Assembly (NCBI RefSeq): GCF_020859565.1
Contig: NZ_JAJHUO010000001.1
Location: 229,014 to 293,013, forward strand
From: Saccharothrix luteola
Lineage (GTDB): Bacteria > Actinomycetota > Actinomycetes > Mycobacteriales > Pseudonocardiaceae
Reading direction: 5' to 3'
Length of the DNA stretch: 64,000 nucleotides
Both the position numbers and the translations under genes were made by a program. Shown piece after piece: positions 1 through 64,000 of the stretch (positions are counted from its first letter, which is position 1; every line of letters starts with the position of its first letter). The notes under the pieces are model-generated. The model was not told where the DNA came from, did not search any database, and saw only the letters and a list, made by a program, of their open reading frames with translations.

Positions 1-2
1 TC

Positions 3-553
<551 letters not shown>

Positions 554-559
<6 letters not shown>

Positions 560-600
560 CCCGGCCGATCACTCCGGTGACCGGCCGGGCGCGCCTCTTT
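554..600 (+). terminator. Rho-independent terminator of katG
   Basis: A perfect 14-bp inverted repeat (554-567 with 582-595) encloses a 14-nt loop and is followed by TCTTT. It lies 84 nt after the katG stop, downstream of the duplicated sequence. Confidence 0.8.
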
Positions 601-711
601 CGCAGGACCCCTGTGCCGGCGTGTCACCAATACGGGTGACGTGCCGGCGGTCGAGGGACAGCCGCGGGTCTCCGGCATAGGCTGCCGACACCGACGACGG
701 GAGGCGCGGAC

Positions 712-1203
712 ATGTCGATCGACGTGCAGCAACCGAAGGCCTTCGACCTGGTGGGCAACGACATCCTGATCGGCGGGACGGCCGGTGGGGCGTTCGAGGC
801 GGGCTTCAACTACCGGGTCCACGAGGGCCACGACGAGGTGACCGGCTTCTTCATGGCCGGTGACGGTGTCGGCGGGCACAGCCAGTTCCAGCTCAGCGTG
901 GACGTGTCCGGTGCGGGCTTCACGCTCTCCCGGCTGTTCGTCGAGGTCTTCCACCTCTCGCCGAAGGACGGCGAGGAACTGGACAAGGTCGTCGTGCCCG
1001 TCGTGCTCGGCCCGAAGATCATCCCGGGCTACCGGACCTATTTGGAGCACGTGGTCGTGGCGGGCGAGACGCTGTGGGCGCTGTCCACCCGCTACTACGG
1101 CGCGGGCAACCTCTACGAGCGCCTGGTCGCCGCGAACCCGGCGACCATCACCGATCCGGACGCCATCCACCCTGGCGACGTCATCCGCGTGCCGCAGGAG
1201 TGA
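712..1203 (+). CDS. Gmad2 immunoglobulin-like plus LysM domain protein
   Basis: A 163-residue protein. Residues about 8-100 look like a Gmad2 domain, the Ig-like fold known from spore germination proteins: GTAGGAFEAGFNYRV near the start, a serine-lysine-aspartate-glycine turn in HLSPKDG, and a closing valine-rich strand. Residues about 112-161 are a LysM domain (HVVVAGETLWALSTRYYG, then NLYERLVAANP and HPGDVIRVP), which binds peptidoglycan or similar glycans. No signal peptide or transmembrane segment is visible, so export, if any, would need another route. The start ATG at 712 is preceded by GGGAGG. The gene stands alone between katG and a pseudogene. Domain calls are by pattern recognition; the biological role is unknown. 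Confidence 0.75.
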   Translation: MSIDVQQPKAFDLVGNDILIGGTAGGAFEAGFNYRVHEGHDEVTGFFMAGDGVGGHSQFQLSVDVSGAGFTLSRLFVEVFHLSPKDGEELDKVVVPVVLGPKIIPGYRTYLEHVVVAGETLWALSTRYYGAGNLYERLVAANPATITDPDAIHPGDVIRVPQE

Positions 1204-1383
1204 CGTCCGCCCGGCGCAGGTGATCCGGTGCCGAGACCTGCTCCTCCGGTGTCCCGACCGGGGTCTTGCGCTCATCCTGCCCGACGGACCGGCCAACATC
1301 CCTGCCCACCCGAGACCTCGGACTCTCCCCCGCGGACCGGCCCCGGTGGACGCTCGAAGTGGACGGATTCCGAGGAGGAAGCC

Positions 1384-1862
1384 ATGAAGGCGCTCGTCTA
1401 CCAGGATCCCGGCCACAGGGCCTGGGAGGACGTGCCGGACCCCGAGGTGGTCGACCCGACCGACGCGATCGAGACCGCGCGCCTGTAGAGCCCCAACCAC
1501 GTTGTGGCGGTGGATCCGGCCGAGTCACGGCGGGAGGCGGCCAAGCGGTTCGGCGCGGACGTGACGGTGAACGCCGCCGACGACGTCGAGCGCCTGGTGG
1601 CCGGCGTGACCGGCGGGATGGGCGCGGAACTCGCGGTCGAGGCGGCGGGCGTGCCGGAGACCTTCGAGCTGCGCGCGGCTGATCCGCCCCGGTGGCCGGG
1701 TCGCGAACGTCGGCGTGCACGGCAAGCCCGTGATGCGCGGGTTCGTCCAGGCCCACCACACCCCCTGCGCCTGCCGGAACACCGCGTCACCGCCGGGGTG
1801 GGGTCGGCGCGGTGTGCGACGCGGCGGCACGCTGACCGGCTTCGTGCCGGACGCCGGTCGTG
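1384..1862 (+). pseudogene. Zinc-type alcohol dehydrogenase remnant
   Basis: A decayed MDR-family alcohol dehydrogenase. The first 34 codons (MKALVYQDPGHRAWEDVPDP) are a typical N-terminus with a good ribosome binding site (GGAGGAAGCC) before the ATG at 1384. A TAG follows at 1486-1488. The frame then resumes directly in the cofactor-binding half (AVDPAESRREAAKRFGADV, then TGGMGAELAVEAAGVPETFEL), so the catalytic zinc domain of roughly 150 residues is deleted. Near 1676 the frame shifts by one: the next frame reads LIRPGGRVANVGVHGKPV, the expected continuation. After about 1740 no family similarity is left. Deletion, stop and frameshift together show that the gene is dead. Confidence 0.85.
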
Positions 1863-1916
1863 AGCGGTCTCGCCGGCATTCGCAGGTCCGGGTGCGCCGC
1901 CGACCGGGGCACGAAA

Positions 1917-1956
1917 CCCGACCCCCGCTCCGCCTGTCGTGGAGCGAGGGGTCGGG
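1917..1956 (-). terminator. Terminator of the epoxide hydrolase gene
   Basis: An imperfect 15-bp stem (1917-1931 with 1941-1956) lies 17 nt beyond the stop of the minus-strand epoxide hydrolase. Read on the minus strand it is followed by TTTCGTG. Confidence 0.7.
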
Positions 1957-1973
1957 AGGCCGTCGCCGGGAGG

Positions 1974-3107
1974 TCACCGCAGTGCGGCGAAGAAGGTCCG
2001 GATGTCGTCCACCACGATCTCGGGGACCTCGAGTGCGGCGAAGTGGCCGCCCTTCTCGAAACGGCTCCAGTGCACGATGTTGGAGTTGTCCCGTTCCGCG
2101 AACACCTTGATGGTCTGGAAGTCGTCGGCGAACACGGCCACGCCGGTCGGGGCGGCGTTCACCGGGGTGGGCTCGTCGGCGGGGGCGGCCGCGTTGTCGA
2201 AGTAGGAGCGGGCCATGCCGGCGGCGGCGTTCGCGAACCAGTTGACGGACACCTCGGTGAGGATGGTCTCCAGCGGCACCAGGGAGGTGCCGTTGCCGAA
2301 GGAGTTGAACAGCTCGCTGTAGGCGAGCATCCCGATCGGTGAGTCGCTGAGCCCGGCCGCGACCGTCTGCGGCCTGCTGGCGTTCATGGTGTTGTAGCCG
2401 CCGACCTTCTGGAACCACTGCATGTGCTCCAGGCCGGCGTAGTCCTGCGGCTCGAGTCGTTCGAACTCCGCGGGGTCGCCCGACGGGAAGGAGAACAGTT
2501 GCAGCACGTGCAACCCGAGGAAACCCTCCGGGGCGAGGAGGCCGAGTTCGCGGGCGACCATCGCGCCGTGGTCGGAGCCGTGGACGCCGTAGCGCCGGTA
2601 GCCGAGCCTGCGCATGAGGGTGTCGTAGGCGCGGGCCACGCGGGCGGTGGTCCAGCCCGGTTCGGTGACCGGGTTGGAGAAGCCGAAGCCGGGTGCGTCC
2701 GGCACGACGACGTGGAACGCGTCCTCGGCGCGCCCGCCGTGGGCGACGGGGTCGGTGAGCCTGTCGATCATGTCGAGGTAGTCGACCGAGGAGCCGGGGT
2801 AGGTGTGGGCGAGCAGCAGCGGCGTCGCGCCCTCGTGCGGCGACTCGACGTGGATGAAGTGGATCGGCTGGTTGTCGATCTCGGTGATGAAGTGCGGGTG
2901 GGCGTTGATGCGCTCCTCGGCGGCGCGCCAGTCGAACGCGCGCCACGCCGTCACGGCCTCACGCAGGTAGTGGTTGGGGGTGCCGTGCTCCCAGGTGTCG
3001 CCCGGTGCCGGCTGCGGCAGGCGGGTGCGGTCGAGGCGACCGGTCAGGTCGTCCAGCTCGGCCTGCGTGACCTCGATGCGGAAGGGGCGGATCTCCGTGT
3101 TCGTCAT
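1974..3107 (-). CDS. Epoxide hydrolase, EHN plus alpha/beta hydrolase domain
   Basis: A 377-residue cytoplasmic hydrolase. Residues about 4-110 form the epoxide hydrolase N-terminal (EHN) domain, starting RPFRIEVTQAELDDLTGRL. The rest is an alpha/beta hydrolase: the oxyanion motif is AHTYPGS (about residue 100), the nucleophile is Asp179 in GVHGSDHG, and the catalytic histidine is His355 in EKGGHFAALE. Family members open epoxides to vicinal diols through a covalent ester at the Asp. The start at 3107 was chosen because the EHN domain begins there; the upstream open frame crosses the divergent regulator gene. It is transcribed away from a WYL regulator, with a palindrome between the two starts, so the regulator probably controls it. 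Substrate is unknown. Confidence 0.9.
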   Translation of the reverse strand: MTNTEIRPFRIEVTQAELDDLTGRLDRTRLPQPAPGDTWEHGTPNHYLREAVTAWRAFDWRAAEERINAHPHFITEIDNQPIHFIHVESPHEGATPLLLAHTYPGSSVDYLDMIDRLTDPVAHGGRAEDAFHVVVPDAPGFGFSNPVTEPGWTTARVARAYDTLMRRLGYRRYGVHGSDHGAMVARELGLLAPEGFLGLHVLQLFSFPSGDPAEFERLEPQDYAGLEHMQWFQKVGGYNTMNASRPQTVAAGLSDSPIGMLAYSELFNSFGNGTSLVPLETILTEVSVNWFANAAAGMARSYFDNAAAPADEPTPVNAAPTGVAVFADDFQTIKVFAERDNSNIVHWSRFEKGGHFAALEVPEIVVDDIRTFFAALR

Positions 3108-3127
3108 GGCACAGACGCTAGAGTGCA

Positions 3128-3150
3128 TATAGGAAAGTTTTGTTCCTATA
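3128..3150. promoter_or_regulatory. Palindromic operator between hydrolase and WYL regulator
   Basis: TATAGGAA (3128-3135) and TTCCTATA (3143-3150) form a perfect 8-bp inverted repeat with a 7-nt spacer. It is the only AT-rich sequence in the 60-bp divergent intergenic space. Its position fits an operator for the WYL regulator that would act on both genes. Confidence 0.65.
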
Positions 3151-3167
3151 AGACGGAGGTCGTCGCA

Positions 3168-4115
3168 GTGACCGCGGACACATCGGCGCGGCTCCTCGCG
3201 CTCTTGGCGCTGTTGCAGTCGCGCCCGTCGTGGAGCGGGACCGAACTCGCCGACCGGCTGGGCGTCACGACCCGCACCATCCGCAACGACGTGGAGCGCC
3301 TCCGCGTGCTCGACTACCCCGTCGAAGCCACCCGCGGCGCGACGGGCGGCTACCGTCTCGGAGCGGGCGGCAAGCTCCCCCCGCTGCTCCTGGACGACGA
3401 GGAGGCGGTGGCCGTGGCGATCGGGTTGCGCGCAGGCCGCGGCATCACCGGGCTCGAGGCCTCCAGCGCCCGCGCGCTGGCCAAGCTCGAACAGGTCCTG
3501 CCGCCACGCCTGCGGCCGACGGTGGAGGCGCTGGCCTCGGTCGTCGACCACGCGCCGGAGAACACCGACACCGACGCCCCGGACCCCGAGGTCGACCCCG
3601 TCGTGCTGCGCACCATCGCGACCGCGATCCACGACGTCGAGTGGTTCCGCTTCGACTACCGCGACACCTCGCTGCTGGTCGAGCCCTACCGCCTGCTCGC
3701 CTGGAAGCGCCGCTGGTACCTCGTGGCCCGTGACCCGTCCAGTGGCGAGTGGGACGTCTACCGGGCGGACTGGATCACGCCACGCATGCGCACCCACCGC
3801 CGGTTCGCCCCCACCGCGCTGCCCGACGAGGACTACACGAGCTTCACCATGCGCCGCGTCGCGTTCAGCGGCTGGCAGGTGCACGCACGCCTGCGGGTCG
3901 ACGCACCGGCCCAGGCCGTCCTGGACCGGATCCACCCGGCCGTCGGTGTGGTCGAGACGGTCACCGACACCACCTCGGTCCTCGTCACCGGCGCCGACTC
4001 GCTGGACACGATCGCCGCCTACATCGGCATGCTGGGCATGGACTTCACCGTCGAGTCACCCACCGAGCTCAGGCCACTGCTGCGCACCCTCGCGGAACGC
4101 TACGCCCGCGCCTGA
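3168..4115 (+). CDS. WYL-domain transcriptional regulator (HTH_11)
   Basis: A 315-residue DNA-binding regulator. Residues 5-60 hold a DeoR-like winged helix (SARLLALLALLQSRPSWSG, then TELADRLGVTTRTIRNDVERL). The central and C-terminal part is a WYL domain with the hallmark RRWYLVARDP and a C-terminal WCX-like extension. WYL domains often sense small ligands. The start is the GTG at 3168, with ACGGAGGT 8-9 nt upstream; the open frame further upstream overlaps the divergent gene and is not used. The neighbour it diverges from encodes an epoxide hydrolase, so it is likely that gene's regulator and an autoregulator via the 3128-3150 palindrome. Ligand unknown. Confidence 0.88.
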   Translation: MTADTSARLLALLALLQSRPSWSGTELADRLGVTTRTIRNDVERLRVLDYPVEATRGATGGYRLGAGGKLPPLLLDDEEAVAVAIGLRAGRGITGLEASSARALAKLEQVLPPRLRPTVEALASVVDHAPENTDTDAPDPEVDPVVLRTIATAIHDVEWFRFDYRDTSLLVEPYRLLAWKRRWYLVARDPSSGEWDVYRADWITPRMRTHRRFAPTALPDEDYTSFTMRRVAFSGWQVHARLRVDAPAQAVLDRIHPAVGVVETVTDTTSVLVTGADSLDTIAAYIGMLGMDFTVESPTELRPLLRTLAERYARA

Positions 4116-4155
4116 CCACCGCGGCGATGGCTCTTCGAGCGACGCTTCCACGAGT

Positions 4156-6165
4156 TCATCCCTTCACGGCCCCCGCGGTGAGGCCCTCGGTCAGGAACCG
4201 CTGCCCGAACCCGTACATGATCGCGACCGGGATGCTGATCAGCAGGGAGGCGGCGGCCAGCTGCCCCTGCGGCACGACGTCACCGAAGATCATCGACTGC
4301 ATGCCGACGGGCAGCGTCTTGTAGCCGTCCTTGGTGATGAACACGAAGGCGAACAGGAACTCGTTCCACGCGTTGGTGAGCGTGAACAGCGCGACCGCGA
4401 GCAGACCCGGCTTGGCCAGCGGCAGCACGATCCGGATGAACGCACCGAACCGCGTGCAGCCATCGACCAGCGCGGCCTCCTCGAGGTCGGCCGGGATCGA
4501 CTTGAAGTAGCCGACGAGCAGCCACGTCGCGAACGGCAGGGTGAACGTGGGGTAGGCGAGCACGAGCGACCACAACGAGTCGTTGAGCCCGATCCCGCTC
4601 ATCATCTGGTACAGCGGGATGAACAGCAGCGCGCCCGGCATCACGTAGGTGAGCAGGATCGTCACCGTGAAGCTCTCCGAACCCCGGAACTTCAGCCGCG
4701 CCAGCGCGTAGCCGGCCAGCGCCGCGCAGACCAGGGCGATCACGGTGGACGCCACCGACACCAGGATCGTGTTGACGTACCAGGTGCCGAACGCCCTGCC
4801 CGTGAACAGGTTGGTGAACTGCTCGGTGCTCCACGGGGTCGGCCAGAGGTCGTCGGTGCGCGCGACGATCTGGTTGTCGGACTTGAAGGCCGTGACCGTC
4901 ATCCAGTAAAGCGGGGCGAGGACGAAGCCCAGCAGACCCACGAGGGCGATCCCCGTGCCGGTGCCGCCGACCAGGCGTGCGGCCAGTCGGTTACCGCGCG
5001 CGGCGAGCGCGGAGACGATCCGTCCGACGGCGGCGGCGAGCACCACGAACACGCCCAGCACGAGCGCGGCCTTCCACACGATCTGCGGCGACGCCCAGAC
5101 CAGCACGAGGACCGAACCCACGACGACCGCCCACGGCAACGCCCGGCGCTGGGCGGGGGTCAGCCGCCTGCGCCCCATGTCGCGTGCGCCTGGCTGGTCG
5201 CCGCGTCGCATCATCCGCACGAGGATCACCACGAGGATGCCGATGATCGGCAGCATCACCAGCGTGACCGCGGCGCCCGCGCCCAGTTGCAGCTGCTGGA
5301 TGGCCTTCGAGTAGGCCACCATCACGTACGGGGCGGTGGCGTCCCCCGGTCCGCCCTGCGTCATCAGCCAGATCAGGTCGAAGTTGTTGAACGTCCAGAT
5401 CGACGACAGCAGCACCGTCACGATCATGATGTTGCGCAGCCCTGGCAGCGTGATGTGCACGAAGCGCTGCCACGGCGAGGCGCCGTCCACCATCGCCGCC
5501 TCGTAGAGACCGCTGTCGATGGCCTTGAGCCCGGCGAGGAACGTCACCGCGAAGAACGGGATGCCCTTCCAGACGTTGACCAGGATGACCGCCGGCATCG
5601 CCAGCGCGGGATCGGACAGCCACTCCGCGGGCCAGGAGTCGACGAGCCCGATCGTGGCGAGGGCGGGCCCGATCCCGGAGTCGGTGAGCAGGACGTTGAT
5701 GCTGCCGAAGATCGGGTCGAACAACGACCGCCAGGTGAAGGCCGTGACGACGGTCGGCACCACCCACGGCAGCAGGATCACCCCCGCGACGATCGCGCGG
5801 CCGCGGCGCATGTGGTGCAGCATCAACGCCGCGATGAGACCGAGGGTCACCTTGAAGATCTCGGCGTACGCGGTGAAGACGAACGAGTTGAGCACGCCCT
5901 TGTGGAACACGGTGTCGTCGATGAGGGCGGTGTAGTTGTCCAGCCCGACCCAGACGGTCTCCGCACCGTGGCGTTCCGTGGCGCTGGTGACGATCGAGCT
6001 GACGATCGGGAACAGGATCAGGCCTGCGACCAGCACCAGCGTCGGCCCGATGAACACCGCGGCGAGGCGCCAGTCGCGCCCGAGCAACCGCTGCGACGTG
6101 GTGAGCGAGGACGACGTGCCCGGCGCCGGACGGGCCGGCGCCGGACGCGGACGCAGGACGGTCAC
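4156..6165 (-). CDS. Fused ABC sugar permease (MalF-MalG in one chain)
   Basis: A 669-residue inner-membrane protein that joins two binding-protein-dependent permeases usually made by separate genes. The first half (about 1-330) begins with a MalF/UgpA-type helix and carries the EAA loop EAAMVDGASPWQRFVHITLP. Then comes a charged stretch (RRGDQPGARDMGRRRLTPAQ) and two or three extra helices. The second half (about 390-669) is MalG/UgpE-like with its own EAA loop, EEAALVDGCTRFGAFIRIVLP. There is no stop or frameshift between the halves. It begins with GTG, overlapping the binding-protein stop by 4 bp, so the two are translationally coupled. No ATPase is encoded here; a shared MsiK-type ATPase elsewhere is likely. 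The substrate is probably a carbohydrate or sugar acid. Confidence 0.88.
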   Translation of the reverse strand: MTVLRPRPAPARPAPGTSSSLTTSQRLLGRDWRLAAVFIGPTLVLVAGLILFPIVSSIVTSATERHGAETVWVGLDNYTALIDDTVFHKGVLNSFVFTAYAEIFKVTLGLIAALMLHHMRRGRAIVAGVILLPWVVPTVVTAFTWRSLFDPIFGSINVLLTDSGIGPALATIGLVDSWPAEWLSDPALAMPAVILVNVWKGIPFFAVTFLAGLKAIDSGLYEAAMVDGASPWQRFVHITLPGLRNIMIVTVLLSSIWTFNNFDLIWLMTQGGPGDATAPYVMVAYSKAIQQLQLGAGAAVTLVMLPIIGILVVILVRMMRRGDQPGARDMGRRRLTPAQRRALPWAVVVGSVLVLVWASPQIVWKAALVLGVFVVLAAAVGRIVSALAARGNRLAARLVGGTGTGIALVGLLGFVLAPLYWMTVTAFKSDNQIVARTDDLWPTPWSTEQFTNLFTGRAFGTWYVNTILVSVASTVIALVCAALAGYALARLKFRGSESFTVTILLTYVMPGALLFIPLYQMMSGIGLNDSLWSLVLAYPTFTLPFATWLLVGYFKSIPADLEEAALVDGCTRFGAFIRIVLPLAKPGLLAVALFTLTNAWNEFLFAFVFITKDGYKTLPVGMQSMIFGDVVPQGQLAAASLLISIPVAIMYGFGQRFLTEGLTAGAVKG

Positions 6166-7583
6166 TGCTTGTAGCCCTGCTGCTCGAAGACCTGGACGAT
6201 CCTGGCGTGGGTCGAGGCGACGGCGTCGGCCGGCCGGGTGCCCTGGATGACCGCCTGCATCATGTCGGTCAGCAGGTAGGCGGCGGTGGCGGCTTGCTCG
6301 CCGGGGCTCGGCGCCTGGGGGAACGCGTAGCCGGTCTTGGTGGTCAGCGGGAGCGGCACGCGGGTCTGCTCCCGCAGCGCGGGGAAGGCCGGGTCACCGC
6401 TGGTGTAGTACGGGTCGGAGTCCCACACCTTGTCCCACGCGGGGTTGACCAGGCACGGTGCTCCCTTCGCGACACCGAGCAGCGCGCTCCCGCTGACCAT
6501 GAACTTCGCCACCAGCTTGGCGAGGTCGGGGTTCTTCGCCCCCTTGAACACGACGAACGAGTTGGACTCGCCGAACGCGAGCGGCCGGTCGATCGCCGGT
6601 CCGGTGGCGCCGTTGAACGGGTGCGTGTTGGCGTAGACCGGGTTGTTCTTGGTCTTCGAGTCGGCGTAGACGCTGAACTGGTTGAGCGTGAGCCCCAGGA
6701 TCTGGGCCAGCCAGTTCTCGTTGTTGCTCGAGTCGGTCCAGCTCCCGATCCCGGGTGGCAGCATCGGCGCGTACTTCGGGTTCGTGTAGATGTCGCCGAT
6801 GAACGTGACGGCGGCGACGGTCTCCGGCGAGTTGAACACCACCTTCTCGCCGGTGTTGTCCGCGATCGCCCCGCCGTAGCAGTTGATGACGTTGGTGATG
6901 AAGCCGTTGGCGTCGCCGGAGCGGTTCACCGTGATACCCCAGCCGAAGCGCCGCTTCGCCGGGTCGGAGACCTCCAACGCGTTGTCGCGCAGCTCCTCCC
7001 ACGTGTAGTGGGGCTTGAGCGGGAGACCCTTCTCCTCGTACCAGTCCTTGCGCAGGTACATCGCGGTCGCGATGAAGTGGTACGGGATCGCGAACCAGCG
7101 CCCGTCGAACACGCAGAAGTTGGTCGCCTCCGTCGCGGGCTCACCGTAGAGCGCGCGCATCTCCTCGACCACGTCGGTGACGTCGGTGAGGGCGCCGAGG
7201 TTGTGGAGCTGGCCGACGAACCGCCGGTCGCTCAGGAAGGCCAGGTCGCGGGCGGTGCCCGCCTTCACCTCGGTGTCCATCTTCGCGACCATGTCGCCGG
7301 CGTCGCCGGAGACCAGGTCGTTGTGGACCGTGGTGCCGGTGGCCTGCGCGAACGCCTGCAGCGACTTGTCCAGCGCCTGGTTGGCGGTCTCCGAGTACAG
7401 CTTCTGCGAGAGCATCCCCACCGACCCGCCGCGGAGCGCGGCCGCCTGGTCGAGCAGGGCCTGGGGGACCTGGACGTCGACCTGCGGCACGGCGGGGCCT
7501 CCCCCGCACCCGGCGAGACCGAGCACGCCCAGCGCGCTCATCCCGAGGAACGTGCGCCTCGATAAGTCCGTTTTCTCTTCCAT
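6162..7583 (-). CDS. ABC transporter solute-binding lipoprotein (family 1)
   Basis: A 473-residue extracellular carbohydrate-binding protein. The N-terminus has a twin-arginine motif (SRRTFLGMSALG) followed by a lipobox (LAGCGG, Cys26), so it is probably a Tat-exported lipoprotein. Later segments such as WFAIPYHFIATAMYLRKDWYEE and the FGESNSFVVFKGAKNPDLA block are typical of family 1 (UgpB/MalE-like) proteins. It is followed with a 4-bp overlap by the fused permease. Upstream, 239 bp separate it from the FadR-type regulator on the same strand. The nearby acid-sugar dehydratase suggests a sugar acid or its glycoside as substrate; this is inference. Confidence 0.9.
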   Translation of the reverse strand: MEEKTDLSRRTFLGMSALGVLGLAGCGGGPAVPQVDVQVPQALLDQAAALRGGSVGMLSQKLYSETANQALDKSLQAFAQATGTTVHNDLVSGDAGDMVAKMDTEVKAGTARDLAFLSDRRFVGQLHNLGALTDVTDVVEEMRALYGEPATEATNFCVFDGRWFAIPYHFIATAMYLRKDWYEEKGLPLKPHYTWEELRDNALEVSDPAKRRFGWGITVNRSGDANGFITNVINCYGGAIADNTGEKVVFNSPETVAAVTFIGDIYTNPKYAPMLPPGIGSWTDSSNNENWLAQILGLTLNQFSVYADSKTKNNPVYANTHPFNGATGPAIDRPLAFGESNSFVVFKGAKNPDLAKLVAKFMVSGSALLGVAKGAPCLVNPAWDKVWDSDPYYTSGDPAFPALREQTRVPLPLTTKTGYAFPQAPSPGEQAATAAYLLTDMMQAVIQGTRPADAVASTHARIVQVFEQQGYKQ

Positions 7584-7822
7584 GACAACTCCTCTCGCGC
7601 CCGATCGAGCGGACGCTCACCGACGGGGCGACGTTGCGACCGGCGGGACAGCGAGGCGAATGCCGCGCTGCTGGTTCGTTCCTGCGGCGAACGGCGTCGA
7701 ACTGCTGCGGCACGGCACGGCGAACCGGGTGCCGATCAGACCCGGCCGGATCGGCGGGATCATCGGTGCTGCCATGCCTCGTCCGCCCTTGTCATCGGTC
7801 CGGATCTCGGTCGTGCAGTGCG

Positions 7823-8566
7823 CTAGCGCCGCCGGGCGGCCCGCTTGGTCTGCTGCTCCATCTCCGCGAGGAGCATGGAGTTGTTGGTCAAGTGCGTGCG
7901 CATCGCCGCACGGGCACCTGCCGGGTCGCGCGCCACGATCGCCTCGTAGATCGCCGTGTGATCGGCGGTGGCGCTGCGCAGCGCGGCCGGTGCCCCGTTG
8001 GTGACGCGTCGGCTGGCCGTGCCGAGCCAGCGGGCGGAGTACATGATCCGGTCGAGGATGCGGTTGTCGGCCGCCCGGCAGATCTCCATGTGGAACTCGT
8101 GGTCGACCTCGAGGTAGGCGTCGGGGTCCGCCTCCAGCTCCGTCATGCGGTCGATCAAGCCCTTGAGCCGGTCCAGCGTCTCGTCGGTGGCGGTGGCCAC
8201 GGCCATCGCGGCGAGTTCGGGTTCGAGCAGCGCGCGCAGCTGGTGCAGCTCCCGCAGCAGCTCGCCGACGATCTCCGAAGGCAGCCACTCGACCAGCAAC
8301 GGGCTCAGGTAGTCCCACTCCGCGCGGGGCCGCACGACGACGCGGCGGCCCTGGGCGACGTCGACGATGTCGAGCGAGGCGAGGATCTTGAGCGTCTCCC
8401 GCGCCACCACGCGCGACACCCCGAACTCCCGGGAGATGTCGAGCTCCGACGGGGCCCGACCGTCCTCGATCCCACCGCTGACGATGCGCCGGGTCAGGTG
8501 TGCCGCCACCTGCACCGGGAGAGTGCGGACTTTGACAGCGTCCGGAGACTCCTGTCCCCTTTGCAT
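7823..8566 (-). CDS. GntR-family regulator, FadR subfamily
   Basis: A 247-residue repressor-type protein. Residues about 12-78 are the GntR winged helix (VQVAAHLTRRIVSGGIEDG, then ELDISREFGVSRVVARETLKIL). Residues about 95-220 form the all-helical FCD ligand-binding domain, with the metal/ligand histidine-rich segments VDHEFHMEICRAADN and DHTAIYEAIVARD. FCD regulators usually bind carboxylates such as sugar acids. It is divergent from the enolase-superfamily dehydratase and upstream of the transporter genes on its own strand. A GntR-like half-palindrome in the 70-bp divergent space supports control of both directions. Confidence 0.9.
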   Translation of the reverse strand: MQRGQESPDAVKVRTLPVQVAAHLTRRIVSGGIEDGRAPSELDISREFGVSRVVARETLKILASLDIVDVAQGRRVVVRPRAEWDYLSPLLVEWLPSEIVGELLRELHQLRALLEPELAAMAVATATDETLDRLKGLIDRMTELEADPDAYLEVDHEFHMEICRAADNRILDRIMYSARWLGTASRRVTNGAPAALRSATADHTAIYEAIVARDPAGARAAMRTHLTNNSMLLAEMEQQTKRAARRR

Positions 8567-8574
8567 GTCATCAG

Positions 8575-8587
8575 CTTATAGGACAAG
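8575..8587. promoter_or_regulatory. Candidate FadR-type operator
   Basis: CTTATAGGACAAG lies in the 70-bp space between the divergent regulator and dehydratase starts. Read on the minus strand, TTGTCCTATAA fits the GntR/FadR pattern TNGTNNNACNA with one mismatch. The site is 8 bp upstream of the regulator start, which suits autorepression. Confidence 0.5.
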
Positions 8588-8636
8588 TTGGGTACCACGA
8601 CAGTCCGTTGAGGCACGACCCGGCGGCGGGAGAGCA

Positions 8637-9794
8637 ATGCGGATCGTGAACGTCACGACGGCGGTGGTGGCCTACCACGGTCAGGCCACGCTGGTGCGGA
8701 TCGACACCGACGAGGGCCTCAGCGGGTTCGGCGAGGCCAATCCCGATGCCGGCGCGGCCGCCGTCGTCGGGATGATCGAGTTCCTGACGCCCCTCCTGAT
8801 CGGCGAGGACCCGCGCAACGTCGAGCGGTGCTGGGAGAAGCTGCGCCGCGGCAGGGTCTTCGCGGGCCCTCAGGGCGGCGTGTTCGTGATCGCCCTGTCC
8901 GGGATCGAACTCGCGCTGTGGGACATCGCGGGCAAGGCCGCGGGCCAGCCGGTCTACCGGATGCTCGGCGGGAAGTTCCGCGACCGGATCCGCCTCTACG
9001 CCGACTGCGGCGATGGCGACGACCCGGCGGGTTCGATCGCCGGGTGCGTCGACCGGGCCCAACGGGTGGTCGCCGAAGGCTTCACCGCCATCAAGTTCGA
9101 CATCGACGACCTGCACCACCCGGTGAAGTTCGACGCCTTCAACCACACGATCAACGCCGCCGAGCTGCGATCGATGGTCGAGCGCGTAGCGGCCGTCCGG
9201 GAAGCGATCGGACCGGACGTCGACCTGGCCATCGACCTGCACGCCCGCTACGACGTGCCGAGCGCGTGCCGGATCTCGTGGGAGCTCGAGCCGTTCCGCC
9301 TGATGTGGCTCGAGGAGCCGCTGCCGGCGGAGAACGTCGACGCGCTGGCGCGGGTGCGCGCCCAGACCCGCACGCCGATCTGCGCGGGCGAGAACCTCTA
9401 CCTGCGGTGGGGATTCCGCGAGCTGCTCGACCGCGGCGCCGTGGACGTCATCGAGCCGGACGTGCCGAAGTGCGGCGGCCTCGCCGAGGCCAAGAAGATC
9501 GCCAACCTCGCGGAGCTGCACTACATCCCCTTCGCGCCGCACCTGGTGTCGACGCCGCTGGGCACGATGGCCACGTCGCACCTGTGCGGAGCGATCCCCA
9601 ACTTCTTCGTCCAGGAGTGGCACGCCTTGGAGGAGCGCGCGGTGTGGGACGGCTACGTCCACGCCCCTGACGGGAGTGGCTCGATCGTCAAGGACGGCTA
9701 CATCACGCTTCCCGACACTCCCGGCATCGGCGTGGAGCTCGACATGGACGGCGTCCGGGCACACGCCGTCGCGGGCTACGGGGTGTTCGAGTAG
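8637..9794 (+). CDS. Enolase-superfamily acid-sugar dehydratase
   Basis: A 385-residue mandelate racemase/muconate lactonizing enzyme family protein. The capping domain (1-120) is followed by a TIM barrel. Metal ligands are visible as Asp200 (in AIDLH), Glu226 (WLEEP) and Glu252 (AGEN). General acid/base candidates are Lys153/Asp155 (IKFD), His202 of the D-L-H motif, and the Asp275-His302 pair (EPDVPKCGG and APHL). A D-x-H at the second strand resembles galactonate/mannonate-type dehydratases, which turn aldonic acids into 2-keto-3-deoxy acids. The ATG at 8637 has GGGAGAG just upstream. Its neighbours (FadR regulator and sugar ABC importer) support a sugar-acid catabolic role. Exact substrate cannot be read from sequence. 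Confidence 0.87.
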   Translation: MRIVNVTTAVVAYHGQATLVRIDTDEGLSGFGEANPDAGAAAVVGMIEFLTPLLIGEDPRNVERCWEKLRRGRVFAGPQGGVFVIALSGIELALWDIAGKAAGQPVYRMLGGKFRDRIRLYADCGDGDDPAGSIAGCVDRAQRVVAEGFTAIKFDIDDLHHPVKFDAFNHTINAAELRSMVERVAAVREAIGPDVDLAIDLHARYDVPSACRISWELEPFRLMWLEEPLPAENVDALARVRAQTRTPICAGENLYLRWGFRELLDRGAVDVIEPDVPKCGGLAEAKKIANLAELHYIPFAPHLVSTPLGTMATSHLCGAIPNFFVQEWHALEERAVWDGYVHAPDGSGSIVKDGYITLPDTPGIGVELDMDGVRAHAVAGYGVFE

Positions 9795-9979
9795 CGGAGC
9801 CGGCACCCTGCCGGGGAGTCTCGCGCACGAGCGCACGCCCCTCGCCGGTCAGGCCCCCGAACGGGTGTGGTTCGACGTCGGTTCGGCGGATCCACCTTGC
9901 GCGTCGCGCACGATTTCGTCGAGAAAGCGCCAAGTTGCGGCGGCCCGGCGTGGGGGTCGCACTAGGGTTGATCATCGTG

Positions 9980-12295
9980 ATGCCCCAGTCGCAGGTGCCC
10001 GGGTACAGGGTGGTCGACCTGGTGGGCCGCGGCGGGTTCGCCGTCGTGTACCGGGCCGTGCAGGTGAGCGTGGACCGCGAGGTCGCGATCAAGATCGACA
10101 GCCGGATGGTGCTCGACGAGAACGACCGCCGCCGGTTCCTCCGCGAGGCGAGAGCGGCCGGACGGCTGTCCGGGCACCCGAACGTGGTGGATCTCTACGA
10201 CGCGGGCGTGCTCGCCGACGGGCGGCCCTACCTGGTGATGGAGCTGTGCACCGGCGGGTCGTTGCTCGACCGGCTGCGCACCGGGGGCGCGCTGCCGGCG
10301 GACGAGGCGTGCGGGTTGGCGGTGAAGATCGCCGACGCGCTGGCCGCCGCCCACGACGCGGGCGTGCTGCACCGGGACATCAAACCGGCCAACATCCTGG
10401 TCAACCGGTACGGGGTGTGCGGGCTGGCCGACTTCGGGCTCGCCGCGCTGGCCGAGCCGGGACGGGAGTCCTCGGCGAGCCTGACCGCGTTGACCCCGGC
10501 TTACGCGGCGCCGGAGGCGTTCCGGCAGGAAACGCCCACCGAGCGGGCCGACATCTACGCGCTGGGCGCCACGCTCTACGCGCTGTTATCCGGCCGGCCG
10601 CCCCGGTTCCCGCGGTTGGGCGAGCCGAACCTGGCCGAGATCATCCGGATGCACGACCAGCCGCTGCCCGGCATCAGCGGTGTCCCGGACGAGGTGATGG
10701 CGGTGCTGGCCAAGGCGCTGGCGGCCGATCCGGCGCACCGCTACGGCTCGGCGACGGAGTTCCGCGACGCGCTGTCCGCCGTGGACCTCGTGCCCACCCC
10801 GCCGGTCGTGTCCGCCGAACCACCACCGGCCGCCGCCACCGTTCCGCCTGCCGCTGTCCCGCCTGGCACCGAGGACGACACCGGTGACGACGGCGTGGCC
10901 GAGGACGAGACTCCCGCGACCGAGATCGCCGAGGACGGCACGGACCCGGAACCCGCCACCGTCACCGGACCGACGCCCGACACCGCGACCGAGGCGGTCC
11001 CCCGGGAAGCGCCGGCCGGCCCGACGAGGTCGTTCGGGTTCGGGCCCAAGCGCGATGAAGCCCTCACCCTGGGCCGGGTCGTCGCACCCGACCCCGCGGA
11101 CGCCGATCCCGCCGAAGAGGCGACCACGCACGTCCACCCGGAGCCGGTGGAGGTGCCCGCCGACACGCGCGGTCGACGGGTCCGACGGCTGGCGGGCAAC
11201 GCCGGGCGTGGCGCGATCGCCCTGGTCGCGGTCGTGGTGCTGGTGGCCGCCGGCATCACGTGGGTGGTGTTGACCGGCATCGGCGACGACGTGAAGGGGG
11301 GCCACGTGCTCGACGTGCCGGGCAGTCCGGACGCCACCGACGGCGCCACCGACATCCTGCTGGTCGGCAACGACAGCCGCACCGACGCCGAAGGCCGACC
11401 GCTGCCGGATGACGTGCTCAAGCAGCTGCGCACCGAGCAGAAGTCCGGCGTCTCCACGGACACCATCGTGCTGATCCGCGTGCCGGACGGGGGCGGGAGG
11501 GCGGCCGCGGTGTCCCTGCCTCGTGACATCCGCGTGCCGATCCCGGACGCCCCGGACGGGCCGGTCAACAGCGCGTACGGCGTGGCCAGGCAGCGGGCGG
11601 AAACCGCGTTGCGCGGCGAGGGCGTCACCGACGAGCGGCGGCTGGCCCGTGAGTCCGACGACGCCGGGCGCAAGCTGCTCGTGCAGGTCGTGCAGCAGTT
11701 GACCGGGGTCAGGGTCGACCGGTACGCCGAACTCAACCTCTACGGCTTCTACCTGATCAGCGAGGTGATCGGGGGCGTGGACGTGTGCCTGAAGGCGGAC
11801 GTCGTCGACCCGGGCTCGGGCGCGGACTTCAAGGCGGGGCCGCAGTCGGTCTCCGGTGGCGACGCGCTGTCGTTCGTCCGCCAGCGGGGAGGGTTGCCGC
11901 GCGGCGAACTCGACCGCATCGCCCGGCAGCAGGCGTTCATGGAGGGGCTGGTGGACAAGGTGCTGTCCAGCGAGACCCTGACCGACCCGGCGACCGTCAC
12001 CCGGCTCACCGACACGCTGCGGCGCACGGTGGTCATCGACGCGGACTGGGACATCCTCGACTTCGCCCGGCGGATGCGGGAGTTGGCGGCGGGCAACGTC
12101 GAGTTCCTCACCGCGCCGGTGACCGTTACCCCGGACGGGACGACCAGCGCCGACCCGGTCGAGCTGCGCGCGTTCGTCGGCGGGCTGGCCGGTGGCGCGC
12201 CGACGACTTCGGCGACGGCCGCCGGGGCGGAGCGCTCTTCGGGAACGGTGGTGCCAGTGGGCCTCGTGCGGCGCGCGCCCACGTGCGTCAACTGA
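9980..12295 (+). CDS. Ser/Thr protein kinase fused to an LCP (LytR-CpsA-Psr) domain
   Basis: A 771-residue membrane protein with an unusual domain order. Residues 9-270 are a complete Hanks-type kinase: glycine loop GRGGF (16-20), Lys38 (AIKI), HRDIKPAN (131-138), DFG (151-153) and an APE motif. A Pro/Ala/acidic linker follows. One transmembrane helix lies near 409-434 (ALVAVVVLVAAGITWVVL). The outside part, about 450-690, is an LCP domain: DILLVGNDSR, SLPRDIRVPIPD, YAELNLYGFYLISEVIGGVDV and ALSFVRQRGGLPRGELDRI. LCP enzymes attach glycopolymers to peptidoglycan. The layout is PknB-like, with PASTA repeats replaced by a ligase. ATG 9980 was chosen (GTG 9977 also possible). No partner gene is adjacent. 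Confidence 0.9.
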   Translation: MPQSQVPGYRVVDLVGRGGFAVVYRAVQVSVDREVAIKIDSRMVLDENDRRRFLREARAAGRLSGHPNVVDLYDAGVLADGRPYLVMELCTGGSLLDRLRTGGALPADEACGLAVKIADALAAAHDAGVLHRDIKPANILVNRYGVCGLADFGLAALAEPGRESSASLTALTPAYAAPEAFRQETPTERADIYALGATLYALLSGRPPRFPRLGEPNLAEIIRMHDQPLPGISGVPDEVMAVLAKALAADPAHRYGSATEFRDALSAVDLVPTPPVVSAEPPPAAATVPPAAVPPGTEDDTGDDGVAEDETPATEIAEDGTDPEPATVTGPTPDTATEAVPREAPAGPTRSFGFGPKRDEALTLGRVVAPDPADADPAEEATTHVHPEPVEVPADTRGRRVRRLAGNAGRGAIALVAVVVLVAAGITWVVLTGIGDDVKGGHVLDVPGSPDATDGATDILLVGNDSRTDAEGRPLPDDVLKQLRTEQKSGVSTDTIVLIRVPDGGGRAAAVSLPRDIRVPIPDAPDGPVNSAYGVARQRAETALRGEGVTDERRLARESDDAGRKLLVQVVQQLTGVRVDRYAELNLYGFYLISEVIGGVDVCLKADVVDPGSGADFKAGPQSVSGGDALSFVRQRGGLPRGELDRIARQQAFMEGLVDKVLSSETLTDPATVTRLTDTLRRTVVIDADWDILDFARRMRELAAGNVEFLTAPVTVTPDGTTSADPVELRAFVGGLAGGAPTTSATAAGAERSSGTVVPVGLVRRAPTCVN

Positions 12296-12573
12296 CGCCG
12301 TCTACCGCAGGACCGCCCGTGGTGCCGGAGATACCCTCCTCGTGGGACACGCCGGACACTGCGTGAGCTCGCTGGGCGGCGACTCTCGGCGAACGCGGAC
12401 AGCGCAGCCCAGGGCCGTGCCGAGCGGCGGACGACCCGGTTCACTATCCGTGACGCGCGCGAGGCCCACCACGATGCGCCGCAGGCCGGGAACCCGGGCC
12501 CGACGCCGTGCCGGATATGTCGCTGAGGCCACCCGGCAGGTGCGCCCGCGACAGCTGACCACGGGACGCACGA
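12296..12573. other. Intergenic region without recognisable gene
   Basis: This convergent space between the kinase-LCP gene and spo0M shows no frame with family similarity or a convincing ribosome binding site. Only the terminator at its far end (12574-12603) is clear. Confidence 0.5.
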
Positions 12574-12603
12574 AGGCCGTGGCACTTCACCGTGCCACGG
12601 CCT
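12574..12603 (-). terminator. Terminator after spo0M
   Basis: A perfect 12-bp stem (12574-12585 with 12592-12603) with a 6-nt loop begins 27 nt after the stop of the minus-strand spo0M gene. Confidence 0.75.
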
Positions 12604-12630
12604 CGTGATGATCAGGCGATCAGCGGAGTG

Positions 12631-13632
12631 TCACTCCTCGAAGCCCAGGTCCTCGCCGCCGTCCTCGAAGACCTCTTCGACGACCTCGCCGAGGACCATC
12701 CCGCCGACCACACCGGCGGCAACGCCGCCGACGACCGCGCCCATGCCGGGACCGCGGTGGCGGCCGTGGTGGTCGTCGTCGTAGTGGCCGTGGTGGCCGC
12801 CGTGGTGCCCGTAACCGGGCTGGCCGTAAGCAGGGGCGTGGCCGCCGAAGGCGGAGTGGCCGCCGCGTTCGGCGATCTGCACCATCCACTGGTTGATCGC
12901 GCCGGCCCAGTCGGTGTTCATCGCGTCCTGGTGCGACACGTGGAAACGACCGAAGGCGTCGGAGCCGGAGGAGAACATGCCGCCGCGCTTGTCGGCTTCC
13001 AACACCACGACCAGCTCGTGGGGGTTGGTGACGAAGGTCAGCTCGACCTGGTTGATCCGGCCGGCGAACTGGCCGGGCGGGAAGAACTCGATCTCCTGGT
13101 AGAAGCCGAGTTCCTGCTGGACGCCGTGGATGCGGCCGGCTTCGACGTCGGCGCTGCGGAACTGGAAGCCGAGCTGGCCGAACGCCTCCAGGACCCGGTC
13201 CTGCGACGGCAACGGCCCGACCAGGAGCGGGTCGAGGTCGCCCTTGTCGGGGGCACCGGAGATGACCAGCTCGGTGCGCACGCCGACGGTCATGCCGGGC
13301 AGTGGCTGCCCACCGACGGCGGTGATCGGGGTCTCCCAGGGGATCGGGAGCTGGAACGGCACCGCCATCGGCTGACCGGCCGGCACGCGCACGCCTTGCG
13401 CGACGGACACGCGCAGGAACTCCGACACGCCGCCGAACTCGTGGTCGCCGTGCTCGACCTCGACGCGCGTGACGAGCGACAGCACGATCTGGTCGATGTT
13501 GGCGTCGTTGCTGCCGCCCTGGATGCGGACCTGGCCGGTGATCACCTGGCCGGGGGTGGCGTGCGGGGTGTCCAGGACGGTGTCGACGGACGGTCCGCCG
13601 ACGCCGAAGGCGCTGAGCATCCGTTTGAACAT
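12631..13632 (-). CDS. spo0M: Sporulation-control protein Spo0M (arrestin-like)
   Basis: A 333-residue cytoplasmic protein. Residues 1-235 match the Spo0M family: MFKRMLSAFGVGGPSVDTVL start, PGQVITGQVRIQGG, the WETPITAVGGQPL block and GFYQEIEFFPPGQFAGRINQVELTF. Spo0M proteins are arrestin-like scaffolds that modulate sporulation or cell-division signalling. The C-terminal third is unusual: a His/Gly/Tyr-rich stretch (PGYGHHGGHHGHYDDDHHG) and then a glycine-zipper hydrophobic segment (GAVVGGVAAGVVGGMV) ending in an acidic tail. This suggests membrane contact or metal binding. It lies 29 bp upstream of the CNNM genes' 3' end on the same strand, without a clear shared promoter. Confidence 0.88.
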   Translation of the reverse strand: MFKRMLSAFGVGGPSVDTVLDTPHATPGQVITGQVRIQGGSNDANIDQIVLSLVTRVEVEHGDHEFGGVSEFLRVSVAQGVRVPAGQPMAVPFQLPIPWETPITAVGGQPLPGMTVGVRTELVISGAPDKGDLDPLLVGPLPSQDRVLEAFGQLGFQFRSADVEAGRIHGVQQELGFYQEIEFFPPGQFAGRINQVELTFVTNPHELVVVLEADKRGGMFSSGSDAFGRFHVSHQDAMNTDWAGAINQWMVQIAERGGHSAFGGHAPAYGQPGYGHHGGHHGHYDDDHHGRHRGPGMGAVVGGVAAGVVGGMVLGEVVEEVFEDGGEDLGFEE

Positions 13633-13661
13633 CAGGTTCTTCCTCCGGGAGGGGTGGGTGT

Positions 13662-14708
13662 TCAGGTGGTGCGGAGCAGGGTGTCGGTCTCGTCCTCGAA
13701 GTCGCCGATCAGCTCTTCGAGGAGGTCTTCCAACGCGGCGATGCCGATCACGCCGCCGTCGGCGTCGGACACCAGCGCCAGCTGGGCGCGGTCCGCGCGC
13801 ATCGCGGTGACCGCGCTCGCGACCGGCATGGTGGCGGGAAGGGCCAGCGCCGGAGCCATCATCTCGCGGGCGGTCCTGCGATGGCCGGCGGCCACGGCGC
13901 GCACGGCCTCGCGGATGTGCACCAGGCCGACGTAGTTGCCGTGCACGTCCATCACCGGGAACCGGGAACGCCCCGACTCACGGCTGCGGCGTTCGACCGC
14001 TCGTGCGCTGCTGTGCACGGACACGCTCAGCGCGTCCTCGATCGGCACCATGACCTGGGCCAAGGTCGTGCTCTGCAGTTGCAGCATCCGGGTCAGCAAC
14101 CGCTGCTGCCCCTCGGGGATCAGACCGTGCTCACCGGACTGCCGCACCAGCATCCGCAGGTCCTCCGGCCGGTGTGCCTGCGCCAACTCGGCCTGCGGCT
14201 CGACCTTCATCGACCGCAGCAACGCGTTCGTCACACCATTGAGTCCACTGAGGACCCATCGGACCGAGTGGGCGAACGCGCGGAACGGCAGCGCCAGCAG
14301 CAGCGCCGAGCGCTCGGGGTGGGAGATCGCCCACGACTTCGGGGCCATCTCGCCGACCACCATGTGCAAGAACACCACCAGCACCAGGCTCAGCGTGAAC
14401 GCGATGCCGTACGACACCCCCGACGGCAGGCCGGTCGCCAGCAGCAGCGGGTCGACCAGGTCGGCCACCGCGGGCTTGGCCAGCGCGCCCAACCCCAGCG
14501 TGCACAGCGTGATGCCCAGCTGCGCGCCGGCGAGCATCAACGACAGCTCGCGCACACCCGCCACGGCCGCACGGGCGGCGCGACTGGTCTCGGCCTCCTG
14601 CTCCAGGCGGTGCCGCTTGGCGGCGATGAGCGCGAACTCGGCGGCCACGAAGAACGCGTTGGCCACCAACAACACCAGTGAGATCAGCAACGACCACGTG
14701 GTGCTCAT
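13662..14708 (-). CDS. CNNM/CorC-type membrane protein with CBS domains (second of pair)
   Basis: A 348-residue membrane protein of the UPF0053/HlyC-CorC (CNNM) family. Residues 1-190 are the DUF21 transmembrane module (ANAFFVAAEFALIAAKRHRLEQ, the SLMLAGAQLGITLCTLGLGALAKPA region and GEMAPKSWAI). Residues about 205-345 are a CBS pair. The C-terminal CorC_HlyC domain of its neighbour is absent. Relatives export or regulate Mg2+/Co2+. Its ATG overlaps the stop of the upstream paralogue by 4 bp (ATGA), so the two subunits are probably made together and may heterodimerise. Confidence 0.9.
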   Translation of the reverse strand: MSTTWSLLISLVLLVANAFFVAAEFALIAAKRHRLEQEAETSRAARAAVAGVRELSLMLAGAQLGITLCTLGLGALAKPAVADLVDPLLLATGLPSGVSYGIAFTLSLVLVVFLHMVVGEMAPKSWAISHPERSALLLALPFRAFAHSVRWVLSGLNGVTNALLRSMKVEPQAELAQAHRPEDLRMLVRQSGEHGLIPEGQQRLLTRMLQLQSTTLAQVMVPIEDALSVSVHSSARAVERRSRESGRSRFPVMDVHGNYVGLVHIREAVRAVAAGHRRTAREMMAPALALPATMPVASAVTAMRADRAQLALVSDADGGVIGIAALEDLLEELIGDFEDETDTLLRTT

Positions 14709-16018
14709 CGGGCGTCCTCCCGATCCGGGGTGCGGGCGGCGAGCAGGATGCTGTCGGGCACGTTGCGCGCGACCGCGGTCACCCGCACCGACGCGCCGTC
14801 GAGCTCCACCTCGTCGCCCACCCGGGCCGTGCGGCCGAGCCGGCTCAGCACCAGGCCCGAGACGGTGTCGTAGCTGTCGTGCTCGGGCAGCTCCACGCCG
14901 GTGGCGTCGGCGATCTCGTCCACCCGCATCCGGCCGGGCACCCGCCACACCCCCTCGCCGACCGGCTCGATGACCTCTTCGACGAGGTCGTCCTCGTCGT
15001 GGATCTCACCGACCAGCTCCTCTGCCAGGTCCTCCAGCGAGACGACCCCGGCGAAGCCGCCGAATTCGTCCACCACGCACGCCAACTGCCGGCGCTCGGC
15101 CCGCAGCCGCTCCAACACCGCCGGGAGCGGCAGCGAGGAGGGCACCACGAGAGCGGGCGAGGCGATGTCACCGATCAGCGCGTCCGCACGCCGCTCGGCG
15201 TCCACGGTCAACACCTCGGCCAACCCGACCACGCCGCGCAGGTCGTCCAAGTCCTCGCCGAAGACGGGGAAGCGGGAATGACCGGTGTCCAGCAACTCCA
15301 CCACGCGGACGACGGGCTCGTCAGCGCGGACGCTGTGCACCACCACCCTGGGGGTCATGGCCTGCTCGGCGACCAGGTCGCGGAAGCCGAGGCCGCGATC
15401 CAGCAGTCGGGACAGCTCAGCGTCCAGATGACCTTCGGCACCGGCGTCGTTGACGATCTGGCGCAGGTCATCCGGGGTCGCCCCCTGCGGCAGCTCCTCC
15501 ACCGGCTCGATGCCGACCGCGCGGAGCAGGCGGTTGGCCGCGGCGTCGAACAGGCGGATCACCGGACCGGCGACCTTGAGGTAGACCAGGGTGGAGGCGC
15601 TCAAGGCCTTGGCCAACGGCTCCGGCCGCGCGATGGCGAAGTTCTTGGGCAACAGCTCGCCCAGCACCATCTGCACCACCGTGGCGAACACCAGTGCCAC
15701 CACCATCGACAGCGACACCGCCACGGCCGTGGACAGGCCCGTCAGCCCGAGCAGGTCGGCCAGACCCGTGCCCAGGAGGGGCTCGGCCACGTAACCGGCG
15801 AGCAGCGCCGTCACCGTGATCCCGAACTGGGCGCCTGAGAGCATGAACGACAACTTCTGCGTGACCCTCAGGGCCCGCTCGGCGGCCTTGTCGCCGGCCT
15901 CGGCCATCTGGTGGAGCCGGCCCCGGTCCACCGCCATGTAGGCGAACTCCTGGGCCACGAAGTACCCCGTGGCCACGGTGAGGGCCACGATCGCGAGCAA
16001 GCCGGTGAAGATCAACAC
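14705..16018 (-). CDS. CNNM/CorC-type membrane protein, full length (first of pair)
   Basis: A 437-residue homologue of the CNNM/HlyC-CorC family. The DUF21 membrane module (GYFVAQEFAYMAVDRGRL, SFMLSGAQFGITVTALLAGY, LGELLPKNFAIARPEPLA) is followed by a CBS pair (about 210-335) with the acidic EDLAEELVGEIHDEDD signature, and then a CorC_HlyC domain (about 345-430). The predicted role is divalent-cation homeostasis at the membrane. It is first in a two-gene operon and divergent from a MerR regulator 150 bp away. Confidence 0.9.
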   Translation of the reverse strand: MLIFTGLLAIVALTVATGYFVAQEFAYMAVDRGRLHQMAEAGDKAAERALRVTQKLSFMLSGAQFGITVTALLAGYVAEPLLGTGLADLLGLTGLSTAVAVSLSMVVALVFATVVQMVLGELLPKNFAIARPEPLAKALSASTLVYLKVAGPVIRLFDAAANRLLRAVGIEPVEELPQGATPDDLRQIVNDAGAEGHLDAELSRLLDRGLGFRDLVAEQAMTPRVVVHSVRADEPVVRVVELLDTGHSRFPVFGEDLDDLRGVVGLAEVLTVDAERRADALIGDIASPALVVPSSLPLPAVLERLRAERRQLACVVDEFGGFAGVVSLEDLAEELVGEIHDEDDLVEEVIEPVGEGVWRVPGRMRVDEIADATGVELPEHDSYDTVSGLVLSRLGRTARVGDEVELDGASVRVTAVARNVPDSILLAARTPDREDAR

Positions 16019-16168
16019 GGCGCACCCGCCACGAGCGGAGAATCCATGATCAGCCGGGTCCCACCCGGCCCACTACTACAACCGTCTGTGTCAGCGCTAT
16101 CGGGCATAATGCACGGTAGCACGTGCAACTGTACGGTTCACGGTGAGTACACGGAGGTGAGGCCGGCA
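16019..16168. promoter_or_regulatory. Divergent promoter region between CNNM operon and MerR gene
   Basis: This 150-bp space holds a CATAAT hexamer (16105-16110) and a perfect 8-bp palindrome GCACGTGC (16119-16126). The arrangement is typical for a MerR regulator acting on a divergent operon, but no complete MerR operator could be proven by eye. Confidence 0.4.
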
Positions 16169-16567
16169 GTGACTGTCGTCTTGCTCAAGATCGGCGAACT
16201 CGCCGCCCGAGCCCAGGTCAGCCCGCGCACCGTCGACTACTACACCAGCCTCGGCCTGCTCACGCCGGCCAAGCGCACCGCGAGCAACTACCGCCTCTAC
16301 GACCCCGCCGACGTCGAGCGCATCCACCTCGTACAACGTCTCGAGGTCCAGGGTGTTCCCCTGGAGGAGATCGCCACCGCGCTGCAGAACCAGCACGCGG
16401 ACGTCGGCGCGATCCTCGACCGCATCGACGAAGACCTGCGCACCCTCCAAGCAGCGGCGGAGGCAGCCTCGCCGGAAGTCCACGGCCTATTGGCCGCGGT
16501 AGCCACCCGCGTCCACTCCCTCATCACCGTCGCCCTCCAGATCCCGCCCGACCTGCCTCTCCCCTGA
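16169..16567 (+). CDS. MerR-family transcriptional regulator
   Basis: A 132-residue regulator. Residues 4-72 are the MerR winged helix (KIGELAARAQVSPRTVDYYTSLGLL, with NYRLYDPADVERI in the wing). A dimerisation helix follows (about 80-115). No cysteine cluster for metal sensing is present, so this is not a classical mercury/copper sensor. Start GTG 16169 was chosen for its strong Shine-Dalgarno GGAGGTGA at 16153-16160. It is divergent from the CNNM pair and may control it. Confidence 0.85.
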   Translation: MTVVLLKIGELAARAQVSPRTVDYYTSLGLLTPAKRTASNYRLYDPADVERIHLVQRLEVQGVPLEEIATALQNQHADVGAILDRIDEDLRTLQAAAEAASPEVHGLLAAVATRVHSLITVALQIPPDLPLP

Positions 16568-16600
16568 CTCGAACCGACCAGGCCGCGCTCAACGCGGGTG

Positions 16601-17353
16601 CTACCGGGCCGCGTCGGTGCGCAGCGTCAGGATCCGCACCGCCCGGTCGCCGGTGTGCGGGTCGCGGCCGTGCCAGCAGCGGTAGTTGTCGACCGCCAGG
16701 ATGTCGCCTTCCTCCAGGCGGACGCGGGGCAGGTCCGCCTCCAGCGCGTGCACGGTGCGCTGGAACCGGTCGACCATCGCGGTGATGTGCTCGGCGTCGG
16801 GGTCGCGGTGCAGGGGCACGGCCCCGTCGGTGCGGCGGGCGATGCGCCGACCGGTCCGGGTGTACTCGACGTGGCGGCCCACGCGCGGGGCCGCGGGCAG
16901 TCCACGCAGCCCGGCCCACTCGCCGTAGAGGTCGACGTCCACGTCCGTGAGGAAGTCGACCAGCTCCTGATCGGGGCACGTGTCGAGGTAGCGGTAGGCG
17001 TCCAGGAGGAACGAGTCGCCGCCGGTGGGCGCGGGGCGGACGCACTGGACGAGCACGGCGTCCTCGTCGGGGTCGCGCCGCCGGGACGGCACCCCGCCGA
17101 TGTCGACCACCTGGTCGAAGCTGTCGGCGTGCAGGTGCACCGGACCGCCCTCGCGCGACGCCCGTTCGCGAATCGGGAACAACTGCCGCAGGTGCTGCCC
17201 GTACAGGTGCGCGGCGGCCACCACCAGAGCGTCCGGGGTGACCGATAGGCCGGTGAGGATCACCGAGCCTGTCCCGGCGAGCGCATCGCGGGCCTTGTCG
17301 GCGTCGTCGGCGTCCACGCGGGCGGGCACGACACCGAGTTCCCGACCGTTCAC
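16601..17353 (-). CDS. Fe(II)/2-oxoglutarate dioxygenase, TauD/clavaminate-synthase-like
   Basis: A 250-residue cytoplasmic oxygenase. Iron ligands are the HxD pair His75-Asp77 (HLHADSF) and distal His228 (CWHGRDPH), with the 2-oxoglutarate-binding arginine at 237 or 240 (DRAVRIL). Relatives in secondary-metabolite clusters hydroxylate amino acids such as Asp or Asn. GTG 17353 was chosen because GGAG lies 7-8 nt upstream and the domain begins there. It follows the first MFS gene on the same strand after 228 bp. A 23-bp motif upstream (17513-17535) is shared with the MFS promoter, so the two are probably co-regulated. A role in tailoring the metallophore suggested by the neighbours is inference. 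Confidence 0.82.
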   Translation of the reverse strand: MNGRELGVVPARVDADDADKARDALAGTGSVILTGLSVTPDALVVAAAHLYGQHLRQLFPIRERASREGGPVHLHADSFDQVVDIGGVPSRRRDPDEDAVLVQCVRPAPTGGDSFLLDAYRYLDTCPDQELVDFLTDVDVDLYGEWAGLRGLPAAPRVGRHVEYTRTGRRIARRTDGAVPLHRDPDAEHITAMVDRFQRTVHALEADLPRVRLEEGDILAVDNYRCWHGRDPHTGDRAVRILTLRTDAAR

Positions 17354-17512
17354 CGGCCGGCTCCGGCAGTGGCGGGACCCCACGCGCCGGGCACCAGCAC
17401 CGCGGCGGCCGGGGCCGTGAAGCACACGGCCGCGCAGGCGCCCGGCGACGACGTGGTCACCTGGAACTCCCCCCGTATCCGATCCGGTTGTCGACCGCGC
17501 AATTACAACACG

Positions 17513-17535
17513 ATGGCAACTGCAAGTGCGATGCA
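17513..17535. promoter_or_regulatory. Shared 23-bp regulatory motif, copy 1
   Basis: The sequence ATGGCAACTGCAA followed by six bases and TGCA is found here, 160 bp upstream of the dioxygenase start, and again at 18897-18919 upstream of the MFS gene. The TGCA-N7-TGCA core is a two-fold symmetric element. It is a candidate operator or promoter element for an unknown regulator. Confidence 0.55.
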
Positions 17536-17581
17536 CCAGAGGCCGGGCTCGCTCCCCACCAAGGTGGTGCCGAACGAACGG

Positions 17582-18844
17582 TCATCGACGGGCCGCGGTG
17601 GGGCGCCGGGCGAAGTCCCGGGCGCTGGGGACGAGGGCGGCTGCGGCCGGGGCGAGGAAGCAGAGGGCCGCGCACACGCCGAGCACGGTGGTCACGCCGA
17701 ACGCGTCGATGGCAGGCGCGATGAGCGCGAGCCCGATCGGAGCGAGGCCGTACGACAGCAGGAAGTCCAAAGAGGACACACGGGCCAGCTTGTCCGGTTC
17801 GACCTCGCGCTGGGTGGCGGTGAACCACGGGACGTTGAACAACTCGATGCCCAGACCCGCGATCACGTACGCGGCCACGATGACCACCCAGTGCACCGGC
17901 AACAGCAGTGCGAGCGGCGCGAAGCCGTAACAAGCCAGTGCGGTGAGCGCGGCCCAGCCCTGGGCGCGCGGCCGCCAACGGGTGACCAGCAGCGCGCCGA
18001 GCAGCCCACCCACGGTGTAGGCGGTCACCGATGCGGCGAGCACCACCTCCGTGTCGTAGCGGTCGCGGCTGATGAGTGGCAGGGCGACGCTGGTTGCGGA
18101 GTAGCCGGTGGCGATCACCGCGGTGAGCGCGGCCAGCCCGGCCAGGAACCAGGGATGCCGCCGCGCCTCACGCACCCCCTCGGCGAACTCGGCCAGGAAC
18201 CGAACCCGGGCACCGCGGGCGTTCGGGCCGGTGGTCGCCGCCGGCCGCCCCTTCGGCGGAACCAGTGCGGCGCACAACCAGACGACGCCGGTACCCACGA
18301 GCAGCGCACGGGTGTCCAGCAGGGTCGCGAGGAGGGCGGTCAGGCCGGGCGCGGTCAGCGTGGTGATGCGCACGGCCAGCGCCAACGCCGCGTTGGCCGC
18401 CTGCCGCCGCTCGGCGTCGACGACGTCCGCGACCAGCGCCTGGAACGCCGGCCGGCAGGCGCCCTGCCCGACACCCACCACGACCGCCGCGACCGCCATC
18501 AGCGGCACCGACCAGCCGAGCCCCAGCGCGATCACCGGCGCGCCCGCCGCCGCCGCGAGTCCCGCCCACAGCACCACCCCACGACGGGAGTACCGGTCCG
18601 CCAGCACCCCGGCGACCGGCAGGGCAACCAGGAATCCGGCCGTTCGCGCGGCCAGCACGACGCCGAGCCCCGCCGCGCTCAACTCCCGCTCCAGCACGCC
18701 CAACCCGAGCACGAAGGGAAGCGCCCAGGTAGCCAGGCCCGATGCCGTCATCCCCGTCCACAGCCGCACGAAGTCCGGCTCACGCAGGATCGACGGCGAC
18801 CGACGGGTCTCCCCTGCCTCCATCGACATCGACGACGTAGCCAC
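17582..18844 (-). CDS. MFS transporter, EntS-like (MFS_3), first paralogue
   Basis: A 420-residue, roughly 12-helix major facilitator. The loop 2-3 motif is present as GVLADRYSRRGVVLWAG, and the segment GIELFNVPWFTATQREV is characteristic of the MFS_3 group that includes siderophore exporters such as EntS. GTG 18844 was chosen because AGGGGG lies 8-12 nt upstream. It is clearly paralogous to the MFS protein at 20137-21387 (GIEAFNIPWFSAIQREV). Both flank the ATP-grasp gene. Export of a locally made small molecule is the likely role. Confidence 0.85.
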   Translation of the reverse strand: MATSSMSMEAGETRRSPSILREPDFVRLWTGMTASGLATWALPFVLGLGVLERELSAAGLGVVLAARTAGFLVALPVAGVLADRYSRRGVVLWAGLAAAAGAPVIALGLGWSVPLMAVAAVVVGVGQGACRPAFQALVADVVDAERRQAANAALALAVRITTLTAPGLTALLATLLDTRALLVGTGVVWLCAALVPPKGRPAATTGPNARGARVRFLAEFAEGVREARRHPWFLAGLAALTAVIATGYSATSVALPLISRDRYDTEVVLAASVTAYTVGGLLGALLVTRWRPRAQGWAALTALACYGFAPLALLLPVHWVVIVAAYVIAGLGIELFNVPWFTATQREVEPDKLARVSSLDFLLSYGLAPIGLALIAPAIDAFGVTTVLGVCAALCFLAPAAAALVPSARDFARRPTAARR

Positions 18845-18896
18845 CCGGCAACCCCCTGTATCGATTCTGACGGGCGCATCCACTTTTCGCCACGTC

Positions 18897-18919
18897 ATGG
18901 CAACTGCAAACGGTGTGCA
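18897..18919. promoter_or_regulatory. Shared 23-bp regulatory motif, copy 2
   Basis: This is a second copy of ATGGCAACTGCAA-N6-TGCA, 53 bp upstream of the MFS start. Here the element forms a near-perfect palindrome, CTGCANACNGTNTGCAG (18904-18920). Confidence 0.55.
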
Positions 18920-19126
18920 GCTACGGTACTTGCAATGGTTACGGTTACCAATAGCAGGTCGATCATCGGGGTCGACACCCGGGCGACCCTTCACCGACGA
19001 CCGCGCTCACCGAACCTCCACCGATCCCCCACCGGCCGCGACCTGCGGAGTGCCGAAGCGCACGCCGGGCCTGCGACGGACAAGTGCCCCATTCGACGGT
19101 GGCGACACTCACACGGATATGTTAGT
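18920..19126. other. Remainder of the divergent intergenic region (18845-19196)
   Basis: The 352-bp space between the first MFS gene and the ATP-grasp gene holds two regulatory sites, listed separately. Nothing resembling a gene was seen in the rest. Confidence 0.5.
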
Positions 19127-19139
19127 AATGAAAATCGTT
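19127..19139 (-). promoter_or_regulatory. Zur-type box 1
   Basis: AACGATTTTCATT on the minus strand (AATGAAAATCGTT on the plus strand), 57 bp upstream of the ATP-grasp start. It matches AAYGATTDTCRTT, shared with 24978-24990, 28244-28256 and 29470-29482, and resembles actinobacterial Zur boxes. Confidence 0.7.
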
Positions 19140-19196
19140 TGCACTCTTGCCTCTGCCGACCGGCCACCCGACCCCACTACCCGGCGAGGAGTTCCC

Positions 19197-20129
19197 ATGA
19201 CCGAGACCCCGTTGATCGTCTTGCTCGGCAACGACGATGACGACAGCGACCACCGCATCGTGTTCTCCGAGATCGAACGCTTGGGCGGGCGCCCCTTACG
19301 GGTGCACCCCGACGAGCTGGTGATCGAGGTGACCCCGGCGTCCACCCGGTTCTTCGTCGGCGGTGAGGAGTTGGCGATCGACCTCATGATGGGCTGGGTG
19401 TACGAGGATTACCTGATCCTGGGCATGAACCAGCTGGAAACCGCCCGGCTCGCCGGGGTACCCGTGGTGAACTCGGCGATGACGCTGATGCGCGGCCAGT
19501 CGAAGTACCTGAACTCGGCGCTGCTCAACGGCGCCAAGGTGCCTCACCTGCCGGTGCTGTGGGGTCGTGACGAGAACACGCTGGCCTCGTGGACCAACGA
19601 GCGCGGCTACCCGCTGGTGACCAAGCCGCTGATGCTCTCCTGCGGCCGGGGCCTGCAACTGCTGGAGGACGAGGCGGCAGTGCGTGCCCACGTGCGCGAG
19701 CTGGACCCCGGGCCGGACACCTACTACGTCCAGCCCTACGTTCCGGCGCGGCACCAGGACATCCGCGTGCTGTGCGTGAACTACAAGGCGGTGGCCGCGA
19801 TCGAGCGGACCGCGCCGGACGACTCCTGGATCAGCACCGCCGACGGCTTCACCCGACGTCGGCTCGAACTCACCCCGGACATCGTGGAGATCGGCGAGCG
19901 CGCCGCCGAGACGATGGACGCGCTCTGGGCCGGCGTGGACGTCGCGCGCAACGAGGAGACCGGAGAACTCGTCGTCTACGAGGTCAACACCTGTCCCACC
20001 TGCGCCGAGGCCTTGCACGCCCTGGGCGGGGACCCGGTCCCGCTGACCCAGCTCGCCTCCTTCCTGGTCGCGGCGGGCCGCGACTTCGAGGACGCGCGCC
20101 GCAACTGGCGTCCGTCGGCCACCTACTGA
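19197..20129 (+). CDS. ATP-grasp ligase (RimK-like)
   Basis: A 310-residue ATP-grasp enzyme, which forms an amide bond by way of an acyl-phosphate. Visible blocks are the ATP-binding lysine region (YPLVTKPLMLSCGRGLQLL, about 140-160), the hinge segment YYVQPYVPARHQDIRVLCVN, and the metal-binding ELVVYEVNTCPTC near 265 (Glu and Asn ligands). GGCGAGGAG precedes the ATG at 19197. A Zur-type box sits upstream, and the stop is 7 bp before the second MFS gene, so the two form an operon. It could ligate an amino acid into the proposed metallophore; no precursor peptide gene for a RiPP was found next to it. Confidence 0.82.
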   Translation: MTETPLIVLLGNDDDDSDHRIVFSEIERLGGRPLRVHPDELVIEVTPASTRFFVGGEELAIDLMMGWVYEDYLILGMNQLETARLAGVPVVNSAMTLMRGQSKYLNSALLNGAKVPHLPVLWGRDENTLASWTNERGYPLVTKPLMLSCGRGLQLLEDEAAVRAHVRELDPGPDTYYVQPYVPARHQDIRVLCVNYKAVAAIERTAPDDSWISTADGFTRRRLELTPDIVEIGERAAETMDALWAGVDVARNEETGELVVYEVNTCPTCAEALHALGGDPVPLTQLASFLVAAGRDFEDARRNWRPSATY

Positions 20130-20136
20130 GCCGGCG

Positions 20137-21387
20137 ATGCTGGGAATCCTGCGCAACTCCCGTTTCCGGCTCGCCTGGCTGAGCTCCACCGCCTCCGGTG
20201 CGGCGACCTCCGTCATGCCGGTCGCGCTCACCCTCTACCTGCTCGACACCCGGGGCGGCATCACCGTGCTGGGGTTGGTCCTCGGCTGTCGCACCGCGGG
20301 CTTCGTGCTCGGCGCGGTCCTCAGCGGGGTGTTCACCGACGGCTACGCCCGTCGCACGGTCCTGACGCTGGCCAGCGCCGTCCGCGGCGTGGCGATCCTG
20401 GCCGTGGTGCCCGCGTTCACCGTGTCGGTGTTGGCGATCTGCGTCGCGATCCTGATGGCCGGGGTGGGTGAGGGCCTGTTCCGCGGCGCTTACCAGGCGC
20501 TGATCGGCGAGGTCGTGCCCGATGACGACCTGCAACGGGCCAACGCGCTGTCCACGCTGAGCAGCAGGCTGCTGCTGATCGCCGGCCCGACGGCGGCGAC
20601 CCTGCTGTACGTGGCGATCGGCGGCGCGGCGACGCTGGTGGCCACGGGGGTGCTGTGGATGGGCTCGGCCGGGCTGGCGCTGCGCCTGCCGCGCAGCGAA
20701 CCGCCGCCGTCCGACGACGCCCGCCGCCGCCCGTTCGCCGACTTCGCCGAGGTGCTGCGCGAGGCCGGTCGGCACCGCTGGTTCGTGGCCGGTCTGGGCG
20801 CGCTGGTGATCTGGTTGGCGCTGGGGTGGGCCGTGCAGCAGCTCACCCTGCCCCTGGTGAGCCGCACCGAGTTGGGCGGTGACACGTTCATCGGGATCGC
20901 GCTGGGAACCTACTCGGCCGGGGCGGTCGCCGCCGCCGTCGTGATGGGCCGCTGGACGCCGCGTCGGCCGGGCTTGGTCGCCTTCGTCGGGTTGAGCCTC
21001 TACGGCCTGGTTCCGCTCGCGCTCACCGTGCCGGGCGTGTCGCCGTACCTCGGGGCGGCGCTGGTGCTGGTCGCGTACTTCCTGGGCGGCGCGGGCATCG
21101 AGGCGTTCAACATCCCTTGGTTCAGCGCCATCCAGCGTGAGGTGCCGCCGGAGCGGATGGGGCGGCTGTTCTCCCTCGACTTCATGGTCTCGCACGGCGT
21201 GGCGCCGCTCGGGTTGATCGTGCTGCCGTACGCGTTGACCTCCGTCGGGCAGACCCCGGTGCTGGTCGTGTGCGGGGTGTTGACCGTGGTTTCGGCGCTC
21301 GGCGCGCTTGCCGTGCCGGGCACGCGGAAGTTCGCCGACCCCCGGTCGGCGCGTCGTCCCACCCGGGAGGCGGAGGTCGACGGGTGA
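20137..21387 (+). CDS. MFS transporter, EntS-like, second paralogue
   Basis: A 416-residue major facilitator with about 12 helices, paralogous to the protein encoded at 17582-18844. Signatures are GVFTDGYARRTVLTL in the 2-3 loop and GIEAFNIPWFSAIQREVPPERMGRLFSLDFM. It follows the ATP-grasp gene by 7 bp and shares its Zur-type promoter, pointing to export of the ligase product. Directly after its stop lies the long G/C homopolymer (21400-21465). Confidence 0.86.
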   Translation: MLGILRNSRFRLAWLSSTASGAATSVMPVALTLYLLDTRGGITVLGLVLGCRTAGFVLGAVLSGVFTDGYARRTVLTLASAVRGVAILAVVPAFTVSVLAICVAILMAGVGEGLFRGAYQALIGEVVPDDDLQRANALSTLSSRLLLIAGPTAATLLYVAIGGAATLVATGVLWMGSAGLALRLPRSEPPPSDDARRRPFADFAEVLREAGRHRWFVAGLGALVIWLALGWAVQQLTLPLVSRTELGGDTFIGIALGTYSAGAVAAAVVMGRWTPRRPGLVAFVGLSLYGLVPLALTVPGVSPYLGAALVLVAYFLGGAGIEAFNIPWFSAIQREVPPERMGRLFSLDFMVSHGVAPLGLIVLPYALTSVGQTPVLVVCGVLTVVSALGALAVPGTRKFADPRSARRPTREAEVDG

Positions 21388-21399
21388 TCCCGCGGGCGT

Positions 21400-21465
21400 G
21401 GGGGGGGGGGGGGGGGGGGCGGGGGGGGGGGGCGCCGCCCCCCCCCCCCCCCCCCCCCCCCCCCC
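21400..21465. repeat. Long G then C homopolymer tract
   Basis: Twenty G (21400-21419), one C and twelve G (21421-21432) are followed by CGCCG and twenty-eight C (21438-21465). The arms can pair to a giant hairpin. It lies between convergent stop codons, where a terminator is expected. A small real hairpin CCGCAC/GTGCGG follows at 21464-21480. Such a tract is rare in genomes and may be an assembly artefact. Confidence 0.85.
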
Positions 21466-21470
21466 GCACC

Positions 21471-21977
21471 TCAAGTGCGGTCGGGCGGGTTGCGACTCGA
21501 ACGGCCGAGCCCTTCCGGTTGTGCCACCTGATCACCCCCGCACTGGAGGCACAGAACGGTCAGGTCGATCGACAACCGGATGTCCGAGAAGCCGTGGACA
21601 CCTGCGGTTCGAACGGCCCACCGCACCACGGCCGAGGCGTTCACCCGGACGGTGCGACCACACTTCACACAGGTGAGGTGGTGGTCGTCCTCGTCGTCGT
21701 ACCTCAGGTGGTACAGGTGGGTCCCGCTCCGGTTCTGCGTCGTGCAGGTGACTCCTGCTCGGGTCAGCGCGTCCAAGTGCCGGTAGACGGTGGCCAGACC
21801 GATCCGCTCGCCCGCCATCCGCGCGCGTTCGTGGATCTCCTGCGCCGTCACGGGCCCCGACGAGGCGTGCAGCACGCGCAACACCGCTCGACGTTGCGAC
21901 GTCCTCCGCACTCCACCGACGCTGTCATCGGCCTCCCCGCCCACTCCCGCTCCCCACACTCGATCGACCGCGTGCAC
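21471..21977 (-). CDS. zur: Fur-family zinc regulator (Zur type)
   Basis: Up to 168 residues. The Fur winged helix spans about 24-90 (TSQRRAVLRVLHASSGPVT, then LATVYRHLDALTRAG). The C-terminal domain has the structural zinc site Cys103/Cys106 (LTCVKCG) and Cys143/Cys146 (LCLQCGG), plus His90, His99, His100 and His128 as sensor-site candidates. The sequence HHLTCVKCGRTVRV followed by WAV-GVHGF is closest to actinobacterial Zur. GTG at 21944 is an alternative start; the first residues look non-conserved. It is last in a minus-strand operon after the PLP enzyme (38-bp gap), whose promoter has a Zur-type box, so autoregulation is likely. Zur rather than Fur is inferred from sequence feel and from the neighbourhood. 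Confidence 0.82.
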   Translation of the reverse strand: MHAVDRVWGAGVGGEADDSVGGVRRTSQRRAVLRVLHASSGPVTAQEIHERARMAGERIGLATVYRHLDALTRAGVTCTTQNRSGTHLYHLRYDDEDDHHLTCVKCGRTVRVNASAVVRWAVRTAGVHGFSDIRLSIDLTVLCLQCGGDQVAQPEGLGRSSRNPPDRT

Positions 21978-22015
21978 GTGCGAGCCGCTGCGCCGGCCGG
22001 CCTGCCCGCCCCCGG

Positions 22016-23134
22016 TCAGGTCGAGGACGAGAAGCGGGGAAGGTAGGCGGAGGAACGGACCTCCTCGGCCAACACGCCGCTCCGGGGCTGCGGCGCGGAG
22101 CTGCCGCGGGACGGCGACAGGGCGGCGGCGACCGCGGCAGGAGGCGCGGGAGCCCGGTTCCAGTCCATCCGCGACCAGGGAAGCGCCATGTCGTCGAGGG
22201 CGTCGATCTCGCGCGGACGCAGTTCGTCCGCGGCAGGCGCCTGGCGGTGTCTCGCGAAGGCGCTGTCGACGTAGCGGTGGCCGGTGTCGGGTGCGATGAA
22301 CACGATGTGCCCGTCAGAGGTCGATCGGTCTTCCCAACGCGCCGCTAGGTACGCCGCGCCCGTCGACAAGCCGGCGAAGACGGCGTGCTCCCGGAGCAGT
22401 GCCACGCTGCCCGCCAGAGCCGCGTCGAAGCCCACCCAGTGCACGACGTCGTAGAGGTCGTGCACCACGTTGGCGAACGGGATCGAGCTGCCGATGCCCG
22501 CGATGATGATCTCCGGGTCGCGCACGTGCTCGCTGCCGAACGTGATGCTGTCGAAGGGCTGGACACCGATGAGGCGGGTGTCGGGCCGGCTCTCGCGCAG
22601 GTAGCGCGCGAGCGCGCCGGTCGAGGACCCGGTGCCGACCGCCCCCACGAGCGTGATCGGCTCGCCGCCCAGCTCGCGGCGCAGCATCTCGGCGATCGGC
22701 TGGTAGCCGAGGTAGTGGATGTCGTCGTGGTACTGCTGCATCCAGTAGTGCCCCGGGTTGTCCCGCAGGATCTCGCGCACCCGCGAAACCCTGCGGTTCT
22801 GGTCCAGTTTGAGGTTGACCGTCGGGGGCATCGGTTCCACCGTCGCACCCAGGATCTCCAGTTGGATGCGCAAGGTCTTGTCCACCGTGGTGGAGGCCAC
22901 GATGTGGCACTTCAGGCCGTACCGGTGGCACGCCAGCGCCAGGGCGTGCGCGTAGATGCCGCTGGAGCTGTCGACGAGGGTGTCGCCGGGGCCGATCGTG
23001 CCGTCGTCCAACAGGTGGCGTACCGCCGCCAGCGCCGAGGCGACCTTCATGGTCTCGAAGCGCAGGCAAGCGGTGCGGTCGTCCAGGCGCACGAGTGCCG
23101 GGCGGCCGAGTGCGTCGCTGATGTGGTGGTCCAC
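22016..23134 (-). CDS. SbnA/CysK-like PLP-dependent synthase
   Basis: A 372-residue fold-type II PLP enzyme of the cysteine synthase group. The PLP lysine is probably Lys30 (RFETMKVASAL). The SSSGIYAHALALA segment corresponds to the substrate-binding loop, and GAVGTGSSTGALARYLRE is the phosphate-binding glycine loop. SbnA-type relatives join O-phosphoserine to an amino acid to make diaminopropionate or aminopolycarboxylate building blocks of metallophores. The C-terminal 60 residues (APAPPAAVAAALSPSRG onward) are an unusual, probably disordered tail. It starts 16 bp after the DUF364 stop, in a four-gene operon (methyltransferase, DUF364, this enzyme, Zur). The exact substrates are unknown. 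Confidence 0.83.
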   Translation of the reverse strand: MDHHISDALGRPALVRLDDRTACLRFETMKVASALAAVRHLLDDGTIGPGDTLVDSSSGIYAHALALACHRYGLKCHIVASTTVDKTLRIQLEILGATVEPMPPTVNLKLDQNRRVSRVREILRDNPGHYWMQQYHDDIHYLGYQPIAEMLRRELGGEPITLVGAVGTGSSTGALARYLRESRPDTRLIGVQPFDSITFGSEHVRDPEIIIAGIGSSIPFANVVHDLYDVVHWVGFDAALAGSVALLREHAVFAGLSTGAAYLAARWEDRSTSDGHIVFIAPDTGHRYVDSAFARHRQAPAADELRPREIDALDDMALPWSRMDWNRAPAPPAAVAAALSPSRGSSAPQPRSGVLAEEVRSSAYLPRFSSST

Positions 23135-23150
23135 TTCGTCCTCGGTCCGG

Positions 23151-23957
23151 TCAGGAGTGGGCGCGGTAGCGGTACAGGACCGTTTCCTCGGCGCTGAACT
23201 GGGAGAAGGGGAACGGCTCCGCGGACAGCGCGGTCACGCCAGCGCCGAGGAAGTGCCGCGCCACCGCACTGGCGCTCTGGGCGTACACCACGAGGGGGAC
23301 GTCCCGTTCCCGACAGGTCGTCAGGATCTCGTCGAAGGTGCCGTTGCCGATGGTCATGCCGGTGGCGACCACCGCGTCGGCGACGTCGAGCACCTCGCGC
23401 ATGTCGGTGGCGACCGGGTCACCCCACTGCGTGGTCCGCAGCACCAGGTCGCACGGCAGGCATTCGGCGCCACGGTCGCGGATCGCGGCGACCAAAGGGT
23501 TGACCACCCCGATCAACGCGACCTTGGACCCGGGCCGGGGATCGAGCAGACCGGCCACGGCGGCGTCGCGCGCCTTGGCCCGTGCTTCAGGGGTGCCGGC
23601 GGGCAGGACCACCTGCTCGGCGCCGCCGGTCCTGTGTGGACTCACGTGGGCGAGGTAGGCGTCCAGTGCGGCGACGCGCACCGCGGTCGGCGCGTCGGCG
23701 AGCAGGTCCGCCAGCGTGGCCCCGGACGCTTCGGCGCAGATCGCCGGGTCCACCTCACCCTCGGCGAAGGCGCATCCGCCGATGGCGGTGCCGACCCGCA
23801 CCAACACGTACTGGTTGCGATAGGTGGTGTCACCGCCCGCCAAGCGGGTTCCGTGGTGCGCCCAGAAGACACTGGTGGCCACGGTGGTGGTCGGGTCCGG
23901 GCCGTAGCCGCCCTCGCTCACCGCCGCGAGCAGTTCGTCGACCGTGGTCGGTCCCAT
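23151..23957 (-). CDS. DUF4213/DUF364 putative heavy-metal chelation protein
   Basis: A 268-residue protein. The N-terminal part (about 1-95) fits DUF4213 with a conserved GCAFAEGEVDPAI segment. The C-terminal part (about 110-265) is the Rossmann-like DUF364, with KVALIGVVNPLVAAIRDRG and the DAVVATGMTIGNGTFDEIL block. DUF364 proteins are annotated as heavy-metal-chelating, but no reaction is established. Its ATG overlaps the methyltransferase stop by 1 bp (TGATG), and the PLP synthase follows. The tight coupling to metallophore-like genes makes a metal or metallophore-processing role plausible. Confidence 0.78.
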   Translation of the reverse strand: MGPTTVDELLAAVSEGGYGPDPTTTVATSVFWAHHGTRLAGGDTTYRNQYVLVRVGTAIGGCAFAEGEVDPAICAEASGATLADLLADAPTAVRVAALDAYLAHVSPHRTGGAEQVVLPAGTPEARAKARDAAVAGLLDPRPGSKVALIGVVNPLVAAIRDRGAECLPCDLVLRTTQWGDPVATDMREVLDVADAVVATGMTIGNGTFDEILTTCRERDVPLVVYAQSASAVARHFLGAGVTALSAEPFPFSQFSAEETVLYRYRAHS

Positions 23958-24673
23958 CACGCCGCCTTCCGGGTCAGGCCGAACAGGAAGGTGATCACGC
24001 CGTCGTCCCAGTCGTGCCGGTAGCGAACGCGCGCGACCAGGCCGCGCTCCACGGCGTGACCGACCACCGTGCGCAGGTCCGCCGTGTTGGACACGATGAT
24101 GAGCACCTCGCCGTCCTCCGCGAGCAGGTCGCGGTCGACCAGCTCGTCGAAGAAGCGGGTGACCAGCGACGCGCCGACGCACACGTTGCGGATCACGTCG
24201 GGGTCGTCGCTCACGGTCTGGCTGACCGCGGGCGGGTTGAACGTGACGACGTCGAACCGGGTGCCGTCCGGCACGGCGTCGAACAAGTCCGACACCAGGG
24301 GGTGGAAGTCGGTCCCCGGACGCGGTCCGACGTGCTCGGTGTAGTGCTGCGCGGTCACGGCGACGCTCTCGGGGTGGATGTCGAGCGCGTAGATCTCCCG
24401 CGCCCCTCTCAGTCCCGCCGCGACGGCTTCGACACCGGCGCCGGCGCCCATCGCGGCGTAGACCCGGCCCTTGGTCTCGATCTCGCCGTCCAGCAGCCAC
24501 TTGTGCAGCATGCGACTGGTCTCACCGGGGTGGAACACCCCGGGCGGCAAGCGGAATTCCAGGCCGTTCCAGCTGTAGTCGCGCTCGGTGTGCAAGTCGC
24601 GCTTGGGTTTGTTGATGGCGATGATGTGCTCGGCGGGAAGGATCGGTGGCAGTTCCTCGACGACGACGTCCAT
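23957..24673 (-). CDS. SAM-dependent methyltransferase
   Basis: A 238-residue class I methyltransferase. The SAM-binding loop is AAMGAGAGVEAVAAG (about 73-87), followed by the acidic residue of strand 2 (YALDIHPESV). The catalytic NPPA motif is at 146-149 (VVTFNPPAVSQ), typical of N- or C-methylases acting on planar or amino groups. A very good Shine-Dalgarno, AGGAGG, precedes the ATG. It is the first recognised gene of a minus-strand operon that also holds DUF364, the SbnA-like enzyme and zur. A Zur-type box lies 305 bp upstream with a small open frame in between. Confidence 0.8.
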   Translation of the reverse strand: MDVVVEELPPILPAEHIIAINKPKRDLHTERDYSWNGLEFRLPPGVFHPGETSRMLHKWLLDGEIETKGRVYAAMGAGAGVEAVAAGLRGAREIYALDIHPESVAVTAQHYTEHVGPRPGTDFHPLVSDLFDAVPDGTRFDVVTFNPPAVSQTVSDDPDVIRNVCVGASLVTRFFDELVDRDLLAEDGEVLIIVSNTADLRTVVGHAVERGLVARVRYRHDWDDGVITFLFGLTRKAA

Positions 24674-24791
24674 CCTCGTTCCTCCTGTCGTGGCGGCGCA
24701 CGGCCGTTCGCGACGTGCCGGTGCGGCGCGTCACGGTGTATGGGTGCGTAGTGGGCCGGTCCGGCCGACGCGATCCGCTCGCCAGAGCGCG

Positions 24792-24941
24792 TCAGTGCGG
24801 AGCCGTCGCGCCGAGCTGCCCGTCATGGACGACGGTTGGTCGCAGAAACGCCTGGCGAACGTGAGCGGTCGTTGCAGCACAACGGTTTCCGCACGGGATC
24901 CCGCGGACGAGCGACGTGGTCGTCAGACCAGGACGTGACAT
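24792..24941 (-). CDS. Candidate 49-residue peptide behind a Zur-type box
   Basis: A short frame (MSRPGLTTTSLVRGIPCGNR at its start) begins 36 bp downstream of the Zur-type box at 24978-24990. GGAGG lies 5-6 nt before its ATG. It ends 118 bp before the methyltransferase. The peptide has two cysteines and several arginines and matches no family I know. It could be a leader peptide, a small real product, or chance. It fills part of an otherwise gene-free 511-bp stretch (24674-25184). Confidence 0.35.
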   Translation of the reverse strand: MSRPGLTTTSLVRGIPCGNRCAATTAHVRQAFLRPTVVHDGQLGATAPH

Positions 24942-24977
24942 CTGCCCTCCACGGCTAGACCGGCCACCCTTACCTTG

Positions 24978-24990
24978 AACGATAATCATT
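24978..24990 (-). promoter_or_regulatory. Zur-type box 2
   Basis: AATGATTATCGTT on the minus strand, upstream of the small frame and the methyltransferase-DUF364-PLP synthase-zur operon. It fits AAYGATTDTCRTT. Confidence 0.75.
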
Positions 24991-25184
24991 ACCAATGCAA
25001 GGCTCAGGGAGCGGAAAACCCCTGAGGTGGGCATGCGGCACAACAAGAACCCGCCACGGCATCGGTGTTCCGAAGCCTGTCCTTCTCCCGGCCCTGGACC
25101 AGTGCCAACGGCTTCTGGTATCGCGTTGCGCGCGGAGGTCGCCCGTCGGCCGGACCTCGCCGGGACGAGCCGTTCCGCGCCCGC

Positions 25185-25961
25185 CTATCGCTCAGCAGGT
25201 GTCCGCAGCCCGGGGCTGAACACCAGTTGGACGCAGTGCTCCTCGTGGAGCACCCGCACGCCCACCCCGTAGACCGGTTCGAGGACCTCCGGCGCCAGCA
25301 CCTCGACCGGCGGGCCCGCCGAGACGACGTGACCACCGTTCAGCAGGACCACCTGGTCGCAGTAGCGCGCGGCCAGGTTGAGGTCGTGCAGGACGACGAC
25401 CGTGGTGATGCCGATCGTCCGCACCAGTCCCATGACCTCGTGCTGGTACCGGATGTCCAGGTGGTTGGTGGGCTCGTCCAGCAGCAGGTGACCGGCCTGC
25501 TGGGCGATGGCCCGCGCGATGAGCGTGCGCTGCCGCTCACCACCGGACAGCGCGGTGAACGAGCGGTCGGCCAGCCCGCGCATCCCGACCCGGCTCAACG
25601 CCGCGGCGGCGAACTGGTGGTCCTCGACGGTGTAGGACTGCAGGGCCGACCGGTGCGGCGCACGGCCCAGGAGCACCATGTCGGCCACCGTGACCGGCAT
25701 GTCGGACGGGGTTTCCTGGGCGACCACGGCGATCCGCCGGGCCCGTTCCCGCCCACGCAGCGCCGCGACCGGTTCGTCGTCGACCAGGACGACGCCACCC
25801 CGCGGCACCAGCGCCGAGTAGAGGACGCGCAGCAGGGTCGTCTTGCCGCTCCCGTTGGGCCCGATGAGCCCGACGACGTCACCGGCACCCGCCTTCAGCG
25901 TGACCCCGGCGAGCACCGGGGTGTCGTCGTAGGCGAACGTCACGTCGGATGCGCTGATCAC
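25185..25961 (-). CDS. FecE/BtuD-type ABC transporter ATPase
   Basis: A 258-residue ATPase for a metal-chelate importer. Walker A is GPNGSGKTT (34-42), the ABC signature is LSGGERQRT, Walker B is LLLDEPTNHLD, and the switch histidine is in VVLHDLNLAARYCD. These are typical of the FecE/FhuC/BtuD group. GTG 25961 was chosen, with GGAAGG a few bases upstream; the longer frame runs into non-coding sequence. It is the last gene of the importer operon (binding protein, permease, ATPase), 49 bp after the permease stop. Confidence 0.92.
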   Translation of the reverse strand: MISASDVTFAYDDTPVLAGVTLKAGAGDVVGLIGPNGSGKTTLLRVLYSALVPRGGVVLVDDEPVAALRGRERARRIAVVAQETPSDMPVTVADMVLLGRAPHRSALQSYTVEDHQFAAAALSRVGMRGLADRSFTALSGGERQRTLIARAIAQQAGHLLLDEPTNHLDIRYQHEVMGLVRTIGITTVVVLHDLNLAARYCDQVVLLNGGHVVSAGPPVEVLAPEVLEPVYGVGVRVLHEEHCVQLVFSPGLRTPAER

Positions 25962-26010
25962 GTGGCACCTTCCAGGGTGTTCCCGGGCACGGGGTCCGTT
26001 ACCGTCCGGT

Positions 26011-27096
26011 CTAGGGCAGGCGGCGCACCAGGATCGCCAGGAACGGCGCACCGACGACCGCGGTGACGATGCCCAGCGGCAACTCACGCGGGGCGAACGC
26101 CAGCCTGGCGACGACGTCCGCCCACACCAGGAACGACGCGCCGATCAGGGCGGCGACGGGCAGCAGCCGGCGGTGCACGCCGCCCACGCACAACCGGGCG
26201 ACGTGCGGCACGATCAGGCCGACGAACCCGATCCCGCCGGACACCGCCACCGCGGCGGCGACGCAGACCGCCACGACCACGAGCGCCTGTGCCCGCACCC
26301 TGGCGGGCGGGCTGCCGAGCGCGTGAGCGGTGTCGTCGCCGAAGTTCAGCGCGTCGAGCCGCCGCGACCACATCACCAGCACCACGAAGGCGAGCAGCGT
26401 CAACGCGCCGGCGATCAGCACACCGGACCACTGCGCCCTGGTCAGCGAGCCGAGCAGCCAGAACAGCACGGCTCGCGCGCCTTCCGGGGTGTCGGAGGCG
26501 AAGATCAGGAAGCTGGTGGCGGCGTTGAGGACGTACCCGACCGCGACCCCGGCCAGCAGCAGCCGAACCGCGGTGATCCGGCCGCTGCCCCGCGCCAACG
26601 CGAAGACCACCGCGGTGGCCGCGACCGCACCGATGAACGCGCTGCCGGCCAACGAGCCGGCGCCGAGGGCGGCGCCCACGCCGAACAGCAGGGTCAGGGC
26701 CGCCCCCGTGGACGCGCCCGCGCTGATCCCGAGCAGGTACGGCTCGGCCAACACGTTGCGCACCAGCGCTTGGAGGGCCACACCGGAGATCGCCAGCGCC
26801 GCCCCCACCACGACGGCGAGCAGCACGCGGGGAGCGCGGACCAGCCACACGACGTTGTCCTCGGCCGGGGTCCACGTCACGTCCGGGACGCCGAAGAGGT
26901 GGTGACCGAGGATTCCCGCCACGGTGCCAGGGGGTATCGACACCGGTCCGAGCCCGATCGCAACGGGCACGCTCGTCAGCAGGACGAGGGACAGACCGGT
27001 CACCCACAGGATCGTCCGCTTGGAGCGGGACCTGCGATCCAGGTCGTCCGGGGTGGTGCCGTCCCCGTCCCGGACGGTCCCGGTGACCGTTGCCAT
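26011..27096 (-). CDS. FecCD-family metal-chelate permease
   Basis: A 361-residue membrane protein with about ten helices. The conserved FecCD segments are RAPRVLLAVVVGAALAISGVALQALVRNVLAEPYLLGISAGAS and, near the C-terminus, GGIGFVGLIVPHVARLCVG (only short parts quoted as one domain signature). Such permeases import metal-siderophore or cobalamin complexes as homodimers. A 30-residue charged N-terminal extension precedes the first helix. It lies between the binding-protein and ATPase genes on the same strand. Confidence 0.92.
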   Translation of the reverse strand: MATVTGTVRDGDGTTPDDLDRRSRSKRTILWVTGLSLVLLTSVPVAIGLGPVSIPPGTVAGILGHHLFGVPDVTWTPAEDNVVWLVRAPRVLLAVVVGAALAISGVALQALVRNVLAEPYLLGISAGASTGAALTLLFGVGAALGAGSLAGSAFIGAVAATAVVFALARGSGRITAVRLLLAGVAVGYVLNAATSFLIFASDTPEGARAVLFWLLGSLTRAQWSGVLIAGALTLLAFVVLVMWSRRLDALNFGDDTAHALGSPPARVRAQALVVVAVCVAAAVAVSGGIGFVGLIVPHVARLCVGGVHRRLLPVAALIGASFLVWADVVARLAFAPRELPLGIVTAVVGAPFLAILVRRLP

Positions 27097-27179
27097 CCTG
27101 CCGCCTTTCGGTGGTCTCGTGGTTCGACTGCCCGGTCGGAGGACCTGGGTCGAGGACCGGTCGGCCGGGGCCGAGCGCC

Positions 27180-28172
27180 TCAGCCGCCGAGCTGCTCGGC
27201 CAACCGCTCGATGCCGTCCACGGCCAGAGTGCCGTGACCCGAGTAGTAGAAGTCCAGCACCAGGACCCGGCCTTCGGCGATGGCCGGGATCGTCGCCAAC
27301 TCGGAACGACCGGTCAGCGCCTCGCGCACCGACTTCTCGTCGATGTCACCGGGCTCGTACAAGGCGATCAAGCGCTTGGGCGCGGACGACACGAGGCTTT
27401 CGGTGTTCGGCTCGAAGTAGCGCTCGTCGGTCCCCTCGAAGACGTTCGACAGCCCGACGCCCTCCAACTGCTGGTGAACCATGCTGCGACGACCATAGGC
27501 GCCCAGTGGGCTGTCCGAGGTGGCGACGAAGACCGCGGCGGTCTCGCGGTTCGCGGGCGGCGTCTGTCGTGCCTTCTCCCGGACGGCTTCGACCCGGTCG
27601 CGCAGCCCGGCGGCGGCGCGAGTGGCCTGCTCGCCGGTGCCGAGCACCTTGCCCAGGGTCTCGACGTCGGAGAACAGCTCCCCCAGCGGGTCGGTGACAT
27701 CCGACTGACCCGCGCCGAACCCGCCGCAGTAGCCGCTGATCACCAGGGTCGGGATCCCGGCCTCGGCCAGGTCCTCGGGACCGAACTCGTTGAGGCCGTA
27801 GGTGACGACCAGGTCGGGGCTCGCGGCGATGATCGCCTCGCGTGAGATGTCCTTCGAGCTCTTGATGGGAGCCTGCGTCCGCTGCTTGAGCGCTTCCTCC
27901 GCATCGCCCAAGGGCTCGCCCGCGAGGGGGGAGAAAGTGCCGATCCGATCGGTGCCGCCCGCGGCGTGCACCAGGGTGCCCGCTTCACCGCCGATGACGT
28001 ACAACTTCTCCGGCCGCTTCTCGATGGTCACGTCCCGACCGCAGTTCCGCACCGTCATCGGGTAACCCTCGGCGGCGGTCCGCGTCCCCTGATCCGCACT
28101 ACCGCAAGCAGAGGCCGTCAGAGCGACCACGGACGCCAGCACCAGCCCGGTGCGCCGCATGGGGTATCGCAT
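27180..28172 (-). CDS. Metallophore-binding lipoprotein (FecB/FhuD-like)
   Basis: A 330-residue solute-binding protein. The signal peptide ends in a lipobox (TASACGS, Cys23), so the mature protein is anchored outside the membrane. Two lobes typical of helical-backbone (cluster A-II) proteins are visible: PEKLYVIGGEAGTLVHAAGG with IIAASPDLVVTYG in the first, and a second lobe from about 200 on. It is the first gene of the importer operon. A Zur-type box lies 72 bp upstream (28244-28256). Together with the neighbouring biosynthetic genes, the ligand is likely a zinc-loaded metallophore; this is inference. Confidence 0.9.
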   Translation of the reverse strand: MRYPMRRTGLVLASVVALTASACGSADQGTRTAAEGYPMTVRNCGRDVTIEKRPEKLYVIGGEAGTLVHAAGGTDRIGTFSPLAGEPLGDAEEALKQRTQAPIKSSKDISREAIIAASPDLVVTYGLNEFGPEDLAEAGIPTLVISGYCGGFGAGQSDVTDPLGELFSDVETLGKVLGTGEQATRAAAGLRDRVEAVREKARQTPPANRETAAVFVATSDSPLGAYGRRSMVHQQLEGVGLSNVFEGTDERYFEPNTESLVSSAPKRLIALYEPGDIDEKSVREALTGRSELATIPAIAEGRVLVLDFYYSGHGTLAVDGIERLAEQLGG

Positions 28173-28243
28173 CAGCGAGAGATCCTTTCCAAAGGAGCGT
28201 GACGACGTCTCGATGGCCGTCTGTGCGCACCAGCGACCGCGAC

Positions 28244-28256
28244 AACGATTATCGTT
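28244..28256. promoter_or_regulatory. Zur-type box 3
   Basis: AACGATTATCGTT is a perfect 6-bp inverted repeat about one central base. It lies upstream of the binding-protein operon. Confidence 0.8.
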
Positions 28257-28580
28257 TTAGCACAGGTACACCTGCGACCGCCACGTCCAATCGAGGCGCA
28301 ACCCCCGCACATCGCGGCCCGGTGCACGACGATCAGGCCGTGACGCCGCGCACCGGCAGGACCGGACACGCGATGTTGTTGACCCGACCAGGTCGTATCG
28401 CTAGGGTCGGGCCCGGCGTGGCCCGCGCCCAACCTCCATCGACTGTCCCCAGCGCAGTCCTGGCCGGAGGCAAAGGGACTTCTCGTCTCGGGTCGCTGCC
28501 GTAGTCCGTCCGCCTCGGTACCCCGCTGCCCTGCGGCCTTCCGCCTGGGGCACTTCCGGTCGACTCCGCCAGGAGAAGTC
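28257..28580. other. Gene-free stretch between importer promoter and nitrilase remnant
   Basis: About 320 bp with no recognisable gene. The only signal is the AGGAGAAG ribosome binding site of the ruined nitrilase at its end. Confidence 0.45.
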
Positions 28581-29319
28581 ATGCCGGACTCCGAGGAAAC
28601 CGAACCCGTGCGACTGGCCGTGGCGCAGACCGCCATGCGCAGCGACCCCCGCGACAGCGCCGAATTCCACGTCAGCGGACGGGAAATACGTCAGGCGATG
28701 AGGGAGGCCCGCGAGGCGGGCGCAACGCTGGTGCACTTCCCCGAGAGCGCGATCTGCGTTCCCGACAAGCACATCCTGTCCGGGGCGACCCGGCCGAGGC
28801 CGGGCCGGCGAACTGGGAGTTGTTCGCCTGGGGCGCACTGCGGCAGGAGTTGACGGCGATCGCCGAACTGGCAGGGGAACCGGGGCTCTGGACCGTTCTC
28901 GGCTCATCCCATCGCCTGACAGCGCCCAACCGCCCGCACAACAGCCGGTACGTGATCTCCGACCGCGGGAGGCTCGTCACGCGGTACGACGAGCGCATGT
29001 TGTCGAACACCAAGATCAGTTACATGTACACGCCCTGATCGACCCCGAAGACGTTCACCGTCGGCGGCCTGCGGTTCGGGCTCCTGCTCGGGATGGAGGT
29101 CCACTTCGCGGAGCTGCTCCTCGAGCAGAACGGCTCGACGTCGACTGCGTCCCGTTCTCGACGCCCGGGCCGGGCGAGCCGCCCGATGACGGAACCTTCG
29201 CCGCTCAAGCGCGGGCGCACGCGGCCGCCAACCGCTACCGGGTCAGCTATGCAGGGCCTGCGTGGGGCACGCACTTCGTCCAGGACGACCGCAGAAGCGA
29301 CGATCTTCACGCGTTCTAG
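28581..29319 (+). pseudogene. Carbon-nitrogen hydrolase (nitrilase family) remnant
   Basis: A broken nitrilase-family amidohydrolase. The first frame (RLAVAQTAMRSDPRDSAEF, then EAREAGATLVHFPESAI, with the catalytic Glu in FPES) is lost near 28795. A second frame carries NWELFAWGALRQELTAIAEL onward to a TGA at 29036-29038. Shortly after, TVGGLRFGLLLGMEVHFAELL and finally DVDCVPFSTPGPGEPPDDG and VSYAGPAWGTHF appear in other frames, ending with TAG at 29317-29319. At least three frameshifts are needed to join the pieces, so the gene is inactive. The catalytic cysteine region is degraded. Confidence 0.83.
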
Positions 29320-29466
29320 GGTCCTCGCGTTCTCTCACAACAACATTCGACTGTTCCGAGGTCGACCTGGCAGGGCATGGACCGCGGCCACCGCCTCGGC
29401 CACGTGTCGTGCGGCGCGAGACCGGCCACCAGTAGGACCCGGGGTCCCACGTGGGCTAGTCTAACG

Positions 29467-29485
29467 GAAACGATTGTCGTTTCCT
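29467..29485. promoter_or_regulatory. Zur-type box 4
   Basis: GGAAACGATTGTCGTTTCC is a perfect 8-bp inverted repeat around TTG; its core AACGATTGTCGTT (29470-29482) fits the shared box. It lies 122 bp upstream of the CobW-type GTPase. Confidence 0.8.
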
Positions 29486-29607
29486 ACTGGAGGTAGCGTG
29501 CGGTCGCGGGGAGATCATCCTGCCGACATACCCCGCCAAGGACGTTGACCAGCGGGTGCTCCACGCCGTGACCGCGAGGCGCACCGCCATCACCCGGAAA
29601 GAACCCC

Positions 29608-30768
29608 ATGACCACCGATTCGCGCGTTCCCGTCACGGTGCTGTCCGGCTTCCTCGGCGCGGGCAAGACCACCCTCCTCAACCACGTGCTGGCCAACCGC
29701 GAGGGGCGCCGCGTGGCGGTGGTGGTCAACGACATGAGCGAGGTCAACATCGACGCCGCCCTCGTCTCCGGGCGCGGCGGCGAACGGCTGGTGGAGCTGA
29801 CCAACGGTTGCATCTGCTGCACGCTGCGCGAAGACCTCCTGGAGAGCGTAGGCGCGCTGGCCAGGGAAGGCCGCTTCGGCACCATCCTGATCGAGTCCAC
29901 CGGCATCTCCGAGCCGATGCCGGTGGCGGCGACGTTCGAGTGGACGTTCGAGGACGGCACGAGCCTGTCCGACCACGCCCGCCTCGACACCATGGTCACC
30001 GTGGTCGACGCATCGACGTTCCTGGTGGAGCTCGAACGCGGCGACCGGCTCGACGAGCGCGGGATCGAGGCCGCCGAGGGTGACGAGCGCGGCATCTCCG
30101 ACCTGCTGGTCGACCAGGTCGAGTTCGCCGACGTGCTGGTGCTCAACAAGACCGACCTCGCCACACCGGACCGGCTCGCCGTGGTCGAAGGCTTGCTGCG
30201 CAAGCTCAACCCGAACGCCCGCCTGATCCGATCCCACCGCGGCGTGGTCGACCTGTCCGAGGTGCTCGACACCGGCCGGTACGACCCCGTCACCGCCGCC
30301 ACGTCACCGGGCTGGGCCGAGGAGCTGGCGGGCTCCCACACCCCGGAGACCGAGGAGTACGGCATCCGCTCGGTCACCTACCGCGCCGACCGCCCCTTCC
30401 ACCCCTCACGGCTGGCCGCCGCCCTGGAAGACTGGCACGCCGTCGTGCGCAGCAAGGGCTTCTGCCACATCGCCAGCCGCCCGCACACCCTCGCCGTCTG
30501 GTCGCAGGCCGGGCCGAACATGACCATCGAACCGGGTGAACTGCTCGACGGCCACACCGCCCGCCAGGAACTGGTGTTCATCGGCGTCGACCTCGACCTC
30601 GATGAACCCCGCCGCAGGCTCGACCCCGCCCTGCTGACCGACACCGAACTGGCGGCAGGCCCCGCCGCGTGGCGGCAGTTCGACGACCCGTTGCCCGCAT
30701 GGGACGACCTGGAGGCCCACGACCACGCGCACGTCGCCCCACTCCCGAGGCATCTGCTGGAGCTTTGA
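29608..30768 (+). CDS. CobW/G3E-family GTPase, zinc chaperone (ZigA/YciC type)
   Basis: A 386-residue metallochaperone GTPase. Walker A is GFLGAGKTT (14-22), the metal-binding CxCC is Cys68-Ile-Cys70-Cys71 (NGCICC), the switch ESTG precedes SEPMPV, and NKTD is the G4 motif. The C-terminal CobW_C domain (about 270-370) ends in a His-rich tail ([13 protein letters not shown]). Zur-controlled members deliver zinc to essential enzymes under starvation. The Zur-type palindrome 122 bp upstream and the adjacent His-rich protein support this role. A terminator follows directly. Confidence 0.9.
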
Positions 30769-30773
30769 GCGCG

Positions 30774-30808
30774 GTGCGGGCTCGGGCGAGCGTCGTCCGA
30801 GCCCGCAC
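30774..30808 (+). terminator. Terminator after the CobW GTPase
   Basis: A perfect 12-bp stem (30774-30785 with 30797-30808) with an 11-nt loop begins 5 nt after the stop codon. Confidence 0.75.
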
Positions 30809-30886
30809 GGGACGTCCGGGACGTTCACCAGCGCGTCCGGCCCCGTGGCGGGCGCCATGACCGCCGAGGCGCGGTCCGAAGTGAGA

Positions 30887-31183
30887 TCAATGCTCGTCGT
30901 AGTGCTCGCCGTGCACGGCGTGGCGGTGGCCGTCGTGCACGTAGTCCACGTGGTCGCCGTGCGGGACCGCCACGTGCCCGCAGCCTTCGCCGTGCGCGTG
31001 GCCGTGGTCGTCGTGGGCGCCGTGGTCGCCGGGCTCGCACTCGTCGAAGTGCCCGTCGTGCACCCGGTGGAGGTGGCCGTCGTGCACGTAGTCCACGTGG
31101 TCGCCGTGCGGGACCGCCACGTGCCCACAGCCTTCGCGGTGGGCGTGGGTGTGGTCGGCGTGTTCGAGGTGTGCGGTGGTCAT
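30887..31183 (-). CDS. Small histidine-rich repeat protein, probable zinc binder
   Basis: A 98-residue cytoplasmic protein with 27 histidines and three cysteines. It consists of two tandem repeats (17-37 and 66-86) with the core EGCGHVAVPHGDHVDYVH, spaced by His/Asp-rich sequence. No signal peptide is present. Such composition fits metal storage or buffering, most likely zinc. GAAAGG lies 11-12 nt before the ATG. It converges on the CobW zinc-chaperone gene. No Zur-type box was found upstream, so it may respond to excess rather than shortage. The function is inferred from composition. Confidence 0.75.
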   Translation of the reverse strand: MTTAHLEHADHTHAHREGCGHVAVPHGDHVDYVHDGHLHRVHDGHFDECEPGDHGAHDDHGHAHGEGCGHVAVPHGDHVDYVHDGHRHAVHGEHYDEH

Positions 31184-31485
31184 GAGCGACCCGCCTTTCG
31201 ATGTCCTGGACTCCATCTCACCCGGATGTCCCAACACTGGTGACCGAGCGCAACAACACATTAGGTCATGCGCATGTATGCCGCATGTCCGACTTCACCC
31301 GACAGGCTTAACGACACTCGACACTCGACACTCGACCTTGAGATGACAGTTGCGCCGTGCAGGACGCCACGCTCGCCCTGGAACCGCGCATCGCGGCCGA
31401 CCCCGACCGCCGGCGGGCCGTTCGAGACATGCCGGTCAGTCCTGTTTCAGATGCGGCGTAGCCAGATGTCGACGGCGCTGTCCGG
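31184..31485. promoter_or_regulatory. Upstream region of the His-rich gene
   Basis: This 302-bp gene-free space contains a perfect 10-bp palindrome CATGCGCATG (31267-31276) followed by GTATGCCGCATG, in unusually AT-richer sequence. It is a candidate regulatory site, but its regulator is unknown. Confidence 0.4.
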
Positions 31486-33357
31486 TCACTGGAAACCTCG
31501 GCCGATGACGGGCACCAGGGCCAGGGGCTGCACGTCGGTGGCGAAGGTCGACGCGCCGGCCGGTCGTTCGGGCCGCGGTTGTGGTTCGGGCCGGTCGAAG
31601 GCGCCTTCCGCGAAGAGGTCCTCGATGAACACGTCGATCTTCTCCTCGGTGACCGACGGCATGGCGAAGACGTGGGCGTACTGGCGCAGTTCGCCGGAGT
31701 TCATGCGCATCGGTTGGCAGGACAGCGACCACTTCTCGATGATCGCCTCGATGGGTTGGCGGAAGCGCACCGTCAGGGCCATCGCGCTGCGGTCGACGTA
31801 CAGGCCGCCCTCGGGGAGCCTGTCCTCCCGGTCGAGCCGGTCCTCCAGTTCGCGCAGCGAGCTTTCCAGGTAGCGGGTGACGCGCAGCGCGCGCACCGCC
31901 GAGGCCGCGTGCTCGCGGATGGACTTGGACGCCAGGTGGTTCCACAGCACCAGGGGTGACAGTCCGTTGCGCGAGCCGGCGAACGTGGTGTCGGGGGAAC
32001 CGGTGTAGGCCGGTTTGGCCGATGGTTCGACGCGGAACTTGTTCTTGGTCATGAACACCCCGCACGGCCAGGGCGCACCGGGCCACTTGTGCCCGCTCAT
32101 CACCAGGGAACTGACCACGTCGACGCCCTGGACCTCCAAGCCGAAGTCGAACTCGGGGATCTTGCCCTTGATCTCCCGGCGCAGCTGGATGGCCAGTTCG
32201 CTGCTGTGCTCCTCGGCCGCCGCGATCCGCAGGAACGGCATGAACCCCGCGCCCAACGCGCCGTCGACGTGGACCCAGAAACCCCGGCGCCGATCGGTGC
32301 GTCCGGGCTCGAATTCGATGTCGCGCTCCAGCAGGCCGTTCTCCGCGAGGATCGGGATGAGCCGGACGGCGATCTTCTCGACGTTGTCGTAGGCGCCCTT
32401 GAAGGTGGTGCCGAAGTTGAGCAGCAGGAGGATCGGGTGCCCGCGCTCGGCGAAGAACCGGACCAGTCGCTCCAGCTTGTCCACGTCGATCTCGCCGCTG
32501 CCGTCCGCGCCTCCCTTGGACGGGACTTCCATCGGCCACTCGTCGGCGACGGGGCACTGCCCGGGGTACTCCTGCCTGCCGATCGCGGCGAAGGTGTCGA
32601 TCGCCAGCGTCCGGACGGCCTTGATCACCGAGTAGTGGGTGTCCTCGGAGTAGAACGCCACCGGTCGGTAGGCGTTGTTCGGGTTCTCCGGACCCGTGCC
32701 ACCTCTGCCGGCTGCCGGCGTCGGCGGCGCGGCCTGCACGTACATCATCTGTGACTCCTGCTGCTCACCACCGCCGCCGGGTTCGGTGATCAGCTTCTTG
32801 CCCGACAGGTAGTCGCGGGCGGCGGCGAGGGCGTAGAGGTTGCCCTCGGTGGAGCCCATCGTCAGCACGTAGCCCCAGTAGCTGTCGGGGTTGTCGGCGT
32901 CGTAGGGCCACGACGCCCGCCAGAGCGACGCGTAGTGGTCGAGCACCGCGCGTTCCACGATCTTGGTGTTGAGCTTGTAGTTGCCCTGCTGGAACGGGTC
33001 GCCGATGTTGTTGAGGTGGAACTCCAGGAACCGCGCCAGGTCCTGCTGGCAGTGGCCCATGTCCTGGTTGCCCTGGAACCCCACCATGGTCTCGTGCTTG
33101 CCGACCAGGTAGGTCTCCAACCGGTTGAGGGCCCGTTTCCGCTGCTGGGCGTTCAACCCCTCGGCGGGGATCTCGAACTCCCCGATCTCCAACTCCGGGT
33201 CGCTCGGGTATGCCTCCCTCGGGTCGCGAGCGGGCCCGGCGATGACCGACGCGCGCCCGTCGTCCAAGCCTGCCGAGGTCAACAACGAGGACCACGCGGT
33301 GTCGTTCGGCCCGTAGGGGAAATCGGGGTGCTGCCGCTCGGTGGAGTGCCCGCTCAT
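31486..33357 (-). CDS. PLP-dependent group II amino-acid decarboxylase
   Basis: A 623-residue PLP enzyme related to glutamate/aromatic amino-acid decarboxylases. The PLP lysine is Lys424 in VMSGHKWPGAPW, and the aspartate that pairs with the pyridine nitrogen lies in GFWVHVDGALGAGF. FQGNQDMGHCQQDLARFLEF and YWGYVLTMGSTEGNLYAL are group II landmarks. The protein is longer than classical decarboxylases, with a Gln/Gly-rich insertion near 210-240. GAGAAGGG precedes the chosen ATG at 33357. It is transcribed toward the His-rich gene with a 302-bp gap, so membership of the zinc locus is unproven. Substrate is unknown. Confidence 0.83.
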   Translation of the reverse strand: MSGHSTERQHPDFPYGPNDTAWSSLLTSAGLDDGRASVIAGPARDPREAYPSDPELEIGEFEIPAEGLNAQQRKRALNRLETYLVGKHETMVGFQGNQDMGHCQQDLARFLEFHLNNIGDPFQQGNYKLNTKIVERAVLDHYASLWRASWPYDADNPDSYWGYVLTMGSTEGNLYALAAARDYLSGKKLITEPGGGGEQQESQMMYVQAAPPTPAAGRGGTGPENPNNAYRPVAFYSEDTHYSVIKAVRTLAIDTFAAIGRQEYPGQCPVADEWPMEVPSKGGADGSGEIDVDKLERLVRFFAERGHPILLLLNFGTTFKGAYDNVEKIAVRLIPILAENGLLERDIEFEPGRTDRRRGFWVHVDGALGAGFMPFLRIAAAEEHSSELAIQLRREIKGKIPEFDFGLEVQGVDVVSSLVMSGHKWPGAPWPCGVFMTKNKFRVEPSAKPAYTGSPDTTFAGSRNGLSPLVLWNHLASKSIREHAASAVRALRVTRYLESSLRELEDRLDREDRLPEGGLYVDRSAMALTVRFRQPIEAIIEKWSLSCQPMRMNSGELRQYAHVFAMPSVTEEKIDVFIEDLFAEGAFDRPEPQPRPERPAGASTFATDVQPLALVPVIGRGFQ

Positions 33358-34057
33358 GGCGTCCCTTCTCGACCCGGCGGACCACCCGCACCGGTCCGCC
33401 GTCGTGTGGGTCGGAGCGTGCCACCGGCTCACAGACGATCCACATCACGAACCGGCGGATTCACCTGTCCGTGGCGGATGTTCCCCCTTTGGCAGCCGCC
33501 GGCGTTCCAGACGGTGCAACAAGGTCAGGGGGACGCACCCGAATGGACCCCCGTACGCGTGTGAACCTCGTGCCCTTGTCCGCGCAGCCAATCCACGCCC
33601 GTTCGTGCTCCTGGTCGCGACGATCCGGGCGGTTCGGAGACCTGCTCGATGCAGTCCTGGCCGTTGCGGCGGCATCGTCGGTGTACGTGACCCTCTACGG
33701 CCGGCTCTACGACGGGCGCTGCGAACCACGCCGGAGGCTTCTGCTCCGCCGCCGGGGGCAACGCGCGAGGCACCACTGCGGCACGTCGACACGGCGGATT
33801 CCCGGGGCAACGGCGCGGTTGACGACTCGAAGGTGTCATCACCCAGAACGTGCGCCGGTGACACACACGATGTGAGCATTCCGAATCAGGCGCCGAAAAA
33901 GTCAACGTCCGGCCCGCGAGTTCCCAGGGGTTATGGAAGCAGCGCAAGGAGACGCCCAGTTCACGACGCGATCATCCGGATTGCGTCTTTGAGCCTGACC
34001 TTCGGTCAGGTGCGGCGCTTCTCCTCCTTCGGCGAAAGGCGGGGAGTGGATGGTCGG
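33358..34057. other. 700-bp gene-free region
   Basis: No frame here shows family similarity or coding-like codon use with a ribosome binding site. The one structural signal is a small hairpin CCTGACC-TTC-GGTCAGG (33995-34011), beyond the 3' end of the hypothetical gene on the minus strand, which may be its terminator. Confidence 0.5.
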
Positions 34058-34579
34058 TCAGCCGATGTGGTGGCGGCGGTGCCATGGGGTCGGCGGGCCG
34101 GTTCGCAGTCGGGTGTCGTCGGCTTCGTTGTAGATCACAAGCTCGGTGTTTCCGATGGTGAGGGCGACCGCGATGTCGCGGATCTCGTCGTCCTCGTTGT
34201 CGTCGTGGACGAACCACTCGAGCAGATCGACAGCGCGTACGGGCCGGCCCCGCAAGAGCACCAGTTCGGACGCGATGTCATCGCGCCAACTCCACCGGAG
34301 GTTGTGCCGGACCACCGGTCGGGTCGGATCGATGGTGTTCCAGGTGATGGACATGTCGAAGGCCCCTTTGTGGTTGATCTCGACCTGCTCGCCTTCGACG
34401 TCCAGCAGCACCGGGCACTGGGTGGACCACATGTCCGTTGCCGGGTCCACCGTCACCCAACCGCGGGTGAGCACGCGACCGACCAGCCCACGCAGCCGCT
34501 CACCGTGCTCGGTCCGCACAACCCGGCACCCGCGCAACCACCGCGGCTCGTAGCCCTCGATGCCGTAGTCGAACTCCAC
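34058..34579 (-). CDS. Hypothetical protein
   Basis: A 173-residue acidic, tryptophan-containing soluble protein that I do not recognise. It reads smoothly from EFDYGIEGYEPRWLRGCRVV to the C-terminal VIYNEADDTRLRTG, with strand-rich patterning (SITWNTIDPTRPVVRHNLRW). No signal peptide or membrane segment is present. GTG 34579 was chosen because GGGG lies a few bases upstream and the frame before it loses coding character. It stands alone between two gene-free regions, so context gives no hint. Confidence 0.6.
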   Translation of the reverse strand: MEFDYGIEGYEPRWLRGCRVVRTEHGERLRGLVGRVLTRGWVTVDPATDMWSTQCPVLLDVEGEQVEINHKGAFDMSITWNTIDPTRPVVRHNLRWSWRDDIASELVLLRGRPVRAVDLLEWFVHDDNEDDEIRDIAVALTIGNTELVIYNEADDTRLRTGPPTPWHRRHHIG

Positions 34580-34936
34580 ACCACCCCTGTCGCTTCGGCA
34601 TGATCGCCCGTTAGCGCACTTGCAGCAGTCCGGGACGCGTCGACGGTCGACGACACCGGCTTCCCCGCTCCAGTCCGAGCCGCTGACGGACCTCACGCCC
34701 GGCGACTTCGACTACCCGAACTCCGGAGAGGACGCGCGACCGCGGGCGTTTGCTCCCGCCATATCGTCACCAGGACGAAAGAACCGGGTCAGCCGCCCTT
34801 CACGCGCCAGGCAGAGCGGGTCGGGTCGGCCACGTGCGGCATTCGGCTCCGCCCGTGGAGCCAACCGATCCCTTGACGGACGGTGAATTTCAACCAGGGT
34901 CAGAGGGGCAAAAACATCTTACCAAGGAGACGCCGG
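34580..34936. other. Upstream region of the subtilase gene
   Basis: This 357-bp divergent space shows no gene. Its end is AT-richer (34884-34925) and carries AAGGAGA, the ribosome binding site of the subtilase. Confidence 0.5.
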
Positions 34937-37900
34937 ATGCCCCACTCGTCCCTGCCGAAGCTCAGACGCCCTCCCGGACGTTCCGCCAGACCGTGGCTGG
35001 CCGTCGCGACCGCCGTCGGTCTGTTCGCCGCCTTGTCCCCGTCCTCCCCACCGCCGGAGGCCTCCCCCGCGGCCGTCGCACCCGAACTCGTCGCGGAGGT
35101 CCGGGCGGCCACGCCGGGTGAGCCCGTGCAGGCGCTGCTGATGCTCCCGAACGCCGTGCTGTCCGGCGACCGCGACGAACTCCTCGGCACCCTCCGCGAC
35201 CACGCGGCCGACACGCAGGCAGAGGTCGCCGCGGCGATCGGCGAGACCGCCACCGTGGTCAACCGGTTCTGGCTCACGAACATGCTGCTGGTCGAGTTCC
35301 CCGCGGACACCGGCACCCTCGACTCGCTCGCCGCCGTGCCCGGCGTGACGCAGCTCGTCCCGAACTTCGAGGTGCTCGCACCCGAGCCCGTCACGAGCAC
35401 CTCCGACGTCGCCCCGGCCGCCGAGCTCACCTGGGGCCTGCAGAAGATCGGCGCGGCGCGGGTCTGGGACGAGCTCGGCGTCAAGGGCAGTGGCGTGCGC
35501 ATCGCCACGCTGGACACCGGTGTGGACATCACCCACCCGGACCTCGCCGGGAAGATGGTGACCGACAACCCCGCCGACGCCAAGCACCCCGGTGGCTGGA
35601 TGGAGTTCGACTCCTCGGGCAACCGGGTCGCCTCGGCGCCTCGCGACTCCGCCTACCACGGCACCCACGTGGCGGGCACCATCCACGGCGGCGCCACCTC
35701 CGGCACCGCGATCGGCGTCGCGCCCGCCGCCGAGATGATGCACGGCTTGGTGATCCCGGGTGGCAGCGGTTCGTTCGCGCAGGTCGCCGCCGGTATGCAG
35801 TGGGCCGTCGCACCGGTCGACTCGGCGGGCAACCCCGCGGGGCGGCCCGCGGACGTCGTCAGCATGTCGCTGGGCGGCAACGGCTTCCAGGCCGCGATGG
35901 TCCAACCGACGCGCGCCATCCGCGCGCTCGGCTCGTTCCCGGCCTTCGCGATCGGCAACAACTGCGGCACGATCGGCACGGCCAGCCCCGGCAACGTGTT
36001 CGAAGCCGTGGGCGTCGGCGCCACCGACAGCTCCGACAGCGTCGCGTCGTTCTCCTGCGGCGCCGTGGTGCGCAAGGACCAGTGGACCAACCCGCCCGCC
36101 GACTGGCCGGGCAGCTGGGTGAAGCCGGACATCTCCGCACCGGGCGTCGACGTGTACTCGGCCTCGCCGGGCGGCGGCTACCGGACCCTGTCCGGGACCT
36201 CGATGGCCACCCCGCACACCGCGGGCACCGTCGCGCTGATGCTGTCGGCCGCCGGCGACCTGCCCGTGTCCGAAGTGGTGGACGTCCTGGCGGACACCGG
36301 GTTCTGGGACGACCGGTACGCCGGCGCGCCGCCCGACACGCGGTTCGGCAGGGGCCGCATCGACGCCTACGAGGCGACCCGCTTCGTCGCGCTGGACTCG
36401 GGCGTCCGGGGCACCGTCACCAACGCCGCCTCCGGCTCGCCGGTCGCCGGCGCCACCATCACGGTCGAACCGGGCGGCCGCACCCTCGCCACCCTCGCGG
36501 ACGGCTCCTTCACCACCAGGCTCGCACCGGGCGACTACACCGTCACCGTCGAGGCGTTCGGGTTCGGCAAGGCCACGGCCGCCGCGACGGTCGCCCCCGA
36601 CTCCTTCGCCGCGGTCGACGTCGTGCTCACCCCGGCGCCCTTCGGCCGGGTGACCGGGGTCGCCAAGCTCGAGGCCTCCGGGTCCGGGATACCCGGCGTC
36701 ACGGTCGAGGTGACCGGCGTGCCCACCGACCTGTCCGCGGTGACCGGCGCGGACGGCAGGTACACGATCGACGGCGTGCCCGCCGGCACCTACCGGGTCG
36801 CCGCCTCGTACCCGGCGTTCCGGGCGCCGGGCGAGGTCGAGGTGACCGTCGTCGCCGGCGAGGCGAGCACCGCCGACTTCGCCTTCGGCGTGCCGCCCCG
36901 CACGGTGGCGATCGTGGACAGCTCGGAGTCGAGGGCGAACCAGTACCGCGACGTCGTGTTCGCGCCCCGTGGTGTGGAGACCGCCTACTACAGCTGGGAC
37001 GAGCTGGACGAGGCGGCGCGGCACGCGACCGTCGTGCTCGGCTACGGGACCCTGACGGCGGACTACGACGCGGCGGCGTTCCAGGCGTTCCTGGACGCGA
37101 CGGACGCCAACGGCACCGGTGTGATCTTCACCGACCACGCCTACACGACGGGCAACGGCATCCGCCAGCTGTCGAAGCACACCGGGCAACCGGTGTCCAC
37201 CGGCTCCAACACCGGTGGCGGCACGTCCGCGGTGTCGTACTACGAGGTGACCGCGGCGCACCCGATCTTCGACGGGTACGCCGTGGGCGACCGCATCCCG
37301 CTCGACGACAGCACCCAGGCCAAGTGGGTGGCGTGGTTCGACGGGTACTCCGGCGAGGGCAGGCAGACCATCGCGAGCCTCGGCCGGACGGTGGAGGGCG
37401 TGATGGGCGGCGGCATCGGTGTCGACCAGCGGGCCTCCAACCGGCACGTGCTGCTGTCGCTGCACGGCGTGTCGGCCACCCGCGGACCGGTCGACTGGTC
37501 GCCCGAGGCGACCGACGTGTTCCTGAACGCGATCGACTGGGCCTCACCCGCGCCGGACCCGGATCAGCCCTACTACGCCTTGCACGACCTGAAGGTGTCG
37601 CCGGGTGTGCTGAAGGCCAGTGAGAACGTCACGGTGACGGTCCAGGTCAAGAACGTCGGATCGGCGGCGGGCACCTACCGCGCGGCGCTCGAGGTCGGCG
37701 GCGTGGTCGAGGCGACCACGCCGGTGCAGCTGGCGGCCGGCCAGTCCAAGACCGTCACGTGGACGGTCGACCCCGACCGGCTGGGCACGTTCGCGGTGAA
37801 GGTCGGTCACCTGACCGGCTCCTTCCGGGTGCGCGCGCCGCGCGTCGACCTCGCGGTGTCCACAGTGGACGCGCCGGGCGCGGCCGCGGTCGGTCCCCTG

Positions 37901-39208
37901 GCGGGCGCGGTGGTCGAGCTGATCGCCGCCGGCCAGGTCCGCGGGCTCGGCAAGACCGACGGCGCGGGCAAGCTCTCGTTCGAGATCCCGGACCCGGTCG
38001 GCAGGTACACGCTCGTCGTGCGCAAGCCGACGCCCGAGGGTGGCGGCGACGCCTACCTGCTGCACCGCGAGATCACCGTGATCGACGACGACGCGATCTC
38101 GTTCGCGCCACGGGTGCTCGCGGGTGGCGCACGGACGTCGTCCATCGGTGAGAACTTCGCCGTGCGGGCGGACATCGCGCTCGACGCCGCCGACGGGCGG
38201 CACACCGGTTCGGTGTTCGTGCGCCCGTCGGCCACCGCACCTCACGGGTACCGCTACGAACCGGGCACCTTGGTAGCGACGCTGGACCGGTACGAGGCGG
38301 TCACCGTGCACTCGGTGCGGCACCTCGAACAGGACTGGTTCCTGCCGAGCACGAAGGTCTCCGGGCTCGACTGGACCACCCCGTACGACGTCTCGTTCGC
38401 CTTCGGCGGCGCGGCGAAGGTCACGCTCGGCGACGTCGTGGTCGGCGCCGACGGCAAGGCCACCGCGGACTGGTCGGTGACCGACGCGCACGGCGTGCCG
38501 TTCGCGACGGTGATGGCCTCCGCCGTGCGGCCGTTCCTGGACCTGCCGGAACGCGCGGCGCTCGAAGACGTCGAGGGCCTGGTCCGGGCGGCGGCGCCGA
38601 ACGAGCTCAAACCGGTCCTGCGCCTGTTCGCGCCGGACGGCACGCCCGTCCGGGCCGGTTCGATCAGCTGGAACGCCCGGCCCTACACGTTCACGCTCGC
38701 ACCGGGGACCCCTGACGGGGCGTACCGGTTGGCCCTGGACGTGGACACCGGTGGCTATTCCGGTGACCTCACCGGTGAGTCCCGACTGCGGGTCGGGCCG
38801 GAACCGGTGGCCGTGGTGTCGGTGACGGACACGCGCGCCACGTTCGTGCCGGGTGTGCACACGCAGTACGACGTGCGGGTGGTCAACAGCGGCACCGCCG
38901 GCTCCGGGCCCATGTCCTGGACGGTGCGCGTCGCGGCCGAGCGGAGCCTGGCGCCGAGCGACGTCGTGCTGCGGATCAGGGTCGGGACGACGTGGCAACG
39001 CGTGGCGCTGACCCGTGATGGCGGCGCCCTGACCGGCGTGGTCACGGCCGACGCGGCGGTGGCCGCCGGCTCGGAGCACACGTGGCGGATGTCGTTGTTG
39101 GTGCGTGCGCCCGGCACGTACCACGTGGCCGACACGTTCACCGGTGCCGGCATCTCCGTCACCAACGCCGACGAGCTGGTCGTGGCCGAACCGGCGGGCG
39201 TCAGGTAA
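34937..39208 (+). CDS. Large secreted S8 subtilisin-like peptidase
   Basis: A 1423-residue exported protease. An Arg-rich N-terminus and hydrophobic segment (PWLAVATAVGLFAALSP) form the signal peptide. A propeptide-like region (about 45-150) follows. The S8 domain spans about 165-475 with catalytic Asp193 (LDTGVDITHPD), His241 (HGTHVAGT) and Ser422 (GTSMATPH), and the oxyanion Asn in AIGNNCGT. The long C-terminal part carries two carboxypeptidase-regulatory-like beta domains (about 495-650), a ThuA/DUF4350-like segment, a CARDB-like domain (about 880-960) and further beta-sandwiches, probably for cell-surface or substrate binding. AAGGAGA is 6 nt before the ATG. It is monocistronic, with a bidirectional terminator behind it. 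Confidence 0.92.
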   Translation: MPHSSLPKLRRPPGRSARPWLAVATAVGLFAALSPSSPPPEASPAAVAPELVAEVRAATPGEPVQALLMLPNAVLSGDRDELLGTLRDHAADTQAEVAAAIGETATVVNRFWLTNMLLVEFPADTGTLDSLAAVPGVTQLVPNFEVLAPEPVTSTSDVAPAAELTWGLQKIGAARVWDELGVKGSGVRIATLDTGVDITHPDLAGKMVTDNPADAKHPGGWMEFDSSGNRVASAPRDSAYHGTHVAGTIHGGATSGTAIGVAPAAEMMHGLVIPGGSGSFAQVAAGMQWAVAPVDSAGNPAGRPADVVSMSLGGNGFQAAMVQPTRAIRALGSFPAFAIGNNCGTIGTASPGNVFEAVGVGATDSSDSVASFSCGAVVRKDQWTNPPADWPGSWVKPDISAPGVDVYSASPGGGYRTLSGTSMATPHTAGTVALMLSAAGDLPVSEVVDVLADTGFWDDRYAGAPPDTRFGRGRIDAYEATRFVALDSGVRGTVTNAASGSPVAGATITVEPGGRTLATLADGSFTTRLAPGDYTVTVEAFGFGKATAAATVAPDSFAAVDVVLTPAPFGRVTGVAKLEASGSGIPGVTVEVTGVPTDLSAVTGADGRYTIDGVPAGTYRVAASYPAFRAPGEVEVTVVAGEASTADFAFGVPPRTVAIVDSSESRANQYRDVVFAPRGVETAYYSWDELDEAARHATVVLGYGTLTADYDAAAFQAFLDATDANGTGVIFTDHAYTTGNGIRQLSKHTGQPVSTGSNTGGGTSAVSYYEVTAAHPIFDGYAVGDRIPLDDSTQAKWVAWFDGYSGEGRQTIASLGRTVEGVMGGGIGVDQRASNRHVLLSLHGVSATRGPVDWSPEATDVFLNAIDWASPAPDPDQPYYALHDLKVSPGVLKASENVTVTVQVKNVGSAAGTYRAALEVGGVVEATTPVQLAAGQSKTVTWTVDPDRLGTFAVKVGHLTGSFRVRAPRVDLAVSTVDAPGAAAVGPLAGAVVELIAAGQVRGLGKTDGAGKLSFEIPDPVGRYTLVVRKPTPEGGGDAYLLHREITVIDDDAISFAPRVLAGGARTSSIGENFAVRADIALDAADGRHTGSVFVRPSATAPHGYRYEPGTLVATLDRYEAVTVHSVRHLEQDWFLPSTKVSGLDWTTPYDVSFAFGGAAKVTLGDVVVGADGKATADWSVTDAHGVPFATVMASAVRPFLDLPERAALEDVEGLVRAAAPNELKPVLRLFAPDGTPVRAGSISWNARPYTFTLAPGTPDGAYRLALDVDTGGYSGDLTGESRLRVGPEPVAVVSVTDTRATFVPGVHTQYDVRVVNSGTAGSGPMSWTVRVAAERSLAPSDVVLRIRVGTTWQRVALTRDGGALTGVVTADAAVAAGSEHTWRMSLLVRAPGTYHVADTFTGAGISVTNADELVVAEPAGVR

Positions 39209-39215
39209 CGGGACC

Positions 39216-39251
39216 GTCCGGTCCCGCGGCGGTGCGGCCGCGGGACCGGAC
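39216..39251. terminator. Bidirectional terminator
   Basis: A perfect 14-bp stem (39216-39229 with 39238-39251) lies between the convergent subtilase and amidohydrolase genes. Confidence 0.8.
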
Positions 39252-39280
39252 GTCACACGTCGCTTGGCCTCGAACGCCGG

Positions 39281-40939
39281 TCAGCCGGCGGACCTGCCGT
39301 AGACGGCCTTGCCCTGGAAGAAGGTCCGCTCGACCTGGGTGGTGTGGATCCGGTCGGGCGTGATGTCGAACAGGTTGTGGTTCAGCACGACGAAGTCCGC
39401 GGAGAAACCGGGGCGGATGGTTCCGACGACGTCCCCGAGCCCCATGGCCTTGGCGGAGTTGCGGGTGAACGCCGCGATGGCGTCGGGCAACGACAGCCGC
39501 TGCGCGGGATTGAGCTCGCCGGGGACCGCCGGGTCGGGGTTGGCGCGCGTGACGAGCGTTTCCAGGCCGATCCACGGGTTGGGCAGCGGCACGACCGGCC
39601 AGTCGGAACCGGCCGACAGCAGCGCGCCGCTGTCCACGAAGTCCTTGCAGGGCCAGCTGCGGCTGAACGGTTCCGGCGGGATCTGGTTGGCGATGCTCTC
39701 CTGGAAGACGTTCGGGTACCAGATGTAGGGCGAGGCGTCGGGGATGACGCCGAGTCGGGCGAAGCGAGGGAGGTCGGCGGGATCGACGTACTCCACGTGC
39801 GCGATCTGGAAGACCGGGCCGTCGCCCCGTGCCGCTCGGACTGTTTCGATCGCATCGAGCGCGAGCCGCACCGAGGCGTCCCCGGTCGCGTGCAGCTTGG
39901 CGCCGAGTCCGAGTTCACAGCACCGTTCGAGGGTCCGCACCAGGTCCTCGTGCGTCCAGTACGACTCGCCCTTGTAGGTGGGGTCCTCGTGGTCCCCGTG
40001 GCACAGGTACGGCGTCAGCATGGCCGTCGTCCGGGTCATGGGAACGCCGTCGAGGAACAGCTTGACGAAGTCGGGCCGGACGTGCGTCCGTCGGTAGGTG
40101 CCCGCGACGGCGTAGAGGTCCTCCCCGACCAGGCCCTCCTCGAAGAACGGCCGAGCCGGGAGGGAGGCCACGACCCAGGCGCTCAGCTCGCCCCTGTCGT
40201 CGAGATCGGCCAGCGCCCGCAGCCCGTACTCCAGGGTGCCGGCGTCCTGGGCGGCGGTGATGCCGAACGAGTTCAGGATACCCAGCGCGGTCTTGAACGA
40301 GACCGCGTGCCGGTCCGCCAGGTCCGGGATGGAGGCGATCGCGGTGTCCTCTGCCACTTTGGACGCCATCTCGTGGAGCACGCCGGTCAGCTTGCCGTCG
40401 ACGTCGCGCACGTAGGCGCCGCCCTCGGGGTCCGGCGTGTGCTCGCCGACCCCCATCAGCTCGAGCGCACGCGAGTTGACCCACCGGTTGTGCATGGAGT
40501 CGTCACGGAGGATCACCGGTCGGCCGGCACCGGCCTCGTCCAGAGCGTGCAGGTAACCGCCCTTGGCCACGGTGTCGAGAACGGTGCTGCCGACGATCCC
40601 GCCCACGAGCCACTCGTCCGGCGCGAGCGTGGCGGCACGCTCCCCCACCTTCGCCAGGATCTCGTCGACGGTGTCGGTGGGCGGGAGTGCCAGCTCCCAG
40701 GCGGCCTGCGTGCCGCCCGGCCCGATGTGGGTGTGCACGTCGCACAGCCCGGGCATCACCATGCGCCCGCCGGCGTCGAGAACCTCGGTGTCCGCTGTGG
40801 ACAGTGCGGCGATCTCTTCCGTGCTGCCGACGGCGATGACCTCGCCGCCGGCGACGGCGAACGCCTCGGCCCACTCCCGGGAGGGGTCGCAGGTGTAGAC
40901 GGCCCCGTTCGTGACGATCAGGTCCGCGCGTTGGCTCAT
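39281..40939 (-). CDS. Amidohydrolase, YtcJ-like (amidohydro_3)
   Basis: A 552-residue metal-dependent hydrolase. The HxH metal motif is DVHTHIG (about residue 70). Later metal ligands are the histidines in KLHATGD and QIAHVEYV, and the catalytic aspartate is in SAGSDWPVVP. The N- and C-terminal strands form the small beta domain (DLIVTNGAVYTCD; GFSADFVVLNHNLF). YtcJ-type enzymes act on amides, formamides or N-acyl compounds; the substrate cannot be predicted. ATG 40939 was chosen because the beta domain begins there. No partner gene is adjacent. Confidence 0.88.
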   Translation of the reverse strand: MSQRADLIVTNGAVYTCDPSREWAEAFAVAGGEVIAVGSTEEIAALSTADTEVLDAGGRMVMPGLCDVHTHIGPGGTQAAWELALPPTDTVDEILAKVGERAATLAPDEWLVGGIVGSTVLDTVAKGGYLHALDEAGAGRPVILRDDSMHNRWVNSRALELMGVGEHTPDPEGGAYVRDVDGKLTGVLHEMASKVAEDTAIASIPDLADRHAVSFKTALGILNSFGITAAQDAGTLEYGLRALADLDDRGELSAWVVASLPARPFFEEGLVGEDLYAVAGTYRRTHVRPDFVKLFLDGVPMTRTTAMLTPYLCHGDHEDPTYKGESYWTHEDLVRTLERCCELGLGAKLHATGDASVRLALDAIETVRAARGDGPVFQIAHVEYVDPADLPRFARLGVIPDASPYIWYPNVFQESIANQIPPEPFSRSWPCKDFVDSGALLSAGSDWPVVPLPNPWIGLETLVTRANPDPAVPGELNPAQRLSLPDAIAAFTRNSAKAMGLGDVVGTIRPGFSADFVVLNHNLFDITPDRIHTTQVERTFFQGKAVYGRSAG

Positions 40940-41238
40940 GGTGGCGTCTCCTGAGTGGGAAGGGGGAAGAGCTACGCCGAGACGGTCGACTCGAAGGTAC
41001 TTCGGGGGCAAGATCCACGACCAGCGGTCGCGCGTGTTCGAGCACGAAATCCGAAGTCTCGTCACCGGGACGGTCCGCGGCCCAGCTCAGGTGGGTAGAC
41101 CCGCGGGCGGGCACGACCGATAAACAAGAACCGCGGCTCCCCTGTGACACCCCACCGCGCCCGCCTGGTCCACCTGCGGCGGTGAAGCGCTCTCTCGAAA
41201 GTGCCGCCCGGAAGCGGATGTGATCCGGACGTTCTACG

Positions 41239-42428
41239 TTGCTGGAGGGCGAAACCCCGGCCAGGCCAGCCCGCGACCAAGCCGGTCCCCCGTTGCGGGG
41301 AGAGCTGACCTCGATCAAGGCGACGTACGCCGTCGGTGAGGCGGTGGAGCTGACGTGCTCGACGACGTTCCCGACCGACGAGAACCGGGTGGCGCTGTTC
41401 CGGCTCCCCGACCAGGGGCCGGTCGACCAGGGCCAGTGCCCGTCCACGCCGTTGTGGAAGGCCGCGCCGGGGAGCAGCGGCGTGGTCGAGTTCTGGGATT
41501 TCGACGTGCTCACCGAGGGGAGGTACCTCGCGTACTTCCTGCACGACAACGGCTACGCCTGGCTGGCGCCGCCCGTCCCGTTCACCGTCGGCGCGATCGC
41601 GACACCCGGGGTGGAGTTCCTCGCGCCCCGGTTCTCGCTCCGCAACGCGCAGGTCGGGGTGGACTACTCGGCCACCGTGTCGGCCACTGCCACCACCCCG
41701 TACCCGACCCGGATCACCTACACGCCGGCCGAGGGCCCGGAATGGGTCGTGCTGTCCGCCGTCGGCGAGATCACCGGGTGTCCCGGGGACGAGCACGTCG
41801 GCGCCGACCGGCTGAGCGTGACGGCCTCCGACGGGAAGGGCACGGCCACCGCCGAGGTGTCGATCACCGTGAGCGCACGCGGAGCGCCCCTCGTCGGCGA
41901 GTTGGTGGTCGCGACCTGGAACCAGTGGTACGGAGGTCGGGAGGTCAACGGCCACCACACCAAGGAGCTGCGGTTCCTCCTGGAATCCGACGCGGATGTC
42001 GTCGGCATCCAGGAGTCGTACGGCGACGGCGCGATCCGACTCGCGCAGGCCCTCGGCTGGCACTACGTGCAGACCTCCTACGACCTCGGGATCGTCAGCA
42101 GGTACCCCGTCGTCGAGGAGTACCGGGTGTGCGCCGGGGAGAAGTCGGAGCCGGACCGGCCGATGGCGATCGGGGCCCGGCCGCCGACCCCGGCCTCACC
42201 TGGTCCCCGGTCAAGAAGAGGAACGAGGACGACCCGGGCAAGGAGGAGCCACAGGACCGCATCGACTTCATCCACGTGGCGGGACGGGTGATCGTCGTGG
42301 ACTCCGCCACCTACGTGAAGGGCACCCCGCGGCACTACATCAAAGGGAAGAAGTACCACGTCGACAACGAGTGGACCTCCGACCACGCCGCCGTCATCAC
42401 GAAGCCGGCCTGGCCGCCCCGTCAGTGA
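41239..42428 (+). pseudogene. Endonuclease/exonuclease/phosphatase-family protein, disrupted
   Basis: A secreted-type phosphoesterase gene that has decayed. The first frame gives two beta-sandwich regions and then the start of an EEP domain: GELVVATWNQWYGGREVNG, LESDADVVGIQES (catalytic Glu) and YDLGIVSRYPVV. Near 42180 about 100 residues of the catalytic core are missing, and the frame shifts. The next frame supplies the true C-terminus: GLTWSPVKKRNEDDPGKEE, RIDFIHVAGRVIVVDSATYV and WTSDHAAVITKPAW with the catalytic SDH. The N-terminus also lacks a start with a ribosome binding site and a signal peptide. The deletion plus frameshift make it inactive. Confidence 0.82.
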
Positions 42429-42474
42429 TCCCCGGCCTCGACGTCGTTCGCACCGGTCGGGGCGGACGAACCGC

Positions 42475-43005
42475 CTACCGGTCAGGGACGCCGGCCAGGC
42501 CGGTGCTGGGCCAGGGTGGCAGGCGGCCGGAGGCGAAGTCCTCGCGCAGAGCTGTGACGCGACCGGAGATCAGTTCGTCGAGTTCGGGCATGGGGACCAC
42601 GTCGCCGTTGAATTCGGGATCGGTCCGCGCCTCCGCCGCCAGCACGCGCGTTTCCGTGGAGAGGTTGACCGCCATGTGCGGTGTGCCGGCCGCGATGTAC
42701 ATGAAGTCGCCGGGACCGCGGAGGCTGACGTCCTCCAGTTGCTCGCCCAGGAAGGTCGCGGCCCAGCCGTCGACGATGACGACGAGTTCGTGCTCGGCGT
42801 GCTTGTGCGCTTCGGACATCCCGGCCGGGGGCGTGATGACCACGCCGGCGCCGATGGCCCGGCTCCCCGCTGTCGCGGTGTTGACGCAGGTCAGCAGGGC
42901 TTGGCCCTGAATGCTGAAGACTGGTTGCAGGTTGCGCGAGGACACGGTGTACCACGGGCGGTGCTGGGGTCCCTTCTCCACGAATGCCGACGCTAACCGC
43001 CGCAA
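42475..43005 (-). CDS. Cupin-domain protein
   Basis: A 176-residue small beta-barrel protein. The cupin metal motif is visible as MSEAHKHAEHELVVIVDG (about 82-100), with three histidines and a glutamate, and the second motif includes GDFMYIAAGTPHMAVN. The conserved order of histidines suggests a bound Fe/Mn/Zn and a sensing, isomerase or dioxygenase role. It stands alone between two decayed genes, and its function is not predictable. Confidence 0.78.
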   Translation of the reverse strand: MRRLASAFVEKGPQHRPWYTVSSRNLQPVFSIQGQALLTCVNTATAGSRAIGAGVVITPPAGMSEAHKHAEHELVVIVDGWAATFLGEQLEDVSLRGPGDFMYIAAGTPHMAVNLSTETRVLAAEARTDPEFNGDVVPMPELDELISGRVTALREDFASGRLPPWPSTGLAGVPDR

Positions 43006-43100
43006 ACCCGGACCGCCCGCACGAGCACACCGACGAGTGAGCCCGGGTTCGGGACGAGCCGTTGTCGGTCACGAACTCGGTGACGCCTGCGGGTCCCGGC

Positions 43101-43339
43101 TCATCGGCGCGTGCCCCATCGGGGCCTTCCAGAAGGGGTCAGGCGGGAGAAGATCCGGAACGAACGGTCGCCGTGGTAGTCGAGGTGGTACGGCGTCCCG
43201 ACGATGATTTCTTCGAGCGGATCCCACTCGTTGTGGGTGCTGACCGGGCTGACCAGGTCGTCGACGGTTTCGATTTCGACTGCGGCGGTCTCCGCTGTGC
43301 GCCGCCCTCCCTTGCTCGAGTGAAGTTCGCCCTTCAACC
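43101..43339 (-). pseudogene. Amidinotransferase N-terminal fragment
   Basis: A fragment with the unmistakable beginning of a glycine/inosamine amidinotransferase: SPVSTHNEWDPLEEIIVGTP, then YHLDYHGDRSFRIF. After roughly 60 residues the similarity stops and the frame ends at 43101, so the catalytic Cys-His-Asp part (about 280 residues) is absent. The start is uncertain (TTG at 43339 is possible). It is a leftover of a deletion, not a functional enzyme. Confidence 0.75.
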
Positions 43340-43369
43340 TGAATTGCGGTGGAGCGGATGCCGCCGGGT

Positions 43370-43864
43370 TCAGCGGGACGGGGGCGGGCCGCAGAGCGCG
43401 GCCAACTGGTCCACCACTTCGACGATCGGCTTCCGGGTGTCGATCTCCACCGTGGCCGTCGCCCTGAGCAGCGGTTCCACCTCGGCCGTGTCCGCGGCGA
43501 TGCGGGCGCGCTGGTCGTCGGTCTTCCCGAACGGGTTGTCCGAACGTCCGGCGATGCGCTCGAACATCACCTCGAGCGGCGCGCTGAGCAGCACGACGTG
43601 GGCGAAACGGGAGTAGAACCGGCTTTGGTTCCACACCGTGCCGAAGATGAACAGGGGTTCCCCGGAACGCTCGTGCTCGGTGAGCAGACCGTCGATCCGG
43701 CCCTCGCGCCACTGCCGCTCGACCCCGGTCCCGTCCGATGTCGGGATTTCCTCGACCCACCCCCCGAAGTCGGTGTCCACCACCCGGTAACCGCGTTGTT
43801 CGAGGTGGTTCAGGACCGTCGACTTACCCACCCCGGACATGCCGGTCACCAGAATCGCAACCAC
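43370..43864 (-). CDS. P-loop kinase-like ATPase (AAA_18/AAA_33 type)
   Basis: A 164-residue nucleotide-binding protein. Walker A is GMSGVGKST (8-16). A DTDFGGW segment and ARSD/DDQRAR lid-like part resemble small shikimate/adenylate-kinase-like ATPases. The C-terminus (EIDTRKPIVEVVDQLAAL) matches a group of actinobacterial proteins annotated only as ATP-binding. The GTG at 43864 was chosen because the P-loop strand begins there. It is divergent from the S1-domain gene, with a 17-bp palindrome between them. A phosphorylation substrate is unknown. Confidence 0.72.
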   Translation of the reverse strand: MVAILVTGMSGVGKSTVLNHLEQRGYRVVDTDFGGWVEEIPTSDGTGVERQWREGRIDGLLTEHERSGEPLFIFGTVWNQSRFYSRFAHVVLLSAPLEVMFERIAGRSDNPFGKTDDQRARIAADTAEVEPLLRATATVEIDTRKPIVEVVDQLAALCGPPPSR

Positions 43865-43891
43865 CCTGTCATCGTAGAGGAAAAAGCGACC

Positions 43892-43908
43892 GTCCGACCA
43901 GGTCGGAC
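43892..43908. promoter_or_regulatory. 17-bp palindrome between divergent genes
   Basis: GTCCGACCAGGTCGGAC is a perfect inverted repeat around one A. With only a one-base centre it is a poor hairpin but a good dimeric-protein operator. It lies 28 bp from the ATPase start and about 100 bp from the S1 gene. Confidence 0.5.
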
Positions 43909-44009
43909 AGCCCTCAGCAAGCCAGTCGCAAATAGAAAAGCGATAATCCCCGACTGCGATGACCACGCGTCCAGGTCCTCACCGAGGCCCGTGCAGGAAG
44001 ATTGGGGAT

Positions 44010-45515
44010 GTGCTGCCCTACGTCTACCGCGTCACCAAGTACGACCCGGCCGACCGTGACGAACACGGCCACTACACCGGTCCCGAGGACGCCGTCAGCG
44101 ATCACGGCGTGGTCGAGACGGCCTACCTGCGGGCGGTCGAGGCGTTCGCGGCGAACGTCGGCGTCGACCGCTTGTCCGTGCGCGAGCCGCAGATCCCCTC
44201 CCTCGCGCACCTCGGCGTCACGCCGCCCTTGGACGCCTTCGGGCTGGACGGGCTCTTTCCGACCGGCCCGGCGGGCTTCCACGACGGAGCCGAGGTGCCG
44301 CTCGACATCGGCCTGGAGCTGGTGCGGGTCATGCTGCGTGACCGCGGCGCCTGGTGCCGGCTGGAGGTGGAGGGTGTGTTCGCCGTGCACGTGGGATGGG
44401 ACCAGTACCTCTACATCGGCAGTGACCGGTCGTGCGAGGAGGCGCTGACGCGGACCCGCGCGCTCGGGTTGTTCCCGGAACGCCTGGACGCCTCCCCGTA
44501 CGACGTGGAGACCGACGCGGAGGACGTCCAGCGGCCGGGCGACGACGACTTCTGGGCCGGTGTGCGCTGGGCAGTCGCCACCGGCCGCGCCGGAATCCTG
44601 GAGGAGACCTACCTCCTGGGCGCCTCGCGATGGCACCACCTCACCCGCGGCACGATCGACGTGGTTCGCGCCGGGCTCGCTCCCCGCGCCCGTCTGGCCG
44701 TGTGGCCGCCCCTGTCCCCCGACGTCGACGCCGTCCTTCGGACCATCCCAGCCGACGGGCTCGTCGAAGGCGTCTGGCAGGACGAGGACGGCCGGATCCA
44801 CAGCGCTATCGCCGACGACATCGAGTTCCCGGAGTTGGCCGCCCGGATGGCCGGTGCCGACGCCGCCGCGGTCCTGCCCGTGTCCGCCGATGACCGGGCG
44901 CCCCTGTTCACCGCTGTCATGCCTGATCGCGACGGAGTGGTACGCGCCCGGTGGCGAACCGAGCCGACGTCGAGCGACCGGAGCTGGGCCTTCCTCAAGA
45001 CCCTGCACCGAGGTCGGGTCGTCACCGGCACGGTGACCCGGATCGCGAGCTTCGGCGTCACCTTCGTGGACATCGGCGGCTTCGAAGCGATGATCAACAT
45101 CCCGGAGCTGTCATGGCGCCCCGTCAACCACCCCTCCGACGTCGTCACCGTCGGTCAGGAGGTCGACGCCGAGGTTCTCGACGTCGACCCGATCCGCGAT
45201 CGCGTATCACTGTCCCTCAAGGCGTTGCAAGAAGATCCAATGCCGCTGCTGGTCGGGCAGATCGGCCGGACCATCGTCGGTCGCGTCACCAAACTCGTGC
45301 CGTTCGGCGTGTTCGTGCGCATCGAAGAGGTCGAGAACGGGTTCGAGGGGTTGGTACCCGACTCCGAACTGGCCGACGGGCCCTCGGACAACCCTCAGCG
45401 CGGCATCCAGGTCGGTCACACCCTCCTGGCCAAGATCGTGGACGTCGACCCGGTCCGGCGCCGGATCACCCTCTCACCGGCCGGCCACGTCACCGGCGCC
45501 GACACCGTCCGGTGA
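44010..45515 (+). CDS. Protein with two C-terminal S1 RNA-binding domains
   Basis: A 501-residue cytoplasmic protein. The first 330 residues (PYVYRVTKYDPADRDEHGHY onward) are a region found in actinobacteria without a known function. Two S1 domains follow at about 334-407 (RVVTGTVTRIASFGVTFVDI, then RDRVSLSLKAL) and 414-487 (GQIGRTIVGRVTKLVPFGVF, then RRRITLSPAG). S1 domains bind RNA, so a translation- or RNA-linked role is likely. GTG 44010 was chosen because GGAAG lies 8-12 nt upstream and YVYRVTKYDP is the conserved start. Its last codons overlap the decayed hydrolase on the other strand. Confidence 0.82.
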   Translation: MLPYVYRVTKYDPADRDEHGHYTGPEDAVSDHGVVETAYLRAVEAFAANVGVDRLSVREPQIPSLAHLGVTPPLDAFGLDGLFPTGPAGFHDGAEVPLDIGLELVRVMLRDRGAWCRLEVEGVFAVHVGWDQYLYIGSDRSCEEALTRTRALGLFPERLDASPYDVETDAEDVQRPGDDDFWAGVRWAVATGRAGILEETYLLGASRWHHLTRGTIDVVRAGLAPRARLAVWPPLSPDVDAVLRTIPADGLVEGVWQDEDGRIHSAIADDIEFPELAARMAGADAAAVLPVSADDRAPLFTAVMPDRDGVVRARWRTEPTSSDRSWAFLKTLHRGRVVTGTVTRIASFGVTFVDIGGFEAMINIPELSWRPVNHPSDVVTVGQEVDAEVLDVDPIRDRVSLSLKALQEDPMPLLVGQIGRTIVGRVTKLVPFGVFVRIEEVENGFEGLVPDSELADGPSDNPQRGIQVGHTLLAKIVDVDPVRRRITLSPAGHVTGADTVR

Positions 45516-45829
45516 GCTCTTCAGCCAGTGCTCACCGATCAGTTCGAACGTGCGCGGCACTTCCCAGTAGGCGCTGTGGGACTCCGGGAACGGGACTCTC
45601 GCGTCGGCCTCCTCGTCCTTGATCCCCTGCACGCCGTAGAGCACCGGTGACTGCGAACCCACTGTCACCAGCAGCACGACGGTGGGCGGGTTGGGCAGCG
45701 GGAGCAAGTCGACCACCGCGATGCCGCCGAGGCTGTGACCGACCACGGCCCCGGGTTGGCGCACACGTCGTCGGAGGCGTAGTGGTTGATGCCGACCACC
45801 AACGCCCACGTGCTCGCGCTCTCTCGCAT
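45474..45829 (-). pseudogene. Caspase-like and alpha/beta hydrolase gene remnants
   Basis: Two joined fragments on the minus strand. From 45829, MRESASTWALVVGINHYAS is the N-terminal strand of a caspase-like (C14) peptidase domain. Only about 20 codons remain. After a frame change near 45760 the sequence becomes the C-terminal half of an alpha/beta hydrolase: VVGHSLGGIAVVDLLPLP (nucleophile elbow GHSLG), LLVTVGSQSPVLYGV and PFPESHSAYWEVPRTFELI. In actinomycetes such hydrolases are often neighbours of caspase and STAND genes in conflict-type modules. A deletion appears to have fused the remains. Confidence 0.72.
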
Positions 45830-45931
45830 GGGCCGTCACCTCCTCGCCCAGCGCGGCTGTCGTTGGTTCGATCGGCCGTATGCGCGCGGCCGTCAGCCCG
45901 GACTCGACACCGACGGCGAGCTGTCCGCGGT

Positions 45932-47077
45932 TCAGGCGTGGTCGGGTAGCGTGCGGGCCACGTCGTGGGGTGACGGCATCGAGGCCACCTCGGCGGCCAT
46001 CGCGCGGGCCGCGTCGCGCACGGCCTCGTCGGTGAGCAGCCGCCGCGCCTTGGTCGTGATCGCCTCGGCGGTCACGTCCTCGGGCAGCAGGTGGTCGCCC
46101 AGCCCGGCCCCGGTCACCACCTCGGCGTTGTTGAACTGGTCGGCCGCCTGAGGCAGGACGAGCTGCGGCACGCCCGCGCCGAACGTGCCCATCGTTGTAC
46201 CCGCGCCGCCGTGGTGGACCACGAGGTCCGCGTGCGGCAGCAAGTCGGCTTGGGGCACCCACGGCAGCACCACGACGTTGCCCGGCAGTTCGCCCAACGC
46301 CCCCGGATCGACCTTCGGCCCGGCGGCCACGAGCACCCTCGCGCCCACCACCGCCAATCCGTCGATGGCGGTGCGCAACGACGCCGCCTGGCTGAACGCC
46401 GTGCCCAACGTCAGGTACACCAAGGGCTCCCGGTGCTCCCCGACCCACGACGGCAACTCCCCCGCCGCGGCGAACGCCACCGGCCGCAACGGGATCCGGT
46501 GCACCGATGAGGCCAGGAACGCCGGGTTCTGCACCGAAGGCGGGCAGATGTCGAGGTACGGGTGGCCCAGCGTCATGGAGTCGGTCGTGGGCACCTCGAC
46601 GCCGAGCTCCGCGCCGAGGGCGATGAGGTAGTCGCGCGCGGGCTCGGCGAAGGCGGGCTCCTGCCACATCCGACCGTACGAGTGGCACAGCGCGGGCACG
46701 CCCGCGACCTTCGCGGCCAGGCCCGCGCCGGGGTTGCCGAACTCGTGCACGACCAGGTCGGGCTTGCGTTCGGCGAGGACCGGCGCCAGCCCGGTGGCGA
46801 AGCTGCGCGGCAGCACCGAGGCGAACGTGAACGCGACCCGCTCGACGTCGACGTCGGTCGGCGTCTCGGGCCTGGCCCCCGCGATCGCGAACTCGAACGC
46901 CTTGCGCGGCGACATGCCGCCTTCGACGTGCTCGATGCCGTGTGACGCCAGGACGTCCGCGAAGTCCTTGCCCGTGAAGTAGTCGACGTCGTGGCCGAGC
47001 TCCCGCGCGGCGACGGCGAGCGGCAGCAAGGGGAAGGTGTGCCCGTACAAGCCGAGGCTGGAGAAGAGGATCCGCAC
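45932..47077 (-). CDS. Glycosyltransferase, MGT/GT1 type
   Basis: A 381-residue GT-B fold glycosyltransferase, using a nucleotide sugar on a small-molecule acceptor. The N-terminal RILFSSLGLYGHTFPLLPLA with the catalytic-type His and the C-terminal donor motif (VVLPWVPQADLLPHADLVVH, then HGGAGTTMGTFGAGVPQLVLP and the DQFNNA end) are classical for macrolide/aglycone transferases. GTG 47077 was chosen because the first Rossmann strand begins there. It is divergent from a secreted CBM2 protein. No polyketide or peptide scaffold genes are in the window, so it may be a detoxification or resistance enzyme. Confidence 0.88.
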   Translation of the reverse strand: MRILFSSLGLYGHTFPLLPLAVAARELGHDVDYFTGKDFADVLASHGIEHVEGGMSPRKAFEFAIAGARPETPTDVDVERVAFTFASVLPRSFATGLAPVLAERKPDLVVHEFGNPGAGLAAKVAGVPALCHSYGRMWQEPAFAEPARDYLIALGAELGVEVPTTDSMTLGHPYLDICPPSVQNPAFLASSVHRIPLRPVAFAAAGELPSWVGEHREPLVYLTLGTAFSQAASLRTAIDGLAVVGARVLVAAGPKVDPGALGELPGNVVVLPWVPQADLLPHADLVVHHGGAGTTMGTFGAGVPQLVLPQAADQFNNAEVVTGAGLGDHLLPEDVTAEAITTKARRLLTDEAVRDAARAMAAEVASMPSPHDVARTLPDHA

Positions 47078-47207
47078 GGGCTCAGAGCGTAGACTCCGGC
47101 CGCACCTGGCGACCATGCGTGTTTCCGCTGGTTGCATAGACGTTGCGAGACGACGGGTTCGGGGTTTCCCTTGACACGCACCGGACGCGGTCCCATCGTG
47201 TGGAAAC

Positions 47208-48002
47208 ATGGCCGTACGCCGGGAAGTGCGCACGCGGTTGACGTTGCCGGCTCTCATCGCCGCGGTGGTGGTGGTCCTGTCCGGCTTCTCGGTGGGGCAC
47301 GCCCGAGCCGAGTCGCCCACCGTCGTGGTCGACCACGGTGGCACGAGTTACGCGGTCATGCCCGGTTCGGGGAGCGCGGTCGTCCGGCTGTCGCTGTCCG
47401 GCCCACCGGCGGCCGCGACGAGCGTGACCATCGCGTTGGCCGGCACCGGCGCGTCCGGACCGGTGTTCGTGAGCTCGCGCCGCACGCTGACGTTCACACC
47501 GGCCGACTGGAACGTGCCCCAGCCCGTCAGGATCATCTCCTTGCGCGACTTCGGCACGGCGGCGTTCCGCGTGACGGGGCCGGGCGTGGCCGACGGCGTG
47601 ATCCAGGTGTACTCCAGCACGATCCCGTTGCCGCCCAACGTGAACCAGAGCTGCCGGATCACCCACTCCACCCACTCGTGGCCCGGAGGCTTCGCGACCA
47701 CCGCCACCGTGACCAACACCGGCACGGCACCGATCACCGACTGGACCGTGTCCGCGCTGTTCGACGGCGACGAGCAGGTGGTCGGCTCGTGGCCCGGCGA
47801 GTGGGGCCAGTACGGTCGCGGCGCGGCCTTCGCCGCACTACCGGGACAGCGCGTCCTGACGCCCGGCGCATCGGTGACCATCGGCTTCCACGGCCGGTAC
47901 ACCCAGCGGGTCGGCGGACCGTGGCTGCGGTGCACCCCCGAGCCGTACCTCCTGCCGACCACCACCCCCACCCCCACGACCACGCCGGGAAGTTCGAGCT
48001 GA
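47208..48002 (+). CDS. Secreted protein with C-terminal CBM2 (cellulose-binding) domain
   Basis: A 264-residue exported protein. The signal peptide spans about 1-34 (LTLPALIAAVVVVLSGFSVG, cut near ARA-ES). A first beta domain of unknown type covers about 37-140. The C-terminal domain, about 147-245, is a bacterial CBM2: CRITHSTHSWPGGFATTATV, TNTGTAPITDWTVSALF, a core tryptophan in GSWPGEWGQY and TPGASVTIGFHG. A Thr/Pro tail ends the chain. CBM2 binds cellulose, chitin or xylan. No catalytic domain is present, so it may be an auxiliary binder. TTGACA (47171-47176) could be a -35 element. Confidence 0.78.
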   Translation: MAVRREVRTRLTLPALIAAVVVVLSGFSVGHARAESPTVVVDHGGTSYAVMPGSGSAVVRLSLSGPPAAATSVTIALAGTGASGPVFVSSRRTLTFTPADWNVPQPVRIISLRDFGTAAFRVTGPGVADGVIQVYSSTIPLPPNVNQSCRITHSTHSWPGGFATTATVTNTGTAPITDWTVSALFDGDEQVVGSWPGEWGQYGRGAAFAALPGQRVLTPGASVTIGFHGRYTQRVGGPWLRCTPEPYLLPTTTPTPTTTPGSSS

Positions 48003-48080
48003 CGGGAGCCGGATCGCCCCTGGCCGCCGTGACCCCCAGGCACGGCGGCAGGACCTCGACGCGGCAACGGATCGGGTCGT

Positions 48081-49298
48081 TCAGCGCACGGCCAACCCCG
48101 GCATCGTGACGCTCACGTTGAAGTTCGATCGCATCGGAAGCACCGAGTTGATCCGGATCAGCTCGTGGTAGGGGTCGGGTGGCGGTGGGGGGATCGGGAT
48201 CGGCCGGCGCAGCCACCACCAGATGAGCCACCACCACCGGTCGAGACCGCACCAACCGACGTAGAGGTAGTCGTCCCCGCCGTAGACCGCGGAAACGGGC
48301 CCGCCGGGAACGTGAGACGCGGGACCGGCGATGACCCACGGCTGCGGATGGGAGCCCCACGCATCGGTGGCCGCTCGGATCGCGCCGTCCGCCCCGGCGT
48401 AGGTGACGACGGACTCGCCGGTCGGGGCCATGGTCGCGGTCAGGTGCGCGCCGACCGGCACCGCACCGACCTCGGAGAGCGGAACCATCGGTTGCGGGGT
48501 GAGGCCGGAGAACGGAATGCGCCAGAGCCGTCCGTCCGTGCCGGTGAAGAACGCCGCGGCGGGGCCGTTCGTCCTGGAGGCCGCGGTGACGGGTGTGCCG
48601 GGCGCGGCCACGTTGGCCGGGGTGGCCGCGGTGGTCGTCCACACGGCGATCGGGCCGGAGGGTCCCGTGCCGACCTGGGCCACCGCGGTGCGGATGCCCC
48701 CGTTGGCGCCGACGAACGCCACACCGGTCCGGTCGTACACCGGGAACGCGGCCAGTGGGGTGGACGGCGACACCGAGCCGGGCTGGGCCAGGGGCGCCAA
48801 CGGGATGGCCGGGACACCGGACCTCGAGTACATGGTGTGGTAGATCGCGCCGTTGGAGCCGGTGAAGTGGACGTGGGTCCCGGTCGGCCCCTCCACCGCC
48901 GCGATGCGGCCGCCGGGCGGGGCCAGGCCGCCTTGGGGGTGGCGGACGAAGTTCAGGCCGGACCCGGCGGCACTGGTGAACCCGGCGATCAGGCCACCGT
49001 GGCTGCCGATGGTGAACACGGCGACGCTGCCGTCCGCCCGCCGGACCGTGCTGACGTTGCCGCCGGCCGGACCTACCGCGGTCGAGCCGACGGGGCCGGT
49101 GGAGCCGAGGCCGGCGGTGCAGAGCCGGCCGTCGCTCCCGATGTAGAAGCCGGCGGGCGAGGGCGCCATGGCCGACGGGGCGGCCGAGGCGGGTCCGGTG
49201 AGGCCGACGGGCAACGCCGTGGCCACACCGCCCAGGACCGCGGCTCGCAGCAAGTCGCGCCGGGTCGGTCCCCCGGACGCGGTGGTGGTGGGAATCAT
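48081..49298 (-). CDS. Tat-exported seven-blade beta-propeller-like protein
   Basis: A 405-residue secreted protein. The twin-arginine signal is TRRDLLRAAVLGGVATALPV. The body has seven related repeats about 45-50 residues apart, each with a motif of type F-x-G-x-x-G-x-I/L: FYIGSDGRL, FTIGSHGGL, HFTGSNGAI, AFVGANGGI, FFTGTDGRL, TYAGADGAI and VYGGDDYL. This suggests a seven-blade, lectin- or sialidase-like propeller. The C-terminus is odd: a tryptophan-rich GLDRWWWLIWWWLRRPIP and a polyproline run precede the last strand. No enzymatic residues are recognised. It is divergent from a STAND regulator gene. Confidence 0.7.
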   Translation of the reverse strand: MIPTTTASGGPTRRDLLRAAVLGGVATALPVGLTGPASAAPSAMAPSPAGFYIGSDGRLCTAGLGSTGPVGSTAVGPAGGNVSTVRRADGSVAVFTIGSHGGLIAGFTSAAGSGLNFVRHPQGGLAPPGGRIAAVEGPTGTHVHFTGSNGAIYHTMYSRSGVPAIPLAPLAQPGSVSPSTPLAAFPVYDRTGVAFVGANGGIRTAVAQVGTGPSGPIAVWTTTAATPANVAAPGTPVTAASRTNGPAAAFFTGTDGRLWRIPFSGLTPQPMVPLSEVGAVPVGAHLTATMAPTGESVVTYAGADGAIRAATDAWGSHPQPWVIAGPASHVPGGPVSAVYGGDDYLYVGWCGLDRWWWLIWWWLRRPIPIPPPPPDPYHELIRINSVLPMRSNFNVSVTMPGLAVR

Positions 49299-49399
49299 GA
49301 GGCCAAGCTAGGAACACCGGGCGCTGTCCGGCGGTTTCCGGAACGCGGACGGCTGCGGTGAGATGTGGTGGTGTGACGGTCAGCGACTCGGGTGGGATC

Positions 49400-51847
49400 A
49401 TGGCGCAGCACTCCAGGCAGGCGTTGGACGCGTTCGTCGGTGAGCTCAACCGGTTGCGGCAGTGCGCGGGGGCGCCGTCGTTGAGCCAGATCGCGTCGTC
49501 CTCGACCGCGATCGGCCACCCGCTCGCCCGGTCGACCGTGAGCGACAAGCTGAACGCGAAGTCGTTGCCCGAGTGGGACTTCGTCGTCGGCTTCGTCCGC
49601 GCCTGCCTGGCGCACGCCGACCAGGCCGACGTGCGGGTGCCGGAGGAACTGGCCGACCTGCGGCGGTGGGATGCCGCGCACTGGGAACTGCTCGGCTCGA
49701 TCGACGGTCACCGCTCGACCGGTCGGCTCGCCGTCGCCGCGCAGAACGAGGTGCGCCGTCGCCAGGCGCGCACCCGTTCGCCGGAGCCGGAGACCGACGC
49801 GTGGGTGGTGCCGCGGCAGTTGCCCGCCCCGGTTCCCCACTTCGCCGGCCGGGCCGGGCACCTGGCGCGGTTGACGGGGCTGCTCGCCGCGCCCCGGCCG
49901 GCCCCGGCGATGGTGATCACGGCGATCGGCGGCACCGCGGGCGTCGGCAAGACCACGCTCGCGGTGCACTGGGCCAACCAGGTGGCCGATCGCTTCCCCG
50001 ACGGCCAGCTGTACGTGAACCTGCGCGGTTTCGACGCGGAGTCGTCACGGGTGGACCCCGCCGTGGCGCTCAGGGGATTCCTGCACGCGTTGGGTGCGCC
50101 CGTCGAGCGCGTCCCGACCGACCGCGACGCGCAGACCGGGCTGTACCGGAGCATGTTGATCGGCCGCCGGGTGCTGATCGTGCTCGACAACGCCCGTGAC
50201 GCCGAGCAGGTTCGACCGCTGTTGCCCGGATCGCCGGGCTGTCTCGTGCTGATCACCAGCCGGCAGCAGATGACCGGGCTGGTCGCGGCGGAGGGCGCTC
50301 ACCCGATCGTGTTGGACCTGCTGTCCGACGCCGAGGCGGTGGACGTGCTCGCGCTGCGGCTCGGCGCGGGGCGGATCGCGGCGGAGCCGGAGGCGGTGCG
50401 CCGCATCGTCAGCTCCTCGGCCGGGCTGCCGCTCGCGCTCGCGGTCGTGGCGGCCCGCGCCCAGACCTTCCCCGACTTCTCCCTCTCCCGCCTCGCCGAC
50501 GAGCTGGACGCGGCGCGGTTGGACGGGTTCGCCAGTGCCGAGCCCTCGATGGACATCCGGTTCGTCTTCTCCTGGTCCGGCAAGCAGCTCGACGCGCCGA
50601 CCGCCCGGCTGTTCCGGCTGCTCGGGCTGCACCCGGGCGGCGGGTTCGGGCCGGACGCGGCGGCGAGCCTGGCCGGGCAGCCGCTCGCGGACACCCGCCG
50701 CCGATTGGCGGTGCTGGCCCACGCCAACCTGGTGTCCGAACCGTCGCCAGGGCGCTACGCCATGCACGACCTGCTCCGGGCGTACGCCGCCGAGCAGGCC
50801 GAGGAAGTCGACGGGGCGCCGGGCAGACGGCGGGCGATCGGCCGGTTGCTCGACCACTACCTCCACGCCGCCCACGCCGCGGACCTGCTGCTGAACCCGC
50901 ACCGTGACGCGATCACGGTGCCGCCGCTCCCCGCCGGGGTGACCGTGCCGACGTTCGCGGGACGCGAGCAGGCCTGGGCGTGGCTCACCGCCGAGTACCA
51001 GGTGCTGCTCAACGCGATCGAGCTCGCCGCCGACGGCTTCGACACCCTGGCGTGGCAACTCGCGTGGTCGATGAGCACCTACCTCGACCGGATCGGCGCC
51101 TGGGCCGAGCAGAGCAGGGTCCAGCGGATCGCGGTGGCCGCGGGCGCCAGGCAGGGGGACCTCGACGCGCAGGCCCGCGCACGACGCAACTGGGCGGTGG
51201 CGTGCCTGCGTCGCAAGCACTACGCCGAAGCGGACGAGCACCTGCGCCTCGCGCTCGGCCTCTACGACGAGCTCGGTGATCACGTCGGCGCCGCCAGGAC
51301 GGTGCTGAACCTCGGCATCCTCGCCGAGCAGCGGTCCGACTTCCCGGCCGCGCTCGACCACGCGCGGCGGGCGTTCGACCGCTTCGCGCTGGCCGGTCAC
51401 ACGCACGGCCAGGCCAATGCGCTCAACAACATCGGCTGGTACCAGATCCAGCTCGGCGACTACGAGAGCGCCCTCGACCACTGCGGGCGGGCGCTCGTCC
51501 TGCACGAGGAGATCGGCAACACCTACTGGCAGGCGCACGCCTGGGACAGCCTGGGCTCCGCCCATCACCACCTCCACCACCACCGGGAGGCGATCGGCTG
51601 CTTCGGCCGGGCACTGGCGTTGTGGCGGGACGCGGGTGAGCGCTTCTTCGAGGCGACGACGTTGACGCACCTCGGTGATTCGCAGGAGGCCGTGGGTGAC
51701 ACCGCGAGCGCGCGATCGACGTGGTTGCTGGCCGCCGCCATCCTCGACGACCTGGCGCACCCGGACGCAGGTCCGGTGCGGGCCAGGCTGCACGCGGCCC
51801 CAGCCCTGACCCGGACCGAGCCCGACGGCGCGGCGGCCCACCACTGA
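49400..51847 (+). CDS. STAND (NB-ARC)/TPR transcriptional regulator-like ATPase
   Basis: An 815-residue signalling ATPase of the AfsR-like STAND group. An N-terminal helical segment (about 1-80: AFVGELNRLRQCAGAPSLSQ, then STVSDKLNAKSLPEW) resembles a helix-turn-helix or effector adaptor. Walker A is GTAGVGKTT near 176-184, followed by VLIVLDNARDAEQVRPLLPG and the NB-ARC winged-helix part (MHDLLRAYAAEQAEE). The C-terminal 270 residues are TPR repeats (ALGLYDELGDHVGAARTVLN; ALVLHEEIGNTYWQAHAWDS). No SARP DNA-binding domain is present. ATG 49400 was chosen; an earlier GTG is possible. The divergent propeller gene may be a target. Confidence 0.82.
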   Translation: MAQHSRQALDAFVGELNRLRQCAGAPSLSQIASSSTAIGHPLARSTVSDKLNAKSLPEWDFVVGFVRACLAHADQADVRVPEELADLRRWDAAHWELLGSIDGHRSTGRLAVAAQNEVRRRQARTRSPEPETDAWVVPRQLPAPVPHFAGRAGHLARLTGLLAAPRPAPAMVITAIGGTAGVGKTTLAVHWANQVADRFPDGQLYVNLRGFDAESSRVDPAVALRGFLHALGAPVERVPTDRDAQTGLYRSMLIGRRVLIVLDNARDAEQVRPLLPGSPGCLVLITSRQQMTGLVAAEGAHPIVLDLLSDAEAVDVLALRLGAGRIAAEPEAVRRIVSSSAGLPLALAVVAARAQTFPDFSLSRLADELDAARLDGFASAEPSMDIRFVFSWSGKQLDAPTARLFRLLGLHPGGGFGPDAAASLAGQPLADTRRRLAVLAHANLVSEPSPGRYAMHDLLRAYAAEQAEEVDGAPGRRRAIGRLLDHYLHAAHAADLLLNPHRDAITVPPLPAGVTVPTFAGREQAWAWLTAEYQVLLNAIELAADGFDTLAWQLAWSMSTYLDRIGAWAEQSRVQRIAVAAGARQGDLDAQARARRNWAVACLRRKHYAEADEHLRLALGLYDELGDHVGAARTVLNLGILAEQRSDFPAALDHARRAFDRFALAGHTHGQANALNNIGWYQIQLGDYESALDHCGRALVLHEEIGNTYWQAHAWDSLGSAHHHLHHHREAIGCFGRALALWRDAGERFFEATTLTHLGDSQEAVGDTASARSTWLLAAAILDDLAHPDAGPVRARLHAAPALTRTEPDGAAAHH

Positions 51848-51937
51848 GGACCGCCGCGGTCGGACGCGTCCGGGGAACGTGCCACCCCTCACGCATCGGT
51901 CCGGGGCGGGCACCCGGCCGAGTCACCGGTCGCGGGG

Positions 51938-52150
51938 TCAGGAGCCCTCTTCCACGGCTTCGACCGCGCCGAGAAGGCCGCGGAGGCCGACTTCGTAGCG
52001 CTGGGCCTCCGCCGGATCGGACAGCCACTCCTCCACCGGCACGCCGACGGCCCCCTCTTCCGGCCGGCCGGCCTCGGCCTCCGCGAGCTCTACCCTGACG
52101 GTGAGCTCCAGGTCGTGCAGGAAGGCGTTGTCGCCGGTCGGGGTGCTCAC
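51938..52150 (-). CDS. Small hypothetical protein
   Basis: A 70-residue, strongly acidic protein (STPTGDNAFLHDLELTVRVE start, EAVEEGS end). GGGGGC lies 5-10 nt before GTG 52150. Immediately upstream on the same strand a frame ends with VEIVVTGRIARGHE, also after a GGAGG. Neither matches a family I know. Codon use is in line with coding sequence. It may be a small real gene or a remnant. Confidence 0.45.
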   Translation of the reverse strand: MSTPTGDNAFLHDLELTVRVELAEAEAGRPEEGAVGVPVEEWLSDPAEAQRYEVGLRGLLGAVEAVEEGS

Positions 52151-52289
52151 TCGTGCCCCCTGGCGATCCTGCCGGTCACGACGATCTCCACGACGACCTC
52201 CTGTCCGCCGGGCCACCCGTCGCGGTCCCGGCGTCAGCTGAGACAGGACAGGCCCGCGATCCGTGACAAGCCCGCGCGAAATCTCTCGA

Positions 52290-52316
52290 GTCACAACCAG
52301 CGGGGGTGTCCGGTCT
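52290..52316 (+). promoter_or_regulatory. ECF41-type promoter P1
   Basis: GTCACAAC (52290-52297), ten bases, then GTCCGGTCT (52308-52316). It is 46 bp before the cupin start. This fits the published ECF41 pattern (TGTCACA, about 16 nt, CGTC) and is near-identical to sites at 54953, 56268 and 63928. Confidence 0.8.
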
Positions 52317-52361
52317 TAGCCGACGGATCCCGAGCCAACCCATCCTCAAGGAGTTCTCCCA

Positions 52362-52763
52362 ATGTCGTTCACCGTCGTACAGGAGGCGGAGCCGCCCTTC
52401 ATCCCGGCGGGTGCGCACGCGATGACCGTGGTCGTCGAGTACCCGCCGGGAGACCCCGGCACCCCGCCGCACCGGCACCCCGGACCGGCCTTCGGCTACG
52501 TGCTGGAGGGCGAGATGGTGTTCGAGCTCGAAGGTGAGCCGGCACGTGTCGTGCGGGCCGGCGAGGCGTTCTGGGAGCCGGGTGGCGATGTCATCCACTA
52601 CCAGGACGGCAACAACCGTGACGACATCCCGGTGCGCTTCACCGTCACCATGCTCTGCGAACCGGGCAAGCCCATGGTCGACCTCGTGAACGCCGAAGAA
52701 CTCGACCGGCGCAAGGACCGCCGGGCCCCGCGCACGAACCGAGAAGGAAGGTCGAAGAAATGA
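52362..52763 (+). CDS. Cupin-domain protein of the ECF41 regulon
   Basis: A 133-residue single-domain cupin. The metal motif is GTPPHRHPGPAFGYVLEGEM (about 36-55) and the second motif is GEAFWEPGGDVIHY. These give three His and one Glu for a metal. The C-terminus is basic (RRKDRRAPRTNREGRSKK). AAGGAG precedes the ATG. Its stop overlaps the start of the NmrA-like gene by 4 bp (ATGA), and an ECF41-type promoter lies upstream, so the two are an operon activated by the neighbouring sigma factor. Confidence 0.87.
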   Translation: MSFTVVQEAEPPFIPAGAHAMTVVVEYPPGDPGTPPHRHPGPAFGYVLEGEMVFELEGEPARVVRAGEAFWEPGGDVIHYQDGNNRDDIPVRFTVTMLCEPGKPMVDLVNAEELDRRKDRRAPRTNREGRSKK

Positions 52764-53494
52764 AGATCGCTGTCATCGGCGGGACCGGGCTCATCGGATC
52801 GCAGGTGGTCGAGATCCTGAACGCGAGCGGGCACGAGGCGGTGCCGCACTCGCCGTCCACCGGTCTGGACCTGCTCAGCGGGCAGGGTCTGCCCCAGGCC
52901 CTCGAAGGGGCCGACGTCGTCGTCAACCTGACGAACTCGCCGACCTTCGACGACGCCTCGCCCGCGTTCTTCCAGAAGACCATGGACACCCTGCTCGCGG
53001 CCGCCGAGGCCGCCGGCGTCGGCCACGCGGTCATCCTCTCGATCGTGGGCGTCGACCAGGTGCCGGACCTGGCCTACTACCGCGCCAAGGTGCTCCAGGA
53101 GGACATCCTCAAGGCCGGCCCCGTGCCGTACTCGATCGTGCGCGCCACGCAGTTCTTCGAGTTCATCGACGCCGTGCTGTCCTGGACCTCCGACGAGAAC
53201 ACCGTCCGCCTGCCCGCCACGCCCGTCCAGCCCATCGCCGCGGCCGATGTCGCCCGGGCGGTGGCGGACGTCAGTGCGGGCGCGCCGCTGCGGGGCGTCC
53301 GCGAGGTCGCCGGTCCCGAGGTCTTCACGCTCGACGAGTTGGGCCGGATCACCCTCGCCGCCCGCGGTGACCAGCGCGCCGTCGTCACCGACGACGGCGC
53401 CGGCATGTTCGCCGCCGTCCCGGGCGACGTCCTCGTCGCCAAGGACGACGCCGTCGTCGCCGGGACCACCTATCGGGACTGGCTCGCGCGCTGA
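52760..53494 (+). CDS. NmrA/SDR-type NAD(P)-binding protein, first paralogue
   Basis: A 244-residue atypical short-chain dehydrogenase. The dinucleotide loop is AVIGGTGLIGSQVV (4-17). The segment PVPYSIVRATQFFEFIDAVL is characteristic of NmrA-like 'epimerases' found beside ECF41 sigma genes. It shares close similarity with the protein at 56350-57108. It is coupled to the cupin by a 4-bp overlap. Its substrate is unknown. A terminator follows 8 bp after the stop. Confidence 0.88.
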   Translation: MKIAVIGGTGLIGSQVVEILNASGHEAVPHSPSTGLDLLSGQGLPQALEGADVVVNLTNSPTFDDASPAFFQKTMDTLLAAAEAAGVGHAVILSIVGVDQVPDLAYYRAKVLQEDILKAGPVPYSIVRATQFFEFIDAVLSWTSDENTVRLPATPVQPIAAADVARAVADVSAGAPLRGVREVAGPEVFTLDELGRITLAARGDQRAVVTDDGAGMFAAVPGDVLVAKDDAVVAGTTYRDWLAR

Positions 53495-53502
53495 CGGGAC
53501 CG

Positions 53503-53530
53503 GGCCCGCACGGCAGTGGTCGTGCGGGCC
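53503..53530. terminator. Terminator between convergent operons
   Basis: A perfect 10-bp stem (53503-53512 with 53521-53530) lies between the NmrA stop and the SnoaL-like stop on the other strand. Confidence 0.65.
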
Positions 53531-53534
53531 GGCG

Positions 53535-53889
53535 TCAACGGCGGTGCCGGCCACCCAGCTTGGCCGGGTCGAGCACGATCCACAGGTCGCCGACCTCGGC
53601 GTCGGTCTCCCGGACGGCGACCACCGCGACGGCACGGCCCGCGTGGCGCAGTGCCGGCCCGGCGCGGCCGTTGACCGACTCGATGGTCAGCTCGGTGTCC
53701 GGTCGCCCGCACAGCACGGCCGTGACCAGCGGGACACGTCGTCCGCGCCGTGGACGGCCCCCTCGGCGCGGGCACCCGGCCACCGCTGTCGCACACGGCG
53801 ACGGCGTCGGCGCCCAAGGCGGCCCGGACGGCGTCGGCGTCGCCCCGCAGGCACGCCTCGGCGAACCCGCGCACGACGCCGTCGACCAC
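53535..53889 (-). pseudogene. Stand-alone SnoaL-like domain related to the ECF41 C-terminus, frameshifted
   Basis: The first part (GVVRGFAEACLRGDADAVRA, then VAVCDSGGRVPAPR) begins at GTG 53889, two bases after the sigma-factor stop. Around 53776 the frame shifts to give AVHGADDVSR, and around 53735 it shifts back to LVTAVLCGRPDTELTIESVN and the end DLWIVLDPAKLGGRHRR. DSGGR and LDPAKL correspond to the DGGGR and NPDKL motifs of the ECF41 regulatory domain. The gene would encode a free copy of that domain. Two opposite one-base shifts could be real decay or sequencing errors. Confidence 0.7.
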
Positions 53890-53891
53890 GC

Positions 53892-54860
53892 TCAGCCCAT
53901 CCGCAGTCGCCGGCGGCGACCGGGCACCCCGGTGACCGTCACTTCGGACGAGGGGACCGCGTCGGACACCGCCGTGAGCTTCTCGGGGTTGAGCATCCAC
54001 AGCACCTGGTCGATGCCTTCGGCCGTGGTGCTGACCGCGACCACGCCGAACTCGACCCCGTCGCGCACCAGCACGGCGGAGACCTGCCCGTTAGCGCTCG
54101 CCCACCGCGTGTCGACGTCGTCCCAGAACCAGGTGGAGAACGCGCCCAGGAACTGCGCCACGGCGGGCCGGCCCACGATCGTCTTCCGGGCGACGCCCAT
54201 CCTCCCGTTGCCGTCGGACACGCTGGTCACGTCCGGCGAGAAGAGCCGCTCCAGCGCGGCCATGTCGCCGGTGCGGGCGGCGGCGATGAACGTGGTCAGC
54301 AGCTCCCGCTGCGCGTCGGGGGTCGCCGGCGTGCGCCGTTCGCCCGTCATGTGCCTGCGCGCCCGGCTGACCAGCTGGCGCACCGCGGGCTGGGTCGACT
54401 GGAGGATGTCGGCGACCTGCGCGTACGGGTAGTCGAAGGCCTCGCGCAGCACGTACGCGGCGCGTTCGTTGGGGGTGAGCTTCTCCATCAGCATCAGGGC
54501 CGCGAACTCCAGGGCCTCGCCGCGTTCGGCGCCCAGGTACGGGTCCGCGCTCGTGTCGACGGGTTCGGGCAGCCACGGCCCGACGTACGTCTCGCGCCGC
54601 ACCCTCGCCGACTGGAGTGCGTTGATCGCGAGCCTGGTCGTGGTCGTGGCCAGGAACGCACTCGGGTTGACCACCTGCGTGCGGTCGCACGTCTGCCACC
54701 GCACCCAGACGTCCTGCACCAGGTCCTCGGCCTCGGTGACGCTGCTGAGCATGCGGTAGGCGATCCCGAACAGGCGTGGCCGGACGTCGGTGAAGGTCGC
54801 CGCGGCCTGCTCCAGGTCGTCCGTTCCCGCCGGCTCGGGGGTCACACCGGAATCCGTCAA
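53892..54860 (-). CDS. sigJ: ECF41-family RNA polymerase sigma factor (SigJ-like)
   Basis: A 322-residue extracytoplasmic-function sigma factor. Region 2 is about 25-95 (ARPRLFGIAYRMLSS-like block, EDLVQDVWVRW), and region 4 is about 125-180 (LTPNERAAYVLREAFDYPYA, QPAVRQLVSRARRH). The linker has the WLPEP hallmark (GPWLPEP). The C-terminal SnoaL-like domain (about 190-310) contains DGNGR and NPEKL, matching the DGGGR and NPDKL motifs that define ECF41. This domain acts as a built-in regulator instead of an anti-sigma factor. Nearby genes carry four matching promoters. Its own promoter region holds the plus-strand P2, but no clear match facing itself was seen. Confidence 0.92.
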   Translation of the reverse strand: MTDSGVTPEPAGTDDLEQAAATFTDVRPRLFGIAYRMLSSVTEAEDLVQDVWVRWQTCDRTQVVNPSAFLATTTTRLAINALQSARVRRETYVGPWLPEPVDTSADPYLGAERGEALEFAALMLMEKLTPNERAAYVLREAFDYPYAQVADILQSTQPAVRQLVSRARRHMTGERRTPATPDAQRELLTTFIAAARTGDMAALERLFSPDVTSVSDGNGRMGVARKTIVGRPAVAQFLGAFSTWFWDDVDTRWASANGQVSAVLVRDGVEFGVVAVSTTAEGIDQVLWMLNPEKLTAVSDAVPSSEVTVTGVPGRRRRLRMG

Positions 54861-54952
54861 CCGTCGCCTCCGTGGCCGTTCGTGCTGGTTCCCGCGGTTC
54901 CCGAACGTACCCCTCCGCCTCGTGACCGGCCGTCGGCCCAGGTCCGATCTTC

Positions 54953-54979
54953 GTCACAACCGGGTGGCCCGTCCGGTCT
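54953..54979 (+). promoter_or_regulatory. ECF41-type promoter P2
   Basis: GTCACAAC, ten bases, GTCCGGTCT, ending 30 bp before the LtrA start at 55010. The spacing is identical to P1 and P3. Confidence 0.8.
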
Positions 54980-55009
54980 CACGGGGTGACCGAGAGAAGA
55001 GGGGACAGC

Positions 55010-56209
55010 ATGAGGACCGTCGACATCCGCGTCCGGATGAGCGCGCGCTCGATCGAGGAGCCCAACCGCGTCGCCACCCGGCTGGAGTTGTTGTTCGACC
55101 TGATGTTCGTCGTCGCGGTGGCGAGTGCCGTCAGCCAGTTGGCGCACGCGATCGAGGCCGGTCACGCGTCGTCGGGCGTGATGCCCTTCCTCCAGGTCTT
55201 CTTCGCGATCTGGTGGGCGTGGATGAACTTCACGTGGTTCGCCTCGGCCTACGACACCGACGACGTGGTCTTCCGGTTGATGGCCATGCTCCAGATGGCC
55301 GGTGTGCTCGTCCTCGCCGCCGGGGTGCCCTCGGCCACCGAAGGCGATCTCCGGACGGTGACGCTGGGTTACCTCCTCATGCGGATGGCGCTCGTCGCGC
55401 AGTGGGTGCGAGTGGCGATCGAGGACCCGGCGAGCAGGCGCACGGCGCTGCGTTACGCGGTGGGCATCGCCGTCGCGCAGGCCGGCTGGCTGGTGCGGCT
55501 CGTGCTGGTGGAGTCCGGTGTGCTCACCGGCGGCTGGCTGCTGCCCGCCTTCGCCGCGCTCGTGCTGGTCGAGCTGGTGGTGCCGCCGTGGGCGGAGCGC
55601 GGGGGGCCGACGACCTGGCACCCGCACCACATCGCCGAGCGGTACGGCCTGTTCACGATCATCCTCTTCGGCGAGAGCGTGTTCGCCGCGTCGACCGGTG
55701 TCGACGTCGCGGTGCGGGAGGGGTGGACGTGGTCGCTGACCGTGGTCGCCGGATCGGCGCTGGTGCTGATGTTCGCGCTGTGGTGGCTGTACTCGCTGGA
55801 GCCGGGCGGCGAGGCGCTGGCCACGCTGCGGCACCGGTCGTACCTGTGGGGCTACGGCCACTTCGGGCTGTTCGCGGCGCTCGCCGCCCTCGGCGCCGGG
55901 CTGGAGGTCGCCGTGGCGCACGCCGGGCACCACGCCGCGATCTCGCCGGTCACAGCGGGTCACGCGGTGGCGGTGCCGGCCGCCGGGTTCCTGGTGCTGC
56001 TGTGGGTGGTGCACGCGCCGTTCGTCCGGCGGTCGGTCGTCCGGCACACCGGTCCGCTGGTCGGCGCCGCGGCCGTCGTGCTCTCGCCGACGGCGGCGCC
56101 GGCCGTGGGGTTGGCCGGCACCGTGGCCCTGATCGCGGCGGTGTGCGTCGTCGTCACCGCGTCGACCGTCGTATCCCATCGGCGGAGGGATGTGGAGCTG
56201 AGGGCGTAG
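55010..56209 (+). CDS. LtrA-family low-temperature-requirement membrane protein
   Basis: A 399-residue integral membrane protein with about ten to twelve helices. The conserved N-terminus RLELLFDLMFVVAVASAVSQL, the FAIWWAWMNFTWFASAYDTDD block and ERYGLFTIILFGESVFA are diagnostic of LtrA. The biochemical role of the family is unknown; it was named for cold sensitivity of a Listeria mutant. ATG 55010 is preferred over GTG 54986 because the promoter -10 ends at 54979 and AGAGGGGAC gives a good ribosome binding site. It is driven by the ECF41-type promoter P2. Confidence 0.88.
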   Translation: MRTVDIRVRMSARSIEEPNRVATRLELLFDLMFVVAVASAVSQLAHAIEAGHASSGVMPFLQVFFAIWWAWMNFTWFASAYDTDDVVFRLMAMLQMAGVLVLAAGVPSATEGDLRTVTLGYLLMRMALVAQWVRVAIEDPASRRTALRYAVGIAVAQAGWLVRLVLVESGVLTGGWLLPAFAALVLVELVVPPWAERGGPTTWHPHHIAERYGLFTIILFGESVFAASTGVDVAVREGWTWSLTVVAGSALVLMFALWWLYSLEPGGEALATLRHRSYLWGYGHFGLFAALAALGAGLEVAVAHAGHHAAISPVTAGHAVAVPAAGFLVLLWVVHAPFVRRSVVRHTGPLVGAAAVVLSPTAAPAVGLAGTVALIAAVCVVVTASTVVSHRRRDVELRA

Positions 56210-56267
56210 TGCTCCTCCGCGGAACCCGATGGACCGGTGCGTCGGTTTGTGACGCGCGTCGCGCGGT

Positions 56268-56294
56268 GTCACAACGGGAAGGGCTGTCCGGTCT
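56268..56294 (+). promoter_or_regulatory. ECF41-type promoter P3
   Basis: TGTCACAAC (from 56267), ten bases, GTCCGGTCT. It lies 55 bp before the second NmrA-like gene and has the complete TGTCACA of the published ECF41 consensus. Confidence 0.85.
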
Positions 56295-56349
56295 CAGCTG
56301 TGACCGAGGTTCCCGGGCCGGCCGGGTACCGCAGCCCGAAAGGCTCGTC

Positions 56350-57108
56350 ATGAAGATCGTCGTCATCGGTGGTTCCGGTCTGATCGGCTCCAAACTCGTG
56401 CGCAAGCTGGGCGAACACGGGCACGAGGCGGTTCCCGCGTCGCCTGATTCCGGGGTGGACGCGCTGACCGGGGAGGGCTTGGACGAGGTGCTGGCAGGCG
56501 CCCAGGTCGTGGTCGACGTCTCCAACTCGCCGTCGTTCGCCGACGAGGCCGTGATGAACTTCTTCCGCACCTCGACCGGAAACCTGCTCGCCGCCGAGGA
56601 GAAGGCGGGTGTGGGTCACCACGTGGCGCTGTCGGTGGTGGGCACCGAACGGCTCGCCGACAGCGGTTACATGCGGGCGAAGGTCGTGCAGGAGCAGTTG
56701 ATCAAGGACTCGGGACTGCCGTACTCGCTCGTGCACGCGACCCAGTTCTTCGAGTTCGTGCGGAGCATCGCCCAGGCGGCCACGGACGGGAACACCGTGC
56801 GCCTGTCCGACGCCCTGATCCAGCCGATGGCGGGCGACGACGTGGCGAGCGCCCTCGGTCGCACCGCCGTGGGGGCACCGCTCAACGGCATGATCGAGGT
56901 GGCGGGCCCCGAGCAGTTCGGCCTCGACGAGCTGATCCGCAAGGGGCTCGCGTTCCAGGGTGACCCGCGCGAGGTGGTGACCGACCCGGACGCACGCTAC
57001 TTCGGTGCCCTGTTGGAGAAGGGCACCCTGCTGCCGGGCCCCGACGCGCGGCTGTCGACCACCCGGTTCGAGGAGTGGCTGCCGCTGAACCCGCCGCCGG
57101 CGAAGTAG
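56350..57108 (+). CDS. NmrA/SDR-type NAD(P)-binding protein, second paralogue
   Basis: A 252-residue atypical SDR with the dinucleotide loop VVIGGSGLIGSKLV (4-17) and LPYSLVHATQFFEFVRSIAQ. It is clearly paralogous to the protein at 52760-53494; both begin MKI-VIGG-GLIGS. An ECF41-type promoter is upstream. The FAD-dependent oxidoreductase starts 7 bp after its stop, forming an operon. The pair may supply and remove a common redox substrate. The function is unknown. Confidence 0.88.
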   Translation: MKIVVIGGSGLIGSKLVRKLGEHGHEAVPASPDSGVDALTGEGLDEVLAGAQVVVDVSNSPSFADEAVMNFFRTSTGNLLAAEEKAGVGHHVALSVVGTERLADSGYMRAKVVQEQLIKDSGLPYSLVHATQFFEFVRSIAQAATDGNTVRLSDALIQPMAGDDVASALGRTAVGAPLNGMIEVAGPEQFGLDELIRKGLAFQGDPREVVTDPDARYFGALLEKGTLLPGPDARLSTTRFEEWLPLNPPPAK

Positions 57109-57115
57109 GCGACTC

Positions 57116-58846
57116 GTGAACCACACCGAGCACCAGATCGCGACGTCCGTCCTCGTCATCGGCACGGGCGGGGCGGGGCTGCGCGCCGCCATCGAACTCG
57201 CGGAGCGCGGTGTCGACGTGCTCGCGGTCGGCAAACGACCGAAGTCGGACGCGCACACCACGCTCGCCGCCGGTGGCATCAACGCGGCGCTGGCGACGAT
57301 GGACCCGGAAGACTCGTGGCAGCAGCACGCGGCGGACACCCTCAGGGAGAGCTACCTGCTGGCCGACCCCGAGACCGTGCGGATCGTGACCGAGAACGCC
57401 GCCCGGGGCATCGAAGACCTCGAGCGCTACGGGATGCCCTTCGCGCGCGAGGCCGACGGGAAGATCTCGCAGCGGTTCTTCGGCGCCCACACCCACCGCC
57501 GCACCGCGTTCGCCGGCGACTACACCGGACTGGAGATCCAACGCACACTGGTCAACCGGGCGGCACAGCTCGACATCCCGATCCTCGACACGGTCTACAT
57601 CACGCGGATCCTGGTGCGCGACAACGTCGTCTTCGGTGCTTACGGGTTCGACCTCGAAGACGGCAAGCGGTACGTGATCCACGCCGACGCGGTGATCCTC
57701 GCGGCAGGTGGGCACACCCGCATCTGGCGCCGCACGTCGTCCCGGCGGGACGAGAACACCGGCGACTCCTTCCGGCTCGCGGTGCTGGCCGGTGGCCGCA
57801 TCCGGGACGCCGAACTCGTCCAGTTCCACCCGTCGGGTCTCATCGCGCCGGAGAACGCGTCGGGCACGCTCGTGTCCGAGGCGGCACGTGGAGAAGGCGG
57901 GGTGCTGCGCAACGCGTCGGGCGAGCGGTTCATGTCCCGGTACGACCCCGAACGGATGGAGCTGTCCACTCGCGACCGGGTGGCGCTGGCGGCGTACACC
58001 GAGATCAAAGAAGGGCGGGGCACGCCCGCCGGCGGCGTGTGGCTCGACGTCTCGCACCTGCCCAGGGACACGATCATGCGCCGGCTCCCCCGGGTCTACC
58101 AGACCCTGCTCGAGCTCCAGATGCTCGACATCACCCGGGAACCGATCGAGATCGCGCCCACGGCGCACTACTCGATGGGCGGTGTCTGGGTGCGGTCGGA
58201 GGACCACAGCACCGGTGTCGAGGGCCTGTACGCCGTCGGCGAGGCGGCGAGCGGCCTGCACGGCGCGAACCGGCTCGGCGGGAACTCGTTGATCGAGCTT
58301 CTGGTCTACGGCCGCATCGTCGGTGAGGCCGCCGCGCGCTACTCGCACGGGCTGGGAGCGCAGCGGCGGTCGTCGGCGGCGACGGCGGAGGCGAGCACCG
58401 AGGTCGACGAGCTGCTGGCCGCCGACGGTCCGGAGAACGTGCGCGCGCTGCAGCGCACGTTGCGCAACACCATGACCGAACACGCCGGCGTGGTGCGTGA
58501 CGAGACCGGCTTGCGGAAAGGACTGGCCGAACTCGACGACCTCGAGCACCGCGTGGCGGACGTGGGCGTGCACCCCGACCTCGCCGGTTTCCACGACCTC
58601 GCGCACGCGTTCGACCTCAAGGCCGCGGTCGTGGCCGCACGCGCCACCCTCGAATCGGCACTCGAACGCCGTGAGACGCGCGGCTGCCACAACCGTTCCG
58701 ATCACCCGGAACTCGACGAGTCGCTCCGGGTGAACCTGGTCTGGTCGGGGCCGGGGCGGATCGAACGCGAAGGGCTGCCACCGATCGCGGACGAGATCGC
58801 CTCTCTCATGCGCGAGGTGTCCACTGTCGGCAAGCTCGTCGAGTGA
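57116..58846 (+). CDS. FAD-dependent succinate dehydrogenase/fumarate reductase-like flavoprotein
   Basis: A 576-residue flavoprotein of the L-aspartate oxidase/SdhA family. The FAD motif is LVIGTGGAGLRAAIELAERG (13-32). HTTLAAGGINAAL is the covalent-FAD-type histidine region. The substrate-site block is ELVQFHPSG followed by SEAARGEGGVLRN, and the C-terminal FAD block is YAVGEAASGLHGANRLGGNS. The C-terminal helical domain (about 440-560) is complete. No membrane anchor or iron-sulfur subunit is adjacent. GTG 57116 was chosen. It is co-transcribed with the NmrA-like gene, from the ECF41-type promoter P3. Confidence 0.86.
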   Translation: MNHTEHQIATSVLVIGTGGAGLRAAIELAERGVDVLAVGKRPKSDAHTTLAAGGINAALATMDPEDSWQQHAADTLRESYLLADPETVRIVTENAARGIEDLERYGMPFAREADGKISQRFFGAHTHRRTAFAGDYTGLEIQRTLVNRAAQLDIPILDTVYITRILVRDNVVFGAYGFDLEDGKRYVIHADAVILAAGGHTRIWRRTSSRRDENTGDSFRLAVLAGGRIRDAELVQFHPSGLIAPENASGTLVSEAARGEGGVLRNASGERFMSRYDPERMELSTRDRVALAAYTEIKEGRGTPAGGVWLDVSHLPRDTIMRRLPRVYQTLLELQMLDITREPIEIAPTAHYSMGGVWVRSEDHSTGVEGLYAVGEAASGLHGANRLGGNSLIELLVYGRIVGEAAARYSHGLGAQRRSSAATAEASTEVDELLAADGPENVRALQRTLRNTMTEHAGVVRDETGLRKGLAELDDLEHRVADVGVHPDLAGFHDLAHAFDLKAAVVAARATLESALERRETRGCHNRSDHPELDESLRVNLVWSGPGRIEREGLPPIADEIASLMREVSTVGKLVE

Positions 58847-58871
58847 ACCGCTGACACGCCGTCACACGGGT

Positions 58872-58901
58872 GAGGTCCCCGGCAGCGCCGCCGGGGGCCT
58901 C
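58872..58901 (+). terminator. Terminator after the flavoprotein gene
   Basis: A 12-bp stem with one mismatch (58872-58883 with 58890-58901) begins 25 nt after the stop. Confidence 0.6.
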
Positions 58902-58981
58902 GCGGCAACCGGGCCGCCCTGGCGAACCGAGATCCACGATGGACCCCGACGGACTTCCCACCGGAAGCGTTTCGGACCAGG

Positions 58982-61777
58982 ATGGCTCCGGTCGTGAATC
59001 CCGTCCGACCGGTTCAGGTCTACCGCAGCGAGGCAACAGTGGCGTTTCGAGGGCATGTCGGGCTGGTCGGGCGGGAATCGGAATGCGCTCTCCTCGATCA
59101 GACCGTGGCGGCCGTCCGCACGGGTGAGAGCCGCGTGCTCGTGGTGCACGGCGCGCCCGGGGTCGGGAAGTCGGCTCTGCTCGGGCACGTGGAGCGCTCG
59201 GCGACGGGCACGCGGGTGCTGCGGGCGGTCGGTGTCGAGTCCGAGATGGAGTTGGCGTTCGCCACCTTGCACCAGTTGTGCGCGCCGCTGCTCGATCGGC
59301 TGAAGAACCTCCCCGCACTCCAGCGCGACGCCCTCGAAACGGTGTTCGGGATGCGGGCGGGCACCCCGCCGGAACGCTTCCTGGTCGGGCTGGCGGTGCT
59401 GAGCCTGCTGTCGGACGCCTCCGAGGAGAGCCCCGTGCTGTGCGTGGTCGACGACGCGCAGTGGATGGACCGGGCGTCGGCGCAGGTCCTCGGCTTCGTG
59501 GCCCGCCGGCTGCTGGCGGAGTCGGTCGCCCTCGTCCTCGCGACCCGCGTCCGGGGCCAGGACCTGCTCGGACTGCCGGAGCTGGAGGTCTCCGGCCTGC
59601 GCAACGCCGACGCCCACGCCCTGCTGAACTCGGCCACCCCCACCGGCCTGGACCAGCACATCCGCGATCGGATCGTGGCCGAGGCCAGGGGCAACCCGCT
59701 CGCCCTGCTGGAGCTGCCGCGCGCGCTGACCGTCACGCAGCTGGCGGGCGGGCTCGGCCTGCTGCACGCCGACGCGCTGCCGAGCCGGATCGAGCAGAGC
59801 TTCCTGGCGCGGATCCAGGGATTGTCCGGGCCGAGCCGGCTGCTCCTGCTGGTCGCCGCCGCCGAGCCGGTCGGCGATCCCACCCTGGTTCGGCGGGCCG
59901 CCGAACGGCTCGGCATCACGCCCGCGACGGCCCTGGACGCCGGGACGGACGGCCTGCTGTCGTTCGACGTGCGCGTGGTCTTCCGCCACCCGCTCGTGCG
60001 GTCGGCCGTGTACCGGTCGGCCACTGAGGAGGACCGCCGCGCGGTGCACCTCGCGTTGGCGGAGGTCACCGACCCGCGGGTCGACCCGGACCGCCGTGCC
60101 TGGCACCTCGCGTCCGCCGCCGCCGGCCCGGACGAGACCGTCGCCGCGGAACTCGAGCGGTCCGCCGACCGCGCGCAGGCACGTGGTGGGCTGGCCGCCG
60201 CGGCCGCCTTCCTGCAACGGTCCGTGGCGCTGACCACCGACACCTCGCGGCGCGCCGAACGTGCCGTGGCGGCGGCCGACGCCAGCGTCCGGGCGGGTGA
60301 CCTGGCGGCCGCGCGGAGGCTCGTCGACATCGCGGAGCTCGACGCGCCGAGCGAGTTCCTCCGCGCGCGAGCCCACCTGGTACGGGGCCGCATCGCGTTC
60401 GCGGCGGGGTTCAACAACGAGGCGCCGCCCGTGTTGCTCGCGGCGGCGCGGCGGCTGGAGCCCTTCGACCCCGATCTCGCGCGGGAGACCTACCTGATCG
60501 CCTGGGGTGCCGCGGCGTGGGGTTCCGCGGACGGCGAGAGCCTCGTGGCGATCTCCCGGGCGATCGGGAGGCTGCCCGCGCGCGAGGGTGGTCCGCGCCC
60601 CATCGACTTGGTGCTCGCGGGCTGTGCGCTGCTCGTCACCGAAGGCGGTGGCGCCGCGGTCACCGCGCTGCGCCGGGCGATGACCGCGCTCGTGGACCTC
60701 CCCGTTCCGGACCTGCTGAAGTGGGGCTGGGCGGCTTGTGGCGTGAGCCCGGCCGTCTGGGACGAGCAGGTCATGTACGAGACGTACGCCAGGGCGGCCG
60801 AGCTGGTGCGCACGGCCGGGATCCTGACCGAGCTCCCCCTCTACCTCGCCTCGTTGGGTGCGGCGACCTCGTTGATCGGCGACTTCGCCGCCGCGGCCGG
60901 GATCGTCTCCGAAGCCGACGCGGTCGCCGCCGCCACCGGTGTCCCGCTCGCGCCGTACACCACGCTCATCCTGACCGCGATGCAGGGCAAGGAGGCCGAG
61001 GCGTCAGCGGTGATCACCGCCACGATCGAGCGGACCGGCACGGACGGCCAGTTGACCGGCGTCACGACCGCCAACTGGGCGGCCGCGGTCCTGTACAACG
61101 GGCTCGCGCGGTACGAGGAAGCACTGTCGGCGGCCCGGGCCAGCACCCGGATCGCCCAGCTGATCGTCTCGGTGTGGGTGCTGCCCGAGCTCGTCGAAGC
61201 GGCCGTGCGCGTGGGCGAGGACAAGACCGCTCACGACGGGCTCGAACGCCTGGCGGACGAGGCGGAGGCGTGCGACACGGACTGGGCTCAGGGGATCCTG
61301 GCCCGGTGCCGGGCCCTGCTGAGCGACCCGATCGCGGCGGACGACCTGTACCGCGAGGCGATCGAGCGGTTGGGCCGGACGTTGTTGCGCCCGGACCTGG
61401 CACGTGCCCACCTGCTGTACGGCGAGTGGCTGCGCCGGCAGTCGCGGCGCGTCGACGCACGCCACCAGTTGCGCACCGCGTACGACATGTTCGTCTCGAT
61501 CGGCATGGCGGCGTTCGCCGAGCGTGCCCGCCGTGAGCTGCTCGCCTGCGGGGAGAAGGTCCGGAAGCGCACCGTCGAAGCGTCGTCGAGCGACGAGCTG
61601 ACGCCGCAGGAGAGGCAGATCGCGTTGCTCGTCCGGGAAGGCCTGTCCAACCCGGAGGTGGGCGCGCGGCTCTTCCTCAGCCCGCGGACGGTCGAGTGGC
61701 ACCTCCGGAAGATCTTCACCAAGCTCTCGATCACCTCCCGGCGGCAGCTCCGCGAGGTCTTGCCGCGCAACGCCTGA
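58982..61777 (+). CDS. LuxR-family regulator with AAA ATPase (LAL type)
   Basis: A 931-residue transcriptional regulator. The N-terminal ATPase starts with GLVGRESECALLDQTVAAVR, Walker A is GAPGVGKSA (about 57-65), and Walker B is VLCVVDDAQWMDRASAQVL. A long helical/TPR middle follows (about 370-850). The LuxR helix-turn-helix is at about 868-925: ELTPQERQIALLVREGLSNP, ARLFLSPRTVEWHLRKIFTK. LAL regulators often activate secondary-metabolite or catabolic genes. The start is uncertain: ATG 58982 has no clear ribosome binding site, and GTG 59042 is an alternative. No ECF41-type promoter precedes it. Confidence 0.9.
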   Translation: MAPVVNPVRPVQVYRSEATVAFRGHVGLVGRESECALLDQTVAAVRTGESRVLVVHGAPGVGKSALLGHVERSATGTRVLRAVGVESEMELAFATLHQLCAPLLDRLKNLPALQRDALETVFGMRAGTPPERFLVGLAVLSLLSDASEESPVLCVVDDAQWMDRASAQVLGFVARRLLAESVALVLATRVRGQDLLGLPELEVSGLRNADAHALLNSATPTGLDQHIRDRIVAEARGNPLALLELPRALTVTQLAGGLGLLHADALPSRIEQSFLARIQGLSGPSRLLLLVAAAEPVGDPTLVRRAAERLGITPATALDAGTDGLLSFDVRVVFRHPLVRSAVYRSATEEDRRAVHLALAEVTDPRVDPDRRAWHLASAAAGPDETVAAELERSADRAQARGGLAAAAAFLQRSVALTTDTSRRAERAVAAADASVRAGDLAAARRLVDIAELDAPSEFLRARAHLVRGRIAFAAGFNNEAPPVLLAAARRLEPFDPDLARETYLIAWGAAAWGSADGESLVAISRAIGRLPAREGGPRPIDLVLAGCALLVTEGGGAAVTALRRAMTALVDLPVPDLLKWGWAACGVSPAVWDEQVMYETYARAAELVRTAGILTELPLYLASLGAATSLIGDFAAAAGIVSEADAVAAATGVPLAPYTTLILTAMQGKEAEASAVITATIERTGTDGQLTGVTTANWAAAVLYNGLARYEEALSAARASTRIAQLIVSVWVLPELVEAAVRVGEDKTAHDGLERLADEAEACDTDWAQGILARCRALLSDPIAADDLYREAIERLGRTLLRPDLARAHLLYGEWLRRQSRRVDARHQLRTAYDMFVSIGMAAFAERARRELLACGEKVRKRTVEASSSDELTPQERQIALLVREGLSNPEVGARLFLSPRTVEWHLRKIFTKLSITSRRQLREVLPRNA

Positions 61778-61788
61778 ACCCGTGGCGC

Positions 61789-61814
61789 GTCCCTGGTCCC
61801 CGTGGACCAGGGAC
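61789..61814 (+). terminator. Hairpin after the LuxR gene
   Basis: A perfect 11-bp stem (61789-61799 with 61804-61814) and 4-nt loop, 11 nt after the stop. GTCCCTGG recurs once more at 61816. No T-run follows. Confidence 0.55.
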
Positions 61815-61903
61815 AGTCCCTGGGGCCACTCGGCGGCCCGACGCGCGAGCCTGGACACGTCGGCACCCCGTGCCGTCCTCGACCCCGGGGAAGTGAGGCA
61901 GTC

Positions 61904-62686
61904 ATGTCCGATCAGCCGCTGCACGGAGCCGTCGCGCTCATCACCGGCGCCGGCAGCGGTATCGGCGCCGCGACCGCGCGCCGCCTCGCCCGCGAGGGTG
62001 CGGCGGTCGCCCTGGTCGCGCGCCACCGCAACCGCTTGGAGCAGGTCGTGGACGCCATCACCGACCTGGGAGGTCGGGCGATCGCGGTGGCGGCCGACAT
62101 CACCGAGCCCGCGCTCGCCTGCCAGGCGGTGGAGGAGGCGCACGACCGGCTCGGACGCCTGGACGTCCTGGTCAACAACGCCGGCATCGTGCGGCTCGAT
62201 TCGGCGCTGCACACGCCGGTCGAGGAGTGGGACCGGATGATCTCGCTCAACGTGTCGGCGCTCCTGCACGTCACGCACGTCGCGATCCCGTACCTGATCG
62301 ACGCGGCCGCGACGTCGTCGCGGCAGGTGGCGGATCTGGTGAACGTCAGCTCGACGGCCGGGCGGGTGGCCCGGCCGGGCGGCAGCGCCTACCACCTGAC
62401 CAAGTTCGGCCTCAACGGGTTCACCGAGTCCCTCCGCCAGGAACTGCTTCCCGAACGCGTGCGCGTCAGCGTGGTGGAGCCCGGTGTGGTGGGGCCCGGC
62501 GTCGTGGACGCCGCGCTGGTGGGCCACCTCGGTGCGGCCGTCCGGGACGCGGCCCGCGCGCACGTCGGTGGGATCGAGGCGCTGCGGCCGGAGGACGTCG
62601 CGGACGCGATCGCCTACGTCGTCACGCGGGAACGGCGGGTGGCCGTCAACGAGTTGGTGGTTCGCGCGGGCGAGCAGACCTGGTAG
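61904..62686 (+). CDS. Short-chain dehydrogenase/reductase
   Basis: A 260-residue classical SDR. The cofactor loop is ITGAGSGIGAATARRL (about 14-29), NNAG follows at about 89, and the catalytic set is Ser (NVSSTAG), Tyr and Lys (AYHLTKFGLNGF). The DIT aspartate and a basic residue after strand 2 (ARHRNR) suggest NADP preference. ATG 61904 was chosen because GTGAGG lies a few bases upstream. It is between the LuxR regulator and a convergent ferritin-like gene. Substrate unknown. Confidence 0.9.
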   Translation: MSDQPLHGAVALITGAGSGIGAATARRLAREGAAVALVARHRNRLEQVVDAITDLGGRAIAVAADITEPALACQAVEEAHDRLGRLDVLVNNAGIVRLDSALHTPVEEWDRMISLNVSALLHVTHVAIPYLIDAAATSSRQVADLVNVSSTAGRVARPGGSAYHLTKFGLNGFTESLRQELLPERVRVSVVEPGVVGPGVVDAALVGHLGAAVRDAARAHVGGIEALRPEDVADAIAYVVTRERRVAVNELVVRAGEQTW

Positions 62687-62710
62687 CCGGCCCGTCGGGG
62701 CGTACGCGGG

Positions 62711-62744
62711 CCCGCCGCCGGCAGGGGGTGTTGCCGGCGGCGGG
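62711..62744. terminator. Bidirectional terminator
   Basis: A perfect 12-bp stem (62711-62722 with 62733-62744) between the convergent SDR and ferritin-like genes. Confidence 0.75.
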
Positions 62745-62810
62745 CGGGGTACCGGGCGGACGCGGATCGCGACGGCCGCCCGGCAGGCTGGTGAGCGCGG
62801 CCGGTCGACG

Positions 62811-63854
62811 TCATCCGGTGCGGTGACGCCGCTGTTCCTTCGGCACGTACTCGAAGGTCGGGCCCGCGGTCGTCCGTCCGTCGCCGCTGGGCATCCGCAT
62901 CAGCGCACGCGCCTGCTCGCGCAGCGCGTACATCGTCCCGACGGAGGCCCCGAGCCGCGCCGGGTTGCCGGTGAACGCCTCCTCCAGCACGCTCAGCAGC
63001 TCGCAGTAGGTGTCGTTGAACTCCTCCTGCGCGAGCCGGACGGGGCTGCCGGGCGCGTGGTCGGCCGTGCGCGGGTTCGGCCGCATCGGCGCCACACCGC
63101 CGAGGTCCACGTCCAGTGCCTCGCCGGTGGGGCCGGACTGCGGCGTGTCCCCCGCCTGGAACCGCCTGCCCTCCTTCAGCTCCACGAACCGGTAGTAGTG
63201 CGCGACCTCCTCGCGGTCCGGGTGGAACACGTCCCGGTCGCCGTCCCAGATCTCCGTGCGGGCCGCGCCCTCGCCCTGCTCGACGATCTCGCCGAGCGCT
63301 TCGAGCGCCGACGCGAGGTCCATCACGCCGATCGCCTTGCCGCCACCCCGGTGCAGGTGGAAGTCGGCGACCTGCCGGTCGAGGTCGCCGCTGAACACGG
63401 CCTCCTCGCCGAGCGAGGCGCACAGGGCGCGCAGACCGTCCTCGATCGCCGCGTAGAACTGGCCGATCGTGGCGTAGCCGTCGGCCTGGGCCGGCGCGTC
63501 GACCCGGGCGGGCTGCTCGATGCGCAGGAACACCTCCAGCGCCTCCGGACCGAACGGTGCGAGCCCGACCAGCACGGACCCGTCGCCGTGCGGCAGCGGG
63601 TGGGGGTAGGGCGGCAGCAGCTGCGGCGCGTCGAGGACCGGGTCGCCACCGACGGCGTTGAGCAGGTTCGCGGCCAGCAGCAGGTGCAGCATCTCCTCGG
63701 CGAAGACGGTGCCGACGACCTCGGCGGCCTCGGCGTTCCGTTCGGGATCGAGGGAGTACAGGGCGCAGAGGTACGGCGGCAGGGTGGCGTGCTCCAGCTC
63801 GATCGCCCACTGCAAGTGCGTGCGGAGCTCCTCGATCGTGGTGATGCCGGTCAT
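62811..63854 (-). CDS. Ferritin-like protein, VioB/iminophenylpyruvate dimer synthase type
   Basis: A 347-residue protein with the ferritin-like domain found in VioB/RebD-type proteins. The iron-ligand helices are visible as AIELEHATLPPYLCALYSLD and VVGTVFAEEMLHLLLAANLL, followed by NAVGGDP. A third helix pair is around EEVAHYYRFVELKEG. In VioB this region is attached to the chromopyrrolate-type synthase, but here it is alone, so the reaction is unknown. GAGGAGGG lies just before the ATG at 63854. Its upstream region carries an ECF41-type promoter (P4), making it a probable member of the sigma-factor regulon. Confidence 0.82.
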   Translation of the reverse strand: MTGITTIEELRTHLQWAIELEHATLPPYLCALYSLDPERNAEAAEVVGTVFAEEMLHLLLAANLLNAVGGDPVLDAPQLLPPYPHPLPHGDGSVLVGLAPFGPEALEVFLRIEQPARVDAPAQADGYATIGQFYAAIEDGLRALCASLGEEAVFSGDLDRQVADFHLHRGGGKAIGVMDLASALEALGEIVEQGEGAARTEIWDGDRDVFHPDREEVAHYYRFVELKEGRRFQAGDTPQSGPTGEALDVDLGGVAPMRPNPRTADHAPGSPVRLAQEEFNDTYCELLSVLEEAFTGNPARLGASVGTMYALREQARALMRMPSGDGRTTAGPTFEYVPKEQRRHRTG

Positions 63855-63901
63855 GGTCGTCCCTCCTCGGAAGTACGCGGGCGAGCGGCCCGCTGCCCGA
63901 A

Positions 63902-63928
63902 AGACCGGACAGCGCCCGGATCGGTGAC
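63902..63928 (-). promoter_or_regulatory. ECF41-type promoter P4
   Basis: On the minus strand GTCAC (63928-63924), thirteen bases, GTCCGGTCT (63910-63902). It is 48 bp upstream of the ferritin-like gene. The A-A-C after GTCAC is not conserved here, but spacing and the -10 part are identical to P1-P3. Confidence 0.7.
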
Positions 63929-64000
63929 GTTCGCCGGACTTGGCGGAGGTCACAGTCCCAGCGGGCTCGGGTTGAGCCGGACTACGGCGACCGGGCACGG

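Follow-up and report, generated by a model that had tools for sequence, protein, structure and literature searches.

The locus described here spans positions 16601-31183 of a window of 64,000 nt, the whole stretch of DNA analysed, from Saccharothrix luteola (GCF_020859565.1, NZ_JAJHUO010000001.1, 229,014-293,013). S. luteola is a soil bacterium with a genome of 10.3 Mb. All the genes named in the original prediction were found there with open frames (Table 1). It had further described two MFS_3 paralogues, which holds for the second MFS protein (67 bits) and not for the first, whose score lies just below the family cut-off (26.8 vs 27); both are taken here as putative exporters, a direction that sequence itself cannot tell. 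The NCBIfam matches of the importer ATPase are of the F420-0, BtuD and FecE types, each below its cut-off. The predicted lack of NRPS and staphylopine-type genes was borne out, as tblastn with one NRPS of the same genome found no NRPS-like stretch in the window, and none of the window proteins put through a Pfam scan was nicotianamine-synthase-like or an opine dehydrogenase.

Table 1. Genes and predicted Zur boxes of the locus, in window positions.
Feature	Position	Strand	Evidence
TauD-family 2OG-Fe(II) dioxygenase, accessory, probable hydroxylase	16601..17353	-	Pfam TauD 52.5 bits vs cut-off 27
MFS exporter a (putative), core	17582..18823	-	Pfam MFS_1 119 bits
Predicted Zur box	19126..19139		58 nt before ATP-grasp gene; exact match on one strand
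RimK/LysX-like ATP-grasp ligase, rare accessory	19197..20129	+	Pfam RimK 44 bits vs 21
MFS exporter b (putative)	20137..21387	+	Pfam MFS_1/MFS_3
Fur-family protein, predicted Zur paralogue whose regulatory metal site is changed	21471..21977	-	Pfam FUR 75.5 bits
SbnA/CysK-fold PLP enzyme (fold-type II), biosynthetic core	22016..23134	-	PALP 131 bits
DUF364 (PF04016) protein, biosynthetic core	23151..23957	-	Pfam DUF364 48.1 bits vs 23
HemK/PrmC-like SAM methyltransferase (MT), accessory	23957..24673	-	Pfam MTS 25.8 vs 23
Predicted Zur box	24978..24991		before MT-DUF364-PLP operon, 305 nt upstream of MT start; 0 mismatches
Importer ABC ATPase	25185..25961	-	Pfam ABC_tran 102 bits
FecCD permease	26011..27096	-	Pfam FecCD 299 bits
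FecB-type binding lipoprotein	27180..28172	-	Pfam Peripla_BP_2 67.7 bits vs 27.5
Predicted Zur box	28244..28257		before importer operon, 72 nt upstream of FecB; 0 mismatches
Predicted Zur box	29469..29482		before CobW/ZigA gene; 1 mismatch
COG0523 (CobW/ZigA-like) zinc GTPase	29608..30768	+	NCBIfam ZigA 478.6 bits vs cut-off 600; Pfam cobW 190 bits
His-rich repeat protein	30887..31183	-	no Pfam match; two 132-nt copies, 87% alike

The predicted structure of the PLP enzyme matches CysK and SbnA, and its PLP-binding lysine, Lys30, is invariant in 25 of 25 alignment rows and in the alignment with the SbnA of the same genome. One loop reads SSGI in place of SSGN, and with the loss of this Asn its chemistry may differ from that of SbnA. 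The DUF364 protein gave a model with a pLDDT of 92.5, whose best PDB matches, 3l5o and 3npg, are both DUF364 proteins sharing the family and a two-domain fold, at a structural-alignment identity of 14-18%. As far as its available text goes, the DUF364 structure paper gives no reaction for 3l5o and 3npg and puts forward, independently, a role in metal chelation (PMC2954201). No described product of a PLP-DUF364 enzyme pair was found in the literature.

At least 232 matching stretches were present in one genome collection, from which the best-scoring 80 loci, mostly of Streptomyces (51 of 80) and covering 15 genera, were kept; 60 of these, also from 15 genera, are full-length. Within this best 80 set, the PLP enzyme, DUF364 protein, MFS exporter and FecBCDE importer occur together in 54 of the 60 full-length loci, across 14 genera, so that the co-conservation expected in relatives is real for these components. 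The PLP and DUF364 genes lie on one strand, at most 2.2 kb apart, in all 77 of the best loci showing both, and in the three loci without the PLP gene the sequence stops within 0.9 kb of DUF364. In 56 of these 77 loci, though not in the window, a GHMP kinase gene parts them; the substrate of this kinase would be a guess, its closest named matches being weak. The MFS exporter and a binding-protein importer accompany the pair most constantly: exporter a is found in 56 of the 60 full loci, with 66-80% identity across the 69 of the best 80 loci that have it, and the window importer diverges from that of most relatives (FecB identity 24-30% where found, 67% in one). The assignment of every listed gene to one pathway was not supported. 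The methyltransferase gene is present in 23 of the 60 full loci, the TauD gene in 16 (adjoining the exporter in those inspected), the His-rich gene in 2, and the ATP-grasp, Fur, CobW and neighbouring decarboxylase genes in none. Among 23 group A family loci, CobW occurs in 2, the His-rich gene in 2 and ATP-grasp in 1, and His-rich relatives adjoin the locus in both L045 and L053 as well as in 2 of the best 80 loci, one of them from the L045 genome. The TauD and methyltransferase genes are taken here as accessories, as are those for the ATP-grasp, CobW and His-rich proteins; a general role in zinc homeostasis is assigned to the CobW/ZigA-like GTPase, and the His-rich repeat protein is a probable metal buffer.

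A search of the whole 10.3-Mb genome with the box pattern AAYGATWWTCRTTW, allowing one mismatch at most, returned 15 rows corresponding to 9 distinct sites, against 0 for the pattern written backwards. Four of the nine fall in the locus (Table 1), and the shared promoter boxes proposed from the window are thus genuine. Since the pattern was derived from those window boxes, the independent part of the test lies in the positions of the other five sites, two of which belong to znu and to the ribosomal paralogues L28-L33-S14/CobW-L31-L32. A promoter box common to zinc uptake and zinc-free ribosomal paralogues in the same genome is a mark of a Zur regulon, and on this ground the box is a predicted Zur box. 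In the best 80 loci, the Streptomyces Zur motif tGaNNatSatNNtCa, as given in the available text of its source (PMC5472717), had 62 matches with up to one mismatch against 1 in a reversed control; 49 of the 62 lie within 450 nt upstream of a set gene, in 43 of the 80 loci, whereas 37 loci have no strict match before any set gene and 13 matches lie elsewhere. The window boxes themselves differ from this published motif by at least two mismatches each, and its only two 1-mismatch matches in the window (4650 and 56351) are both outside the locus. An IdeR/DmdR-type consensus motif was not enriched in the best 80 loci (2 matches vs 1 in the control), and its one match in window positions 15000-34000 has 6 mismatches. 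The boxes and the enrichment of the published Zur motif in relatives argue for zinc rather than iron, as originally proposed, and the gene set is probably switched on by zinc shortage.

The local Fur-family protein had been read as the zinc sensor of the locus. Its closest solved structures are FurB/Zur of M. tuberculosis and Zur of S. coelicolor, and the structural Cys4 site is present, with both CxxC pairs. Among the regulatory-site ligands of S. coelicolor Zur, the available text names Cys79 and His84 (PMC6103462); in the local protein the cysteine is missing from this stretch and the histidine run is down to DDHH. It was rejected as a canonical actinobacterial Zur on account of these missing ligands, despite the intact Cys4 site, and is predicted to be a Zur paralogue that has lost its regulatory zinc ligands; its gene occurs in 0 of the best 80 loci. 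A canonical-looking Zur, which keeps the equivalents of both Cys79 and His84, is encoded on contig C56 of the same genome and speaks against the local protein as sensor.

A second, distant cluster of the same genome, on contig C36, carries the same PLP-DUF364 pair together with an Opp importer (OppABCDF) and different tailoring enzymes, namely an ATP-grasp enzyme of the L-amino-acid-ligase type, an enolase-superfamily epimerase (racemase/epimerase) and a GNAT. A predicted Zur box again precedes the C36 cluster. Of the 10 loci of this type that have its first gene, 9 show a Zur-like box 45-63 nt upstream of that gene, and the best match of the Opp binding protein is NikA, with a weak match to CntA.

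Staphylopine and other opine-like zincophores (CntKLM, CntA-F, CntE) are small amino-acid-derived ligands with an MFS exporter and an ABC importer. The same is proposed for the ligand and transporters here, and the racemase/epimerase and Opp importer of the C36 version add to the likeness; unlike that type, no nicotianamine-synthase-like or opine-dehydrogenase genes were found among the scanned proteins. Coelibactin of Streptomyces is likewise under Zur control in actinobacteria but is NRPS-made, and no NRPS was found in the window; in one of the 23 loci and four of the 80, NRPS-like stretches do occur close to DUF364, and there an NRPS link is possible. With the SbnA-SbnB pair of staphyloferrin B the locus shares the fold of its PLP enzyme and, likely, a serine-derived building block, but this enzyme scores 136.9 bits against the SbnA equivalog TIGR03945, short of the cut-off of 349.95. 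A true SbnA-SbnB pair, both members above cut-off, lies elsewhere in the same genome, on contig C6 beside an NRPS. A tblastn search with this SbnB (TIGR03944, 341 vs 326.9 bits) returned no SbnB relative from the window or from three sets of loci (0 of 23, 0 of 17 and 0 of 80; 120 loci, partly overlapping), which argues against the staphyloferrin route as well as against EDDS-type clusters as described, and upholds the view that the composition is unfamiliar.

What follows on substrates and the sequence of steps, on the product, the metal (zinc) and the direction of transport is inferred from the computed gene content, boxes, co-conservation and folds. Most likely the locus serves to make a small zinc-binding molecule, to secrete it and to recover it, and we put at roughly 0.75 the probability of a zinc metallophore locus that is repressed by Zur and follows a biosynthetic logic of its own. 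When zinc is plentiful, zinc-loaded Zur, probably the one encoded on C56, would sit on the boxes and keep the operons off. Under zinc shortage, the PLP enzyme would couple an activated serine to the amino group of another amino acid; the activated serine would come perhaps through the GHMP kinase in most relatives and probably from general metabolism in the window. From this adduct the DUF364 protein would then form a small amino-polycarboxylate, by condensation or some other tailoring and with no part played by SbnB, NRPS or NIS synthetase, and the methyltransferase, the dioxygenase and, in the rare form seen in the window, the ATP-grasp ligase may decorate it. The MFS proteins would export the ligand, FecBCDE would return its zinc complex, and the CobW/ZigA and His-rich proteins may distribute or hold the zinc. 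We also lean slightly towards regarding PLP-DUF364 as an undescribed metallophore-forming pair joined to two import and tailoring sets, one of FecBCDE with GHMP kinase, HemK-like methyltransferase and rarely the RimK-like ligase, the other of OppABCDF with L-amino-acid-ligase type ATP-grasp, epimerase and GNAT, giving two zincophore classes in one genome.

The ATP-grasp gene, present in 4 of 200 family genomes including S. luteola, bears on whether the locus is a single system. MFS exporter b adjoins it in the other three (G065, G147 and G099), and in two of these it lies within about 5 kb of DUF364 on the same strand. In G099, however, a FecB-FecCD-ATPgrasp-MFSb-FecE row stands alone, some 2 Mb from that genome's own DUF364 gene, as would be expected if a PLP-DUF364-MT-MFSa metallophore were only loosely linked to a separate unit making or importing another ligand. 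Two different Fec importers in L108 fit this reading as well, and gaps of 796 nt between FecB and FecCD in G147 and of 726 nt between MFSb and FecE in G065 and G147 make separate transcripts possible. We nevertheless consider two such systems unlikely, given that all four genomes with the ATP-grasp gene also carry a group A DUF364 and that G065 has MT-PLP-DUF364-FecB-FecCD-ATPgrasp-MFSb as seven genes on one strand with only 10-75 nt between matches.

The usual cargo of FecBCD-type importers is siderophores or cobalamin, and the closest solved structure to the FecB-type lipoprotein, 5cr9 (E 2.5e-30), is annotated as Fe3+-hydroxamate type. Control by the iron regulator DmdR1 has moreover been predicted for one aminopolycarboxylic cluster, according to the available part of that report (PMC10920908). 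A chelator of iron, nickel or cobalt, or an agent against competitors, Zur-controlled for other reasons, still appears quite improbable when Zur boxes are found in place of enriched IdeR/DmdR-type ones. A slightly fainter chance attaches to a system that belongs to the EDDS/EDHA aminopolycarboxylic class already known and whose precursor step has diverged. From the accessible portions of the sources, Zur controls [S,S]-EDDS in Amycolatopsis japonicum, a zincophore whose assembly uses neither NRPS nor NIS enzymes (PMC4993170, PMC9252823), and EDDS-type clusters hold a cysteine-synthase-type enzyme (PMC13206832), features that the locus would share; compared with the one Rhodococcus aminopolycarboxylic gene list available, which includes ornithine cyclodeaminase and diaminopimelate decarboxylase (PMC13206832), no SbnB-type cyclodeaminase was found in the locus, which has DUF364 and FecBCDE instead. 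Neither direction nor cargo of MFS and ABC transporters can be read from sequence, and the enzymes might then produce a zinc ligand or cofactor that stays inside the cell while the transporters serve something else; this we hold to be very improbable, with an exporter and a binding-protein importer as the constant partners of the pair and another binding-protein importer in the distant C36 version.

If PLP-DUF364 is indeed such a metallophore-forming pair, DUF364 would gain its first defined reaction, the forming or closing of a metal-binding amino-acid adduct, and a function would go to a family solved in 2010 whose role in metal chelation was, in the available text, only guessed (PMC2954201). 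Searches based on NRPS, NIS, NAS or SbnB genes would miss PLP-DUF364 loci. Biodegradable, EDDS-like chelators have practical applications. The finding points to a zinc-scavenging chemistry across Streptomyces, Lentzea, Saccharothrix, Amycolatopsis and others, with at least 232 matching stretches, of which the best 80 were kept.

All the genes named in the original prediction of a zinc metallophore locus were present in the window with open reading frames, within an actinobacterial genome of 10.3 Mb with 8.84% contamination, of which the window covers positions 229014-293013 on contig C1. The PLP enzyme is CysK/SbnA-like (PALP, 131 bits) and the DUF364 protein scored above its Pfam cut-off (48.1 vs. 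23), its closest named relative among the matches listed being that of Saccharothrix yanglingensis (87% identity). DUF364 relatives were found in 82 of the 200 family genomes, own genome included, either at about 63-87% identity (group A, with a Fec importer as in the window) or at about 38-50% (group B, with an Opp importer), apart from a few partial matches, and some genomes carry both. A PLP gene of the window type accompanied DUF364 in all 40 family loci examined (group A, 23; group B, 17). The named genome collection held at least 232 stretches with a DUF364 relative, the best 80 of which were kept (15 genera; 51 Streptomyces and 9 Lentzea loci); these partly overlap with the family loci, and the two are not independent samples. 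Among the 60 full-length named loci (at least 20 kb), PLP, DUF364 and FecE were present in all 60, FecCD and FecB of either type in 58 each and exporter a in 56, the six occurring jointly in 54. The ATPase query discriminates poorly, since any ABC ATPase may match it; exporter a, matching at 66-80% identity, is a strong marker. GHMP kinase was found in 47 of these loci, the methyltransferase in 23, TauD in 16 and the His-rich protein in 2, and ATP-grasp, Fur, CobW and the decarboxylase in none. Co-conservation, predicted for the locus as a unit, thus holds for the core set but not for ATP-grasp, Fur, CobW and the His-rich protein. PLP and DUF364 lie on the same strand in all 77 loci having both, and the three loci without PLP stop at most 0.9 kb from DUF364. 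In a phylum-wide draw, 6 of 396 genomes gave a match, namely the source genome itself and five from a single genus (three with group B-like scores), so the PLP-DUF364 pair is common in some genera and was not seen in most genomes drawn. The large decarboxylase adjoining the locus was rejected as a pathway member, being found in none of the 80 named loci.

ATP-grasp itself was detected in 4 of the 200 family genomes, own genome included, all four also carrying a group A DUF364. In one of them (G065), MT, PLP, DUF364, FecB, FecCD, ATP-grasp and MFSb follow one another on a single strand with 10-75 nt between matches; FecE lies 726 nt beyond MFSb, and exporter a and TauD adjoin. A second genome of the same genus (G147) has the same gene order, with a gap of 796 nt from FecB to FecCD, and a third (G099) has a FecB-FecCD-ATPgrasp-MFSb-FecE row on its own. 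The window is a rearranged version of this extended ATP-grasp locus. Further features within and beyond it are listed in the table.

Positions of features in the window and on other contigs of the same genome (G000)
Feature	Position	Setting
Exporter a (MFSa)	window 17582-18823 (-)	
MFSb	window 20137-21387 (+)	
Box sites (four)	window 19126, 24978, 28244, 29469	before the ATP-grasp gene, MT-DUF364-PLP operon, importer operon and CobW gene
Box site		flanked by divergent znu genes (ZnuA plus ABC-3 permease; opposite them an ABC ATPase)
Box site		separates L28-L33-S14 from CobW-L31-L32 genes, all confirmed with Pfam
Box site (L096)	G000:C4:58005	directly before an Opp-type binding protein
Box site (L097)	G000:C6:198000-210000	before an O-methyltransferase, then a second Fur/Zur paralogue
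Box site	C36	before the second DUF364 cluster
Published-motif matches, 1 mismatch (two)	window 4650, 56351	outside the locus
13-mer ATGGCAACTGCAA	window 17513-17525, 18897-18909	before TauD and MFSa; only two exact genome copies
G20-C-G12-CGCCG-C28 tract	window 21400-21465	G/C hairpin between convergent MFSb and Fur genes
Nitrilase-family-like gene remnant (by eye)	window 28581-29330	FecB-CobW gap; split over several frames
Group II pyridoxal decarboxylase	window 31486-33357	adjoins the locus; histidine-decarboxylase-like match 201.5 bits, below cut-off 305
SbnA-SbnB pair (L100)	G000:C6:240000-248302	adjoins an NRPS of 2158 aa (three condensation stretches, two adenylation stretches)
Group B ATP-grasp	L037:8197-9453 (G000:C36)	best match the ATP-grasp half of fused ATP-grasp/argininosuccinate-lyase model PRK02186, 191.8 bits, cut-off 625
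ZnuA matches (two)	G000:C14:6973, C15:194877	identical scores, different contigs

Two open frames scanned in the nitrilase-like remnant gave no Pfam match, and the G/C hairpin represents an extreme terminator or, alternatively, an artefact of assembly. The paired ZnuA matches hint at a duplicated stretch or at assembly redundancy.

Zinc control was approached with a 14-base pattern drawn up from the boxes in the window and searched over the whole genome at up to one mismatch, which returned nine distinct sites and none for the backwards control. The four sites in the window are no proof on their own, because the pattern derives from them. Among the other five are those at the znu and ribosomal protein genes, and Zur targets listed in studies on Streptomyces and Mycobacterium include znu and ribosomal paralogues (PMC6103462, PMC5472717); the C4 site, from its place, points to an importer of peptide or metallophore type that is probably Zur-controlled. 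As an independent test, the published motif tGaNNatSatNNtCa was run against the 80 related loci (1.53 Mb), which had no part in shaping it, and gave 62 matches at up to one mismatch and a single one in the reversed sequence. Of the 62, 49 lie at most 450 nt upstream of a set gene, spread over 43 loci, and the remaining 37 loci have no such box before a set gene at this threshold. Iron control, the competing reading, was rejected: a scan with an IdeR/DmdR-type consensus returned two matches in the same loci vs. one in its control, so that the motif evidence favours zinc over iron. Each window box differs from the published motif at two or more positions, and the two 1-mismatch matches in the window fall outside the locus; both observations count against the Zur reading. 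For our own genome the Zur link therefore depends on the sites at the znu and ribosomal protein genes. The repeated 13-mer was rejected as a second regulon box, with four genome copies at up to one mismatch vs. seven for the backwards control, and was absent from ten related loci of eight genomes at up to two mismatches.

The local Fur-family protein had been taken for a Zur-type regulator, and its nearest solved relatives are indeed the Zur proteins of M. tuberculosis and S. coelicolor. It has nevertheless lost regulatory-site ligands, namely a cysteine and some of the histidine run, which the C56 protein keeps, and it accompanies none of the 80 named loci; on ligand loss and absence of co-conservation, its role as a zinc sensor was set aside. 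The protein is best described as a derived paralogue, encoded downstream of PLP. The paralogue on C6 shows a similar change in regulatory ligands. There, box, O-methyltransferase and paralogue are preceded by three proteins identified by eye, one FecB-like and two resembling ABC exporters. The stretch may be a further metallophore locus under Zur control.

With regard to the chemistry, the window PLP enzyme keeps the Schiff-base lysine, has its SSGN loop changed to SSGI and falls far below the SbnA cut-off. Its model (mean pLDDT 78.5) is poor at 197-203 and 208-214 and has an unordered tail, so its structural matches were used for fold only. SbnB releases diaminopropionate in staphyloferrin B synthesis. 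A search of the loci with a query confirmed as SbnB found it in none, and hence the final product may be the adduct itself or have it as its core. Both members of the SbnA-SbnB pair on C6 score above the NCBIfam cut-offs. The predicted lack of NRPS genes stands for the set, since NRPS-like stretches in 1 of 23 group A loci and 4 of 80 named loci are too few to belong to it, although those few loci do have them. In 56 of the 77 loci a GHMP kinase separates DUF364 from PLP, which suggests a phosphorylated hydroxy-amino acid as a possible substrate. The kinase is absent from the window and from 17 of the 77 loci (Lentzea, Saccharothrix, Actinokineospora and a few others), and elsewhere our genome has only distant relatives (best 33%). 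Counts for it are those of tblastn (63 of 80 loci), since a simple gene caller missed many (12 loci). A PduX-like reading of the kinase, based on a motif, was dropped, NCBIfam and PDB giving only weak mevalonate-kinase matches. The DUF364 model (pLDDT 92.5) has the fold of the solved relatives 3l5o and 3npg, for which a 2010 study proposed that the active site lies between the two domains and that the proteins help to make metal chelators (PMC2954201); matches to aminotransferases and racemases were set aside (TM at most 0.40 among the 50 matches listed).

The group B setting, on C36 in our genome, comprises DUF364 and PLP together with an ATP-grasp protein whose C-terminal domain is of the L-amino-acid-ligase type, a racemase/epimerase of the enolase superfamily, an MFS protein, a methyltransferase, a GNAT protein and an Opp importer, the binding protein of which is similar to NikA and, to a lesser degree, CntA. 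At a loose threshold (up to 3 mismatches), a box stands 45-63 nt before ATP-grasp in 9 of the 10 group B loci having that gene. The published motif occurs near the same place with 1 or 2 mismatches in all ten (distance measured in nine), 2-mismatch matches occurring elsewhere in these loci too; the remaining seven group B loci showed no box before the PLP-DUF364 pair. In the literature covered, which lay outside most subscription papers, including the 2016 EDDS gene paper, no report was found of a DUF364 metallophore cluster or of a Zur-controlled SbnA-like cluster without SbnB. That one and the same PLP-DUF364 pair occurs with two different transport systems is an argument for its making the transported molecule. 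We file the locus as a probable zinc metallophore locus, with a biosynthetic core seen in none of the classes compared here.
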